From contig OX359247.1 in the NCBI GenBank assembly GCA_947179485.1, forward strand, positions 33,766,801 through 33,830,800: a stretch of DNA of 64,000 bases. Reading direction: 5' to 3'. Made by a program: the position numbers and the translations under genes. This DNA is from Allacma fusca (Eukaryota > Arthropoda > Collembola > Symphypleona > Sminthuridae). Below the pieces are notes generated by a model, which saw only the letters and a list, made by a program, of their open reading frames with translations, ran no database searches and was not told the origin of the DNA. Every line of letters starts with the position of its first letter. Position 1 is the stretch's first letter. This document shows, piece by piece, positions 1 through 64,000 of this stretch.

Positions 1-709
1 TTCTGCGTTTTAGCAGGGAATTAGTTTGTAGTTAAGATTAAAAATCCCAGCTGACACTTGCGTTTCTTGCTATTTCTGTAAATTTAGATCTTGCTTACTC
101 CATCAATGCCTTTAAATTGAATAACGACACCGTGTGAAACTCGATGTGAACACCAAATCCCGACTAATTATTATTTTTTGAATCAAATTGAAAACGGGAA
201 GTTTGGTAAAAATCTCTTCGTCAAAAGTCAACTTGCACGTTCGTCTTCATAAAGTTCTGTTATTGCAGTGGAATTTGCAAATATTCCTTGGTCACATGAT
301 AGGTTTTAGTACTTAGGTACTTGATCGTCAATGCCTTTGAAATATCCCCTATGCTCCAGTTGACACTTTTGTGGCCACTAATTAATTTGGCTTGGTCGGG
401 GGAAAGAGATATTTAAGTGGTTTGTTTTTACTTAATGCAGCTTTTACTTTAGACTTACAATTAGAACTTTAGAATCACACAAATAATCTTCACGATTTCA
501 CTTCTCTGTTTTGAAATAATTGATTGAAGTTTCTTCATAAGCTAATTATGATCACCTTAAATTTGTTATGCTTTACAATCAGTTGTTAATTTCATCTCTA
601 AATATTTTTTTGTGTAGACAGTTACTTCGAATTAATTGAAAGGAAACTGGCTGAGTTCTGAATGGAAACACATTGGAAACGGTCGTACTTTTTAATATTT
701 TTTTAGGTG

Positions 710-949
710 TCAACGTGTCAAGTCCAAAAGTTCATTTTTTAAATCGCAGACATAATCACTTTCACTGAAATGATGTAAACAAATCCTAGCAGTTACACAA
801 TTTACATTTTCTTTCCTCGTACACTTAACAACCCAAACCTTAGCCGTGTGAGAATTTTTAGGGAACTTGTAAAATATTAAATCTGATCGTCTACTCTGTT
901 TAATATTTTTAGTGTTTTTACATTCCGCTAATGCACAAATAAAGTTCAC
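710..949 (-). CDS. THAP-type zinc-finger domain open frame
   Basis: An ATG-to-stop frame of 79 codons reads as a THAP domain, a C2CH zinc-coordinating DNA-binding fold found in transcription factors and in P-element/THAP9-type transposases. Visible family marks are a Cys-x4-Cys pair near the N-terminus, a Phe-Pro pair after about 28 residues, a central Trp (in KVWVVKC), and a Cys-x2-His followed by Phe (ICLHHF) before SESDY. The frame ends just after the domain, so this is either a domain-only remnant, the first exon of a longer gene continuing to lower coordinates, or a small stand-alone protein; no clear donor site was found. A GC-rich CRE-containing segment lies about 60 bases upstream of the start. 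The domain call is fairly safe, the gene's integrity is not. Confidence 0.6.
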   Translation of the reverse strand: MNFICALAECKNTKNIKQSRRSDLIFYKFPKNSHTAKVWVVKCTRKENVNCVTARICLHHFSESDYVCDLKNELLDLTR

Positions 950-1000
950 ATTAAATAATTTTATTTGCTTCTATACAGATTATCAATTAAAGACAAGTAG

Positions 1001-1070
1001 AGCGCGCGCTGAGATCACTTTTACTGACGTCACAGCCCCCTAAATTTGTCCACCTCTCCGCCCTATTCAT
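1001..1070 (-). promoter_or_regulatory. Possible promoter segment with CRE palindrome
   Basis: An alternating GC run (1001-1010) and a perfect cAMP-response-element palindrome TGACGTCA (1025-1032) stand out in AT-rich surroundings, 50-80 bases upstream of the THAP start at 949. The position suits a promoter for that minus-strand gene. No TATA box is claimed. The inference rests only on position and motif. Confidence 0.35.
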
Positions 1071-1849
1071 TCTTACGTGTGATTTGGCAAAACCTGTTAC
1101 TATCTATAGCCTTGCGTGTGCGTGTTACCTGAAATGAAAACATTACATACTGACTGGTAGAAAATATATCGCTCTTCAAAAACCAACAGCACCTCAATGT
1201 GTAATATGCATTTTCATTTACCGAATATCGGAGATTTTAGGTAGTTTTGGTAACAAACAAATTTTTATGATACGCTTTCATTTTACCCAAAACAGTTCTA
1301 CAGAAAGTGTTTGTATTGTCATTGTCCCATGTTTTATATTTAGGGTTCTTGAGAAGGAACAAGAAGAAACAGGCCCAAATCTGGGCAATATGCAGATTGT
1401 CATCCTGAACAAATCCTAATATCTAAACTCAAAACTTTGTGGAATTTAGAGTATTGTAACTGATTTAAGAAACTTGGGAGGAATTTAGCCCACAAAATCA
1501 TAAGTCATCGTCCAGATTAACAAAAGCTAATTTATTACAACTTAGCTAAAGGTTACACGATTTGTGTCGACAGGTTAGAAGGAAAAACGTGATTGCTTGA
1601 ATTTAGATTTGAAAAATGAAGTACCGTAATGTACTGACTCCTGTTTTAATTTGATGGGTTAGAGTTTCAGATTTAACCCCTCACGGATTAAATAGGAACT
1701 GGTCCGGAGCATTACGGAGACACTATTTGAGGAGTATATCTGTAGTAAGGAGGGTTGTGACAGAACTATTTTAATTAAATTTCAACTTGGATTCAGACAA
1801 TGTTATAACCTCATTTTGCTCTACATTTAGGGTTACCGAGCATGGATAG
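1033..1849. other. Non-coding stretch, nothing recognised
   Basis: AT-rich sequence without a convincing coding frame, RNA gene or TIR structure. It ends where the outermost nested element begins. Bases 1-700 are likewise featureless to me. Confidence 0.4.
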
Positions 1850-2487
1850 CAGAGCTTCTGTTGGGGACAAAATTCCTGTCCCGTCCCCGTCCCGTCCCGT
1901 CCCGATATTTTTTCAAAACCTTTGTCCCCAGTCCCATCCCGACAATCGGGACCAGGCCTGGCCTCAAGTTCGGTTCAACTCATGATTCGCACTTGAACTT
2001 GACCCGAACTTGATTATATCACCATAATTAAGATCCGAACTTGAACTTGATTTTTTAAAAGTAGGTACGAACCGGAGTAATCAAGTTCACATAATCAAGT
2101 TAATTTCGGCGAACTTGACCATGAAGGGAACTTGACCATGAAGTTCAGAAAAACCTTGACCATGAACTTGACCATGAACTTGACCATGAACTTGAATTTC
2201 TAGTTATAGTGTTGTATGTATACTTATAATTAGAAAGGCTAACAAATTACATGAGATTTAATTTCCGTTTATTTTTTAAAATTGAATATCAAAATTGAGA
2301 AGTAATGATTGGTAAAACTTATAATAAGAGAATATAAAAATAACTAGATTTCCCGTAGAATTTTTTGAATGACGCACGGATTTAATCAAAATTGGTTTGA
2401 GATTTGAATTTCAATCATCCCTTCAAGCACAGACAAACACAAATGATGTCTTCTAACATTCTTTTAGGAGTTAGTAGGTCTATATAT

Positions 2488-2811
2488 TGTAGCGTTAGAT
2501 ACAGAATCCAAACCTTCTTAGTTTAAACAAAAGCAAACAATATTTCTATATTTCATTATTTTAGAATTTAACAATAATCCTAACATGAGTTCATTATTGA
2601 ATATGAATAAGCATACTGTGTTATGATTTATGAATGGAAGATGGGAGCTTAGAATAAAAAGGGCAGTCTAGTTTTGGTCATTCACCACGTTAGACAATTC
2701 TTACCTACTCTTTTGGGAATCTCACAAAGTGTTCTACCTTACCTACGTTTACTAAGTGCTTATCTATAATTATTACTACTGAGCTACGCTGCCCCAACAC
2801 AAAATCCTACA
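2488..2811 (+). repeat. 5' LTR
   Basis: Full 324-bp LTR with a 5-bp terminal inverted repeat TGTAG...CTACA, identical as far as I can compare to the copy at 9807-10130. A TGG at 2819-2821, seven bases past its end, could begin a primer-binding site, but I cannot match the following bases to a tRNA 3' end. Confidence 0.93.
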
Positions 2812-2967
2812 AGGCGCCTGGATCGTGAACGTTCCTTGCTCTTCTGTGGTAACTTCTTTATTGCTAAAGACATTTATTTTTCACCCTTTTTGTACACAGC
2901 CACATAACACATCCTCACTCTCACTCAAATACATAATTTTCATTTCTAAATTTAACCTCCATCAATT

Positions 2968-3490
2968 AAAACAGTTTGACCTGCGTTAATTTTCAAAATT
3001 TGACCAGCGTTAACTGTCTCAGTTTGACCTGCGTTAATTTTCCAAATTTGACCAGCGTTAACTGTATCCGTTTAACCAACATAAATATTTCATAAATCTG
3101 ACCAGAGTTGACTTACAGTCTGACCTGAGTTGATTTTCATGAATAAAAATTCACACTTGATCCGACCAGTGTTGACTTTACAGTCTGACCTGGGTTTAAT
3201 TAATGTATCGTAGTTCTGACCTGTGTTGACCATTGTGTCTGACCAGTTGTTGAACTACCACAATAATTATTTTCTGAAAAGTGTAAAATTCAGGGGAATC
3301 CCTGCCAAAATTTTCTTTTTTTCCCAAAAACTTTGATTTTTTTTTGAAAAAGTGTAAAAATTAGGGAAACCCCTGCCCAAAATTTCCTTCATTTTCTAAA
3401 ACTTCGATTTTTTTTGAAAAAGTGTAATAATAGGGGGAACCCCTGCCAAAATTTTTTCGGAATCTCAGAAACTCTGATTTCTTTTTATTA
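2968..3490 (+). repeat. Two tandem-repeat blocks in the retrotransposon leader
   Basis: From 2968 to about 3250 a degenerate unit built on TTTGACCTGCGTTAA / TTGACCAGCGTTAA recurs roughly every 30 bases. From about 3279 to 3490 a second unit of about 70 bases, marked by GTGTAAAA then GGGAAACCCCTGCC, recurs three times. Both lie between the 5' LTR and the first frame, where packaging and translation-control signals of LTR elements usually lie; the role here is unknown. Confidence 0.75.
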
Positions 3491-3610
3491 ATCATCAAAA
3501 CCGAAAAATATAAGTAAAAAGTGTCAACATTACATTATTATTTTCTCTTTCTATTAACGGTGGAAGTCGCCGCGAACCGATTAGCTCTCACAGCCAAGCC
3601 AACCAACCCT

Positions 3611-3940
3611 ATGGTATTAATTAACATTCTTGCCTACGTAACTCCAGACGATTATCATTATTCTGATTTCACCCTACTAAAACAATATACCCTACCTACT
3701 GATTCAACTTTGGAAATTAATATTCACATACCAATCACAAACGCTATCTATTACTCAATATTTGAAGACGACATTGTTACCATCAGATTACAAATAACTA
3801 CCTCCCAGGCCTACGAACAATTAGCGAACATCTCAATCATCTATCAACAACATACTCCTGAAGACTTTATTAATAACCCTATCCTACCGAATATTGATTT
3901 AACTGATCCTGACGGACAAGAGTGGATGCACAGATATTAA
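3611..3940 (+). CDS. Small upstream frame of the LTR element (ORF0), unknown function
   Basis: An ATG at 3611 opens a frame of 109 residues ending at TAA 3938-3940; the frame itself is open further upstream without an ATG. It resembles no family I recognise. It has no zinc knuckle and no clear transmembrane segment; it is rich in Ile, Thr, Asn and Tyr with an acidic tail. It stops two bases before the Gag ATG, so the two may be translationally coupled by termination-reinitiation. It could be an extra structural domain or a regulatory upstream frame. Confidence 0.5.
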   Translation: MVLINILAYVTPDDYHYSDFTLLKQYTLPTDSTLEINIHIPITNAIYYSIFEDDIVTIRLQITTSQAYEQLANISIIYQQHTPEDFINNPILPNIDLTDPDGQEWMHRY

Positions 3941-3942
3941 CC

Positions 3943-4944
3943 ATGACTTCTTTCTTACCCAATGAAATCTTCTCTAACATTCCCACCTACGATGGACATT
4001 CCTCCTGCACTATGTGGCTCAAATCATTTAACTCTAGATGTGCCCATTTTAAACTTACGGACAAACGGAAATTCGAAAACATGGATTCCATATTACAAGG
4101 ATCTGCTTTACATTGGTGGACCTTTTCTAATGACACATTCCTGGACAATCTAAACATAGCCAACTCCCAACCACGTTTCAAAGACTTTGAGACACAAATT
4201 CAACAGGCTTTTTCTGAAATAAACGATAAAGCTATAGCCACCGCGGAGAATATTGCTACAATATTCAACACCGAGACCGACATCGCAAGAGATTACATCT
4301 ACAAAAAGTTAAGTATCTTCAAACGTATGGATCCAATGATGACAGACTCTTGCAAACTTGACTTCCTTTACCAAGGATTACCACCTGACCTGTCATGGAA
4401 TATACAGCTAAAACTTGGAGCTGATGGTACTATTCCACAATTCCAGAAGCAATTAGAATTCTACACCACCAAACTCCAAGCTCATCACCTACTCACGAAG
4501 CAGCAAGTACCTCCACCACACATCACCAAACTTTATGAACTCCCAACTACAACAAGACACCTACAACCTACCCAAACCTCATCCGCTCCCGTTACCACAA
4601 TGTTACCACCAACGTGCTCTTTCTGCAATACAAACACTCACAAATTCCGTGACTGCCGTTCATTTAGACGATGGTTAAATGAAACGAACAACCTTAACCC
4701 TACCCCGAATAACCACCCTGAACAACCAAATGTCAACACCATACCTCAACAACAATTTCAACAAACTAACCAACAAGGATTAAAACGCCACAACAACATC
4801 TCATATAATTACCATTCAAAGAAACCCCTCCTCGAAGTTCCCTACAACAACCCATCACAATTCAATTATATCAATAGATTCTACAATCCAAACAACGAAC
4901 AACATCCTTCAAACCAAGATCAAAACTGGCGATCGGGAAACTAA
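3943..4944 (+). CDS. gag: Gag polyprotein of the Ty3-type element
   Basis: A 333-residue frame starting at the ATG that directly follows ORF0 (TAACCATG). The N-terminal two thirds look like a Ty3-type capsid (helix-rich, with a SALHWW stretch and a basic segment), and residues 225-238 form one CCHC zinc knuckle (C-x2-C-x4-H-x4-C), the nucleocapsid RNA-binding finger. The C-terminal quarter is low-complexity Asn/Gln/Pro. The frame is open throughout, and it ends four bases before a 9-bp stem-loop. Gag forms the particle that packages the element's RNA. Confidence 0.88.
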   Translation: MTSFLPNEIFSNIPTYDGHSSCTMWLKSFNSRCAHFKLTDKRKFENMDSILQGSALHWWTFSNDTFLDNLNIANSQPRFKDFETQIQQAFSEINDKAIATAENIATIFNTETDIARDYIYKKLSIFKRMDPMMTDSCKLDFLYQGLPPDLSWNIQLKLGADGTIPQFQKQLEFYTTKLQAHHLLTKQQVPPPHITKLYELPTTTRHLQPTQTSSAPVTTMLPPTCSFCNTNTHKFRDCRSFRRWLNETNNLNPTPNNHPEQPNVNTIPQQQFQQTNQQGLKRHNNISYNYHSKKPLLEVPYNNPSQFNYINRFYNPNNEQHPSNQDQNWRSGN

Positions 4945-4947
4945 ATA

Positions 4948-4978
4948 GCCTGATGAAAAACAAGGGAGATCATCAGGC
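4948..4978 (+). promoter_or_regulatory. Stem-loop between gag and pol
   Basis: A perfect 9-bp stem (GCCTGATGA at 4948-4956 with TCATCAGGC at 4970-4978) and a 13-base loop sit immediately after the gag stop (4942-4944). The pol frame is closed by TAG at 4946-4948 and open only from 4949. A simple frameshift inside gag therefore cannot reach pol, and this structure is a candidate for reinitiation or bypass control. Confidence 0.55.
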
Positions 4979-5155
4979 CACACAATAGTGGAAACCTCCC
5001 ACCGTACCACCAACACACAAAGTACTCAAACTCATACCATACCACTAAACAACGAACTACAAACTCAAAACACAATTTACACATCAAGCACACAAACATC
5101 AATACCCACAACCATCGAAACCAAAACACACGCCACACAAACCGATTCCAAATTA

Positions 5156-8100
5156 ATGGAAACTCCTGAATCAACAACCATCTCAGAAAACTGTTCATCA
5201 CCAACCTCAACTCTCAAAAACATTGATACTTCTGACGAAATAACAAATAACTTAATATATCTACCTGTCCAAGTCAATAATGCTACATTCAAAGCTTTAA
5301 TTGATTCTGGAGCTGCCCTATCAGCAATTAATGAATCAATTTGGAACTCACTACCCAACGAAATGAAACTCAAAACAGAAACTCTTCAAATACCACTTAA
5401 ATTATCTCTTGCCATTACAGCTAACAACAAACCACTCATACGGAAGAAAATAATTCTACCTATCAAACTACAAAACTACAACATCAACTGGCCATTTCAC
5501 ATCATACCAGACTGTAGCCACGATATAATCCTTGGAAAACACTTCTGTAAAATCCACAATATGGAATTCGACTGGTCAAATGATACTGCTTATATCAACC
5601 CAACACAACCTCAAAAGAAACCAATTAAATCTATCAAGAAACTCTCAAAAAGAATAACCACAATTAACTCAGTACAAGTTTCAGAATCAACGTTAATTCC
5701 TGCCTACACAACGAATCAAATTCCCATTAAATCCAATGTCCATTCCGGAACCTTCTTATTTGAACCTTCAGCCCAATTTCAAACAAAGAACTTAATTTTA
5801 ACACCTGCAGCCATAATCAACGTTGAAAAACAAGACAGCTTCATTTATATTACTAACCCTACAAATTCCGTTATCACAATTCCATCAAAATCAACCATTG
5901 GAACACTTCAATCAATTTCAACCAACAACATCCTCCACACCATTGATGATACGTCCAGAGAAACAGAATTAAATCACATTCAAGCTAAACTTAATTGTAC
6001 AGAAATTCCTATAAACCAGGATATAGCCGAACTTAACTTCTCACCACACCTAACAACAGATCAAACTCTTACCTTAAAACTACTTCTTTCAAAATACAGA
6101 CAAGTATTTGCATTTAACACTGAAGAACTCGGTAGTACAAATTTAGTTAAACATAAAATCGAAACCTCTGACGAAATCCCTATCCGTTGCAGACCCTACC
6201 GCGTATCACAATTAGAACGTGATGAAATCAATAAGCAGATCAACGAAATGCTGAAAACACACATTATTGAACCCACAGACTCTCCATATGCTGCTCCAGT
6301 TGTACTTTGCAAAAAATCGTCTCCAGATGGATCCAAAACATCGTACAGATTCTGTTGTGACTTCAGATTATTAAATAAGAAAACAAAGAAAACCAGTTAT
6401 CCTTTACCAAGAATCGATGACGCATTAGATAAATTACATGGCTTCAAATATTGTAGTACCCTAGACCTTTTCTCAGCTTTTCACCAAATCCTAATGGATC
6501 CGGAAACTAAACACAAATCTGCATTCACAACCCCTGACGGAAATTACGTTTGGAACCGCATGCCATTTGGATTAGTCGACAGTCCATATTCCTGGCAACG
6601 ATTAATTGATAGAGTACTCGGTAACCTTAAATGGAGCATCTGCCTAGTTTTTCTAGACGACATCCTGATTTTCGCAAAATCCTTTGAAGAACACAATCGA
6701 CGTTTAGAATTAGTTCTACAAGCACTTCTACAAGCAAACCTAACTTTAAAACCCAGCAAATGTCAATTCGGGATGCAGGAAGTGAAATACCTAGGACACA
6801 TCATTTCCAAGAATGGTATTCTCCCTAACCCCGAAAAAATCAAGGCCGTCCAAGATTTTCCTACACCACAGAAAGTTAAAGATGTGCGTTCATTTGTATC
6901 ACTATGCTCGTACTACAGAAAATTTATCCCCAACTTCGCCAACATAACACATCGTTTGAATCAATTACTTCAGAAAAATACACCATTCTTGTGGGATGAA
7001 AAATGTTCTACTTCATTTAACCTGATGAAAGAAAAATTAACTTCAGCCCCTGTCCTCGCTCATTATAATCCAAACGCAAACATCGAAATACACACTGATG
7101 GAAGTTCCTTATACGGTATAGGATGCATAATTATGCAAACTGAAAATGACGAACGACATCCTATAGCTTATTTATCAAGAAGTCTAAACAAGCACGAAAA
7201 GGCCTGGGCCATAACACACATAGAATGTCTAGCAGTAATCTACGGTGTCGAAAAAGCAAGACCCTATATTTTTGGAAAACATTTCAAAGTTGTCACAGAC
7301 CATTGCTCATTATGCCACCTAATGAAAACTAAAGAATTAAAATCAGACAGACTGTCAAGATGGGCCTTAAGATTACAGGAATACGATTTTGACATTGTTT
7401 ATAATTCTGGAAAGAAACATGCCCATGTAGATGCCCTTTCAAGATACCCAACGTCAGAACCAACTCCCGCAGAAGAAGACTTCCCAGAATCATACTTACT
7501 ATCAATCAACGTACCATCAACAAACCCTGAAACACGTCGTCTCATAATGCACCAAAACCAAGACCCACAACTCCACCCCATTATAAACCATCTAATCAAA
7601 ACTAAATTAAATTCTTTCAACAACTACTACCTCATCAATAATATTCTCTGCAAGTCCAGACCAAACTATAGCAAAAATATATTTAAAATATGCATTCCAA
7701 AATCCTTACAACAAGAAATCATAAATTCTGTTCACAACAACCCCACTGGTGGCCACTTAGGAATTTTCAAGACACTGCACACCCTTCAGAATAGATATTA
7801 TTGGAAAAATATGAACCAGGACATCACAAAATTTATAAATTGTTGTGATATTTGCCAAAAATACAACCGACGGAATTTTGTTGAATCCGGACCAATGTGC
7901 CCTCTAGAAACACCAGAAACACCCTTCCACACACTAGGCATTGATTTTCAAGGACCCTACCCTGAATCTGAAAAAGGAAACAAATTCGCTCTAATAATCA
8001 ATGATCATCTTACACGTTATATAGAAGCAGCTATAGTACCTTCTCAAGACTCTTATAACGCCATAAAATCAATAACCAACTTAATACTACAACGTCACGG

Positions 8101-8788
8101 AATTCCATCGAAAATAATTGTAGACCCAGGAACAGCATTCACATCAAACGAATTTCAATCATTTTGCAACTACTTTAAAATAGAACTCATCACCACTCCA
8201 CCTAATTGCCACGGAACTAATGGTCTAGCAGAGAAAAACAACGATACTCTTAAAAGAATCATTGCAAAATTTATACAAAATGATCACAGTGAATGGGAAT
8301 TATATTTACCATGGGCAGTTTATGCACATAATGTTACCACACATAGAATCACAAGATTTTCTCCATACTACTTAGTTTACGGACGAGAACCAATACTACC
8401 CTGCGATAAAATAATTCCACCTCTGAAACAATACTTAGAAGATTTTAAACCACCTCTCAACGCAAAACGTGTAGCAATTTCTAGAAACACTGCAAAACAA
8501 GTAACTGAACAGTTTCGACGAAAAGAAAAGCAAAAATTCGACACTCTGCACCGCACAATCCCTTTTCACATCAATGATTTAGTTCTTGTTGCCGACTTTA
8601 CCAGAAAACCTGGTTTTGTGCAAAAATTCATGCCCCATTGGAAAGGACCATATGAAATCATTGATCAATTAAACCCTCGCAGTTTTAAATTAATTGACAA
8701 AAGAATCGGAAAACCCAACAAAATAATCTCCATGAATACACAACATCTAAAACATTACCACCCTCCACTGACCAGTGATGATATCTAA
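5156..8788 (+). CDS. pol: Pol polyprotein: protease, reverse transcriptase, RNase H, integrase
   Basis: The frame is open from 4949 to 8788; the first ATG is at 5156 (about 1,210 residues), still upstream of all catalytic domains. In order: an aspartic protease with a DSGA motif (about 5303); a reverse transcriptase with the FLDD active-site box (about 6649-6660); RNase H with HTDGSS (about 7090); and an integrase with an HHCC zinc-binding region (about 7733-7860) and the DDE residues in GIDFQGP, VDPGTAF and a Glu in GLAEKNN. No stop or frameshift is seen. Domain order and sequence fit Ty3-type elements. Translation probably depends on reinitiation or bypass because gag and pol do not overlap. 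Confidence 0.92.
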   Translation: METPESTTISENCSSPTSTLKNIDTSDEITNNLIYLPVQVNNATFKALIDSGAALSAINESIWNSLPNEMKLKTETLQIPLKLSLAITANNKPLIRKKIILPIKLQNYNINWPFHIIPDCSHDIILGKHFCKIHNMEFDWSNDTAYINPTQPQKKPIKSIKKLSKRITTINSVQVSESTLIPAYTTNQIPIKSNVHSGTFLFEPSAQFQTKNLILTPAAIINVEKQDSFIYITNPTNSVITIPSKSTIGTLQSISTNNILHTIDDTSRETELNHIQAKLNCTEIPINQDIAELNFSPHLTTDQTLTLKLLLSKYRQVFAFNTEELGSTNLVKHKIETSDEIPIRCRPYRVSQLERDEINKQINEMLKTHIIEPTDSPYAAPVVLCKKSSPDGSKTSYRFCCDFRLLNKKTKKTSYPLPRIDDALDKLHGFKYCSTLDLFSAFHQILMDPETKHKSAFTTPDGNYVWNRMPFGLVDSPYSWQRLIDRVLGNLKWSICLVFLDDILIFAKSFEEHNRRLELVLQALLQANLTLKPSKCQFGMQEVKYLGHIISKNGILPNPEKIKAVQDFPTPQKVKDVRSFVSLCSYYRKFIPNFANITHRLNQLLQKNTPFLWDEKCSTSFNLMKEKLTSAPVLAHYNPNANIEIHTDGSSLYGIGCIIMQTENDERHPIAYLSRSLNKHEKAWAITHIECLAVIYGVEKARPYIFGKHFKVVTDHCSLCHLMKTKELKSDRLSRWALRLQEYDFDIVYNSGKKHAHVDALSRYPTSEPTPAEEDFPESYLLSINVPSTNPETRRLIMHQNQDPQLHPIINHLIKTKLNSFNNYYLINNILCKSRPNYSKNIFKICIPKSLQQEIINSVHNNPTGGHLGIFKTLHTLQNRYYWKNMNQDITKFINCCDICQKYNRRNFVESGPMCPLETPETPFHTLGIDFQGPYPESEKGNKFALIINDHLTRYIEAAIVPSQDSYNAIKSITNLILQRHGIPSKIIVDPGTAFTSNEFQSFCNYFKIELITTPPNCHGTNGLAEKNNDTLKRIIAKFIQNDHSEWELYLPWAVYAHNVTTHRITRFSPYYLVYGREPILPCDKIIPPLKQYLEDFKPPLNAKRVAISRNTAKQVTEQFRRKEKQKFDTLHRTIPFHINDLVLVADFTRKPGFVQKFMPHWKGPYEIIDQLNPRSFKLIDKRIGKPNKIISMNTQHLKHYHPPLTSDDI

Positions 8789-8837
8789 CCATACAAAAAT
8801 CTCAACCATCAATTTTTTTTAACACTTACAGATCAAA

Positions 8838-9731
8838 ATGGATATAATGGAAATCGAGCCCTCAATGGAGGATTTGCTGATTATAGAAACTACACCTGGA
8901 GAAGACTTTCCAAAGTTTATCTTTCCTGCTCCTACAAAATCCCCCGAACCGAATTTTCCATCTTTTATTAAAGACATGAATGCTGCCCTCGAACTTCCAT
9001 CTAAACACGAAGAACTACCACTTACTCCTGGTAAAAACTTACACCACAGAACCAAACCTTTGACTCTCTCAACTTCACTGACGAATGACGATATGGACAT
9101 TGACATCATCACTTTATCTCCGAAATCACCAACGACCTCAACACAATTACCCTCATCTTTAAAATGGTTTCTTGGAGGATACGAACCATTACCAAATTCG
9201 AATCCACCATACATCACTCATATGGGTGACTCAAAAGGAATCTGGTATGGTAATAAGTGGCTCCCTCACCCAAGAGTCATTGTACAAAAACTTCCCAAGA
9301 ATTTCCCAAAAGGAACAATCAGAGCACCGAACACCTTGAAGACACCAAACCAACCAACAACCTCTACAACCAACAACTTACTCTCATTGCCTCATCATAA
9401 CTCAAACCAACCAACCACCTCTGCAACCAACCACCTACTCACATTGCCTCATCAAAGCTCGAAACAATACACTAACAATTGGGCTCGGAAGGCAGCTTAC
9501 TACAATACTTATTGGAAAGAACATTCCGGACAAACCAACCAAGCAGTCGTACGACAATTATTTTCCACAAACTCCATCGAAAATCCAACTAAATCCAACA
9601 TCAAACACACATCTTCACTACCAACCACTTCAATCACACCAAAACCAATCAGACGTAACCGCCCAGGAAAAGCCCGACGAGATAAGATGATGCGACAAAT
9701 GTTGAGACTATCCAACGGAGAACAGAAGTAG
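8838..9731 (+). CDS. Env-position extra frame of the LTR element, not Env-like
   Basis: A 297-residue frame from a true ATG, 50 bases after pol and just downstream of a pyrimidine tract and CAG (about 8809-8831) that looks like a splice acceptor, as used for spliced env messages in errantiviruses. The product has no signal peptide, no membrane segment and no cysteine. Its N-terminus is acidic (rich in Glu, Asp and Pro), the middle has a near-duplicated Asn-Gln-Pro-Thr-Thr-Ser stretch of about 20 residues, and the C-terminus is strongly basic (RRNRPGKARRDK). A nuclear or nucleic-acid-binding accessory protein is more likely than an envelope. I do not recognise the family. Confidence 0.7.
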   Translation: MDIMEIEPSMEDLLIIETTPGEDFPKFIFPAPTKSPEPNFPSFIKDMNAALELPSKHEELPLTPGKNLHHRTKPLTLSTSLTNDDMDIDIITLSPKSPTTSTQLPSSLKWFLGGYEPLPNSNPPYITHMGDSKGIWYGNKWLPHPRVIVQKLPKNFPKGTIRAPNTLKTPNQPTTSTTNNLLSLPHHNSNQPTTSATNHLLTLPHQSSKQYTNNWARKAAYYNTYWKEHSGQTNQAVVRQLFSTNSIENPTKSNIKHTSSLPTTSITPKPIRRNRPGKARRDKMMRQMLRLSNGEQK

Positions 9732-9796
9732 AAACACCATCAGAATACCTATCATCCACTATAACCTAACTCAGAGTGTCAAGTCCCCACCCCTTA

Positions 9797-9806
9797 GACG
9801 GAGAGA
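9797..9806 (+). promoter_or_regulatory. Polypurine tract
   Basis: A purine-rich run (AGACGGAGAGA, about 9796-9806) directly abuts the 3' LTR, the expected primer site for plus-strand DNA synthesis. It has one pyrimidine. Confidence 0.6.
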
Positions 9807-10127
9807 TGTAGCGTTAGATACAGAATCCAAACCTTCTTAGTTTAAACAAAAGCAAACAATATTTCTATATTTCATTATTTTAGAATTTAACAATAATCCT
9901 AACATGAGTTCATTATTGAATATGAATAAGCATACTGTGTTATGATTTATGAATGGAAGATGGGAGCTTAGAATAAAAAGGGCAGTCTAGTTTTGGTCAT
10001 TCACCACGTTAGACAATTCTTACCTACTCTTTTGGGAATCTCACAAAGTGTTCTACCTTACCTACGTTTACTAAGTGCTTATCTATAATTATTACTACTG
10101 AGCTACGCTGCCCCAACACAAAATCCT

Positions 10128-10130
<3 letters not shown>
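9807..10130 (+). repeat. 3' LTR
   Basis: 324 bp, identical by eye to the 5' LTR at 2488-2811. LTRs are identical at insertion, so lack of divergence means very recent transposition. Confidence 0.93.

Positions 10131-10176
<46 letters not shown>
10131..10176. repeat. (AT)23 microsatellite
   Basis: Uninterrupted AT dinucleotides directly following the 3' LTR. The element probably inserted into an AT stretch, which then expanded or was already long. Confidence 0.95.
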
Positions 10177-10179
<3 letters not shown>

Positions 10180-11171
10180 TACACTTACGAGCAGTGTTTG
10201 CAGCTGTATTTGTTTGTAGAATCGCAAAATGTGAAATGCTTGTGGACCTTAGGTCATTTTTTCCGGCTACTTGATGCAGTTGGACTTCCAGGATCAGCAT
10301 CTTCTTCGCACTATTGAGACTTTTCAGATGTGCTCATTTTCCAGTTGTTTTTAAAATAATATGATTATTCAAAAATTTAAATCAAGTTAAAATTAAAAAG
10401 ATGTTGTGAAGAAGAAAATACAACAGGATTTAGCTTGTTGCTCGTTGAAAACACGGAAATACTGGTCTAGCATTTGCACACAAAAACGCTGTGATTTTAA
10501 TTAGCGTTTACAGCTTCAGCAAGGACATCTGCATAAGAACGATTATCTATAGCGTATTATATGAGTGTAAGAACTTGACCATGAAAAGTCAAGTTCATGT
10601 TCATGGTTTTGGGGTTATGTGATCCGAACTTGATCATGGTATTGATGTCAAGTCTATAATGAAGACCTGACCATGAACTTGATTCGAGCCTTAAAATCAA
10701 GTTCAAATTTCATGTTGACCCGAACTTGAGATTTCAGTGTCAAGTTCAAATTAACTTGTAACACGAACTTGACTTGAACTTGACCTTGACCCGAACTTGT
10801 CAAGTTTTACTTGAACTTGAATGCCAGGCCTGATCGGGACACGGTGACAAAAACAGTGTCCCCGTCCCGTCCCCAAAATGTTTAAAAAACGTTGTCCCCG
10901 GTCCCCTCCCGATAGTCGGGACATGGGGACAAAAAAGTTGTCCCCGTCCCGTCCCCAAAAATTAAAAAAAAAAGTTGTCCCCGGTCCCGTCGCGAAAGTC
11001 GGGACATGGGGACAAAAACCTTGTCCCCGTCCCGTCCCCAATATTTTTAAAAAACATTGTCCCCGATCACGAAAATCGGGGCATGTGAACAAAATTCCTG
11101 CCCCGGTTACTAAAAACAGTAGTCGACATTCTCATACCGAAAATCGGAACATAAGGAAAAATTCGTACAAG

Positions 11172-11420
11172 AAACATTTGTACCAAAACCATTAAAAAAA
11201 ACATTTGTACCAAAACCATTAAAAAAACATTTGTACCAAAACCATTAAAAAAAACATTTGTACCAAAACCATTAAAAAAAACATTTGTACCAAAACCATT
11301 AAAAAAAACATTTGTACCAAAACCATTAAAAAAAACATTTGTACCAAAACCATTAAAAAAACATTTGTACCAAAACCATTAAAAAAAACATTTGTACCAA
11401 AACCATTAAAAAAACATTTA
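11172..11420. repeat. 27-bp minisatellite
   Basis: About nine copies of a 26-28 bp unit made of ACATTTGTACC, AAAACCATT and an A-run, inside the right half of the outer element. The long frame across it on either strand is a product of the repetition and is not a gene. Confidence 0.92.
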
Positions 11421-12899
11421 TAGAATCGTATTTCCAAGATTTCTCCTTAAGGCAGCTTAAATTACGGTTATATTTCAACAGTAGGAAAGTAGGAGTAGTA
11501 GTAACTATAACTGTTCTATTTCAGTCACCAAAATTATTCTGGCACTCAAGTTTATGTGTATGATTACTTACTTCAATTATGATTGTAAATATATAACTTG
11601 TCTTTATTCGCTCTAATTCCAAAATCTAATAATCCTAATCATAAAACCATGATGAAGTACCAGTCATTTTTTGAGCAATACGCTTCATTTTCTACTGAAA
11701 TAGAACTAACAGAATAGTTTAATCACGAGCATTAAAAGCTGAAACGTTATCCTTGTTCTGCTTTGCTTGCTCGTCCCGTCCCGTTATACACACAGCCAAA
11801 AAGCATATCCCGTTCTGAATACAATGGGGACAATTGTTTTGTCCCCGTCCCACCCCAAAAATAATGGGGAAATTTTTTTATGTCCCCGTCCCGTCCCGAA
11901 TATTATGGGGAATATTTTTTTTGTCCCCGTCCCGAATATAGTAGGGACAGTTTTTTTTGTCCCCGTCCCGTCCCGAATATGACATGGGGACAATTATTTT
12001 GTCCCCGGGGACGTCCCGTCCCGGTCCGTCCAGTGTCCCGACGTCCCGTCCCCGTCCCCGGCAGAAGCTCTGAGGATAGCGATCACTCAAGAGCAGCGTG
12101 CCCAGATTATTCGATTCTCAAATCAGGACTTAGGAGTTTTCAAACAAATAAAAATCAGATATGTCTTAGTGCAGTTTAACTATTTATATTTGGCTTTCGT
12201 ATGCCCAAGAAAGCTTGTTCTAATTTCAAAATTTTGAATGAGATCCTCCGTGACAGAAAATATAGTGTCGCCCCGATTCTTTCGGATCTTTATAAAAGTC
12301 TGGCAAAATATCTTAAAGCAAGTGGAAAACTCTTTCGTTTCTTCTTTCCTTGCATCTGATATTAAAGAAAACTAATGAGAAATTATTTCATTTATCAAAG
12401 CTTCTGGAAATCAATCTGGAAAAACTGGTCTCTAGATGTTACACCAAAATAACTTGTGTACACCATACTTTCCAACTCCACACTGTAAATAACTATTTTT
12501 AGGCATTCCAAAATATAATAAAGAGAGTATTTACCGGTCTCCACAACCCGAAACAAAATATTCTAACTAAACATTTAATATGAGCGCATGTACTTGTTAG
12601 ACATCATAAACAGTTATTGGTAATTGGAAGTCAACTCTACAGAACTGTTCTGTACAACTGCAATGTCGAACATTAAAAAATTAAACCGTTCAAAATTAAA
12701 ATATAAGCACCATTTTACTTAAGTGTATACAGGTTCTATTAGTATTACGACGGACTTTATGAAACGTAATGACAAATCTTAGCCTTTTTACCCCAAAATG
12801 CTGCAAGTAGATACTTTGAAATCAGGACTAAATTCAAGCTCATCAGGTGACCCAATGTCAAATTAGGACAGTCCTGCTCAGTCCTGGGCACCCTGGTCA

Positions 12900-13128
12900 G
12901 GTTCAACAAATATTTTGTCCGTTCATCTTACCAAGGTCTTTTTTCATACCCAATAACCCAATCTTGTATTATGTCATTGCATTCATACCAGGGATTATTA
13001 GATAGCTACGGCTTCAATTTAAATACATAAGCACCGATAAAATTCACTTTAAAATCATAAACATATGCTTGAGGAATTACACAGACGTTTGTATTATAAT
13101 GCATGTTTGGTAGCACAAAAGATACTTA
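12900..13128. repeat. P450 upstream module, first part (copy 1)
   Basis: This stretch matches the sequence near 60200-60380 (shared CATCTTACCAAGGTC and GTATTATGT) and, around GCATGTTTGG, the sequences at about 34360 and 43995. It is part of a duplicated block upstream of each P450 copy, here split from its second half (14132-14650) by a MITE. Bases 12073-12899 hold nothing I recognise. Confidence 0.55.
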
Positions 13129-14129
13129 CCCAGTCACTTCAAACTGTATGGGATTCCTATAGGATGCAATTTCTGTGAGAAAATGTACCAGAAATCCCAC
13201 AAGCCATATAGGATCTTATAGAAATCATTCAGCTCGTCAGAAACTGGCACGCGATTCTTATAAGATATAGTACCATAGGAAGTTTTCAGAAAAATCCCAT
13301 AAGCTGAGGGTACCATAGGAAGTTTTTAAAGAAATCCTATAAGTTGGGTGCCGCATATCCAGCAAGTTCGAGTTCTATAGGACATTTTCAGAAAAATCCT
13401 ATGGTTTCGGGTACCATAGGACATTTTTAGAAAAATCCTGTACTTGCTTTGACAAGGATTCTGCGCTCCTCATCGTTTGTACAAGACATATATTATAACC
13501 GCCAAATTCGCCATACTTAATCAACAGCAGTTGTCATTCACGTGTTCTTTGGTTGTGATGAACACCAAATCGACTTACCTGTTCTTTAGATTGTTTCAAT
13601 TTTAACTTACAATTAGTAATAGTAAGACAAGCGGAAAATATAACCAGTGTGTGATTGTTATTGTTCTTTTTTTCAATTTATACGTGAAATTATTTACTTG
13701 TGGCTGCAATTTTATTTTCTAGTGTTACATGTTATTTCTACATAGAACTGCAGTGTAGGGTGTATTACTATTGACAATTTGAGGAAATGTATATGTATGA
13801 AAACGTTAATGGCAGTTAGCTTAATTGTTTAGACAATTGTAAATATTTAGAATATTTACAATTGTCTAAAAATTAAGCTAACTGTAGTAAAGATTGTTAT
13901 GTAGTTTTAATTTTGGAGGAAAATGGAGTAGAAGTAGAGAAGCGCATAAGATAATAATAAATTTTCAACTATAGGACAAGCTAGAGAAAATCCCATGCGA
14001 GGTTGGGATTAGTAACTATGGGATAGTATAGGATCCTGTAAGAAAATCGTTTGAGATATCGTCCGCAGATCTGATACTTTTATCCTATAGATTTTACATG
14101 TAGGATCCTATACATTTCGAGTGACTGGG
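13129..14129. mobile_element. 1.0-kb MITE with TA flanks
   Basis: Inverted ends CCCAGTCACT...AGTGACTGGG, imperfectly extended inwards (GTAT.GGATCC), are flanked by TA on both sides (13127-13128, 14130-14131), as in Tc1/mariner-related MITEs. Subterminal units such as AAAATCCTATAG and CCATAGGA recur many times. No transposase. The paralogous sequence at about 34380-34400 lacks it, running from GATACTT to ACATGCTAAC. A strong palindrome lies near its middle. Confidence 0.8.
13814..13885. repeat. Near-perfect 35-bp hairpin inside the MITE
   Basis: Arms at 13814-13848 and 13852-13885 are complementary apart from a one-base length difference, with a 3-base loop. Such MITE-borne foldbacks can yield small-RNA precursors; no expression is implied. 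Confidence 0.75.
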
Positions 14130-14131
14130 TA

Positions 14132-14640
14132 TTGCATGCAAACTTCTGCTTATCACCGTCACTTTCAGAAAAGTGTCATTTTTGACTTGCTTTAAATTAC
14201 GTATTTTTTTCAAGAGACACGCCCGACCATTCGAAATTAACTTTAAATTTAACCAAATGTTTTTATTACCTATGAAATCTGTTTATATTTATAGTTCAAC
14301 ATTGTCTAAGAGCCGGATATATTTACCAGTCATTTATTGTTTGTGAAGTTGAAATAACTACATACTAATAACCTTATGGTAGATTTCACACGACAAAAGA
14401 TTAACAAGTCCCAGAAATTAACAAGATAACGTACATGTACTGTAGTGGACAATCAATGTATGTATGTATCTAACCTAACCTTGATGCTATTTTTGATGAT
14501 TGAAGTGCATGGACTGCACAAATACCATGGACAAAGACTACAACCCATGTCTATGGAAGCAGAATGTTATGCTACAAGTCGTTACATAATTTCTAGTCAC
14601 TTGACATTTAGTCAGTTGACAGAAATGTAGTAAGCCTCAA
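14132..14640. repeat. P450 upstream module, second part (copy 1)
   Basis: Homologous to 34393-34890, 44085-44280 and 60385-60545 (shared TTGACTTGCTTTAAAT, GAGACACGCCC and TTTAACCAAATG-like blocks). It leads directly into P450 copy 1 and so probably contains the ancestral promoter. No TATA box is assigned. Confidence 0.55.
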
Positions 14641-14664
14641 ATTAACTCCAGTTTTTCGAGCACA

Positions 14665-17069
14665 ATGATTTCTCTGACAGCTTTTCTTTTTTCTTCTGTT
14701 GTCTGTTATTTGCTTCAGCATTTACTACCTTTTCTTCAAAAACGATGGGAAAACATACCCGAAAGGTAACATTCACCTGTTCAGTAATTTAAATTGTAAC
14801 TTAAAGATTTTCGGGGATAGTTTATTTTTAAATATTTATGTACACAAATAATATCATTTAAAGGTTACATATTTAACATGCTACAACTATATTTTGTGAT
14901 TACATTTAAACCGTTTTGTCATTTCATCTATTATAAATCAGCAATAGTTTTGTAATTGTAAATTACTGTGCTACGATTTATAATATATTGCGAATGCATA
15001 TTTTGGTCGCTCACTTTTATCAAAATAGGACCCAGGGGTGTACCTATTCTAGGAAATGTGCTACAATTACGCGGAGGGCAGCATAAACCGATGACCAAAT
15101 GGGCCAAGGAGTATGGCCCTATTTTTCAGATATATTTTGGGCCAAAAAGGTAATTTTATGAGAACGCAACGGGATAGCTTAATAATGTCGTTTGTGATTT
15201 GTGTCGTGATAGCAACCTTCTCCAATTGCTTAACTGTAATTCAGCCATGATGAAGCTTCACAGTTTTCGTTGCTCTTCGAAACATAATTTTCACTTAATT
15301 ACGATAATTTCCTTGTCTCTTTTTATTTTTAGGACCTACGTATTGTCAGAGCTGAAGTCTTTACGCGAAGTTTTCAGTGACTCAGTGCATAATGATAGGC
15401 CACACAATGAAGCATTTCATTTGCTCCGAGACGGACTCCATGGTAATTCTATTATGAATGATCGAATTCTATTAACATGGAACTAGGATTTAAAATTTGG
15501 TCTGTACACTGAAACTCATGGGAAAAATAGGTGTGGTTGCGTCATCAGGTCAAGAATGGGTTGAGCAGAGGCGATTTACTTTACGTAACCTTCGAGATTT
15601 CGGTTTTGGGAAAATGGCCGGAGAAGAACTGATCATGTTTGAAGTTAACGACTTTCTTTCAAAATTTACAAAAAATGATGGGAAACCCCTAACTCTGAGT
15701 AGAACGTTCAACATGGCTATCCTAAACACATTGTGGAGGATCACAACTGGAAATCGTTACCAACAGGACGATCCCCAACTTTGGGCAATATTTGATCAGA
15801 TAAGAGAGTAAGACCGCACCCAGCTCCGTATTCTCATCCCCTATTTTTTAGTATATAGATACCCCGTAAAAATGATTACTCGGAGACATTTGTAGATAAT
15901 TTTAATGGAAAGAATTTAACAGTACTTTATAACCATTGGTTAATAAACTGCGTACCTTTTACAATTTTAGATTCCAACGACAACTTGGGAAAAACCCTGC
16001 CATATTCTTTATGCCCTCTTTAGCAAAAGCTTTTCCCAATGCCTTCGGTTGGAATGTGGTGGTGAAAATGATAGACGATATTAAACAGATACTCCTCGGC
16101 CACATCGACGAGCACCAGAAAACGTACTCTCAAAATGACGCTCCACGAGACTTCATGGATGTCTACCTAGCTGAAATATACAAAACAACGGATACAAATT
16201 CAAGCTTTTACAAGGATCACGGACGTAATACTTCACTTGATACTAATATCTATTACTGACATTAAATGGATGAACTATAACTGACATTAATGATCTATCT
16301 TTAGGGAAGAATGTTGTGTCTATAATGGTCTCTTAATTTGTTTACTTATCACTACGGTCTTTGAGGGCAGTTATGGCTGATTTTTTCATCGCTGGATCCG
16401 AGACTGTCACAATTACTCTTTCTTGGTCAGTTTTGTACCTTTGCAAGTCATGGAAGTACAGACGAAATTACAGGCGGAGCTGGATAATGTAGTTGGTAGA
16501 AATCGTAGCCCATGTTTGACAGATCGACCATCGTAAGTCCAAGGAACTGATATTAATTGGATGTGGGTGCAACCGAAGAAAGATATTTTAATTTAGCTGA
16601 TTTTTTAACCGTAGGCTGCCATACACTGAAGCAACAATTGCGGAAGTAATGCGCTACTCATCAGTTATTCCCATTGGTTTAATTCATGAAACTAACAAGG
16701 ACAGCAAAATATTGGGATATGACTGTCCCAAGGGTACTCAAATTATTCCGAACCTATACTACATCCACCATAACGAAGCTTCGTCTAGAATATTTCCCGG
16801 AACCTGAGAAATTCATGCCGGAAAGATTTCTGAGTAAGGATGGAAAATCCTTTAAGAAAGTCGATGCCCTCATGCCTTTTGGTCATGGGAAGCGTTCCTG
16901 CTTGGGAGAAACTTTGGCTCGAGATGAAGTATTTTTATTCCTCACGAGTATGTTCCACAGATTTAATATCCGCTTAGCTGATGAAAGCAAGGATGTTTCA
17001 ATTGAACCTGTACCAGGTCTAATAATGGGTCCTTTAGATTACAAAGTTGTAATGACTGACAGAGATTAA
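14665..17069 (+). pseudogene. Cytochrome P450 (CYP2 clan), copy 1, multiply disabled
   Basis: Seven exons can be laid out by comparison with copy 3: 14665-14765, 15029-15149, 15333-15442, 15531-15807, 15971-16224, 16353-16532 and 16615-17069. P450s are haem monooxygenases, ER-anchored in this clan. Motifs remain: WVEQR (C-helix), AGSET (I-helix), EVMR (ExxR), PERF and FGHGKRSCLG (haem cysteine loop). Four lesions are visible: seven extra bases in exon 1 shift the anchor frame; the exon 6 acceptor is AC, not AG (16351-16352); one T is missing near 16448; and ten bases are inserted at 16779-16788. Exons 6 and 7 cannot be joined into an open frame. Probably not functional. Its 3' flank to about 17540 matches that of copy 2. 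Confidence 0.85.
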
Positions 17070-17540
17070 CTTTTATTACCCAAAATTTGAAGTAGTTTAC
17101 TAGGAGAATAATGTTATACATACCGTATGTGCATACTTGTGTATGTATAAGCTTATATTGTGTTCACATGTGGCGTGTAATCATTAATACCAAAATGTAA
17201 TTTTACTGAATGTCAAAGAATCAATGTGTGTATTAACCCGTTAATCGAAGAAAACAAAGACTCAATAATATTTGTGGGCAAGAATCACAAATGGTCTTGA
17301 AATTCTGAAAGTTTTCAGACTTAGCTTAAGTGTTTGTCTTTGATGACCCCAGATATTGACCTTTGTTAATGAAACAAAATTGTGAAAATCTAGAACTGAA
17401 ACTACAAGCTGAGGTGTCAAATATTTCACGAGTCACTCCCATACGTAGGCTAAAGCGGGCCATAATTTTGCTGGGAAACCCGATTTATACAAGCTCATTA
17501 ATGTTAGAACTCTCAACATTCGCTGTTTAAGATAAAAAAT
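17070..17540. repeat. 3' flank shared with P450 copy 2
   Basis: Collinear with 37289-37760 with scattered differences (shared CATACCGTATGTGCATA and GGGAAACCCGAT). It shows that the duplication of copies 1 and 2 extended about 470 bases past the stop codon. Confidence 0.75.
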
Positions 17541-17734
17541 ATTTGCTGTTGTCGAGTTGTAATAGCAATTGGAACAGAATTTGTCAACTATATATAGATT
17601 TTTGAAGAAAATTGGTTATACTTTCAAAACTGAAATACAAAACCGAAAATATTATTATTCACTCCTTAGTGGATCAGCACAACGTGCTGATTAATTATGA
17701 TTTTTTATGTTATTATAATTTGTCGAACAACCTC

Positions 17735-18553
17735 GAGGTTTTTGGGAACAGGGACAGGAATGGGTGCGTACGGGAACACAAATTTTGTTCCCAAAACACT
17801 TTGGGAACGCTTAGGAACATAGAAATTGTTCCCGAAATATGGGAACAAAAGCGGGTTTGGGAACAGGAACAAAACGAGTACCTACCTGGTATTCACATGC
17901 AGTTTATAATATAAAAATACCTCACACACAAAATATAATTTTAAAAGTGCGTCGCAACATATCAAATAAGTCACTCTTTCGCACGCCATTATTTAACAAA
18001 ATAATAAATTATAATAATAATTATTTAACACGAGGCAAAAATGATGTTCTCTGGAAATCAAGCCCAAAATTGGGGTTCATAAATTTCCAGCGTGCTCTTG
18101 TCTTTTTCTCATTAGTTCAGCAAAAGGATAATGAAGGTGCTCCTTGTCATAGCTAATTTCAGTTACTACTGTACTTTGCGCTGCGATAATTAATTTAGTG
18201 ACTGTTACTGAATTATCATTTAAATTCGAGTAACAAAAGGTATTGGAGATGACGTGTTGTTATTTATCTTTAATAGAGTCGATTTGATATTTGGTTTTTT
18301 AAAGCTATGCATAAATTGAGCTACCTGGGTTGTAAATGTGTAAATTTCATTTTTCTGCAAGTCTTTAAGTAATTTTGGGAACAGGAACAGGAATAGGAAC
18401 ATTCCTGTTCCTGCAGGAACAGGTCCAGGAACTTTAAATTGGTACCCATTTTTATGGGAACAGGAACAGGACCATTGCTTTAGTTCCTGAAAAAATGGGT
18501 ATAGGTACAGGAACAGGTGTGGATACCAAATTTCCGTTCCCATGGACAGCACT
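17735..18553. mobile_element. Partial TIR element with GGGAACAGGAAC motif arrays
   Basis: Two arrays of GGGAACA/AGGAACAGG units (about 17735-17880 and 18375-18552) flank about 500 bases of AT-rich sequence. The right end reads CCATGGACAGCACTA, whose complement TAGTGCTGTCC has the hAT-like YARNGNT form. No matching left terminus was found, so the element is probably truncated. Confidence 0.5.
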
Positions 18554-18559
18554 AATATG

Positions 18560-20930
18560 AAACGAATTGCCCCTGTGAAGCACAGGGCTTTTACTAGTTT
18601 GAATATACCCGGGTAGGTCCAGATAGTATGATGTTGGTCCGGAGGGTGAGTAAAGATGCGTGAGTCCTAAGTCCAATTTATGGAAAGATGCTATTTTTCC
18701 TTCCCTTTTCCCAACTCCAAATGACTTATGCGTTTCCAAAATAATGTATACTGAAGCTATTCAATTCAAGGGAGACTCCTTAACAAAAACTGAAATTTTA
18801 ATAACGCTTTTCAAAATCTACTTTTACATGTACTGAAAAGGGAGTTCAGCTCTACTCAGTATTTCAAATCCGAAATGCCTCTCTCTCTTGGGTCTCGACC
18901 TCACGCAGGAGATCGTCCCAAAGATTCCACCTGTTCCACCTCTCCACCTTTCCAGTACTTTCCACAGTACTACTCCTCACCTTTGACATACTACAACATA
19001 CAACAACATTCAACAACATCCCTCATTCCTTATTCACAGACACACTCATTAAATCCAACCATCCTTCCCACTACATACATATGACCCCCAAACCTTAACC
19101 TGCACAAGTGCTACAGGACTATAGTTTTAAAACACCCGGGTACACGAACGTTTTGGGTGCAGGTTCATTACACGTATTCGTACTTCCGATTTAGTTTGAG
19201 TACTGGCTCAGGAAAATTGAACCTAAGTAATTAGGTACATGCAGGGGTACAGGTTTAACAAGTTTAAGTACCCTTGAATCAGGCACAGGTTTAGGTCCAG
19301 GTGCTATATTCTGTAGCCATGCAGGCAACTAAATCAAAATCAGCAAAAAAAAACTCAACTCTAGTTCACGTCCGTGACCTGCAAATTGTGAAGCGCAAAA
19401 GCTCACCCAGTCAAGTTTTTGAAAAATCTGGAATCAATTTTGTTACAATTGGAGGAATCAAGAAATGATTAATTTTAAGATACTTGTTTATGTGGTCCTT
19501 TCGTGACAAAAAACCTCAACATTATAGTTCCAAAAAATTTAGCTACCCAGTTGTTTGTTGCAAAAAATTAGGCTACCTCGTCGACATAATTTTAAAACTA
19601 AAAACACTAAAAAATTGACAGGTTGTAATTTGTTTCGATTTATGGCTGGTTTGCCCGGAAATAATGCCGAAGTTTAATGTCAATTCATCGGTAAAAAGTG
19701 CATGTGTTTGGTTAATTTTTATTTTAGGCGAAGGGAAAAATTTCAGTAGTCGAACTAAAATATTTTTGAAAAAGATAAATTTATCAATTCTGACAATAAC
19801 TCTTCATAATAGGTCATCAAGGTTCGGTGGCTTAGAGAATGACGTTGTTGAAAGCTGGTTTCACAGACTCAGATTAGTCAATATTATTCACAAGTAGTTC
19901 CTTAACTGCAGACCATTAGTATTCAATATTAGGGCCTGAAAACAGTATTAATAAAATAGAAAACACAGGTAGAGTCCTTATTTCAAATTATTAAGCTTCG
20001 CCGAAATCCTGAAATGAAAATTTATGATTGAGTTTGTAATTAGATAGTTTAAGTTAAACAGGAATAGCTTTTACTGACGAATTGAAATTAAAACTTTGGA
20101 TTTATGTACCTAAACTCACATATAATTTAACGTTAAAAAACTGCAACTTGTTAGATTACTGCGAATGAACGCTGTGGGATTGGTTTATATTAGCATTTAT
20201 TTAAAGGAAACACCTGGAAACGAAGGGTAGGAAAGACTACACTATGACCGAAACACAAAATATACTTTGCCCTAAAAATTCTGGACAACTTCGGAAACTC
20301 GGTTGTTATAATCTGAAACTAAGGGGCCACCTTAAGAGGAACCGGAATACAAATACCTGGAAGCGCTACCAGCGATCCTGTACGGAGAATTTAGTCCCAG
20401 CTGGTAGTAAACTTTCAAGAATTTAATTGACAGTAGAGGATCTTTGATTCATATGAAAATAATTATTCCAATGTCCATTGGTCAAGGCCAGCGAAACGTT
20501 TGTGGCAACATAAGGGTGGTCAGCGCAAATGTTAGACCTGGTTTTGTATCCACAACAATAGTCCCTCTTAAGGTAAAAATTACTGTGTGTTATCTTGGTA
20601 GAGACATTTGAAACCCTTCAATTGAGGCTAATAACCGTTACATGCGTTTTAGGTGACCTTGAAGTTGTTTGGGCACGGTGATTTGACATTTCTTGTACTA
20701 CCCGGTTCACAGTTGATTTTCCCCGGGAATTGCAAGAGGTCATTGGAGTAACTTAGATTCTCAAATCGCATTACCTTCCTACGTCACTAATGCTGTATTC
20801 CTTAAATTTTATGCGTTTCGATTACTGTAGTACAACATATTTGCGCCAAAGTGGTTCAAATGCAACAGCTTCGGAAACAATCGATCGAGGAGTGTATAAT
20901 ACTGTCCCAGATATATACCCGAAGACAGTT
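18560..20930. other. Non-coding stretch with a small motif array
   Basis: No gene recognised. Around 19120-19330 units of the type GGTACAGGTTTA/GGGTACA recur between CTACAGGACTATAG and CTATATTCTGTAG, a possible small TIR pair; no target duplication is evident. The short frames at 18875 and 19664 show no family motif. Confidence 0.4.
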
Positions 20931-20940
20931 TTTCCTACAA

Positions 20941-21290
20941 GGGAAAATTAGAAGATGAAAATATATTTTCATGTCGGCTAAAATCTCCCGACATGTCGGA
21001 AGATAAAAATGTATTCTCATGTCGGCAAAAATCTCCCGACATGTCGGAAGATAAAAATGTATTCTCATGTCGGCAAAAATCTCCCGACATTTCGGAAAAT
21101 AAAAATATACTTTCATGTCGGCTAAAATCTCCCGACATGTCTGCAGATGAAAATGTATTTTCATGTCAGCTAAAATCTCCCAATATGTCGGATGTCGGAA
21201 GAAGAAACAAAATTTCATGTCGGGCAAAATCTCCCGAAATATGTCAGATGTCGAGAGATAAAAATATTTTTTCATGTCAACCTAATTTGT
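20941..21290. repeat. 48-bp tandem repeat
   Basis: About seven units of 48 bp marked by ATGTCGG and AAAATCTCCCGAC, some carrying the palindrome CCGACATGTCGG. The unit is a multiple of three, so both strands stay open with a 16-residue repeat; this is a by-product and is not taken as a gene. Units at the right-hand end are degraded. Confidence 0.9.
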
Positions 21291-21360
21291 TGATCTAATC
21301 CAATCAGTTTAATCTGAATAAGTAGAATACGGAGAGCTCAAAGTCGTTCCTCCATTGGTG

Positions 21361-21980
21361 TCAATCCATGTAATACTTCTGGTTTAAACTCAAAGCAAAA
21401 TCCGTTTGATATCGATATTCTCGTTTCCTTCCTGTTTTGGCCGAAGATTTACACAAGTTGCTAATTTTGTTTGTCATGTGGGGGAGGTTTTTAATCAATT
21501 TTGCAAAATCTGATGAATCACCGGAAGGTAACATCAATACAGAGTATTTTACTACCAATTTCTTAAATTCTAAAGGCCCACAGCATGTGCAAATACAACT
21601 ACGACCTTCACAAATAATTTTGTGGTACAATTGTAATGCATTTTAAAATGTTGCTCTTCGTTTTCGTTGTGCTGGTCTGTGAGCTTCATTCACAAGTTTC
21701 TTATCACTGGGTTCGGTTCTTCGTTTTCTGTTCTTCCACGTTTTCTTCTGCGAATTAATTTCTTAGTAAAATTAGAATCATTTGTATTCTTGGATACCTT
21801 CCTTTTTCGTGTTGCTGATTGGGCAATATTAACGTTTTGCATTACACTACTATGTCCAGGTTGAGGTCCAATATTTTCATTTTGCAGTGAGCGACGGATT
21901 GCTAATTGCAAACGATTGATACACTTACCGCTTTGCTCACTAGCTGTCGATTGCAGTTTTAGACTTTTTAAATGTTGCAA
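21361..21980 (-). pseudogene. Decayed transposon-like coding fragment, Cys-rich
   Basis: Read on the minus strand, two frames join imperfectly: a basic N-terminal part (RRRKRGR, RPAQRKRR) and, after a stop near 21645, a part containing HKIICEGRSCICTCCGPLEF. The pattern of basic repeats followed by a C-x-C-x2-C block resembles the region ahead of the replicase in arthropod Helitron-type proteins. No helicase or Rep domain is present, so the family is a guess. It is broken by at least one stop. Confidence 0.3.
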
Positions 21981-22775
21981 TGAAACACATTTGTATTATA
22001 AATATCAAGCTTCAGAAAACAATTAACGAGTAATTGGATACCTTGTATCATTACACTTATATATACTTCGTCTGCGAAAGTGTGTGATAAAACATTTCAC
22101 GGAAGCGACCAAAATATTCATTGTCAAGTTTTGAGTAGTATTTCTGCAGTCCGAATTTGACTTTCAAAGAGGCTCTTTATGCCCGTCGTTTTAATGATTT
22201 TGAACTTCTTTATATGAATTTATGTCAGTCAGCATTATAATAATCCTTCAATGTTTTATCAGTGGCATCATTTTAATAGTGATTTAGGAATTGAACACAA
22301 CGTTCCCCAAGATAACAGAGAAATATGTGTATCCGTCAAACTTTCAAACCCTGTAGAGTAATTTCTGCAATCACGTATTTTGAGACCACTGTTAACATTT
22401 TGAAGATTGTTGTAAAGAAAGTTTTTTTGAAGATTCGAAGTAGTGGACAAGTATTGCGTGCTTAATTATTTATGTATATTATGATATATTATTATTACTA
22501 TTGTACACATTGTTGATATAAGTATTCATTGTCAAGTGAATTATGTCATTAATCATTATGTGTAACACGTATTTCGTTTGCTCATTTTCAAAAGCATACA
22601 AAATATATTTAAAATAAAGTATTAGACTCCAACTACTCTTCAGCAGCATGTACGAGCTCTCAATCTGTATATTGTAAAGGATATGAATTATCTGTTATAA
22701 TGTTGTTCCATTTAACCAAATATTCGTACCTTATATTTTTATTAATTTTAGTCAACATTAGGAGAAATTGTTTTT

Positions 22776-22872
22776 TGAACTGTTACTTTGAAACCGCTAC
22801 TTTGAAACCGCTACTCTGAAACTGCTACTTTGAAACTGCTACTTTGAAACTGCTACTTTGAAACTGCTACGT
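22776..22872. repeat. 14-bp tandem repeat
   Basis: About seven copies of TACTTTGAAACYGC with few substitutions. Otherwise 21980-25100 holds no gene I can support. Confidence 0.9.
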
Positions 22873-25149
22873 TAAACCTGGTGTGAATGGCAACGATTTA
22901 TAGTTCATGCTTATAATATAAACATAATATAAATTTATTCGTTTATTTGTGAATATTTTCATTATAATTTACCGATTAATATTTTGGTCCTTGAAGTGAC
23001 ATTTATTACCTAATCTAATATTGTGGGATCATGCATGTGAAATTAAGCGAGTTGCTGTTTCTCTCATAAGTAGTGATGTTCGAATATTTTTTTGCTATTT
23101 AATCATGTTTATGGGTCACGTTATAAACTATGAGTCACTAAGTTACTCTAAAGTGGTTTGTGCATGCTACTAGTCAGTATAAGTAGCAACTACCACGACC
23201 CTTATGCCCCTTTAAATAAATTCTAGCTTACAATTCTGTAAAAAATATATTTAGTAAATAAAGTAAATATTTCAGCTCGTAATGCTGACCTTCTGGTTGT
23301 ATTACGGTAATCGCTAAACTGACACTTTCGAATCACTACATTGAGATAACTCATTGGAGGTATTTACTTTGAATATGCAGACTATTGAAAATCACTCGGA
23401 AGAATTGGGGTGTATTTTGTGACACTGGGACGATGTCGCGGTCTCCTATTTGGCTAAAGCATTGAACATGGTGGTCGCTGGTGACGCAAGAAAACTCGCT
23501 CAACACTTTCATCCCACTGGCGGTTTGTACGGACAAATTTCTCAAGGCATGTTCAATTAAAATCACGAATTTTATCGTTTTCAACTCTACCTTTTAAACC
23601 GAATACAAGAAAGGAATTCTGGTAAGACGGAAGTAATGAGTAAGATTATTTTTGTTTTCATGCCAATAGCAGCTGTCACGAAATTGTAGGAACTCGCGAG
23701 CAAAACACTGTTTTTTGATGAATTTTTACTAAAGATAATCAGGCACCGCCTAGGTTTTCTTGCGACAGCAGAAATGGTTATATAGAATGTGCACCCATAG
23801 GTTCGTAAATCTGTATACGCTATAATGAAAAAGCATTGCGGGACTTTGCAATTCTTGTGAATGCTCTGGAAAAACGAACATGTTTAACATCACAAATTTT
23901 GCTTTAAAAACTACTGAAGCCTTGTAGATATTACCCGTTTTCCCAACGCATAATACAAATCACAGTACAAAGGCTCATTCAGTTTATACTCGACAATGCA
24001 GTATTTACCATATTTTTTCGAATGAATCCATGCTTTGATAAAATTATGGCTATCAATTCTGCTACCTATTTACGCTTACAAAATGTTCAACGAATAATGC
24101 ACATAATATTATGCATATAATAATTAAAACGTAAGTACTATGTCGCATAACATATTTGCCAAATTACTATTGTCATTTCTGACCAAAATGGCAGGTGCAA
24201 CGGCGTACGTGGTCCCAAGCAGAAATTCATACCTCAAGGTTAGATATTATTTTATTGTTTATATAATATCTGACATCAATCAAGAAAATATTGCTCATGT
24301 GTTTGAAATAATTACAAATATCAAAACCAGCAAATACTGATTGTGCAATACTGTATTATATGTGTGACAAGCATCGACAACGATCTAGCGGATTTCTACA
24401 CGATTTGTTACTTTATTTACTGTACGTGCAATTTATATCGGACTGCAAAATGCGATGGAACAAATGTTTTTGTTCGTATTGTGTCGTAATATGTTGTGTA
24501 TGAAAAATAAGTGAGTCAGTATCAGGGATTCCAATTTTGAATCATTTGATAGGTTTCAAATAAAACCTTGATTTAAAGTAAAATTGCACCTTCAACTTTC
24601 ACGGTTAAGTAAAATGTAATTTGGCGTCTCGTTACGTTGCATTTTAGCTTTGCTATGCATTTTGAGCATGAAACCAGTTCAGGGCTTAACACGTCCAGTA
24701 TAATTTCGGTAAGTCCCAAAATATCATGTGGATAATACTTATGTCGCAAAACTATATTATCCAGAAATACACCCAGTATCTACAAAAATATCCCATCATG
24801 CAGTCATCTTAAGTATTTTTTGTCGCATGAGCGAATTTTTTATTTTATTTAGTGAATAGTATGAAAGACCAGCAAGTATTCCGTTTGGGACGATTAGATA
24901 AGAAGTTTATTACCGGTGGGTAATTGTTTTATTTTCCATGGTTTACGAATAAGAGTTTGAATTCAAAGTTTTTCTGAAGAGCGGGGCGTCAAGCATTAGC
25001 AAATTATAGAGTTGTGTCAAGGGAATCGGTATGTATTAAAGACGAATTTAATGGTATATTAATATAAACTAATGCACTCAGTAATTTGAACCATGTATTG
25101 TTAAATAAACAATGATTTACTCCAATGACATTTTGCTAATCAGTTCTGT

Positions 25150-25881
25150 AAAAAAACGTCTCCAGAATCAGTTCACCAAGATGGGTGTGCTGCCGGTTAC
25201 TGCGTACCACCAGGTTATGTTACTCCTACAGGAACGACCGTCTTAAAGGAATTAAATGGGTAAAACACCGGAGAATGATGTGGCCGAATGGGTAAAGCGT
25301 CGAGTTCGTCGGTGTTCAAACGTTGGTCCCAAAATTGGATCTATGGCAGTTCCATTTGGTGGTACATTCACAGTGGTTGTGAAGATGAATACCACAAGTA
25401 ATACGTGTAACACATATTGCACATATGTTAGCTGTACTAAACGTCACACTCCACGTAAAAATGATTCTACAGAGACTCTTACTGTTGTTTCTCCACAGGA
25501 TTATTTAGATTCGGTTAACAATGGTCGTACAAAGATTGAATGGTGCCGATTGTGTTGATCCGACTGTGAATTTTCGTAAGCATGGCAAAACAGGGTTATT
25601 CCATATATTTAAGTCTATCACTGCGAATCTCTGTTTGCAGAGGATAATGAAATACGAAATCATGCAAAAGAGGACAGTATGTAGTCATTTGCTACTCAAT
25701 GTTCACTGGTAATCATTACTACGCAGTTATTTGGCATATATATAGTATAGATCGCTATACTTGCAACGACCCACATGAAGTCGTAGAACGCCTAGGGACA
25801 TTGTCTTCCATCATGGGTTGGGTTGCGTTTGGCTTACAAAGTCTTAATTTAAATCCAAGCATCGCCAGGTTTGCTAATTAG
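25150..25881 (+). CDS. Unrecognised possible coding segment, Cys-rich, probably broken or intron-containing
   Basis: Adjacent frames give more structured, less AT-biased protein than the surroundings. Reading from about 25150: a Cys-bearing piece ending GYCVPPGYVTPTGT; then, from 25256 to 25555, a 100-residue frame with VKRRVRRC, a TFTVVVKM strand-like stretch and several Cys; then a frame running to 25712 and another ending at 25879. They do not form one continuous frame, so either short introns or frameshifts separate them. I do not recognise a family. It could be an old cellular gene fragment or part of an integrated element. Confidence 0.3.
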
Positions 25882-26189
25882 TACTATAGATAAATTATAT
25901 TCATTATTAAAAGAGGAATGCTGTTCTTTTGACGCGGTTACCTGCATTTTTAATTACAAAATGGACCCTCAAATCTAATACATATAATCACTAATGGGGT
26001 TGTGTTTTTTGTTTTCAGATTGAATATGTTCAAATGTTTCTAACTGCCGTAAAGTTGTTTATTTATTTACGTTTTTAGTGGATTAAATAATAGTTTTTAA
26101 TAGTTATTACAGTTGGAAATGTCAATGTTTAAACCATACTAGCAGTTTTGGTCCAAATTTCAAATTGAGTTCCATTCACGCCCCAAAAC

Positions 26190-27010
26190 TCCCCGTGCCG
26201 TTCAGTTCAGTTCCCCTTGTCCAAAGCCTGTAGTAGTTCAATTCAATTCACGGCGTACTTTCCAGTCGTTACGATCAGTTCAGTTATTCCGTCCAGTAAT
26301 TTTCCAAGTTCAATTCAATTCATTACATACTTTTCGGTCGTTCAGTTCAGTTCGCTTTATCTGTCATTAGCGTGTCAATTATTTCAAGTCATTTATGACA
26401 TATTTAAGTGACGTTTAGTTTTATTTTTATAACTAACTGAACTTTAACTAAAGCACGATTTTTTGTTAAAATAATGATTAAATAACCGGTTTCAAAACTC
26501 CTGTGGTTTGAAAACAATATTTACTGAGCTTTCTGCTAAACAATCAATTAGCCAAATCAAGGGCTTCCAAATTATTACATCATATAACTATACTTCCGTG
26601 CTTTTAAATTCATTGAACTTCGTCCAAAATGTGCCGAATATGCGTTATTGAATGTCAAAACCGGTTTGCTTGTAAGCTATTTCTTGTAATTTAATGCCAT
26701 TGAAATGGATAATCAAAATCGAGGGTGCTAGCTTATGAGATTACAACAATAAAATATATGATCATGCAGTTTACAGATAGATATATTAGTTTTGTGTTCA
26801 CGATTTTTTAAGCTTAAATTCAAACCCCGAATCTTAAGATAAATTCAGTTCAGTAATTTGTTATTTGAACGTATGGTGAACGTTCGTTCACATTCAAATT
26901 AAGGACTTCTGAGTTCACTTTAAATTCATTCAATCAAAAATTTTCATTTAGCTAGTTCGATCAAGTTCGTTCAAAAACAATAATATGGGCATATTCAGTT
27001 CTGTCCACCA
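26190..27010. repeat. TTCAGTTCAATTC motif arrays
   Basis: Two clusters of TTCAGTTCAGTTC/TTCAATTCAATTC units (26200-26360 and 26840-26990) flank about 480 AT-rich bases. The right end reads CTGTCCACCACTT, whose complement AAGTGGTGGACAG is hAT-TIR-like; the left candidate is CAGTTTTGG at about 26142. The architecture copies the bounded elements elsewhere in the window, but the target duplication could not be found. Confidence 0.45.
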
Positions 27011-27287
27011 CTTTATGAACTGAAAGGCTGCAAGTATTGCTTAAATACAATATTCCAGCATTTTTGGCTATAAATCCCGATAGTAGTGTTATACTGTATC
27101 TTGTGTACAATGTGACAATGTACAATGACTCAAATAAACCAGCATTATGTAATTACACATTTGCTTTGTTTACAACCGCTTCGATGAAGTGAATTGTGTA
27201 AGTATGCGTCATTGCAAAGTTAATTGTACGAAGAATTTAATTTTCCAAGTGAAGCTGTGAATAAAAGCATTATGATGCATTCTTTTT

Positions 27288-27568
27288 GGTGAATGATGCA
27301 ACTTTTCGGATGACTTGACTGTCATCCGATATTTGTCGAGTAGTTTGACCCCACCAATTCAGGTTTTAACTTGGTAATTGGGTACCTTGCCTACAACACG
27401 TCAATTGTCGGTCGGGATGGTTTGACTAACATCGGTCGGGTGCCTTGAAGGATGTGTCGGACGGTCGGACTATTTGATGCAATCTTCGGTCGGATCATTG
27501 GACCCTTAACCGACAATTATCGGATACCTTTACCCGACAATTGTCGGAAGTCGGGTACATCAATCCTT
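27288..27568. mobile_element. Candidate short TIR element with GTCGG motif
   Basis: Units TGTCGG/CGGTCGGA/CCGACAATTG recur through 280 bases between ends GGTGAATGATG and ACATCAATCC. Flanks TTCTTTTT and TTCCTTTC match at six of eight positions. Weak, but it sits 0.5 kb from a hAT transposase relic. Confidence 0.35.
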
Positions 27569-28079
27569 CCTTTCATAACCTAAGCCCTTTCGACATCAAG
27601 CGGTACTGAATAAATCTTACTGATCAGAGCGATTAATAATCAAACTGATTATTCCATAGAATAGTGGTTTAGAATGTTTTGCGTAATAATTCTGACGAAC
27701 GTTTCACTGTCTTAACCTAGGTCATCTTATCCATGGATGAAAAATATTTAAGAATATAATTGTACATTAATAAATACGATAGTATAAATTTCCTGAGATG
27801 TTTTCTTCCCCTCAGCCCCCTTCACAATGAACGCTTCAAAACATAACCCCTTCCTTTCTTCTTCCTTCACAAGAGATTTGTTGAAATCCTTTCTTAAGCC
27901 TCCAGTAATTATTAATACCCTTCCTTCACCATATTCAGACTTCCAAAATATTTTAGTTTCATATATGAGACTATAATTGCAAAATCTACTTACTAGTCAA
28001 TGCTTGGAAGACAAACGTGAATAAATTGCATACAATATTCATCATTTCAAGTTTACAAAAGGCATTTGGTACTCGCGAT

Positions 28080-28365
28080 ACTGAATCAACTTTGACACAG
28101 TATCAATAGCAAGTCTCGATCGACGTTCCAGCTATCGAAAACAGTCCTTCACAGAACCCCGAGAGGCTGGAATGGTGAGAAACTTCTTTGCTAGTCCGGA
28201 AAGCACAGGAAATGAATTGCTACATTTTCTCCAATAGTTCAAATGACATGCCGTGTCGGGAATATTTGCATCTGCCAAATAATTTTCCACTTCGTTGACA
28301 ACTCCTTTATTGCACCGTACTTGATCCTCAACTGCGGCATTTACGGGTTCAAAAATTAACTTGGC
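28080..28365 (-). pseudogene. hAT transposase C-terminal (dimerisation) domain relic
   Basis: Read on the minus strand, the protein contains HLNYWRKCSNSFPVLSGLAK followed by KFLTIPASRGSVKD. This is the hAT dimerisation signature (a Trp, then FPxLxxLAKKxLxIPAS, then a Ser-Glu-rich turn). After a one-base shift the canonical FSIAG follows, then more stops. The DDE catalytic part is missing, so only the tail of a dead transposase remains. It is the only trace in the window of the enzyme type able to mobilise the hAT-like elements seen here. Confidence 0.75.
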
Positions 28366-28689
28366 TAGACCTTAATGTTCTCGTATAATCAGTTTCACAC
28401 GGTCGCAGCGACAGCTGAAAGGCGAAAGTAAAAATTTGACACAATCATATACGCTATCTACACGCAAACTGTGATTAACGTTGTACATAAACTTCAGTTA
28501 CACATACCTTTCTACAGCCCAATAACTCCACCGTCAAGCACGGCGGAGGTAAGGAGTTTTCTTTTACAAATGAATTGTCGTGAATTCATACTACAACATA
28601 TCTGTACTTATATGTACCGTAAAATTTGTGTTTTTTTAATCTCGTGGGGTGGGGAATTTAGTGGGGGTTCCCAGCACATTGAAATTTAT

Positions 28690-29065
28690 TTAAAAACAAT
28701 CCTGGCCAAAACTTTGGGTTCATTGACGACAAAACCGAAAATTAATGACGACCTCATAATTAAAAAAGACGGTATTCCAAAGCACACTGAGAAATCGGTG
28801 AAGGAATGGTACAAAAACAACCGAATCAATGTCCTTTCTTTGCCAGCCCAGTCACACGACTCGAATCCAATCGAGTTTTTGTGGGATGTATTGGACAGAT
28901 GTCCCCAAAACAGGGACCAACCTCCGAAGATTAAATGTGTGCTAATGGAAGCCCTACAGGAATAATGGGCACCTATACCCTCCAGCGAAACCAAAAAATC
29001 TCATGTATTCCGTTCCAAACCGTATTTATGAGATTATTAAAGCTAAAGGAGCTACTCGCTACTAA
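28690..29065 (+). pseudogene. Tc1-like transposase, C-terminal relic
   Basis: The frame reads IPKHTEKSVKEW, then INVLSLPAQSHDSNPIE, a decayed form of the Tc1 catalytic core around the second Asp and the final Glu (WPxQSPDLNPIE). A stop at 28963 and a frameshift near 29010 interrupt it, after which the usual C-terminus (IIKAKGATRY) ends at TAA 29063-29065. The N-terminal DNA-binding half is absent. Confidence 0.75.
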
Positions 29066-29074
29066 ACATAAAAA

Positions 29075-29294
29075 TCCAATGGACCGAACAATCTTTTGTC
29101 TCTCTCAGCTTTGTTTTTTCGTACCAGCTGACGTACGTGTTGAAATAACTCTGATTATTGATGCGACAATTCGTTCCAATATGCGGATTTAACATATGTG
29201 TCACTCATACTACACTATTTCTGGAGTTTGTACGTCCGAAAAAAAGTAGTTTTAAAAAAATTGACCAATCGAACAATCTTTTGTCACTCCACTG
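29075..29294 (+). repeat. Right inverted-repeat arm of the Tc1 relic with two internal direct repeats
   Basis: CGAACAATCTTTTGTC occurs at about 29087-29102 and again at about 29272-29287, the latter close to the end CACTCCACTG. Two direct repeats within one inverted arm (IR/DR) are characteristic of some Tc1-like elements, where transposase binds both. The left arm was not found. Confidence 0.65.
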
Positions 29295-31511
29295 TTTGTG
29301 TATATAAATATAATTATATGAATATGCGCACTGCTGTCTACCAAAAATCTCCGAATTATACAACTGGACTTTACAGTACATGTTACGTACGATTCAGATG
29401 ATTATTTCATCATAAAACTCAGCCGCCGAAATCTGAAACCATTTTAGATGTAGACATAATATATCAGTGAACTCAACTGCAACTGTAACAAGGACACATG
29501 TAGCAACGTGCCTGCTCTGGGTCAACTTTAAAGTCTTCAGAAATGAAATTTTTGGACACATTTCGAACATTAATGCTTGTTTTACCACGGAAATCCCATT
29601 AAACCGACTTTAATTTTGGAGCTTTCATTCCGAGTCGATAAAACGGCAGCGTATCCCCAAAATCGATGAATGCCTTGTAGTACTCCAATGGTCCTACGAC
29701 ATATGCAATTGCGCATATTCTACATCAAGTTTTTTCTTCAAACCTTTCCGCACCTAGGAATATTTGAATACATTTCAGTTATTATAAATTTCTGGTACTG
29801 TTACTTACTCTCTAGTTAATATTTACTTTTATATGATTCTTCGACAACTTTCTTCTCATGGTTTGCCTGCTTGGCACCCTCAATTTTTTTTTCGTCCTCT
29901 TACCAATCGAATAAATGGTAAATGTAAAGATAAATTCCAGTCAACGCCAGGAATGCAAATCAGGTCCAAAAGATTTACCTCAAAATAAGCTTGGCGAGGA
30001 TCCGACCACTTCCACGTTCCTTTGTTGGAAATATTGTCATTTGATGCTACAAATCCAAACCCTTCAAGGAATGGTATCATCGGAGGATTTAACTCGTCAG
30101 GATCCAGATTGTGTACATTTGTCTGAAATATAATGTACCAATTATTCAGGGATGTAAATTGGAGTAGTCGAAATACCCAGATATTAGAACTTACATTGTG
30201 TAATGGTAACTACTACTGTTTAAAATTTTATTATAATGATTATGATACGTAATATAATCATTGAATGTATCTCATAAATTACAAGTTAACTTACCAAGTG
30301 CCCTTCAAGATTACACCAACCATTGTTGTATTCGTAAGTAAGAAGCTTTCCATGACATCCGGGTAACAAACATTTCAATTTTCCAGTTTCTAATTCCGAT
30401 TTTTTCCCACAAATTCGAAAACAATTTGAAGTGTTCTGTTTACTACTAATTCCTTTTTCTCTTTTTGCCTGCTATCTCTAGAAATATTCACAAATGTCTG
30501 CAACTATGACGATAATGTGTTTATAGAACCTTTTTAAACTTAACCGATGAAGGAATAAATTCACCAATATTCGAATCTTGAAAAATATATGACATTGTTA
30601 ATGCGAATGTTTCAACTTTGCTTCACAACATAAGTGCGCCCAGCTAAAAAATACAGTACCCACCAGAAAACGTTTTGTCATCGTACAGTATGCAACGTTT
30701 TACGAATGGATGGAAGCAATTATTGACAGCATTGGAGCTTGGCGGTAGATGCCACGAAATGTACATACAGGCGTGAAGACTGCTTGAAAAGCACCCTTCC
30801 GTCAACTTCATTTTTTCTATCAATGCATTGAAGCCTTACTTGTTCCTCCGCAAAACGTTTCACCCTTCTTTCCCTTAATTTCTGACGAAATAAGAACTTC
30901 CTTATACCCAACACGGACAGCAACTTCTGTGTTGACATAAATGTGGTGACGTGCATATGTAAACATAAATGCACAACATTGCATGCAATAGCATAAACAA
31001 AGCAGTGCTATGGCACCGCAATGGCATGTAAATAGTGCAGCCAATGAAAGGAAGAAGAAATATGTGGGAAAAACAAATTGTTACTTAGCGCGGGACATAG
31101 TTCAGTTATCTTGTTTCCACCTGTAAATGTAATTCCAATTTAATTTTTTAAACTGCTCAAAACACCCGTTTAAAATGATTACAAAACATTTGAGTTTACT
31201 CACACATGTGAGTACGATTACAGCAATAGCCGCATAAAAAGTTTTCCAACAAAAACGTTATGCAATGACAACTGTTACACGAAATCGCAACGTGATTGCC
31301 GGAATTAACAACATCATTATTCAAAGGTAAGAATTATTTAAACATCGGGAATATTTTAACATTTCTAGTGATTTTGTACAATTATTTAGTGTAAATTTAC
31401 CAAATGTTTTGCTGTTAGATGTTTTAATTATTCATTGACAGAGAGCCACGAGTTAAGCGCTATTGAAAAAAAGCTAAATCCACGGGTTGGTTTGATTTTG
31501 TTGTACCTCAA

Positions 31512-32645
31512 ATGGACAGAAGAGAGTACAATTCACATTTTCGGATGACAAGAGAATCATTGGAAAACCTTGTGGAAGAACTACGACCATGTATGGAGAA
31601 GAGTGACACATTTTTACGGCAGGCAACTCCAATTAAAAAACGAGCCATGATAGGAGTCAAATGTTTAGCTTCATGTTCTGAATTTAAAGATATTGCAGGC
31701 TTATTTGGAGTTGGAGTTACTACAGTTCAAGAATGCTACGAAGATTTCATTGTTGCTGTAAATGAAGTCCTACCCAAGAAGTACATCCGCTGGCCAGCGA
31801 CAGAAGAGCAGTACAAGGGAAAAGCCAAAAGATTTGAGGAGCTATCGAATTGCCCTATGGCTGTAGCTGCGATAGATGGCTGTCACTTTCCTTGCAGTCC
31901 ACCAATAGAACGAAGCACGGACTACTATAACTTTAAAGGTACATTTTCATATGAGTTTAGATACTTCTTGAGTCTTATTGGCTACGATTAATTATTTATT
32001 CAGTTCATCGTCTGTATTAACTATTTATTTCATGTTTTAAGGTTTGTATAGTTGCATAGCATTTGCTGCATGTGACGCTGATGGTATTGTAACCTACGGG
32101 AAAGCCGGAATTCCAGGGCGTGCCAATGATTCGACAATATTTCGTTCATCTCAACTGTTTGAAAGAATCCAAAGAGACGGATTTTCAACAAGTTCCCGTT
32201 TCCATCAAAATGTTCGGATACCATACCATGTCATTGGAGATAGTGCATTTAGGTTGGAGTCATGGTGTTTAAAACCCTACACTCATCGATCTGAGCTTTC
32301 TCCAGCTAAAACATATTTCAACTCAAGGCTCAGCAGGGCAAGACGATTATTGAAAATGTATTCGGTCGAGTAAAAGGGCGATGGAGACGGATTTTAAAAA
32401 GGCAAGAATGCAAGATAGAAAAGGTTGCTCCGGTAATTCTAGCAGCGTTTACACTGCATAACTACTGCAAGGCAGAAAATGCAATGTACGAAGAGAATTG
32501 GGATCAAGAGGTAGCCCTTATGGAGGAAGGATACGAGCAGCCCTCAAGTCTTGGGGAAGTAAACAATACGCCTTCATGCGAAGATATACGGACTGCACTG
32601 GTCAAAGAATTTGAATTAAATCCATTGCAGTTTGCGATACGTTGA
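31512..32645 (+). pseudogene. Harbinger transposase (HARBI1-like DDE nuclease), one frameshift
   Basis: Two exons, 31512-31938 and 32042-32645, with a 103-bp intron (AAAG|GT...AG|GT). The coding sum is 1,031 nt, one short of 344 codons, matching the usual length of about 340 residues. Family marks: an N-terminal helical region, AAIDGCHF (first Asp), GRANDS, VIGDSAF (second Asp), then IIENVFGRVKGRW (catalytic Glu) in the next frame. The single missing base lies near 32338-32341, just before the Glu segment. HARBI1-type enzymes cut and rejoin DNA with the Myb-like partner. Confidence 0.88.
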
Positions 32646-32959
32646 ATTTGGCTGCTAACATTATAATAAATAAATAACCTGCAATAATGAATTCATTGAA
32701 GGTTTCTGTTTTATTTACGGGTCATGGAAAATCCCTACATATTTGTTAAGTGAAAATACAGTATCATGTTATACATTCATATTATTGATTTAAACCCTTA
32801 TTTTAGATTAACCAGTCAAGAATACTACTCAAAATTATACTTAAGTTTTATGTGAGCAGTAGCGTACACCGCGAAAAGAGAATAATTCTGTATACAAAAC
32901 ACGTTTGAACAAAAGCATTTTTTCAAAAAAATGTTGAAGTATTAAATTGCAGCTTATTA

Positions 32960-34011
32960 TTACAACGACTGACTGCTGGAGTTGCTTCCAGAAGATGAGC
33001 CACTTGTTGAAGTTGAAGGAGCACCAGAATGTGCATATTGTACACCGACTGGATACCCCGGAAAGGGAGCAGCTGGCCACCCCTGCAGTGTAGGCTGGGA
33101 ACTGAGATGAATGAGCTGAGACAAATTATCTACCATTTTACTCAATAAACCGTTGGTATCCTCTTGACTTTTAGCCATACGTTCCATCAAAACTGAATCC
33201 TCCTCTTTTGTTTTTTTCAAGAATGCAAGCACATCTTCTTGAATTCCGACACTTGCTAGCCGCCTCTTCTTTCGGTCTTTAGCTGCTCCTGTAAAAATAA
33301 AAATACTAACGATAATTTGTATTGCCAATTTAGCAAGCGCCAAGACATTGTGGGCGTCAAAATTTGTCGGTGAAAAATCCAATTAATGAATTCATTAAAT
33401 GTTATTTTGATGATTACAACTTACTGCTGCTTTGGCTAATTGGAACTGCATTTTGGTTAGAGTTTTGCTGATCCTGTGAAAGAAGTTGCATATCATTCGG
33501 TGTGACTGATTCTTCCATTGAATCCAAAACCACTGGAGACTCCGGATGATAATCTGTTTGTGGAAACCATCATTTTTAATTTATGAATTTTTTTATTACT
33601 TGCTACTTTTAATTTGTACAACTCAACGATAATATGTTGTTAATAACAAAAATAAAACAAAATAGTTTAAATACACTTACCATCAACCCCGGCTTCAATC
33701 GTCGTGATATTCTCTGGGTTAAAATAGTGGCTCGCGTGAAGAATCTGGTGGACTGATTCATAGAATTGCCATTCAGAGGGAGAAGATCCAGTTACACCAG
33801 GCTTCTTCTTGGAATATTCAGATCGAAGGCAACTAATTTTTCTTTGCACTTGTAATGCATTTCTCTAAATTCCCAAATTCAATAACTTTGAAGATATTGC
33901 TTCAAATATTGGTTTTTTTGCAGTTCCTGAGTTTAAATCCTTTTCACGTTCTGCCCATATTTCTATCAAAGCAAATACTTCACCCTTTTCCCAGTTTACC
34001 TTTTTGCTCAT
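32960..34011 (-). pseudogene. Harbinger accessory Myb/trihelix-like DNA-binding protein, one nonsense codon
   Basis: Three exons on the minus strand: 34011-33681, 33553-33425 and 33288-32960, all with GT/AG borders, totalling 789 nt (263 codons). The N-terminus is a Myb/SANT-like trihelix: VNWEKGEVFALIEIW, then KISCLRSEYSKKKP, then EWQFYESVHQIL. This type binds the transposon ends and brings the nuclease to the nucleus. The middle is acidic and Gln-rich; the tail has a basic KDRKKRR and a Ser-rich end. A TAG at 33867-33865 falls within the DNA-binding domain and is the only lesion. Confidence 0.85.
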
Positions 34012-34359
34012 GGTACTTAATTATTTATAGATTTTAGATTTACAAATCTATACGGAGATTCCTACTCACGAAAGCCTGTAGTTTGAATGAAGGTTCCAGC
34101 ACATAGTATACATAATTACTTTGTCAAGTTTTTCCCGCACAACGTTTATTAACTTGCATATGTCACGACTTGTGCTGACACAAAGCTCACATATCTATGT
34201 AAGAACTTGTGCAAGCCACCTTCCACTTATGTCAGTGTACGTACGAACGCACAGCATTTCTGTGTCAAACATATGCAAGTCAGCACAGATTTCGTGCTGT
34301 CCGTGTTGGGTATTACCTGAAGGAAGTCTTCTTTGAAGGGACATCGACGGAACATTACA

Positions 34360-34890
34360 ATGCATGTTTGGAAGCACAAAAGATACTTCTTACATGCTAA
34401 CTTCTGCTGATCAGCCTCACTTTCCGAATGTGTAGTTTTTTTGACTTGCTTTAAATTTCCAAGAGACGCCCTTTGGAAATCAACTTTAATTTAACCAAAT
34501 GTTTTTACTACTTATGAATTTTGTTTATATTTATAGACCAACAGTGTGAGTCTAAGCTACTTACCAAAGTCATTTATTGTTTGTCAGGTTGAAATAATAG
34601 CATACTCCAGTTACCGAAAAACACATCACAACCTTATCATAGATTTGACACGTCAAAAGATTAACAAGCCCAGAAATTAACAAGATAACGAACATATACC
34701 TTACTGGACAATTAGTGCATCTAACTTAACCTTCGTGCTATTTTGATGATTGAAGTGTTTAACTGCACAAGCACCCCTATGGACAAAGACAATCATAAAT
34801 CATAATCCATCCCTGTGGAAGCATAATAAAGGGGACAATTACGAGTCAGTTGAAAGAGTTACAGTAAGCATCAAATTAGCTAGAAATTTC
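34360..34890. repeat. P450 upstream module (copy 2)
   Basis: Homologous to the blocks upstream of copy 1 (13100-13128 plus 14132-14640) and to 43960-44280 and 60385-60545. It starts 45 bases after the Harbinger end and is uninterrupted, so it gives the empty state of the 1.0-kb MITE site found upstream of copy 1. Confidence 0.6.
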
Positions 34891-34897
34891 GAGCACA

Positions 34898-37288
34898 ATG
34901 ATTTCCCTGACAGCGTTTCTATTGTCTTCTGTTATTTGCTTCAGCATTTACTACCTTTTCTTCAAAAAAGATGGGAAAACATACCCAAAAGGTAACTTTA
35001 ACCTTTTAGTAATTTAAATGGTAACTTAATGAATTTCGGGAATTTTTTAATTTCATATAATTAATTACAAAAATATTATAATTTAAAGGTAACATACTGT
35101 ACATGCGAACATGCTACAAATATATGTTATGGTTACTTTTAAACTGTTTTGTCATTTAATCTATTATAAATTAGCAATAATTTTGTAAATAGACATTACT
35201 TCGACGATTTTATATATTGCGAATGTATATTTCTGTCACTCCCGTATATAAAAACAGGGCCCAGGGGTTTACCTATTCTAGGAAATGTGCTACAATTACG
35301 AGGAAGGCAGCATAAACAGATGACAGAGTGGACCAAGGAGTATGGTCCTATTTTTCAGATATATTTTGGGTCAAAAAGGTAATTAAGCATGAGGCGGGAT
35401 ACTTATTAATGACGTTTGTGATTTGTCAGCAACCTTCTCCAATTGCGTAACTGTAATTCATCAATGATGTGTCTTCATAGTTTTAATTGTTTGTCGAAAT
35501 ACATAATTTTCACTTAATTACAAAAATTTCCTCATCTCTTTTTATTTTTAGGACCTACGTATTGTCAGAGCTGAAGTCTTTACGCGAAGTTTTTAATGAC
35601 TCAGAGCATAATGATAGGCCATACAATGAAGCATTATATTTGCTCCGAGACGGACTTCACGGTAATTCAATTATGAATGAATTTTATCAATATTGATCTA
35701 TGATTTAAAATGTGGTCTGTTATTGAAACTCATGGGAAAAATAGGTGTGGTTGCGTCGTCCGGTCAAGAATGGGTTGAGCAGAGGCGATTTACTTTACGT
35801 CACCTTCGAGATTTCGGCTTTGGGAAAATGGCTGGAGAAGAACTGATCATGTTTGAGGTCAATGACTTACTTTCAAAATTTTCAAAAGACGTTGGGAATC
35901 CAGTATCTCTGAGTAAAACATTCAACATGGCTATCTTAAATATACTGTGGAGGATCACAACCGGAAATCGTTACGAACAGGATGATCCCCAACTTTGGTC
36001 AATATTTGATCAGAGAAGAGAGTATGACCGCACCGAACTTCATATTCTCATCCCCTATTTTTTAGCATATAAATACTCCGGAAAAAATATTTCCGGAAGA
36101 CATTTGTAGATAATTTTAATGGCAAGACTTTCACAGTAGTTTATAACCATTGATTAATAAACTGCGTACCTTTTACAATTTTAGGTTCCAACTACAACTT
36201 GGGAAAAACCCTGCCATATTCTTTGTGCCCTCATTAGCGAAAGCGTTTCCCAATTTCTTCGGTTGGAATGTGGTATTAAAAATGCTAGGCGATATTAAAC
36301 AGATTCTCATAGACCACGTCGACGAGCACCAGAGAACTTATTCTCAAAATGACCCTCCACGAGACTTCATGGATGTCTACCTAGCTGAAATATACAAAAC
36401 AACGGATACAAATTCAAGCTTTTACAAGGATCACGGACGTAATACTTCACTTGATACTAATATGTATTACTGACATTAAATTGATGAACTGTAACTGCCA
36501 TTAATGATTTATCTGCAGGGAAGAATTTTCCAGTATCTATAATTGTCTCTTAATTTTGTTTACTCAACAGTGCGGTCTTTGAGGGCAGTTATGGCTGATT
36601 TTTTCATCGCTGGATCCGAGACTGTCACAATTACTCTTTCTTGGTCAGTTTTGTACCTTTGCAAGTTCATAGAAGTACAGAAGAAATTACAGTTGGAGCT
36701 GGATAATGTAGTTGGAAGAAATCGTAGCCCATGTTTGTCAGATCGACCATCGTAAGTCCAAGGAACTGATATTAATTGGGTGTAGGTGCAGTCGAGGAAA
36801 GATATTTTAATTTAGCTGATTTTTTAACCGTAGGCTGCCATACACTGAAGCAACAATTGCGGAAGTAATGCGCTACTCATCAGTTATTCCCATTGGTTTA
36901 ATTCATGAAACTAACAAGGACAGCAAAATATTGGGATATGACTGTCCCAAGGGTACTCAAATTATTCCGAACCTATACTACATCCACCATAACGAAGCTT
37001 CGTCTAGAATATTTCCCGGAACCTGAGAAATTCATGCCGGAAAGATTTCTGAGTAAGGATGGAAAATCCTTTAAGAAAGTCGATGCCCTCATGCCTTTTG
37101 GTCATGGGAAGCGTTCCTGCTTGGGAGAAACTTTGGCTCGAGATGAAGTATTTTTATTCCTCACGAGTATGTTCCACAGATTTAGCTTCCGCTTAGCTGA
37201 TGAAAGCAGGGATGTTTCAATTGAACCTGTGCCAGGTATAATAATGGGTCCTCGAGAATACAAAGTTGTAATGACTGACAGAGATTAA
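34898..37288 (+). pseudogene. Cytochrome P450 (CYP2 clan), copy 2, one 10-nt frameshift
   Basis: Seven exons: 34898-34991, 35258-35378, 35552-35661, 35745-36021, 36185-36438, 36571-36751 and 36834-37288, all with GT/AG borders. Exons 1-6 equal copy 3 in length, with an intact N-terminal membrane anchor, Gly-Pro hinge, WVEQR, AGSET and EVMR. Exon 7 is ten bases longer: CTTCGTCTAG at 36998-37007 shifts the frame between the K-helix and PERF. Translation stops soon after, without the haem loop FGHGKRSCLG, although that loop is preserved downstream. Without the insertion the gene would be complete. Using the inserted bases as a remnant of an intron end is conceivable, but no matching donor keeps the protein. 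The same ten bases occur in copy 1. Confidence 0.82.
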
Positions 37289-37760
37289 CTTTTATTGCCC
37301 AAAGTTTCAAGTAGTTTACTAGGAGAATGATGGTATGCATACCGTATGTGCATAAATATGTATGTATGAGCTTATTTTGTATTCACATTGGCGTGTAATC
37401 ATTACTACAAAAATGTAATTTTATTGAATGACAAAAATCCAATGTGTATATTTACGTGTTAATCAAAGAAAACAAAGACAATAATATTTGTAAATGAGAA
37501 TCAAAAATTGCCTTTGAAATCCTTAAAGTATTCCGACTTTGATTAAATTTTTGAATCCGATGTCCCCAAATATTGACCTAGGTTAATGAACCAAATTTTT
37601 GAATATCTATAACTGAAACTACGAACTGGGGGAATCAAATATTTCACCAGTCACTCTCTTACGTATATAGGCTAGAGCGGGGCAATAATTTTTGTTGGGA
37701 AACCCGATAGGTATCTACAAATGGGCATAATGTTTGAACTGTCAAAATGTCTCTATTTTA
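37289..37760. repeat. 3' flank shared with P450 copy 1
   Basis: Collinear with 17070-17540. After it, 37760-38870 is AT-rich with nothing I recognise. Confidence 0.7.
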
Positions 37761-38879
37761 GATTAAAAATAAGCGCAAACATGCTTTGCTAGCTCTTAAG
37801 GTTAATTCTACTTTTCTTTGCATTTTCTTTATTTTCAAGTACATCTTACGTTATTCTGGTTGTGTTGTGATATTTGCACCCATACTGAACTTGCAATGCA
37901 ACAGTATCATAGGGTTTAAAATTTAGATGGAGTAATCGTAAGTCAAGTTCTGATAAAATCTTTTAATATGACTTTAAAATACTTTACATATGTCCGTGTT
38001 GTTGTTCCTTTGGCATGCAATTTAAAGTCAAGAGCGTTCTCAGAAGGAAAATTTTGGGTATCTTTATTCCTGCTCACGATATTTCAGACAAAAGTAGCGT
38101 ATCATTGCTATTAGCATAGCGTTGCAACATCTTTGAGTGCGTGCACACTTGTTTCCAGACCCGCAAAAACGTTTTCTTTTTTCAGCTAAAAATGAATGTT
38201 CGAAATAAATTTGTTTGAACTCATTTCATAAAATGTCATGTTGGAACACGGCTTCTTTCAAAATATTTATGCCCCAGCTATACTGTAATTCCACTGGACA
38301 TAAGTTGCTTAAGCATGGGCTAAACGGGGCAAAATCTATCGCAATATGTCGGATTACTGTTCGGATTTGACGAATGTGGTAAAAGTTAAAATCGGATTGA
38401 GTACCAATAAGTACGTGGTATTTTTTAGGGGTGTCAACATTATAGACACAAAGCCGGAATTTGGTTAGAAAATAATGTGAAATTTGAAAAAAAAATCAAT
38501 TTATTTTAATATGTGGCAAGACTGTTTTCTTTATTTAATGACCTGGAAATAATCCAAAATTTTGGAATTTCTTAGTTGTCTTGTAATAATTTCAAAAAGT
38601 ATCTCAAATTTATTAAAAATTCATTGTTATACGAGAAACCACGAATTTTATAAGAAATGTGATGTTATTCAGAAATCGTATATTTTATTCAGTGTTTTTA
38701 CGAATTTAGTGACAAGTGCGTAGTGAAAAGAAATCCTTACGAAAAGTGGTTACTGCTAATGAATTCTTTGATCTAACCGCAACTGCCCTTTTTTTTTTGA
38801 CAGCCAGTATTAATCATCAATTTCACTTTTGGGGAAAGAAATGCCTACCATGTAATCTTGCCGACAATTTAGAATGTCA

Positions 38880-40000
38880 TCTTGTCTATTTATAATAGGA
38901 TTGAACCCCTTGCCAATTGCCTACCCTACAAATTGGCAAATGTTTTTGCCTACCTACTCGCTAATTTTTCAGCCTACAAGTAGGCAAACATTTGGTGGCT
39001 TTTTCATAAATGGGAATTTTTACCTTGTGTTACATCCTAAAAATTGAAAGTTTAGGTTTAACTTGTTGCATCCTAATAAGCTATTGGTAGCAATTAGCTA
39101 CTTTAGCTACCTTTCTATGTTTTAACTCCGTAGTATGCTTGTTTTCTCATTTGTCCTACATATTGGTTTACCTACACAGAATTAGCATAAGCCTACCGAT
39201 TGCCTATCTTCAAGTGGACATTCTTAAGTGCCTATCCCAGTGATGGGCACCTCGCCTATATATAGGCCCTATAAATAGGCGATAGTATAGGCGGGCTGGA
39301 AAATGCTGAAAGTATGTAGGCGAGGTTGACAAAAAAGGGTAGGCATTTTATAAATACTAGGCTTGGGGATAGGAAGGCAAATATAAAACCAATTATATAG
39401 GCAAGGAAAAGGAAGGGTGTCAAGCGTTGCCGATCATGTCAGAATATTATGTTGAAGGGTACCTATCGGTGATTTTACTAAGCAATGAGTAAGAGCATGC
39501 ATGCGTCAATCCATACCCTGACTAAACGTACGATTAAACGTTTTATTGAAATCTGGTTTTGGGGTTGTTGGCAAATACAGAATAAGGAACAATAGAAGTA
39601 TTTTGTGCTACCGTTGATAAATAAATATAACTTATGTAGCACAAATCCACTGCACTTCAAAGCTAGGCAAGGTGTTACCTAGGCGGTCGGAGAAAAATAG
39701 GCAAGGAAAAAGTAGGCGATGTATTTGTTTTGGGCTGTAGGGAATGGGCATCCCTATAACCTAGTAGGTAGGGCTGCTTTTCAAATATTTTATAGGGAAG
39801 GCTAAAGGATAGGCGATCCACTTGCCCATCACTGGCCTAGCCTATATACTTACCCAACATCCTTTGAATTTGGTACAATACATGCAAGGAACCTTTTCAT
39901 AGGCCTGCGGCCTGCGTACAGTATTATTGGGTATGTAAAAGGAATAGTTCTTATCAGACATGGATGATACTGGTGCACGTGGAGTAATAGTTACAAATGT
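38880..40000. repeat. Segment paralogous to 52250-53830
   Basis: Shared stretches include TTTTGCCTACCTACTC, CATAAATG.GCATTTTTACCTTG and, at the end, AATTTGGTACA.TACATGCA and GTGGAGTAATA. The left part is rich in GCCTACC/TAGGCAAA units. Each paralog carries a different TIR insertion (39238-39834 here, 52773-53674 there), so each documents the other's empty site. Confidence 0.65.
39238..39834. mobile_element. hAT-like non-autonomous element (ATAGGCGATA motif)
   Basis: 597 bp with TIRs CAGTGATGGGCA...TGCCCATCACTG, flanked by GCCTATCC (39230-39237) and GCCTAGCC (39835-39842), an 8-bp duplication with one change. Units TATAGGCGAT/GTAGGCGAGG fill the interior near both ends. The paralogous segment near 52680 lacks it. 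No transposase. Confidence 0.82.
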
Positions 40001-40130
40001 TAATTTACTCGACTAATAAACTTCGACTGATGTTAGCCAAATTTTCGACACTGGGTGCAGGTATTTGTTCTCGTCAAATTTGCACTATGTTCAAGTGTCA
40101 TGTAGCAAAATATTTGTTTAAAACTATAAA

Positions 40131-40203
40131 CGATCCTGCCAGGATTCGAACCTGGAATCTTCTGATCCGTAGTCAGACGCGTTATCCGTTGCGCCACAGG
40201 ACC
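40131..40203 (-). tRNA. tRNA-Arg(ACG)
   Basis: The 73-base minus-strand sequence folds into a standard cloverleaf: acceptor GGTCCTG with CAGGATC, anticodon stem TCTGA/TCAGA around the loop CTACGGA (anticodon ACG, read as ICG after editing), and T-arm CCAGG TTCGAAT CCTGG. Internal A and B boxes are intact; a T-run follows on the minus strand about 22 bases downstream. No intron. An identical copy is at 51289-51361. Confidence 0.97.
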
Positions 40204-40879
40204 GAGGTAGTGGTTGACGTATCATTTTTTCTCTTCCAAATCATTTCTAACCCAAATAAAATATATTCGTATGTACTGTAATTTTCAAAATCAATGTTGT
40301 TTACTTTTTTCCCAACCATTTACTTGTATATGTGCATACAAATGTGTACACGTAATTATCTGTGCTTTGATGTAATGTGGATAGCATATACATATAGTAA
40401 GATACATTTTCAGCTGAGTCAGCTGTCAGCTCATCTACTAGGCAACAAAATCGGCAAGAATTCTGCGAGTAAAAGGCCAATGTATGTACATATAGGCAAA
40501 CCTGAGTGTCTTGTTTTGAAAGTCTTTCAGCCAAGAAAAAAAACTTACACAAGTAAACTTCCTTTAATTTTGTGTATGTGATTTTGTCATACTGCTTCAC
40601 TCGTACATATGTACCTGCAGCTTAAGCATTCAAAGGAGTTGTAAGTGAATGTCTCAGAAATATAAAATATATATTTCATAACTTCGATGTGAGAAGGGAG
40701 ACAACTTATTGTCTCAAAATCAAAAAACTAGTTTAATGTAATTATTGTCATGTAGAAAAAGTTCCTAACGTGACTTCGTATTCTTCAACTTTAATACTGC
40801 ATTCGGAAATAGTGATATAAATTGTGCAGGCCCCTCCTCATTTTGCTGGCTTTCACCACTGCTTTACAGTAGCTTTAAA

Positions 40880-42132
40880 CAGTGCTGCGATCGGGTCAAG
40901 TAATTTCAAAACTTGACCATGAACTTGACTTGACCACGAAACTTCAAGTAATTTTCAAGACACAACCTGAACTTGATAACTCGCGTTCGTGCAATTACTT
41001 GACTTGTCAAGTTCAAGTAATCAAGTAACTTTTGTAAGACCCGAACTTGATCAAGTAGTTAAAGTTCCAAACTTGACTTGAACTTGACTTGACCATGACT
41101 TGAACGCGACTTGAACTTGTTAATTCAAGTTAAGTATCACAAAAAATAAAACATGGCCACAATAACTTGTCGAACTTGCATCGGCAAATTATTTCCTTCA
41201 GATTGAAAATCAAAACGCATTCAGAAAACAATTTTACTACAATTTTTTATTTAAAACCATTCGAGGACATCTTTGAGTGTATACTGAATACAGTAAAAGT
41301 CCGATATTATTGACTATACAATTTATAAAGAAATTTCCTTTAAAAAGCGTCTAAAGCATTGTGTAAATGAAAGTTGGGGTCACACAAATGCATCCCTGGC
41401 ATCACAAAGCCGATCCCTTATAACGGACTTTCACTGCATATCAGACGAGTTTTACATGGTGTCAAGTTTTATTTAATGTTCATATATAGTTACATATACC
41501 TAATACCTATTTGAGTATTACCAGTACTCTTAATTTAATATTTCATAAACTAGTACTTATGTATTAAACGCTCTTTGTAAAGGCCATCCAAGTTCATTTG
41601 ATATTGTTACTTATTTACAGAAGTGTAAACTAATAATTCTAAGCAACAATATGATTATCAAAATAATTCATTCATTTCATGGAGCGGCTGCTGCAACAAC
41701 TAACAATAAACAACGTCTGGTAAACAAGACCTTTAATAAAATGGACTCGGATTTTGAATTTTGTCCTTTGATTTATGACATGTGCAAACAAAATACCCTA
41801 AACACGACATGAAATTGGATTGTGATTTTGAAATTGCTTCCGTCCTTTATGGCATGCGTAATCTAAAATTACTTGAACTTGACCATGAAATCTCAAGTTC
41901 ATGGTCAAGTTTTGTCTTTCCATTACTTGACCCTGAACTTGACTTGAGGTTCAAGTAAATTTCCCTTACTTGTACTTGAACCTGACTTGTCCTAGAATAT
42001 CATGGTCAAGCCGAGTACGTACTTGAACTTGACCCGAAAGATTCAAGTAAAATAATTGGCCTACTTGAACTTGACCCGAACTTGAACTTGACTTGAAAAC
42101 TCAAGTATTACTTGAACTTGTCCGCAGCACTG
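40880..42132. mobile_element. hAT-like non-autonomous element (GAACTTGACC motif), second family member
   Basis: 1,253 bp with ends CAGTGCTGCG...CGCAGCACTG and a perfect 8-bp duplication GCTTTAAA (40872-40879, 42133-42140). Both ends are dense in CAAGTTCAAGTAA/TTGACCATGAAC units; the middle (41140-41860) is AT-rich and includes a small pogo-like palindromic insert (41291-41440). Motif and length match the element interrupted at 1953-10832, while the outermost bases differ. Confidence 0.88.
41291..41440. mobile_element. Candidate pogo/Tigger-like micro-element
   Basis: CAGTAAAAGTCCG near 41291 and CGGACTTTCACTG near 41438 form inverted ends of about 150 bp in total. A TA precedes the left end, but the right flank does not start TA. 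The CAGTRAAAGTCCG form resembles pogo/Tigger termini. Confidence 0.4.
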
Positions 42133-42140
42133 GCTTTAAA

Positions 42141-43560
42141 TATGTGTATCGACCAACATTTCTAGTATAGTTTTAAGAGTTATATGTTCAAATAGTTCAC
42201 TTACAATTAGAGCAGGCATCGATTTTGCGTGAATCAAATCAGGACTAAAGAATTGTTTAATCTGATTTGATTCAGAGTCAAAATGTAAAGACAAGATTTC
42301 TTTTACAAATCATGAACTTTTATCCCCGTAGGTAAGCACTAGTTACGCACTAGTTTTCTCTTGATTAAAGTTTTTACGGGGTTTGACTTATGAGAAATCA
42401 TCCCCGCACTATTATTTACTCCTGAATGCACCGTGAAGGACAGTACAGCGAGTAATGTAACCACTGTTTAAATAAATACGGATTAGCTATAAATTCGAAT
42501 GGTTAGGAACCCAAACTTTATAAATTTTCAATGACAAATAGGGTCACTATGCATCTTGGTATGTTCACCTGGTGGTATTTGCATATTGATGGATTTTAAT
42601 ATCACCCCCATCCATTTATTTTTACAACGGAATTTGTGCACGCACCCTATTCATAGTTGGATTGCAGTGACATAATTTAATTATTGGCATATTTGCTATT
42701 GGTAAAAACGTTTGGTATCATTTGGGAAGAATTTCCGTAATAATGCTAGTAATACATACATGACCTTTCCCGTTGTAACTTTTTAAGGTCAAACAAATGA
42801 ACATACTTTAACCAAAATCAATACCAAGGTAAGGTAGCTTATGAAACGACGTTTCGGATGTAAAGTTTGATTGAGATCGATTCATGTTTTCTCGAGTAAG
42901 TTATAGCAGTAACAGACCCACTGCCGCACGGGGACACCGATGTTCGTTCTATTTTAGAATGGCGCCACGCTGTCTTAAAAATAAATCTTTGACCAGCAGT
43001 GTAAACTAAGTCACTCAGTCGAAGTACCATAATTTGATGTAACAGCAAGTAAATCCTAAAACGTTTATACACTATAGAGAATATATCCTAGGTTTACTGG
43101 TTATGACTCGGCTATTTTTATTGGTAGAATATTTGCACTAATAAGGTAAGGAATAATGAGCAAACATTAAACAAAATAATAATAAAACCGGTGCGTGAGT
43201 GTCCCATTCCTATTTACAGTCTCAATTGGAGGACCTTTAAGGTTCGAGGTAGAAGGAACGTTATGCATTAGATATAGGGATTTTAATACGTCAATTATTA
43301 GGACGAATCTATTCGTCAGAGTTAAAGATGAACTTATGAGTTAAAGTTAAGGGGAACTTTACTAGGGGGGAAGCAAAGCTAAACGACATTATTGAGATTG
43401 TCGTCGTGTCTGGCAGTCTGCTAGTCTGTCACCATGATAAATGCCGAACCAATGACATCAGACAATACAAATTTGTAAGAGTACATAAGGTCAAAAGTAA
43501 GAAGTCTATTGTTTTTGAAGGCGTTCGGGTGATCCATTTGCTCTCAGAAACTTAAATGAT
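42141..43560. other. Non-coding stretch, nothing recognised
   Basis: AT-rich sequence between the GAACTTGACC element and the P450 copy 3 upstream modules. Short frames show no family motif and no repeat structure stands out. Confidence 0.4.
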
Positions 43561-43569
43561 TCCACGTAT

Positions 43570-44280
43570 AAACACACGCAAATACATATGTACAAAAACG
43601 CCAAAAATAGTTTAGAACATTACCATTTACTATAACCTTCCATTTTCTCCCTATAAAAGTATACGCCAATAAATACCAGATTACAATTTCGAAACTTTGG
43701 AAATAGATTGCATAAATATATACTAATTACCATTGTAGCAATTACATACTCCGCAAGGTTGATAGAAAATGATGAATCCTCAGCTGATAACCAGTTATAG
43801 TACTTACTTTATCCTCTTCGCAAACATTTCTTTCTTATCTAGTTTTGTACGCCGCCATTGCATGAACAGTACATATCATAATATAATTTTATATGCATCT
43901 TTAATTTTAATTATATAGATACAGATAAAATTTACTTTTACATAATCATGCTCTTGTCCTTGGGGAACTACGTAGACACTGGAATGGTAATGCATGTTTG
44001 GTTGCAATACTGTATGGATACCCATCGGTCATCAAGGTTCTTCAAAATATATTGCAGTACACTAACTAAATTATGAAACCAAGTATGCCTGTCGGCTGCT
44101 GGTCAGCTCTAATTTCAGAATAATTCTTTTGACTTAGATTAAATTTAAAAAAATTCCAGGAGACACACCCTTCAATTCGAAATTATCTTTAGCTTTAACC
44201 TAACCCGGTTTTTTGTTATATGTGAGATTTGTCTGCATTTATATACATATGTCCTACATTGTCTTTGTAGGCTAATAAAT
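43570..44280. repeat. P450 upstream module (copy 3, distal)
   Basis: Homologous in order to 59930-60545: CATACAT blocks, AATAAATAC, AATTACCA.TGTA, CTCAGCTGA, then the GGTCAGCTC...GAGACACACCC part. A CTATAAAAG at about 43651 could be a TATA box. A second, partial module follows at 44330-45230. Confidence 0.55.
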
Positions 44281-44639
44281 CTGTTACTGCAGTTATTTGT
44301 ACGCAATTATTATAATTCGGGATTTAGAAACATTTGTGTAATGTGTAATACAATTATTACTCTCGCAAGTTTCTTTTAACTGCGGGTATTTTCTATCTAT
44401 TCGAAAAATATTTTGGAGCTTTCCCATTTACATACATAAAAACATTCAGTTGTTACTAGAACCTATTATTATAACCTAGAAGAATCAATAAATACAACAG
44501 TATATTTTCGCCCCTTTGGAGCTATCTCATAGAGTGCATTGCACATACACAGTAGTTTAATTAATTACCAATGTAATAATTACATGTAACGCAGCTGATA
44601 AGATTGACTCCTAAGCTGAAAAAGCTGAAATATGCTTAC

Positions 44640-45178
44640 TAGGGGTGAGTATAATGAGACAACGAGACGAGAATCTCGTTTATCTCGCTCATTATTCATC
44701 AACGAGACAGTACGAGACATCTCGCTTTATTTAACGAGAATATCGTTTGCAATTAAATCTTGTTGAAGCCCATATCAAACTAAAAAATGGGGTGTTTTGT
44801 TATACGATTTTGTCAATTAAGACATTTTGCAGTTCATGGTGCTAGCTTTTATTGCGGTGGGTCTTCATTAATTCTTTTCAAGGCTTCCATGTTTTCACAT
44901 TTTATGGTCCAAACCCAAAAATAAATATTTTGCGCCTTGGGATTGTTCCGATTTGTAAAATTAAATAAATTTGTATGTTCTTTCACCAGAATTTGTGCAG
45001 GCAACAATTAAATTGCATATATTTCGACACAAAAACCATGTTTTTGCCCTGTCTCGTTTGTCTCGTGTGTTGCTTACTCTCGCTACTCTCGTTCTCAAAA
45101 TATCTCATTCTCGTATTTTTTTCAGAAAAGAGAACGAGACAAACGAGAATTTTAAAACCAACGAGATACTCACCCCTA
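44640..45178. mobile_element. hAT-like non-autonomous element (ACGAGACGAG motif)
   Basis: 539 bp with TIRs TAGGGGTGAGTAT...ATACTCACCCCTA and 8-bp flanks ATGCTTAC (44632-44639) and GTGCTTAC (45179-45186). The ends are filled with GAGACGAGAATCTCGTT units. The paralogous module at about 60185-60200 has one uninterrupted GTGTTTAC at this position, confirming insertion. Confidence 0.88.
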
Positions 45179-45828
45179 GTGCTTACATTATCCGCTCAGC
45201 AAACATTTTTCCATGCACTTCTAAATCAAAATACCTGCCCAAAGTGCTCGGTGTTTTGAATTTCGGATATAGGACAGGAATTTTGGGCAATCTAGGGCAT
45301 TTTGTGCTTGGCAGGCACTTTGACCAGGGTATATTGAAAATCCCAACACTACCCAAATGTACGACTCCAAATGACACTAAAAATCTCAAGAATTCAAAAC
45401 ATACAAAATATAAATAGCGGAATTGTATATAAGAACGGTCAAATATGATTTTTTTCCAAAATGTTTGACCTCAGGTTATAATCCTGATTTGTGGATATGA
45501 CAACCTGTGCACCCCAACTTATTGTCAAGTTTAAATAATTACTCCACCTCCTGTAGAACACACACTTAAAAAATTATCAACATTACATAACTATACCCTT
45601 GGGTCTAAATAAAACATTTAATTTGACCTTCAAACTGGTTTCGTTGATTAAAGTACATATGACCTGCAGAAACGCCAGTATGCACGTTAATCGTAAAAAA
45701 TACAACGTGTCTAGATCTGGAAGCATACTGATATACGCTACCAATCGTTACCTAACATGTAGTTTCCAATTACAAGTGAGTTGAACGAGACTAGTGAGCC
45801 GCAAATTAACTCCAGATTTTCGAGCACA

Positions 45829-48800
45829 ATGATTTCCCTCACAGCGTTTATATTATCTTCTGTCATTTGCTTCAGCATTTACTACCTTTTCTTCAAAAAC
45901 GATGGGAAAAATTACCCAAAAGGTATAGTCAATCTATTTAATATTATGGTAACTTAATGAATTTTGGTGGATATGTGTGTAGTGTGTACATATAACATAA
46001 GTAAATAATTCGAAGGTCGTGTATAGTATATAAATGAATTATGCTTGCTTTTCAACTATTTAATCATTTTAATAGTTAATAAATGAATAGTATACGTAAC
46101 TTTGGAAAGGGTAATTAATTATTGCTACAGTTTTTAATATCTGTATGTTACATTCATGCCTGTATTTCAACCTCATGTGAGAACAGGGCCCATTGGACTA
46201 CCTATTTTTGGAAATGTGTTCCAACTGAAAGGAGGCCAGTATAAACAGATATCAAAATGGGCTAAGGAGTATGGTCCTATTTATCAGATCAAACTAGGAC
46301 AAAAAAGGTAATTACATGTTAACACGGGCAGGATAGTTTAGAGATGTTTACTACAAACTTTTATGTACGCTTGCAAGGGCTACCGGCTTTTCATTATTTT
46401 TAGAAAACCAAACAAATAATTATCAATTAATTCTAAATGCTTCCTTTGACGATGCAAGAGTTTACAAACGAGTTTTATTATATAGAATGTAAGGAAATTC
46501 TTGTAAGAGTTTAAAAAAGGGAAACTTGCTAAATTTGGCAGAAAATATGCTTGTTGTAAGTGCAAAAGGGGATTTTGTACGAGCAGTAACTTTGATTAAT
46601 ATGTAATTATTATGGATTATATTAAAAACCACTACGATGACATAACTTTTGCTTCTTGAAAGGTCAAAAAGCATCTAAGTTATCAAACTCATATTCAATT
46701 TTAATTCAGGAGTGGTAAAGCAAGGGTCAAGGGTTTGGGGGAAATGTGGGCTGAAGGTACAGCTCTACTCGCCTCTACAGGATTACGAGGCGACGCTCGG
46801 AATCCATTCTTTTCATACCTGTGACAACTGCACTAATATTTTTAAAGGAGTTAAATTCAAGGGGAGAAAAAAATTCTTAAATTGTACTCAAATTTTGATT
46901 TAAATGCGATTTTTAAAATTTCATAAAAATTAACTTCGAACTTCAAACTATATGAAACATATACACTCCTGGAGGGATTAGAAACTCAAGGAGTTACTTT
47001 TCCTACTTGACTATTGTAAACAAACCCAGCTATTTAAAATATAAATTAATGAAACATTGAGTGTCAGTGACTCTAACACTAACATTTCTGTTTTCTTTGA
47101 AATTTTTTAGGACCTACGTTTTGTCAGATTTGAAGACTTTACGCGAAGTTCTTAGTGACTCAATCCATAATGACAAGCCTTACAATGAAATCTTTCGTGT
47201 ACTCCGAGATGGATTCCACGGTATGAAATTCTATTATGAATGAATGAATTCTAGTACTATGGATCTAGGATTTAAAATCTGATATGTATATACTGAAACT
47301 CCCGTAAACAAAAATTATTATAGGTGTGGTTTCGTCGTCCGGTCAAGAATGGGTTGAGCAGAGACGGTTTACTCTGCGTCATCTCCGAGATTTCGGGTTT
47401 GGGAAAATGGCTGGAGAAGAACTGATCATGTTTGAAGTCAACGACTTGCTTTCAAAATTTACAAAAGATGTTGGGAAACCAGTGTCTCTGAATAGAACAT
47501 TCAACATGGCTATCTTAAATACAGTGTGGACGATCACAACCGGAAATCGTTACCAGCAGGATGATCCCCGCCTTTGGTCAATATTTGATAAGTTAAAAGG
47601 GTACGACCGCAGAGAGACAATTCATTATAGTGTTTTTTATCCTAATCTAGTTTCCTGTTCTCATTAGCCATCTACTCTGCAGATTTGTAGTTAATTTTCA
47701 CGGCACGGCTCTTACAATAGTGTCTTTAGTTTTAAGTCTTAATTAATAACTGCGTACTTTTTTTACAACTTTAGTTTCCAACATAAAGTTGGGAGAACCC
47801 CTGCCATATTCTTCATACCCTCTTTAGCAAAAGCGTTTCCCAAAGCATTAGGTTGGAATGTACTACTGACGATGCTGAAAGAAATTAAAGGGATACTTCA
47901 AGACCATATTGACGAGCACCAGAAAACATATTCTGAAGATGGAGTTCCTAGAGATTTCATGGATGTCTACTTAGCTGAAATATACAAAACAACGGATACA
48001 AATTCAAGCTTTTACAAGGATCACGGAAGTAAATGACACTAGTGTATTATTGACATTGAATGATATGTTTGTGTAGGGAAGAACTTGCTAGTAAATCTTA
48101 ATCCTTTCTACTTATCAGTGCGGTCTTTGAGGGCAGTTATGACTGATTTTTTCATCGCTGGATCCGAGACTGTCTCAAACACTCTGTCCTGGTCAGTTTT
48201 GTATCTTTCGAAGTTCATGGAAGTACAGAAGAAATTACAGTCGGAGCTGGATAATGTAGTTGGAAGAAATCGTAGCCCATGTTTGTCAGATCGACCATCG
48301 TTAGTTCAAGGAACTGATATTAATTGTATGTAGTTGCAACAGCGGAGAGATACATATTTTAATTCAGTTGATTTTTTGCCCATAGGATGCCATACACTGA
48401 AGCAACGATTGCAGAAGTTTTGCGGTACTCATCAGTTCTTCCCAATGGTTTAAATCACGAAACTAATAAGGACAGTAAAATAATGGGGTATGACTGCCCC
48501 AAGGGTACTCAAATTATTGGAAACCTATACCACATCCATCATAACGAAGAATATTTCCCGGAACCTCAAAAATTCATGCCAGAAAGATTTCTGAGCAAGG
48601 ATGGGAAATCATTTAAGAAAATCGACGCCCTCATGCCTTTTGGACATGGAAAACGTGCTTGCTTGGGAGAAACTTTGGCTCGAGATGAAGTATTTTTATT
48701 CCTCACGTGTATGTTCCACAGATTTAGCTTCCGCTTAGCTGATGAAAGCAGGGATGTTTCAATTGAACCTGTACCAGCACCAATAATTGGTCCTCAAGAT

Positions 48801-48830
48801 TACAAAGTTGTAATGACTGAGAGAGATTAA
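45829..48830 (+). CDS. Cytochrome P450 (CYP2 clan), copy 3, intact
   Basis: Seven exons: 45829-45922, 46187-46307, 47111-47220, 47324-47600, 47775-48028, 48119-48299 and 48386-48830. All borders are GT/AG, coding sum 1,482 nt, 493 residues, the normal length for a microsomal P450. The N-terminus is a hydrophobic ER anchor, then a basic turn and a Gly-Pro hinge. WVEQR (C-helix, haem propionate contact), PRDFMDVYLAEI (CYP2-clan G/H region), AGSET (I-helix oxygen activation), EVLR (K-helix ExxR), PERF and FGHGKRACLG (haem Cys) are all present. It likely oxidises small hydrophobic substrates with NADPH-P450 reductase; the substrate is unknown. The start is the ATG conserved at the same place in all three copies. 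AATAAA at 49042-49047 may be the poly(A) signal. It is the only copy without a lesion. Confidence 0.92.
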
Positions 48831-49660
48831 CTGGTATTGACCGCAGTTTCAAACACTTCACTGGAACAAAGTCCTGCATACATACTATAATGGATTCTTA
48901 CAGATTAACATAACTATAAGTTATGGGACCGTAAATATGTAGGTATAATTGCATATGTCTTTCTAAATGGGATTTTTTCGAATGGTATAAAAAATTACTT
49001 ATTCATAATCTGTTTAATCAAGACATAATGTGACTTTAGCAAATAAATAGTTTTGTTGATTTTAAAGTTAGATTATCTAATACCACTAACAATCAAGCCA
49101 TCCGCCGAAGCGGATGGGATGTCGGGCAGCAATGAATTTTAATAATTGTAATAATTTGCATGCAATAATAATATTTTATATACAAATACCCTAGTAGTTC
49201 TATTTTTTGCAGTAATTACATAGAATTATTATATAAAAAACCAAAACATCTAAATCATCCTAACATGAAATGAGTTTAACCATAGTGTATAGATTTCAAT
49301 AGTGAAGTCACTAGCATATGCAATGGTGGGACTCGCCACTTAACTTTCTCAGAGTGGCGCTGCGAGCGTTTTTCGCTAGCTTCACAGTGATGACACATTT
49401 GAAAGCTACTAAAAACATACAAATATCAAAGTTTTTTAATGAAATTTTGGAATGTCTTGCATAGAATTCTTTATTTTTTCTCAGGTATGATTTCCAAGTA
49501 TAAAAATACTTCATAAAAATATTCAGCATGAATGCATACAAATGTACATACATAAAGACTAATAGAAACTTTTGATTTTGACACTGCTTACATTTTGTAA
49601 TTGCACTGAGTATCTCACAATTCTGCGAAAATAAATGGTCATTGACGATGCAAGTTCCCG
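48831..49660. other. P450 3' flank and non-coding stretch
   Basis: Holds the probable poly(A) signal at 49042. Nothing else recognised; short frames lack motifs. Confidence 0.4.
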
Positions 49661-49669
49661 TCACAATTC

Positions 49670-50234
49670 CTAAATCTGAAAAGTAGCTCCCACGCAGATG
49701 TTCATATCATTGACTCTTTCGATTAATTTTTCCAAGTCGGTAATGGTGAGGATAATCAATCCAGAATCTTCTGTCTGTACTGTCCACAAACCGGACGGGA
49801 GTTTTATTACAGAAGGGTCCGTTTTGAGTTCGCTGAATGGTGTACTCTTTAACTCCTCTTCGGATTCTATCATTTGCATTTTAATTTCCGCGAATAACCT
49901 TTTCTTCGGGGACTTCCTTTTTCCCGGCTTGTCATAATAGGATGGCAGTTGCAGGTTTGAGAATCGAGTTGGATTTGCGTCCGGCTTCAATGTCCACCTG
50001 GATCATGATGGTAATTTCACCTTTTCAACGTTTATTTCAATAAACTCTCCACTTTTTATTATGCTGGATTTCTCGAAATGTAAATAACAGACAGGACTTT
50101 TTGAAGTCGAAAGGAGTTTTTATGGGGATATTTTTAAGCCATGCCAACTTATCAGCTTGTTTTGGTGCTCCGTGTGAGAGTGTTTTTGTTCTGTTATAAC
50201 CCGAAGAACATCCCACAACAAAACACGACACCAT
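49670..50234 (-). pseudogene. THAP-domain protein, frameshift and stop
   Basis: The start at 50234 gives MVSCFVVGCSSG (first Cys pair), HGAPKQ and WLKNIP, then, after a one-base shift near 50095, the second half SPVCYLHFEKSS (Cys-x2-His-Phe). A TGA follows near 50005, then in the same frame about 106 codons to 49670 that are basic and then acidic, ending in an LPSGLW and coiled region. The THAP domain (C2CH DNA binding) is clear, and the downstream part resembles the linker of THAP9/P-element-type proteins, but no transposase core is present. Two lesions argue for a pseudogene. Unlike the frame at 710-949, the Cys spacing here is C-x4-C with a longer insert. Confidence 0.68.
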
Positions 50235-50399
50235 TTTATTTTCTTTAAAAACTTAATTACACATTTTAATCTTAAAAACTCCAGGACTCGTAATAAAGCA
50301 CATGTTGAGAACTGAAAGCCAAGCGAAAGACGCCTGAAGCGCTGTATGCGGAATGTTAAGCCAACAAGCTTCAAATTGTGCTGAGCTTATGCAGAGAGT

Positions 50400-51180
50400 G
50401 AGTACACTATTACAATCTATACACTATGGTTTAACTATCCGATTTGCCCCGTCTGATAATTGCTGTTTACAGTACAACATTTTGTAAATATCTATTTGTA
50501 GTAATTTCATTGCTGGAGTGTCTTTATTCAATTTGTGAAAGCAACATTAGCGCAATATCAGATCAGCAATTTTTTAAATTACGTTAGGGTGCCTGCAGGT
50601 CGGTTGTCAAAAAAGAAATTTCAGAATTGTTTTTAAGTTAATCTGATATTGCGCAGTTGATTGAATTGTTTTCTAAAATAGTTAAATCTTGTGATTAATA
50701 AAGGCTGGATAAATTTTAAATGGTGTCATTTTCATTTTGTAACCTATGCTTTTTAAATGGGATCTCCAATGAAAATGATACTTTTTAGAATTTAGCTAAC
50801 GATATGGTGCTTTTAAAATAGTAAATTAAACTATTTAAGCAGACCAAATGTTTGTTAGCCAACCTTGTTTTGAAATTATCTTAGTTAATATGCATTATGC
50901 TGGACAAGTTTACTAAACTTATTTGAACTGGCCACAATTTTTTTTGAATGGGCGCTTTGATTCTAGGAAAAGACGCGTTTCATAGTTGTATGCAATAACT
51001 AGCTGCACAACCCTAGTAAAAGTGAAGACAACGTACGGTAACATGATTTTTTAATTTAATTTTGCTTTACGAATTTTTTAAAAATAATTCTCTCTCCTAA
51101 TTTGAAAGAGTGGGGTATTGTCCCCAGTTTCGATCACTTCACTGGGAAAAAGTCATGCATTAACTATTAAAAACTTTTAT
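50400..51180. other. Non-coding stretch, nothing recognised
   Basis: AT-rich sequence between the THAP pseudogene and the tRNA-Arg segment, with no gene or bounded repeat. Confidence 0.4.
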
Positions 51181-52100
51181 CATGTAAATTGTCGACACTG
51201 CACTGGACGCAAGTACAGTACCACTCTTCTGTGCTTGCTCAAGTGTCACTGCCACTGCAGTCACAAAATTAATCTACAAAACTATAAACGATCCTGCCAG
51301 GATTCGAACCTGGAATCTTCTGATCCGTAGTCAGACGCGTTATCCGTTGCGCCACAGGACCGAGGAAGTGGTAAAGTTACAATTTTTTCACGTCCAAATC
51401 ATCACTAATAACCCAAATAAAAATTATTCGTATATACTTCGAATTTTTAGAATCAATGTTGTTTACTTTAGTTCCAACCTAACCAATATTATATCAGTAG
51501 GTAGTGTAGATACGATGTGCATACAAATGTATAAACTTAAATTATCTATTCACATATGTATGTAGCTTTGATGTATGCATAAGTATAGTAAACTTATTCA
51601 TACATTTGCAGCGGAGTCAGCTCATCTTATGGTCAATCATATCAACAAGTTTTTTGTAAGTAAAGAAATAGTCTTCCAACTGTCTACACCTCTGTATGTA
51701 CATACAGGCAAACCTGAATATCTTGTTTCGGAAAACTTTCAGCCAAGACTAATAAATGAATACTTGCACAAGTAGACTCCTCTAAATTTGTGCATGATTT
51801 TGTCTTCATACTTCAGTCGTACACTAACGTGCATACTTTACCGGTTGCCATGAAAAACAAATACATACATTTATACCTGCAGCGTCTGCATTTAAATGAG
51901 TTTAAAATGCCCCCGAATTTATATACTTCATGGCCATATGACTTTAATGTGAGATGCGAAGTAAATTGTTTTTGAAAAAAAATAATGCTATTATAATTTT
52001 GAAAAAGTTGCAAACGTGAATTTGCATTCTCCAGAGGGAGAATGACCATTTGCACTGTTTCTCAATATAACTAGCCCTTTGTGAAATCAATCCTATATTC
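51180..52100. repeat. tRNA-containing segment paralogous to 40030-40830
   Basis: Collinear blocks with the first tRNA locus on both sides of the tRNA, diverged in the non-coding parts. Homology appears to resume after 55740 (TTTGCTGGCTTT also at about 40848), which suggests that 52137-55586 is an insertion. Confidence 0.55.
51289..51361 (-). tRNA. tRNA-Arg(ACG), second copy
   Basis: Identical over 73 bases to 40131-40203, same strand. Flanks are also related (AACCCAAATAAAA.TATTCG, ATCAATGTTGTTTACTTT, then CTCCAGTTG-poor non-coding sequence), so this is a segmental duplicate in which only the tRNA has stayed identical. AAAA at about 51264 gives the pol III terminator on the minus strand. Confidence 0.97.
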
Positions 52101-52772
52101 TAGTGGCAATTACATTAAAGCACCCATTATATTATACAGGGTTGGTAGCCGTTTTTGAAAACCGTTTTTGCAAAACGTTTTTAACGAAAAAAGGAACAAC
52201 GGCTTGTGAAACGGTAAATCAATCGTGGGCAAACGAAATGCTAACCCTATAACCTTGTCTACGAATTGGCATGCTCTGTTGACTACCTACTTGCCTGTAA
52301 TAGATAATAATGTATTTTTTTCCGACTTGACACTCTACAAATAGGCAAAATTTTTGCCTACCTACTCTCCTAAATAGGATTAATGTTCTCCAACTTTTAC
52401 AGATTACAAATAAGTAAAACCATTGGCTAAATTTTCATAAATGAGCATTTTTTACCTTGGGTTACAGTCTAGAATTTGAAACGCTTTGGTTTAACTTGTT
52501 GCATCCTTGTAAAATATTGGTGGTAATTTGCTATTTTAGCTACCTTTTGCTAGTTTTAACTTGGTAGTATGTACATATTCCCTACCTATTTGCCTACCTA
52601 CGTGAAATTAGCATGCCTACCTTTTGCCTATATTCAAGTGGACACAAGTACCTAACCTATTTGCCTACCCTACATCGGGTAAAACGTTTTCAGTCTTGAA
52701 ACTTTGAATTTGGTACAGTACATGCAGCGAACCTTTTTATAGGCCTCTACAGTATTATTAGGTCTCTAAAAG

Positions 52773-53674
52773 TAAGGTTCTCAACGGATCGGATATATCC
52801 GAACGGATACGGATACGGATACGGATAGGATAAAACTGAAGATTATCCGATCCGATATTTATCCGAACGGATCGGTTTTGTCATTCCCATCCGAGAAAAA
52901 TCCCGGATAGGATCGGATACTGTCACATAAAATATCCGAACGGATCGGATGGCAACTTTTTGTTTTACGGATAATCCGCCGGATATCCGAGGATATCCGC
53001 GGATAAACGAATTTTTGAAAACATTGCGACCGCTCTAATATTTACTATCTGCTGCAATTACCGACAGGACATTAGTTCGACAATTTCTTAAAACGTTTGT
53101 ACTTTTTCCCTTTTGTTTTGTACTTAAAGTATTTATGTTATGGCCCGAAATTCAGTCATATTTTGAATTTCAGCTGCTTATTCTAGTTACCTGTTCTTAT
53201 AGGCTTCAACTTGTTAAAGGTTTCCAGTAAGTTAAATTATTTTTCGAGAATATATGATATGCGAAACAGAAAATTCTCAATTCTTAAATTATTTGTAGTA
53301 AATGTTTTGTCACGCAAACAAATGTATATGCACGGTTTCTTCTGTCATTACAATACGTTATAAGCTAACAGTATATTGTATTTAAAACTAAAAGCCAAAC
53401 TCGAGGATCAATTTCACCTTCTACAGTTGATTCGTGTATCCGCAGATAGGATCGGATATCCGCGGATAGGATCGGATAGATCCTTTTTCTTATCCGACCG
53501 CTTCGGATAGGATAAATACGTTATCCGAAAATTTACGGATAAGCTTCGGATAAGATAATTTTTAATCCGATGGAAGCGGATCGGATCGGATACGCTTCAG
53601 TTTTATCGGTAAAAATTCGGATCGGATAGGATACGGATAGGATAATGGAATTATCCTATCGGTTGAGAACCTTA
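52773..53674. mobile_element. hAT-like non-autonomous element (GGATCGGATA motif)
   Basis: 902 bp with 13-bp TIRs TAAGGTTCTCAAC...GTTGAGAACCTTA and a perfect 8-bp duplication TCTAAAAG (52765-52772, 53675-53682). Units ATCCGAACGGATA/GGATCGGATATCC crowd both ends. The paralogous position near 39930-39945 (GTAAAAGGAATAGTTC) is empty. The TIR resembles the GGTTCTCAACC ends of many hAT elements. Confidence 0.92.
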
Positions 53675-54228
53675 TCTAAAAGGACTAGTTCTTGTCAGAT
53701 ATGGACTGGTGGACGTGGAGTAATAATTACAAGCATTAATTTATTCGGCTTACACTTCCACTCATTTCAGGCAAATTTAAATCTGCCTACATCCTATCCT
53801 ACTTGTAGGGTAATTTAATGACAATTTCGTTAAATCAAACCCTAACAGAAAGCAAATGTATACGAAAACCAAAATAAAAACACAAACCGAAATATTTCAT
53901 CCGTTTTCGTTTTTGCTTACGTCCTGTTCGTCATACCCATGGCTCCCTCTCGTTACTGAACCTGTAAGCTTGTAAAACAGCAAGAAGGCAGGGAAACGGT
54001 TTTTAAACGTAACTATAAGTTAGACTCAATTAAGTAAGACCATAATATAAACGCTGCAAAAAATGCATTCCTCCTTTGACAAAAATTCAGGATTGTCTGT
54101 TGTAGAAATAAAGTATGCAACATCCAGTGGTAAATAAAAAATGGAGAGAGAAAAGGTCAGCACTGTTTTTTCAACACTTTCATACAACATTGAAGACACA
54201 TTCAACAAAACTGTAAAAGTCAAAAACT

Positions 54229-55501
54229 CGTGTCCGGCCAACTGCCACCCCCACAACTGCCACACCCACAACTGCCACACTCACAACTGCCCCAATAATT
54301 TTTTGCCACCGATCCAAAATTGCAAGCGGTAACAACTGCCACAAAACCAACTGCCACCCGGAGAACTGCCACAAGGCAATGCAAACAACAGCCTATGCTA
54401 AGTGATGTAGCAGAAACCAACACTCATGCAATGGCACTTACCATAGGATTTCGCCATGACACTTAGCATAGGATTTCGCCATGACACTTAGCATAGGATT
54501 TCGCCATGACACTTAGCATAGGATTTCGCCATGACACTTAGCATAGGATTTCGCCATGACACTTAGCATAGGATTTCGCCATGGCACTTAGCATAGGATT
54601 TCGCCATGACACTTAGCATAGGATTTCGCCATGACACTTAGCATAGGATTTCGCCATGACACTTAGCATAGGATTTCGCCATGACACTTAGCATAGGATT
54701 TCGCCATGGCACTTAGCATAGGATTTCGCCATGACACTTAGCATAGGATTTCGCCATGACACTTAGCATAGGATTTCGCCATGACACTTAGCATAGGATT
54801 TCGCCATGACACTTAGCATAGGATTTCGCCATGACACTTAGCATAGGATTTCGCCATGACACTTAGCATAGGATTTCGCCATGACACTTAGCATAGGATT
54901 TGTAATGACACTTAGCATAGAATTTGTAATGACACTTAGCATATGATTTGTAATGACACTTAGCATTAATTTTGCAATGACACTTAGCATTAGTTTTGCA
55001 ATGACACTTAGCATTAGTTTTGCAATGACACTTAGCATTAGTTTTGCAATGACACTTAGCATTACTTTTGCAATGACACTTAGCATTAGTTTTGCAATGA
55101 CACTTAGCATAGGTTTTTGCAATGACACTTAGCATTAGTTTTGCAATGACACTTAGCATTAGTTTTGCAATGACACTTAGCATTAGTTTTGCAATGACAC
55201 TTAGCATAGGTTTTTGCAATGACACTTAGCACAGGTTTTTGCAATGACACTTAGCATGGTTATTTTCAACGACCCTTTTCGATTTCAAATTTTTAAAAAT
55301 GTATTTACATGTAAATTAAGTTTGCACAAATGTGGTATAAGCGTAAGTGCTACAAACGTGATGTGGCAGTTGTGCGTGTGGCAATGGGTCTAAGTGGCAG
55401 TTGGGATTGTGACAGGTTTTGGTGGCAGTTGTGAATGTGGCAGTTCTCCGGGTGGCAGTTGTGATTGTGGCAGTTGTGGGGGTGGCAGTTGGCCTAGAAC
55501 C
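54229..55501. mobile_element. Foldback-like TIR element (CAACTGCCAC motif) with internal minisatellite
   Basis: The outer 140 bases on each side (54229-54372, 55363-55501) are inverted arrays of CAACTGCCAC units; GGCCAACTGCCAC lies near both ends, and CAAAAACT flanks both (54221-54228, 55502-55509), an 8-bp duplication. Between the arms lies a 25-bp minisatellite. No coding capacity. Confidence 0.75.
54431..55258. repeat. 25-bp minisatellite, about 33 copies in two blocks
   Basis: The unit ATGACACTTAGCATAGGATT plus TCGCC repeats about 19 times (54431-54900), nearly without variation; it then passes through GTA-type variants into a block ending AGTTTTGCA (54960-55258). The core ATGACACTTAGCAT is constant. 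Homogeneity of the left block suggests recent expansion. Frames across it are by-products. Confidence 0.95.
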
Positions 55502-55589
55502 CAAAAACTGATAACGAAAACACAAATATAATTTTAAAAACACAGACGCTAAAATCAAAACCATATTTTTCGGTTTTCCATCCCTGAAT

Positions 55590-56089
55590 TATATACTTAC
55601 AATTAGTACTCTAGTACTATTACAATAGTTGTACATTATTGTGGTAAATTTTCTCCTAGCTGCATGTTACATGAGGTTTTGTAAAAATCCCCGGAAAGAG
55701 TTATTAAAAATTAATGAGTTTAATAATGATAAATAATAAATCAGTTTGTTCCAGCTCCTTTTGCTGGCTTTATACCTTCACGACAGCTTTGTTGTGGCCT
55801 CAATCGTTGTACCTCTTCTTGTCTTGTATTAGTATCTGTTGTACTTTGTACTTACCGCCAAAATTATACATTGTGATTTCCCTACTACTATATAATTTGT
55901 AGAAGAAATACAGAACTCCAGAAGTATTATGTGTAGAACCTATTGTAATACATGGTTCGTTTGAACCGTCGTAGGAACCCCGATTCCAATTAGGATTTTG
56001 TTTACAGGTTATCAAAATTTCCACTTCTTAAATTTTTATAAAAATAGCTGAACTTGACCTATTTTTACTGTAGTTACCAAGAGATTCTA
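55590..56089. other. Non-coding stretch, nothing recognised
   Basis: AT-rich sequence between two mobile-element regions, with no gene. TTTGCTGGCTTT at about 55757 may continue the tRNA-locus paralogy. Confidence 0.35.
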
Positions 56090-56173
56090 CACTGGGGTGC
56101 AATGATGTTGGAACAAGATAAACTCTGAGACTCAGGGTCTAAATAATCTTGGAGTTTGGTACTTATCTATAGT

Positions 56174-57090
56174 CAGAGCTATGCAAAATACTTGGTCTTC
56201 GATGCCAAAATACAAAATAAAATACCGGAATTAAAATATGGAAAATACAAAATACAAAGTAAAATACCTCAGGTTACATTGCTAAAATACAAATAAAAAT
56301 ACAATACTTGGTAGAAAATTTAAAATACTCAAATACAAAATACTGTATTTTAAATACAATACTTTTCTTAAAATACCCACCTGATCCTCACTATTTTCGA
56401 TTTCTAGAACAAACTTTTTAAAACAGTCACTTCAAAGACTGCATTTAAGACATCTGTAGTACCAAATTGTTCAACGGTTGCCCAATAGGACAGTCCATTA
56501 TAATTATATTTTAAGTAGTTTTGACTGTTAATGAAGTAAGAAATTAATCTGAAATTTTTATTTATTAGTAAATAAATGTATTTTCGGAATAATTATTATA
56601 AAAAGGGGCTAGTAACTGAAAATTAAATCGAGTAGGTATTCGTCTTCGACGTATCTTAAATATAGTTGTTGAAGAGGCAAAATGGTCTGTGATGTAAAAA
56701 CCATTCGCACGTAGACCATTTCGCCTCTTCAACGACGATATATATAGTATCGAGAATCTGAACATGTTTGATGTAGCCAAGGGATTCATTCCGACGTATG
56801 TTATTCCAATGTGTAAAATTGAATTTTCACAGACATTGTACATCGTATAAGCTACATACAGTGTCAAAATCAGAAATCATACCAGTGAAAAGTATTTTGA
56901 GCAAAATACTTTATTTGAATTACATTTCATATTTCATTGAGAGTAAGTAAATACCAAATACTTTTGTACTTCCTGGCTCTCAAAATACTTGCTTACTGCT
57001 TACCAACTTTAAAATACTAAATACTAAATACTTTGTGGTCTGAAAATACGTATTTTAAAATACTGTATTTGAAAATACTGCATAGCTCTG
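56174..57090. mobile_element. hAT-like non-autonomous element (AAAATAC motif)
   Basis: 917 bp with TIRs CAGAGCTATGCAAAATAC...AAAATACTGCATAGCTCTG-type ends and a perfect 8-bp duplication TCTATAGT (56166-56173, 57091-57098). AAAATAC/GTATTTTA units fill both ends. The opposite arm of the Tc1 host has the single empty site (ACTAAAGATA near 59085). A 21-bp hairpin sits in its middle. Confidence 0.94.
56668..56733. repeat. 21-bp hairpin inside the AAAATAC element
   Basis: Arms 56668-56688 and 56713-56733 pair with one mismatch around a 24-base loop, and weaker pairing continues outwards for about 30 bases. The dimensions are like a miRNA precursor. No expression evidence. Confidence 0.65.
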
Positions 57091-57191
57091 TCTATAGTGC
57101 TTTTCTTGCTTTTATTCATTTTTATGCTGATTATAGATCTGCAAAAACATTTTTAAAAAATCATCGCTACGCGATTATTTGAGGCTTCGCG

Positions 57192-57743
57192 TAGGGTGAC
57201 GTCAGCCACCGCCGTCAAAGCAGGATGAATTTTGAGCGTTTTTCAAAGTTGCAGAATTTATTCAAAAAACTATCGGGTCGATTTCAGCAATATAAGCAAC
57301 AACCATTCCGATTTACATAAGCAATATTCACAAAAAATTCCGTTAAAATCGATTCAGTAGTTTTAGAGATAGCTGTCATTCGACTTGAAGTTCAAAATTT
57401 CAAGATTTTTTTTCGAAAAAACTACAAGGCCGATTTCAACAACATGATCAACAGCTATTACTATTTACATAAGCAATATTCACAAAAACTTTCATTGAAA
57501 TACATTCAGTAGTTTTGGAGATAACAGTCATTTGACTTGAAGTCCAAAATTTCAATAATTTTTTTCTCAAAGACTATCCGGCCGATTTCAACCAACTACG
57601 AACTTAGTTAGCCTTACGTTTGACACAAGTAATGTCCACAAAAAATTTCATTCAAATCGGACCATCGGTTTTTGCGTAATCGTGTGGAAAGACACACGGA
57701 CGTACGGACATGACTATTTTACTAGGGGGCTGACGCCACCCTA
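57192..57743. mobile_element. MITE with TAGGGTGACGTCAGCC ends
   Basis: Ends TAGGGTGACGTCAGCC and GGCTGACGCCACCCTA are inverted with one change. Inside, a unit of about 165 bases (GCCGATTTCAAC...CACAAAAA...TTCAGTAGTTTT) is repeated two to three times. A small CTACGCGA/TCGCGTAG foldback precedes the left end, so the exact border is unclear. It is absent from the opposite Tc1 arm. Confidence 0.65.
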
Positions 57744-57855
57744 AAAACGAACAAAAACGAAAAAGCATCCAATTATTCCTGTGCATTAGTGTTGGAACAA
57801 AAGAGAAAGATGGTTTTAAACGGGATAAAACTTCACAGCCCGTTTGACTAATAAG

Positions 57856-58829
57856 CAGTAGGTCACCCGTTTGTCATCAGGACAGCATTTATGTACCGTG
57901 GGACGGAGCTGACGAGGTTCCGGGTGAATTCGGGGGGTATGTTGTCCCATCTCTCCTTAATTCGGATTTTCGGGTCTTTTTTCCCGGTAATGTGAAATTT
58001 CTTTAGCTCCCGACCTATTTGATAACACGTAGTGATAGCTGGTAATAGTAGTAGGTGATATCCGTACTTTGGGGGGTCCAGTCCAGAACTGGCATCTTTT
58101 TTTTAATTGGCCCATGTTGACTTCGCCGTGTGCTGGGGCTCGTTGTCCTGTTGATACACAAATCGGCGTCCAAGTTCCAGGTTTGGGCTGATTTCTTAAC
58201 GTTTCGGTTGGCTATGGACTGGTAGCAGTGTTGGTTCATATTTCCTTCCATAAAATCAATGGTTCCCACCCAATATACGCTGATGCAGCCCCAATCAATA
58301 ACACTACCACCACCATGCTTTTCAGTAGGAAGTAAGAACCCTCCCATGGCTTTCCCCAGACCCCGGTTCTTCCATCGCTGCAAAAGACACTAAATTTGCT
58401 CTCACCGGACCATAAAACTCGACTCCAAAACGTATCATACTTGCTTGCGTGTTTCCGGCACCACAGGGTCCTCTTTCTCCTGTTTTTAGCATTGATATAA
58501 GGCCCTTACTTGGCTAGATGCAAGTTCCTTCCGCTCAGATACAGGATTCTTTTTATCGTGGTCCGATGGGCAATCTTTCCTATCTCAAAATGCACCTGTG
58601 AGAGGATCTTAGATGAGGCCAGTCTTGAGTCTTTCTTGACCTTTCAGATAATTATCGGCTCCTCGCGGGGGTGACGATGCGGTCTTAACCACTCCCGGGC
58701 AGAGTTTCAACGATACCAGTCGTCTTGTATTTTTTTATAATATTAAAAACCGTTTTTATCCTCGTTCCTCCACTTCGCGATCACTAGCTCTCTCGCCGGT
58801 ATTGGAATCTCCTTTCTTCGTGGTTCCAT
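57856..58829 (-). pseudogene. Tc1-like transposase, decayed
   Basis: The minus-strand start at 58829 gives a short basic N-terminus, then stops and shifts. Between 58383 and 58015 the central domain reads KHGGGSVIDWGCIS (first-Asp strand region), EGNMNQ, and VLDWTPQS-D-IT (near the second Asp). The C-terminal part continues in another frame (WDNIPPEF, VPRYINAV) to about 57856. At least three frame changes; not functional. It belongs to the surrounding long-arm element. Confidence 0.82.
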
Positions 58830-59929
58830 CTTGACCTAAATGTGTCAAAATGCATCAAGGGATTCTAAAAGACACTACAATGTGTTTGTGATTTATTTTG
58901 TTAAAATAAAATTACGTATCTTCAGTTATCCGGCTCAGATTGTACCGTAGTCAGTCGTGTTCCAATACTAATGCACAGGAATAATTGGATGCTTTTTCGT
59001 TTTTTTATATAATTTTTTTTTTCAAAATGTTTTTGCAGATCTATAATCAGCATAAAAACTGAATAAAAGCAAGAAAAGGCACTAAAGATAAGTAGTACAC
59101 TCCAAGATTATTTAGACCCTGTGTCTCAGAGTTTACCTTGTTCCAACATCATTGCACCCCAGTGTATATACTACACGGAATGTAGGTAAAATAAGCTGTA
59201 CCTGAAACATATTTTTCAATTCCAAAAATTACGGGCCCGGGTTCACAATTTCGAAATTTGGTTGTGTTAAGGCTGTTAAAAAACTGCAATATGTTTTTAT
59301 AACTGTATAAAAACCGCAATAATTAAGATGTCATTTAAAAGGTATTTATTTTCTCGACCAAGTAAAGCTATTCTAGTCTAAATATTAATGAGAATAAAAA
59401 TTTGATGAAGAATGGCATGATCAAGTAGTACACTTAGAAAGGCATTGACTTTTAATCAATCAACTCATGGCTAAAAAAATTTTTGTTTTGATTAAAGTTT
59501 TGTCTGATTTAGTTTTGAATAGCTGTAAAAATAACGTTATTCCAGATATGAAGACAACTTAAGCAACGACCCCCATGTTTTTCTACAGTTAGTGTTATAA
59601 TGATCTAAAGTTTATTGTTAGTTAAATCCCACCCCTATAAAACATATACATTCATATCCATAGACTAAAATTTTAAAAACGATCCCATTGAAATCATATA
59701 TGTGCGAATCCGTGAGACATCTACCGGTTGATATGAAAGACAATGTAATGCAAACAACAAGGCCGAATCACGGTTTCTGAACCTGAACATATTGCATCTA
59801 TTTGCATGTGTTTATACCAGACAATCGTATCTTTGCCATTGATTAATTTGTAAACGGCATCTGCCGGAACCAACCGGTAGTTTAGAATCAATTGTGTGAT
59901 GTGAAGTAATTATTACAGTATTATACTAT

Positions 59930-60545
59930 TCTCACAAGTTTGTTCTTACTACGGATATTTTCTACCCAACGTAAAATATTTTGGAGCACTTCATTTACAT
60001 ACATAACGAGTTACATGTTACATCAGTTTTCTCCCTAGAAGAGCACATCGATAAATACTAGAGTATAATTTTCGACTTTTGGAGCCCTCTCATAAAACGA
60101 ATGAATTTGCATGTGTAGTAATTACCAATGTAATATTAACATATGCAACGCAGCTGATAAGATTTACTCCTCAGCTGAACCAGCTGCAATGTGTTTACAT
60201 CATCTGCCCAGCAAACGTTTCCCCGTGCATCTTACCAAGGTCATTTTTCTTGTCCAGCTCGTATTATGTTATTGTATGAATTGTAGAGATCATTATATAG
60301 TACAAACATAGACGCTTGAATTTAATGCACTTTGGATACTTACTGACCAGAATCGGCAGTCCATATTAAAGTACACTGTGCCAATTATGAAACCAAGTTT
60401 GCTCTGCGTATGCTGGTCAGCTCCATTTCAAATGCTTTGTCGACTTACTTGATTTATGTAATTTTTTTCTGGAGTCACGCCCTTCTTTTCAAAACTGACT
60501 AATTTTAACACAACCAGGTTTTTCTCACATGAGAGAATTGTCGGT
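59930..60545. repeat. Orphan P450 upstream module
   Basis: Collinear with 43570-44280 and 44330-45230 and with the sequence upstream of copy 1, but no P450 exon follows before the window ends. It preserves the empty site for the 44640-45178 insertion. It represents a lost, displaced or never-complete fourth copy. Confidence 0.6.
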
Positions 60546-60859
60546 ATGTGTCCTACATTCACAACGATTCCAAGAGCAAGAGAAGAGACAAAATAAAATA
60601 ACCGAGCAAGTTATTGCATAAAGGGTGCCCAGATTTCCGACGTGATCACCTTTTGACTTGATGAACATGAATCTGCTCTTGATTTTATAACGTCTCCCAA
60701 ATATTGCACACATATTACAGCAGTTCTGCGTACTGTGATTTAATACATTAGCATTAATTATCATAGAGATTCTGTTTGTTCACTAATCCTTATATACAGT
60801 ATAATAATGAAGCAAAACGCTGCCCAAAGTGTTACATCTCTAAAATATAAAACGCGCGT

Positions 60860-60927
60860 GATGAAGCGACTATTTTAAAACTTCCCTCCCTCTCCTAAAC
60901 GCGCTTTATAGGTTCGCGGATACAAAT
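60860..60927. repeat. Direct repeat, first copy
   Basis: About 68 bases marked by CTCTCCTAAACGCGCTTTATAG; a diverged second copy lies at 61288-61358 (CTCTCCTAGAGACGCTTTATAG). The origin is unknown; a pair of terminal repeats of a small element is possible. Confidence 0.6.
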
Positions 60928-61487
60928 GACCATAAAGGTTATACTTATGGCTTAGCAAGTAGTAGCAAGGGCAGTGATACTGTCACGGGCTACATTTATA
61001 GTGCCATAAACGGTGGCTACCCATTTATATCAAAGAGAAGAGACATTTTAGAGTACGCTTTGCAAAGACAGTAACTTAATAAATGTCGGGGACAAAGTTT
61101 TGGTAAAGTTGCCGTTAATTTTCACATAGACAACTGTATGTTGCTTTTCGAGGAATAAGTCTAAAGAAAATATCAAGGTCGGTAAAGGTACATACAAAAG
61201 TAATTGTGTTTTAAAGAAGTTTTGTAAATTGTTGCAATTAAAAAGGCTTTAATAAGGCTACTGGCTTTCTTAATACTAGGATTTGACGATGAGGGGACAT
61301 TTATAAATCTTCACTCTCTCTCCTAGAGACGCTTTATAGTTTTGCGAGTACAAATTGCAAATTGGATATTTAAAAAAGTTCTGTAATGTTAGATTATAAT
61401 CATACGGAGTTGTATTTCAGGAGCAAAGGTCATTTAAAAAATATTCTATTAGAAAAAAACTATTTCGGCAATGGAATTTTAATACTG

Positions 61488-61574
61488 GCGGATCAAACCA
61501 CTAGACTTCGTCGGTGTTGCACTTGGGAAATGGGGGTTATCCACCACCTGCCGTCCTGTGGTGGCTTGATCCGC
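61488..61574. repeat. Short hairpin
   Basis: GCGGATCAAACCAC (61488-61501) pairs with GTGGCTTGATCCGC (61561-61574), one mismatch in 14, around a 59-base loop. Confidence 0.6.
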
Positions 61575-61978
61575 TATCGGATAACATCTCCTATTGGTTT
61601 GCGATTGTGATGTGATTACAAATTACCTTAAAGGCTAACTACCCGGCTTATTTGTAGTATGTAATATGAATGTATTTACAACTGGGGTGTATTTCTGAAT
61701 CATGTGCTATTCGACTGAACCAACAAGCTATGAAGCCTTTCAAAGCCAGCAATAGCTGGCTGTGCAGTGCTAGTATGATATATTTTGAGCTAGTTTTCAT
61801 GTTGTAGCAATTGTACTTGAATTGCGCGGAAAAATTCTGGTCTGAAAATCGTGCACAATTTTGAAGTTCTCCAACATAAGCGGTGCAAACACTAACGAGT
61901 GGGTGAGCTTAGGCAGAATGTGAGATCGTAATATGAAACCCGAGGTTTGAGTTTCAGCGATTTCAAGCGAGCCAGGTA

Positions 61979-62125
61979 CAGTATACTCTCGCTATAAGAG
62001 GCCTCCCTATAAGAGCATGCTCTGTATAAGAGCACTCCCAGGTCCTCCCCATGGGATTGTAGTACTGTAATTGTTCCCTATAAGAGCACCGTTTATAAGA
62101 GCATTTTCGATGTAAGAGCTGGCAT
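61979..62125. repeat. TATAAGAGCA repeat array with pogo-like end
   Basis: At least six CTATAAGAG/GTATAAGAG units follow TACAGTATACTCTCGCTATA. The CAGTATACTCTCGCTATAA form resembles pogo/Tigger termini, where a repeated CGCTATAA-like unit marks the end. The other end was not found. Confidence 0.45.
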
Positions 62126-62344
62126 TTTATTTCCTCATCCTCACGTTAAAAAAAATGTTTTATCAGAGCATGAGCAGACATAGACAATGGTGAAACGTTT
62201 GAACAAAACACCAATAGAGCGCCAATGTTTTACAGTATAGTGGAATTGGTGACGATAGAGTACTATACACAACCTCTAATATGTAGAGCAAAAGAGGTTA
62301 TAATGCCGATCTATAAGCTTGACATCTGCCTCGTTCGTACAACC

Positions 62345-62767
62345 TAATGTTAGGGAAATCCCTCTTCTTACACTCCCAATCCCTATTCAATCTCGATACC
62401 TCATTTCACACTCCGTCTCAATCACTCTATGTACCATAGAGAAAACTCCCAATCCCTCTGATGCACACACACACTCCTGATAGTCAATCCCACTCAATCT
62501 CTCGCGCTGCGCGCGCATGTATGAATACCGCGTAAATTTAAAAAATTGCCTCTAATTAATTAAAATAAATTAAATTAACCAAATTAATTAAATTAATGTG
62601 GTTTAATTTCTGATCATCAATCTTACTCAGTTTTCTACATATTTGCGTCAATCCCACTCCGTCTCAATCCCTCTGTACATTCAAATAGTCCATCCCAATC
62701 CCAATCCGTCCGGACTGATGTTTTTGTCAGTCCGTCCTGTGAGCTGCTCGAAATTTCCCTAACATTA
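62345..62767. mobile_element. hAT-like non-autonomous element (TCCCAATCC motif)
   Basis: 423 bp with TIRs TAATGTTAGGGAAAT...ATTTCCCTAACATTA and a perfect 8-bp duplication GTACAACC (62337-62344, 62768-62775). CTCCCAATCCCT/ACTCCGTCTCAATC units fill both ends, with an AT-rich centre. Confidence 0.9.
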
Positions 62768-62897
62768 GTACAACCTCCATACTCCTTATATTTACACCGA
62801 AGAGCAAAAATTACTTGATGTGAAACAAGTAATTTGTTTCACTTTTTAGGCGGCGTCCATTTATTACGTAACGCCAAATTTCGAAAATCCGTATCCG

Positions 62898-63348
62898 CAG
62901 GGGTCGGATTTATGTGGGAAGACGGGAAGAATCTTCCCAGGGAAAAAAAAATTTCAGCAGGGAAATTTTCAAACTTGATTGATTGGAAACAGGGATTTTC
63001 AAATCTGTTGACCTTTTTTGGTATTTTCGAAATTGTTGAGGTGTTTTATTGAAAACAATTTTTGTCAGCAGGGATTTCTGAAATTGCTGAGGTGTTGTAC
63101 TGAAAATGATTTTTGTCAATAGGGATTTTCAAAATTGTTGAGGTGATCTACGAAAAGCAATATTTGTCAGCAGGGATTTTCAAATTTGTTGACCTATTTT
63201 TCAGCAGGGATTTTTGAATTTGTTGGGGTGTATTACGAAAATTATTTTGTCAACAGGGAATTTTAAACTAGCTTCGAACAGGGACATCATGACCAGCAGG
63301 GAAAATGAAAAAAATCTTTCAGGGAGATTTACAAAAATCCGACCCCTG
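62898..63348. mobile_element. TIR element with GCAGGGATTTTCAAA repeats
   Basis: 451 bp with ends CAGGGGTCGGATTT and AAATCCGACCCCTG. Flanks CCGTATCC(G) and CCGTACCC are near-duplicates displaced by one base. Inside, a unit of about 60 bases (TTTTGTCAGCAGGGATTT...GTTGAGGTG) is repeated about five times. Same architecture as the hAT-like set. Confidence 0.7.
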
Positions 63349-64000
63349 CCGTACCCCCGCCCACCAAACGCAACGCACACGTAACGCTTAGATAAAGAGG
63401 TGCCACCCAACCGTAACGCATATTTATTTATAATGCACTGTTTAAATGAAACTGCCAACAGTCACGCCTACTCTCTTGGAAAGGACCATCCTGTGATCCA
63501 TTACAAAATTAAATAGTTGTGGACTTAGTCCGGACTCCGGCAGACTTAGGTTAAGAACGTCTGACGTTTTCCTTTTCGAACACGACTTCCGTAAAACAGT
63601 TCGTTTACAAATCTTTAACATAATTAACCACCATAAACTACAACTATTGGTGGTCGGTAATTTATGGTCGAAAAAGTAAAACTCAAGCGTACATAGTCAT
63701 GTTGTTCAACTTAGGGCTGTTTTTGAGAAATTGTAAAGAAAATAGTGTCTGTTAGAAGCAACAACCAAAATTTTAAAATATAAGAAAACCAGATTTAATA
63801 AGTAATAGAATCCTTTTATTCAGCATTAATTGTAATGACTCTGAGCCTGAAAGAATTGTAGTTAAGGAACTCGCAAAATAATTTACTCAGCATAGTATAA
63901 AATCTGAGCTTCTGTTTATTGAAAAATTATCATCTTCAAAAGTATTCTCAAATGTGCAAAAACTTAGAGCTGTCAAATCATCTCAAAGGTACGACTCCAA
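63349..64000. other. Non-coding end of window
   Basis: No gene recognised. GTAACGC occurs at about 63380 and again at about 63412, and TTACGTAACGCC at 62862, possibly the ends of another old TIR element around 62850-63420. Confidence 0.3.

Follow-up and report, generated by a model that had tools for sequence, protein, structure and literature searches.

Why should some ten elements in one short stretch of a collembolan genome each carry, just inside the ends, a dense array of a short word of its own? The question is raised by 64,000 nucleotides of Allacma fusca (GCA_947179485.1, contig OX359247.1, positions 33,766,801 to 33,830,800), referred to here as the window, in which a first-pass annotation had proposed ten hAT-like elements bounded by terminal inverted repeats (TIRs) and by 8-bp target duplications, together with three unbounded arrays.

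Ends, target duplications and empty sites

TIR-bounded intervals were confirmed at all ten of the proposed positions by reading out the termini and flanks. The elements (E1 to E10), the further arrays (P1 to P3) and one retrotransposon are given below; a strand is assigned only to the retrotransposon, and the 64-kb window holds one copy per family.

E1, 1850 to 12072: hAT-like; tips CAGAGCTTCTG; GTCCC(C/G) array; interrupted by E2; gapped target duplication
E2, 1953 to 10832: hAT-like; tips CAGGCCTGGC; GAACTTGA array; nested in E1; perfect duplication ATCGGGAC
Ty3/gypsy LTR retrotransposon, 2488 to 10131, plus strand: interrupts E2; two identical 325-bp LTRs; pol open reading frame at 4988-8788
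P1, 17735 to 18553: hAT-like GGGAACAG array, truncated at the left; right tip TAGTGCTGTCC (reverse complement)
P2, 26180 to 27003: TCAGTTCA array; no clean ends
P3, 27288 to 27568: GGTCGG-type array of mixed orientation; no clean ends
E3, 39238 to 39834: hAT-like; tips CAGTGATGGGCA; (A)TAGGCGA array; duplication matching at 7 of 8 positions; approximate empty site
E4, 40880 to 42132: hAT-like; tips CAGTGCTGCG; ACTTGA(C/A) array; perfect duplication GCTTTAAA
E5, 44640 to 45178: hAT-like; tips TAGGGGTGAGTA; AACGAGAC array of mixed orientation; duplication matching at 7 of 8 positions
E6, 52773 to 53674: hAT-like; tips TAAGGTTCTCAAC; CGGATAGG array; perfect duplication TCTAAAAG
E7, 54229 to 55501: probably Muta-like (Mutator/Foldback); inverted arms of ~140 bp with a 15-bp GTGGCAGTT unit; duplication CAAAAACT
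E8, 56174 to 57090: hAT-like; tips CAGAGCTATGCA; AAAATAC array; perfect duplication TCTATAGT; precise empty site
E9, 62345 to 62767: hAT-like; tips TAATGTTAGGGAAAT; CCCAATCC array; perfect duplication GTACAACC
E10, 62898 to 63348: hAT-like; tips CAGGGGTCGGATTT; AGCAGGGA array overlapping 51-bp tandem units; poor duplication

Among the 120 of 1492 matches to the Ty3 pol that were listed, pseudoscorpion was the commonest of the named sources; the other named ones were a tick, two spider mites, a butterfly, a frog and a bacterial bin.

The 8-bp duplications proposed earlier were largely upheld. They are perfect in six of the ten elements (E2, E4, E6, E7, E8 and E9), one more than had been counted, and match at seven of eight positions in E3 and E5, but the duplication of E1 requires a 1-nt gap (ATGGATAG against A-GGATAG) and that of E10 fits poorly, and only with a 1-nt offset. 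The tip consensus of hAT elements is YARNG. Tips of this form, with short TIRs of ~10-15 bp, were found in all nine of the hAT-like elements, five of which (E2, E4, E6, E8 and E9) have a perfect duplication; E7 lacks them.

When the window was scanned for 12-bp TIRs with 8-bp duplications, at most one mismatch being allowed in each, nine pairs were recovered, six of which start with YAR (E2, E3, E5, E6, E8 and E9) and three of which are perfect in both TIR and duplication; the three pairs without YAR are not elements. In 40 order-3 Markov sequences the chance level was a mean of 2.3 pairs (maximum, 7), with 0.25 YAR pairs (maximum, 2) and no perfect pair. A scan for YAR tips within 3 kb of each other, which is blind to E1, E2, E7 and E10, gave 15 pairs, 7 of them with an array (six known elements and one pair overlapping E8), and added no further bounded element. 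Paralogous empty sites for four elements lie inside the same window: those of E8 (in 59017-59166) and E6 (in 39840-40050) are precise, that of E5 (in 60110-60330) is good and that of E3 (in 52560-52730) is approximate.

Short subterminal repeats are present at both ends of the nine hAT-like elements and, together with target duplications and tips, support the assignment of these nine of the ten to hAT as judged from sequence. The cores (P1 and P2 included) contain 31 stop-free pieces of 60 amino acids or more; a Pfam search of 11 of them, one inside a longer open reading frame, returned no family. This is compatible with non-autonomy but leaves the ends as the basis of the hAT label. A pattern scan of viral contigs gave no match to the tips of E4. 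The same scan for the tips of E3 gave six matches, none with a second inverted tip (one of the stretches is only 2413 bp long), and these were dismissed as chance matches for want of that second tip.

A short word in both arms

In every TIR-bounded interval one short motif is dense in both arms and rare in the arms of the other elements. The score of the top 6-mer was 28.5-160 in all ten elements, the lowest being that of E9, whereas 200 random arm pairs, drawn with tandem-rich stretches excluded, reached at most 19.5. In E4 the 6-mer ACTTGA occurs 19 times in each arm. With 8-mers and one mismatch, 12 of the 13 arrays (E1-E10 and P1-P3) exceeded the maximum of 100 controls (15.6), and P2, at 14.3, fell below 2 of the 100. 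The 6-mers were taken from the enrichment, variants being allowed for E3, E9 and, in one of its two uses, E1; the picking of 8-mers in the control test ignored orientation, and the 8-mers of the matrix, spacer and specificity tests were set by hand from those of the control test and are partly unlike the first choice.

The words were expected to be private to each element, and they are largely so. However, E2 and E4 have the same motif under different TIRs, so that privacy is not strict, and small clusters of the E3 word occur next to E3 and at the paralogous empty site. Only this word formed clusters of at least 4 copies per 300 bp outside the arms, near 38.8-39.2 kb and 52.3-52.7 kb, in a test that covered the words of E1-E10; the word common to E2 and E4 had no cluster elsewhere in the window. 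A Harbinger element at 30905-34312, which belongs to another superfamily, contains no comparable array. As for the arrays described as unbounded, clean ends were seen at neither P2 nor P3, but P1 has a right hAT-like tip, read by eye, and no left tip. With 10 of the 13 arrays TIR-bounded, the arrays in this window do not occur mostly without TIRs.

Balance, strand sense and rival explanations

With array ends placed at gaps above 110 bp, the left and right arms were matched in array extent (r = 0.98) and copy number (r = 0.97) across nine elements, E1 being left out of the comparison. In the seven elements not limited by length, arm extents were 100-262 bp (r = 0.98; permutation p = 0.0004), and the match persisted when E7 was dropped (r = 0.98; p = 0.003) and when E2 was dropped as well (p = 0.008). 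The corresponding copy-number match (r = 0.96; p = 0.007) had p values of 0.017 without E7 and 0.033 without E7 and E2.

Despite the inverted TIRs, motif copies run on the same strand across both arms in eight of the nine hAT-like elements (p = 0.039), a count in which E5, mixed in orientation and leaning inverted, was scored against, E7 was excluded as another superfamily and P3 was excluded as a tie. Inclusion of P1 and P2 gave 10 of 11 (p = 0.012), and 10 of 12 (p = 0.039) when E7 was additionally scored against. With E2 and E4 merged, the counts were 7 of 8 (p = 0.07) and, in the other such count, 9 of 11 (p = 0.065); support for polarity is weaker because significance is lost when E2 and E4 are treated as one case, and the polarity evidence for the hAT-like elements is modest. 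By 6-mers, five hAT-like elements have a copy no more than 20 bp from each tip, and in four of these (E1-E4, not E8) the outermost pair of copies is inverted. By matrix, it is inverted in E2, in E6 and, apart from one site within the TIR, in E3, and not in E5 or E8; in E1 and E4 the matrix calls no left copy within 20 bp. Beyond the TIRs, direct alignment of the arms was better than inverted alignment in six (E2, E3, E4, E8, E9 and, weakly, E10) of the eight hAT-like elements tested (E2-E6 and E8-E10); E6 aligned about equally in either sense and E5 aligned better inverted.

The elements had also been described as TIR-bounded mobile satellites, and slippage or post-excision repair might have passively expanded a short unit inside a TIR element. 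In most arrays spacing is irregular and spacer sequence is little repeated, only the motif recurring and not any longer unit, and constant-length head-to-tail units are lacking; E7 and, in part, E1 and E10 are the exceptions on both counts (the spacer test makes the motif columns conserved by design, it retained overlapping copies, and three arrays supplied only 8-9 copies). Passive expansion is favored by the core of E7 (54431-55257), a 25-bp minisatellite, by the 51-bp units in E10 and ~36-41 bp units in E1, with motif-copy flanks that are partly alike, and by the tandem repeats that a Xenopus MITE reportedly carries (Hikosaka and Kawahara, 2004); same-strand copies would also result if one array were split by filler. 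It is at odds with the irregular spacers, with the absence of tandem arrays from the TRF output for the motif-carrying arms of E3, E5 and E9, with the left-to-right match of arm extents and copy numbers and with the inverted outermost pair of several elements. Plain satellites were rejected on the ground that most spacers are little repeated, the satellite description is mostly unsupported beyond the three exceptions, and we consider passive expansion an improbable source of the arrays.

A second alternative, in which the arrays would be not hAT ends but the long TIRs of Mutator-like or Foldback elements, probably does hold for E7. Its inverted arms align with 74% matching positions over 139 bp and consist of 15-bp units, 8-9 per arm by matrix. 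E7 thus has a long TIR (>100 bp) of 9-15 bp tandem repeats, inverted between its ends, and a duplication in the 8-9 bp range, CAAAAACT lying on both sides. PMC5225508 describes the same combination in Muta elements, Mutator-like elements of Aedes aegypti, among which Muta1 has a 145-bp TIR with nine 12-bp repeats, 3-4 bp spacers and an 8-9 bp duplication; unlike these, E7 has no transposase that we could see and no tip motif that we recognized. By its structure E7 is likely a Mutator-like/Foldback element of the Muta type rather than a hAT element, and the earlier assignment of the whole set to hAT is retained for nine. For the arrays in general this origin is very unlikely, given the YARNG tips and short TIRs of the other nine and the mostly direct alignment of their arms beyond the TIR; extended inverted TIRs were rejected as an account that fits E7 only, with E5 leaning that way. 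Least credible of all is that the motifs serve host chromatin or repressor proteins, for example domesticated hAT-derived BED factors, and not transposase. Domesticated hAT DNA-binding proteins with diverse motifs do exist (PMC8097297), but the motif clusters here are almost confined to arms bounded by hAT-like tips.

Proposed mechanism and comparison with known hAT systems

We consider it probable that E1-E6 and E8-E10 are non-autonomous hAT elements and P1 a truncated one, and that their arrays consist of subterminal repeats to which the BED finger of a transposase of the same family, encoded elsewhere, binds. Binding by transposase, the identity of this partner and a role for polarity are what we infer. 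The motif that fills the outer 100-260 bp of the arms would be the binding repeat; with many weak sites per end, local affinity would rise and a multimeric transposase would be loaded, after which the TIR tip would be cut. Families would differ in their word because their transposases read different words. The common strand sense of the arrays would make left and right ends unlike despite inverted TIRs, and this difference may be the counterpart of the end asymmetry that Hermes needs for activity. It is tempting, if rather doubtful, to extend this to a polarity code of hAT elements, with the word along one absolute strand in both arms, the tip-most pair often inverted and the extents equal, that gives elements with symmetric TIRs left and right ends for productive parallel synapsis and was kept while the words diverged. 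No statement of a general polarity rule for hAT repeats was found in a limited survey of literature excerpts (including PMC3143072, PMC4763223 and PMC2872659).

If the design is general, non-autonomous hAT elements display the binding word and end geometry of their transposase, so that genome sequence alone would suffice to derive the DNA-binding specificities of many hAT transposases. The polarity pattern would also be relevant to the need of Hermes for two unlike ends, a point left unsettled by its published structures.

Similar arrays occur in Repbase hAT elements of fish and cnidarians. Hermes, a housefly hAT element described in PMC10368747, has AAG(T/C) subterminal repeats, 17 and 14 per end, and resembles the elements here in its 8-bp duplication, short TIR and many short repeats at both ends. 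The first repeats of its two ends align; on the left, repeats 2-7 are antisense, and on the right, repeats 1-5 are sense. On these published positions the outer copies would lie mostly on one absolute strand, and several elements here show the arrangement that the map implies, in which the first pair is inverted and the remaining copies share a strand. Activity was not restored when, in Hermes with two left ends, one was given right-end-like repeats (PMC10368747). Mutation of inner left-end sites caused no dramatic drop in transposition (PMC10368747), so some of the inner copies may not serve in binding. The motifs here differ from those of Hermes: they are longer (~6-8 bp), lie chiefly in the outer 100-260 bp and are family-specific, and no transposase gene was seen.

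Other hAT systems are of similar scale. Arm extents of 100-262 bp are in the size range of the ends required by Tag1 (~100 bp), Tol2 (200/150), Ac (at least 200) and Hermes (~220). Subterminal repeats have been termed a defining hAT feature, and Tgf2 carries 17 at one end and 18 at the other (PMC4890040); the balanced copy numbers here are like those of Tgf2 and Hermes. In Ac, AAACGG repeats in the terminal 200 bp bind the transposase (PMC3260210). Among hAT-type BED plus Hermes DNA-binding regions specificities are diverse, and each of the four hAT motifs measured matches subterminal sequence of the element it comes from (PMC8097297); by analogy, lock-and-key arrays, as first suggested, would fit, although E2 and E4 contradict strict privacy. 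That work, on hAT-derived CGG-binding proteins, covers the protein side, and no survey of array density or polarity was found in the excerpts consulted. Kat1 repeats reportedly differ in polarity between ends, which counts against the polarity reading. The repeats of Tgf2/Tol2 and Ac/Ds have been called haphazardly present, whereas those here lie mostly on one strand and are matched in extent. The design is thus of a known kind with new members, here unusually rich, balanced between the ends and usually running in one direction.

Ends and superfamily of the elements

Inverted tips bound all ten intervals (E1 to E10) in which the first-pass annotation had placed hAT-like elements, except at the outermost bases of E7. 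The 8-bp duplications that it had described are perfect around six of the ten and match at 7/8 positions around two more; that of E1 fits with a one-base gap and that of E10 with a one-base offset. Nine pairs of TIRs with duplications were observed in the window, compared to a mean of 2.3 in 40 order-3 random controls, and six of the nine were YAR tipped (mean in the same controls, 0.25).

Elements and unbounded arrays, with left/right extent and copy number of the motif arrays (E1 was left out of the balance analysis because E2 cuts its left arm short)
E1, 1850-12072
E2, 1953-10832; extent 243/260 bp; copies 13/14
E3, 39238-39834; 166/171 bp; 6/5
E4, 40880-42132; 251/262 bp; 19/19
E5, 44640-45178; 100/127 bp; 6/7
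E6, 52773-53674; 233/238 bp; 16/13
E7, 54229-55501; 143/138 bp; 6/7
E8, 56174-57090; 203/199 bp; 14/13
E9, 62345-62767; 156/150 bp; 5/5
E10, 62898-63348; 177/178 bp; 4/6
P1, 17735-18553; P2, 26180-27003; P3, 27288-27568; arrays without both ends bounded

Because sequence is duplicated within the window, empty sites were available for E8 (repeat copy at 59017-59166), E6 (near 39.9 kb), and E5 (near 60.2 kb), and an approximate one for E3 (near 52.65 kb). Duplicated sequence adjoining the stretches that give the E3 and E6 empty sites contains two tRNA-Arg (ACG) genes (40130-40204 and 51288-51362). E2 is nested inside E1 and itself contains a Ty3/gypsy retrotransposon, whose two 325-bp LTRs are identical. 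The matches listed for the pol product of this retrotransposon suggest an animal host, perhaps an arthropod.

YARNG is the hAT tip consensus. The hAT label is supported for nine elements, all with YARNG tips and subterminal repeats and most with 8-bp duplications, but not for E7, whose tips do not match. Subterminal repeats are a defining feature of hATs according to one report (PMC4890040). A Pfam search with 11 of the 31 stop-free core pieces of at least 60 amino acids matched no family, and the nine elements therefore look non-autonomous. The arms of E7 are mutual inverted copies (139 bp at 74%) made of a 15-bp unit, which is the plan of the Aedes Muta elements (inverted arms of short units; PMC5225508). 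The E7 core (54431-55257) is a 25-bp minisatellite of about 33 copies whose variants shift along the array. A short imperfect hairpin seen by eye in the E8 core (56666-56735) may be a further nested element.

Motif arrays and neighboring features

The top 6-mer in both arms (the outer parts inside the TIRs) scored 28.5 to 160 in each of E1 to E10; the highest score among 200 random arm pairs was 19.5. With a second method (8-mers with one mismatch), 12 of 13 arrays exceeded all 100 controls; P2 was outscored by two. The proposal that each element has a private motif stood in part: a cross-table placed each word largely in its own element, but E2 and E4 have theirs in common (E2 word, 27 copies in E2 and 22 in E4; E4 word, 19 and 27). 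The TIRs of E2 and E4 differ despite the common motif, and comparison of the two sequences gave no match of at least 60 bp. The AT-rich E8 word also has 1 to 4 copies in 8 of 13 other arm sets. The E3 word (TAGGC type) clusters in host sequence just left of E3 (38842-39229) and in a paralogue without E3 (52342-52662), and some of the word is present in the E3 duplication, GCCTATCC. This would mean either that E3 selected a site of this kind or that an older array is present.

The designation of the elements as mobile satellites was mostly not sustained, with sequence beside the motif little repeated in most arrays and spacing irregular in those other than E7. In aligned copies the motif columns are conserved by construction, and therefore the flanks alone are informative; these carried 0.01 to 0.36 bits per column in most of the arrays of E1 to E10 and P1, the exceptions being E7 (0.67 to 0.71), one side of E1 (0.48), and E10 (0.39 to 0.43). 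The E1 core includes a near-perfect 27-bp tandem array of about nine copies (11172-11419).

Elsewhere, a PIF/Harbinger-like element (30905-34312; tips TACCCAACACGGACAGCA, TTA duplication) has two DDE_Tnp_4 pieces (32041-32373 and, under the Pfam cut-off, 32310-32645) and a further open reading frame on the opposite strand; a subterminal array was looked for in this element and none was found. Cytochrome P450 exons occupy three paralogous regions (14132-17541, 34390-37771, and 45695-48838) with stretches 69 to 85% identical. A 48-bp tandem array with the palindromic CCGACATGTCGG lies at 20951-21279, with no TIRs seen around it by eye. A DDE_3 fragment (28471-28965) is perhaps a mariner-type transposase remnant.

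Balance and polarity of the arrays

Left and right arrays reach inward about equally in E2 to E10 (left-right correlation, 0.98 for extent and 0.97 for copy number). For the seven elements not length limited, E7 included, permutation P values were 0.0004 for extent and 0.007 for copies; these were 0.003 and 0.017 without E7 and 0.008 and 0.033 without E7 and E2.

Given that the TIRs are inverted, the arrays might be expected to be inverted as well. Instead, E1, E2, E3, E4, E6, E8, E9, and E10 each have most of their motif copies on one absolute strand across the two arms, as do P1 and P2 by the 8-mer method only; the exceptions are E5 (mixed, leaning inverted), P3 (a tie), and E7 (inverted). 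With E5 scored against, 8/9 hAT-like elements were same strand (P = 0.039), as were 10/11 with P1 and P2 added (P = 0.012) and 7/8 with E2 and E4 counted once (P = 0.07). When the first 140 bp of the arms were aligned without reference to the motif, the direct sense was favored in 6/8 elements (E10 weakly), with E6 about even and E5 opposite. The outermost pair was inverted by 6-mers in four of the five hAT-like elements with copies ≤20 bp from both tips. By matrix scan it was inverted in E2 and E6 and also in E3 if a site within its TIR is disregarded; E5 and E8 scored against inversion, and no left copy ≤20 bp from the tip was called in E1 or E4. Because the sample is small and from one genome, the polarity rule (words on one strand through both arms) is kept as a hypothesis.

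Comparison with known hAT elements

The initial observation was real and mostly read correctly, apart from E7, the motif common to E2 and E4, and the satellites. On the best-supported reading, the arrays are putative sites at which family-specific hAT transposases bind through their BED finger. The element design is already of a known kind, and the protein side of a hAT lock-and-key has been published (PMC8097297); what merits further attention is the balance and polarity of the arrays. Array extents approximate the size of the ends required by Tag1, Tol2, Ac, and Hermes. For Hermes, PMC10368747 describes first repeats of both ends that align and others that are antisense on the left and sense on the right, little activity with two left ends and none with two right ends, and no rescue of activity when three repeats were altered. 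Read along a single strand from end to end, the Hermes map would correspond to the arrangement seen here. Kat1, whose two ends are described as having repeats of differing polarity, may be a counterexample to the same-strand rule.
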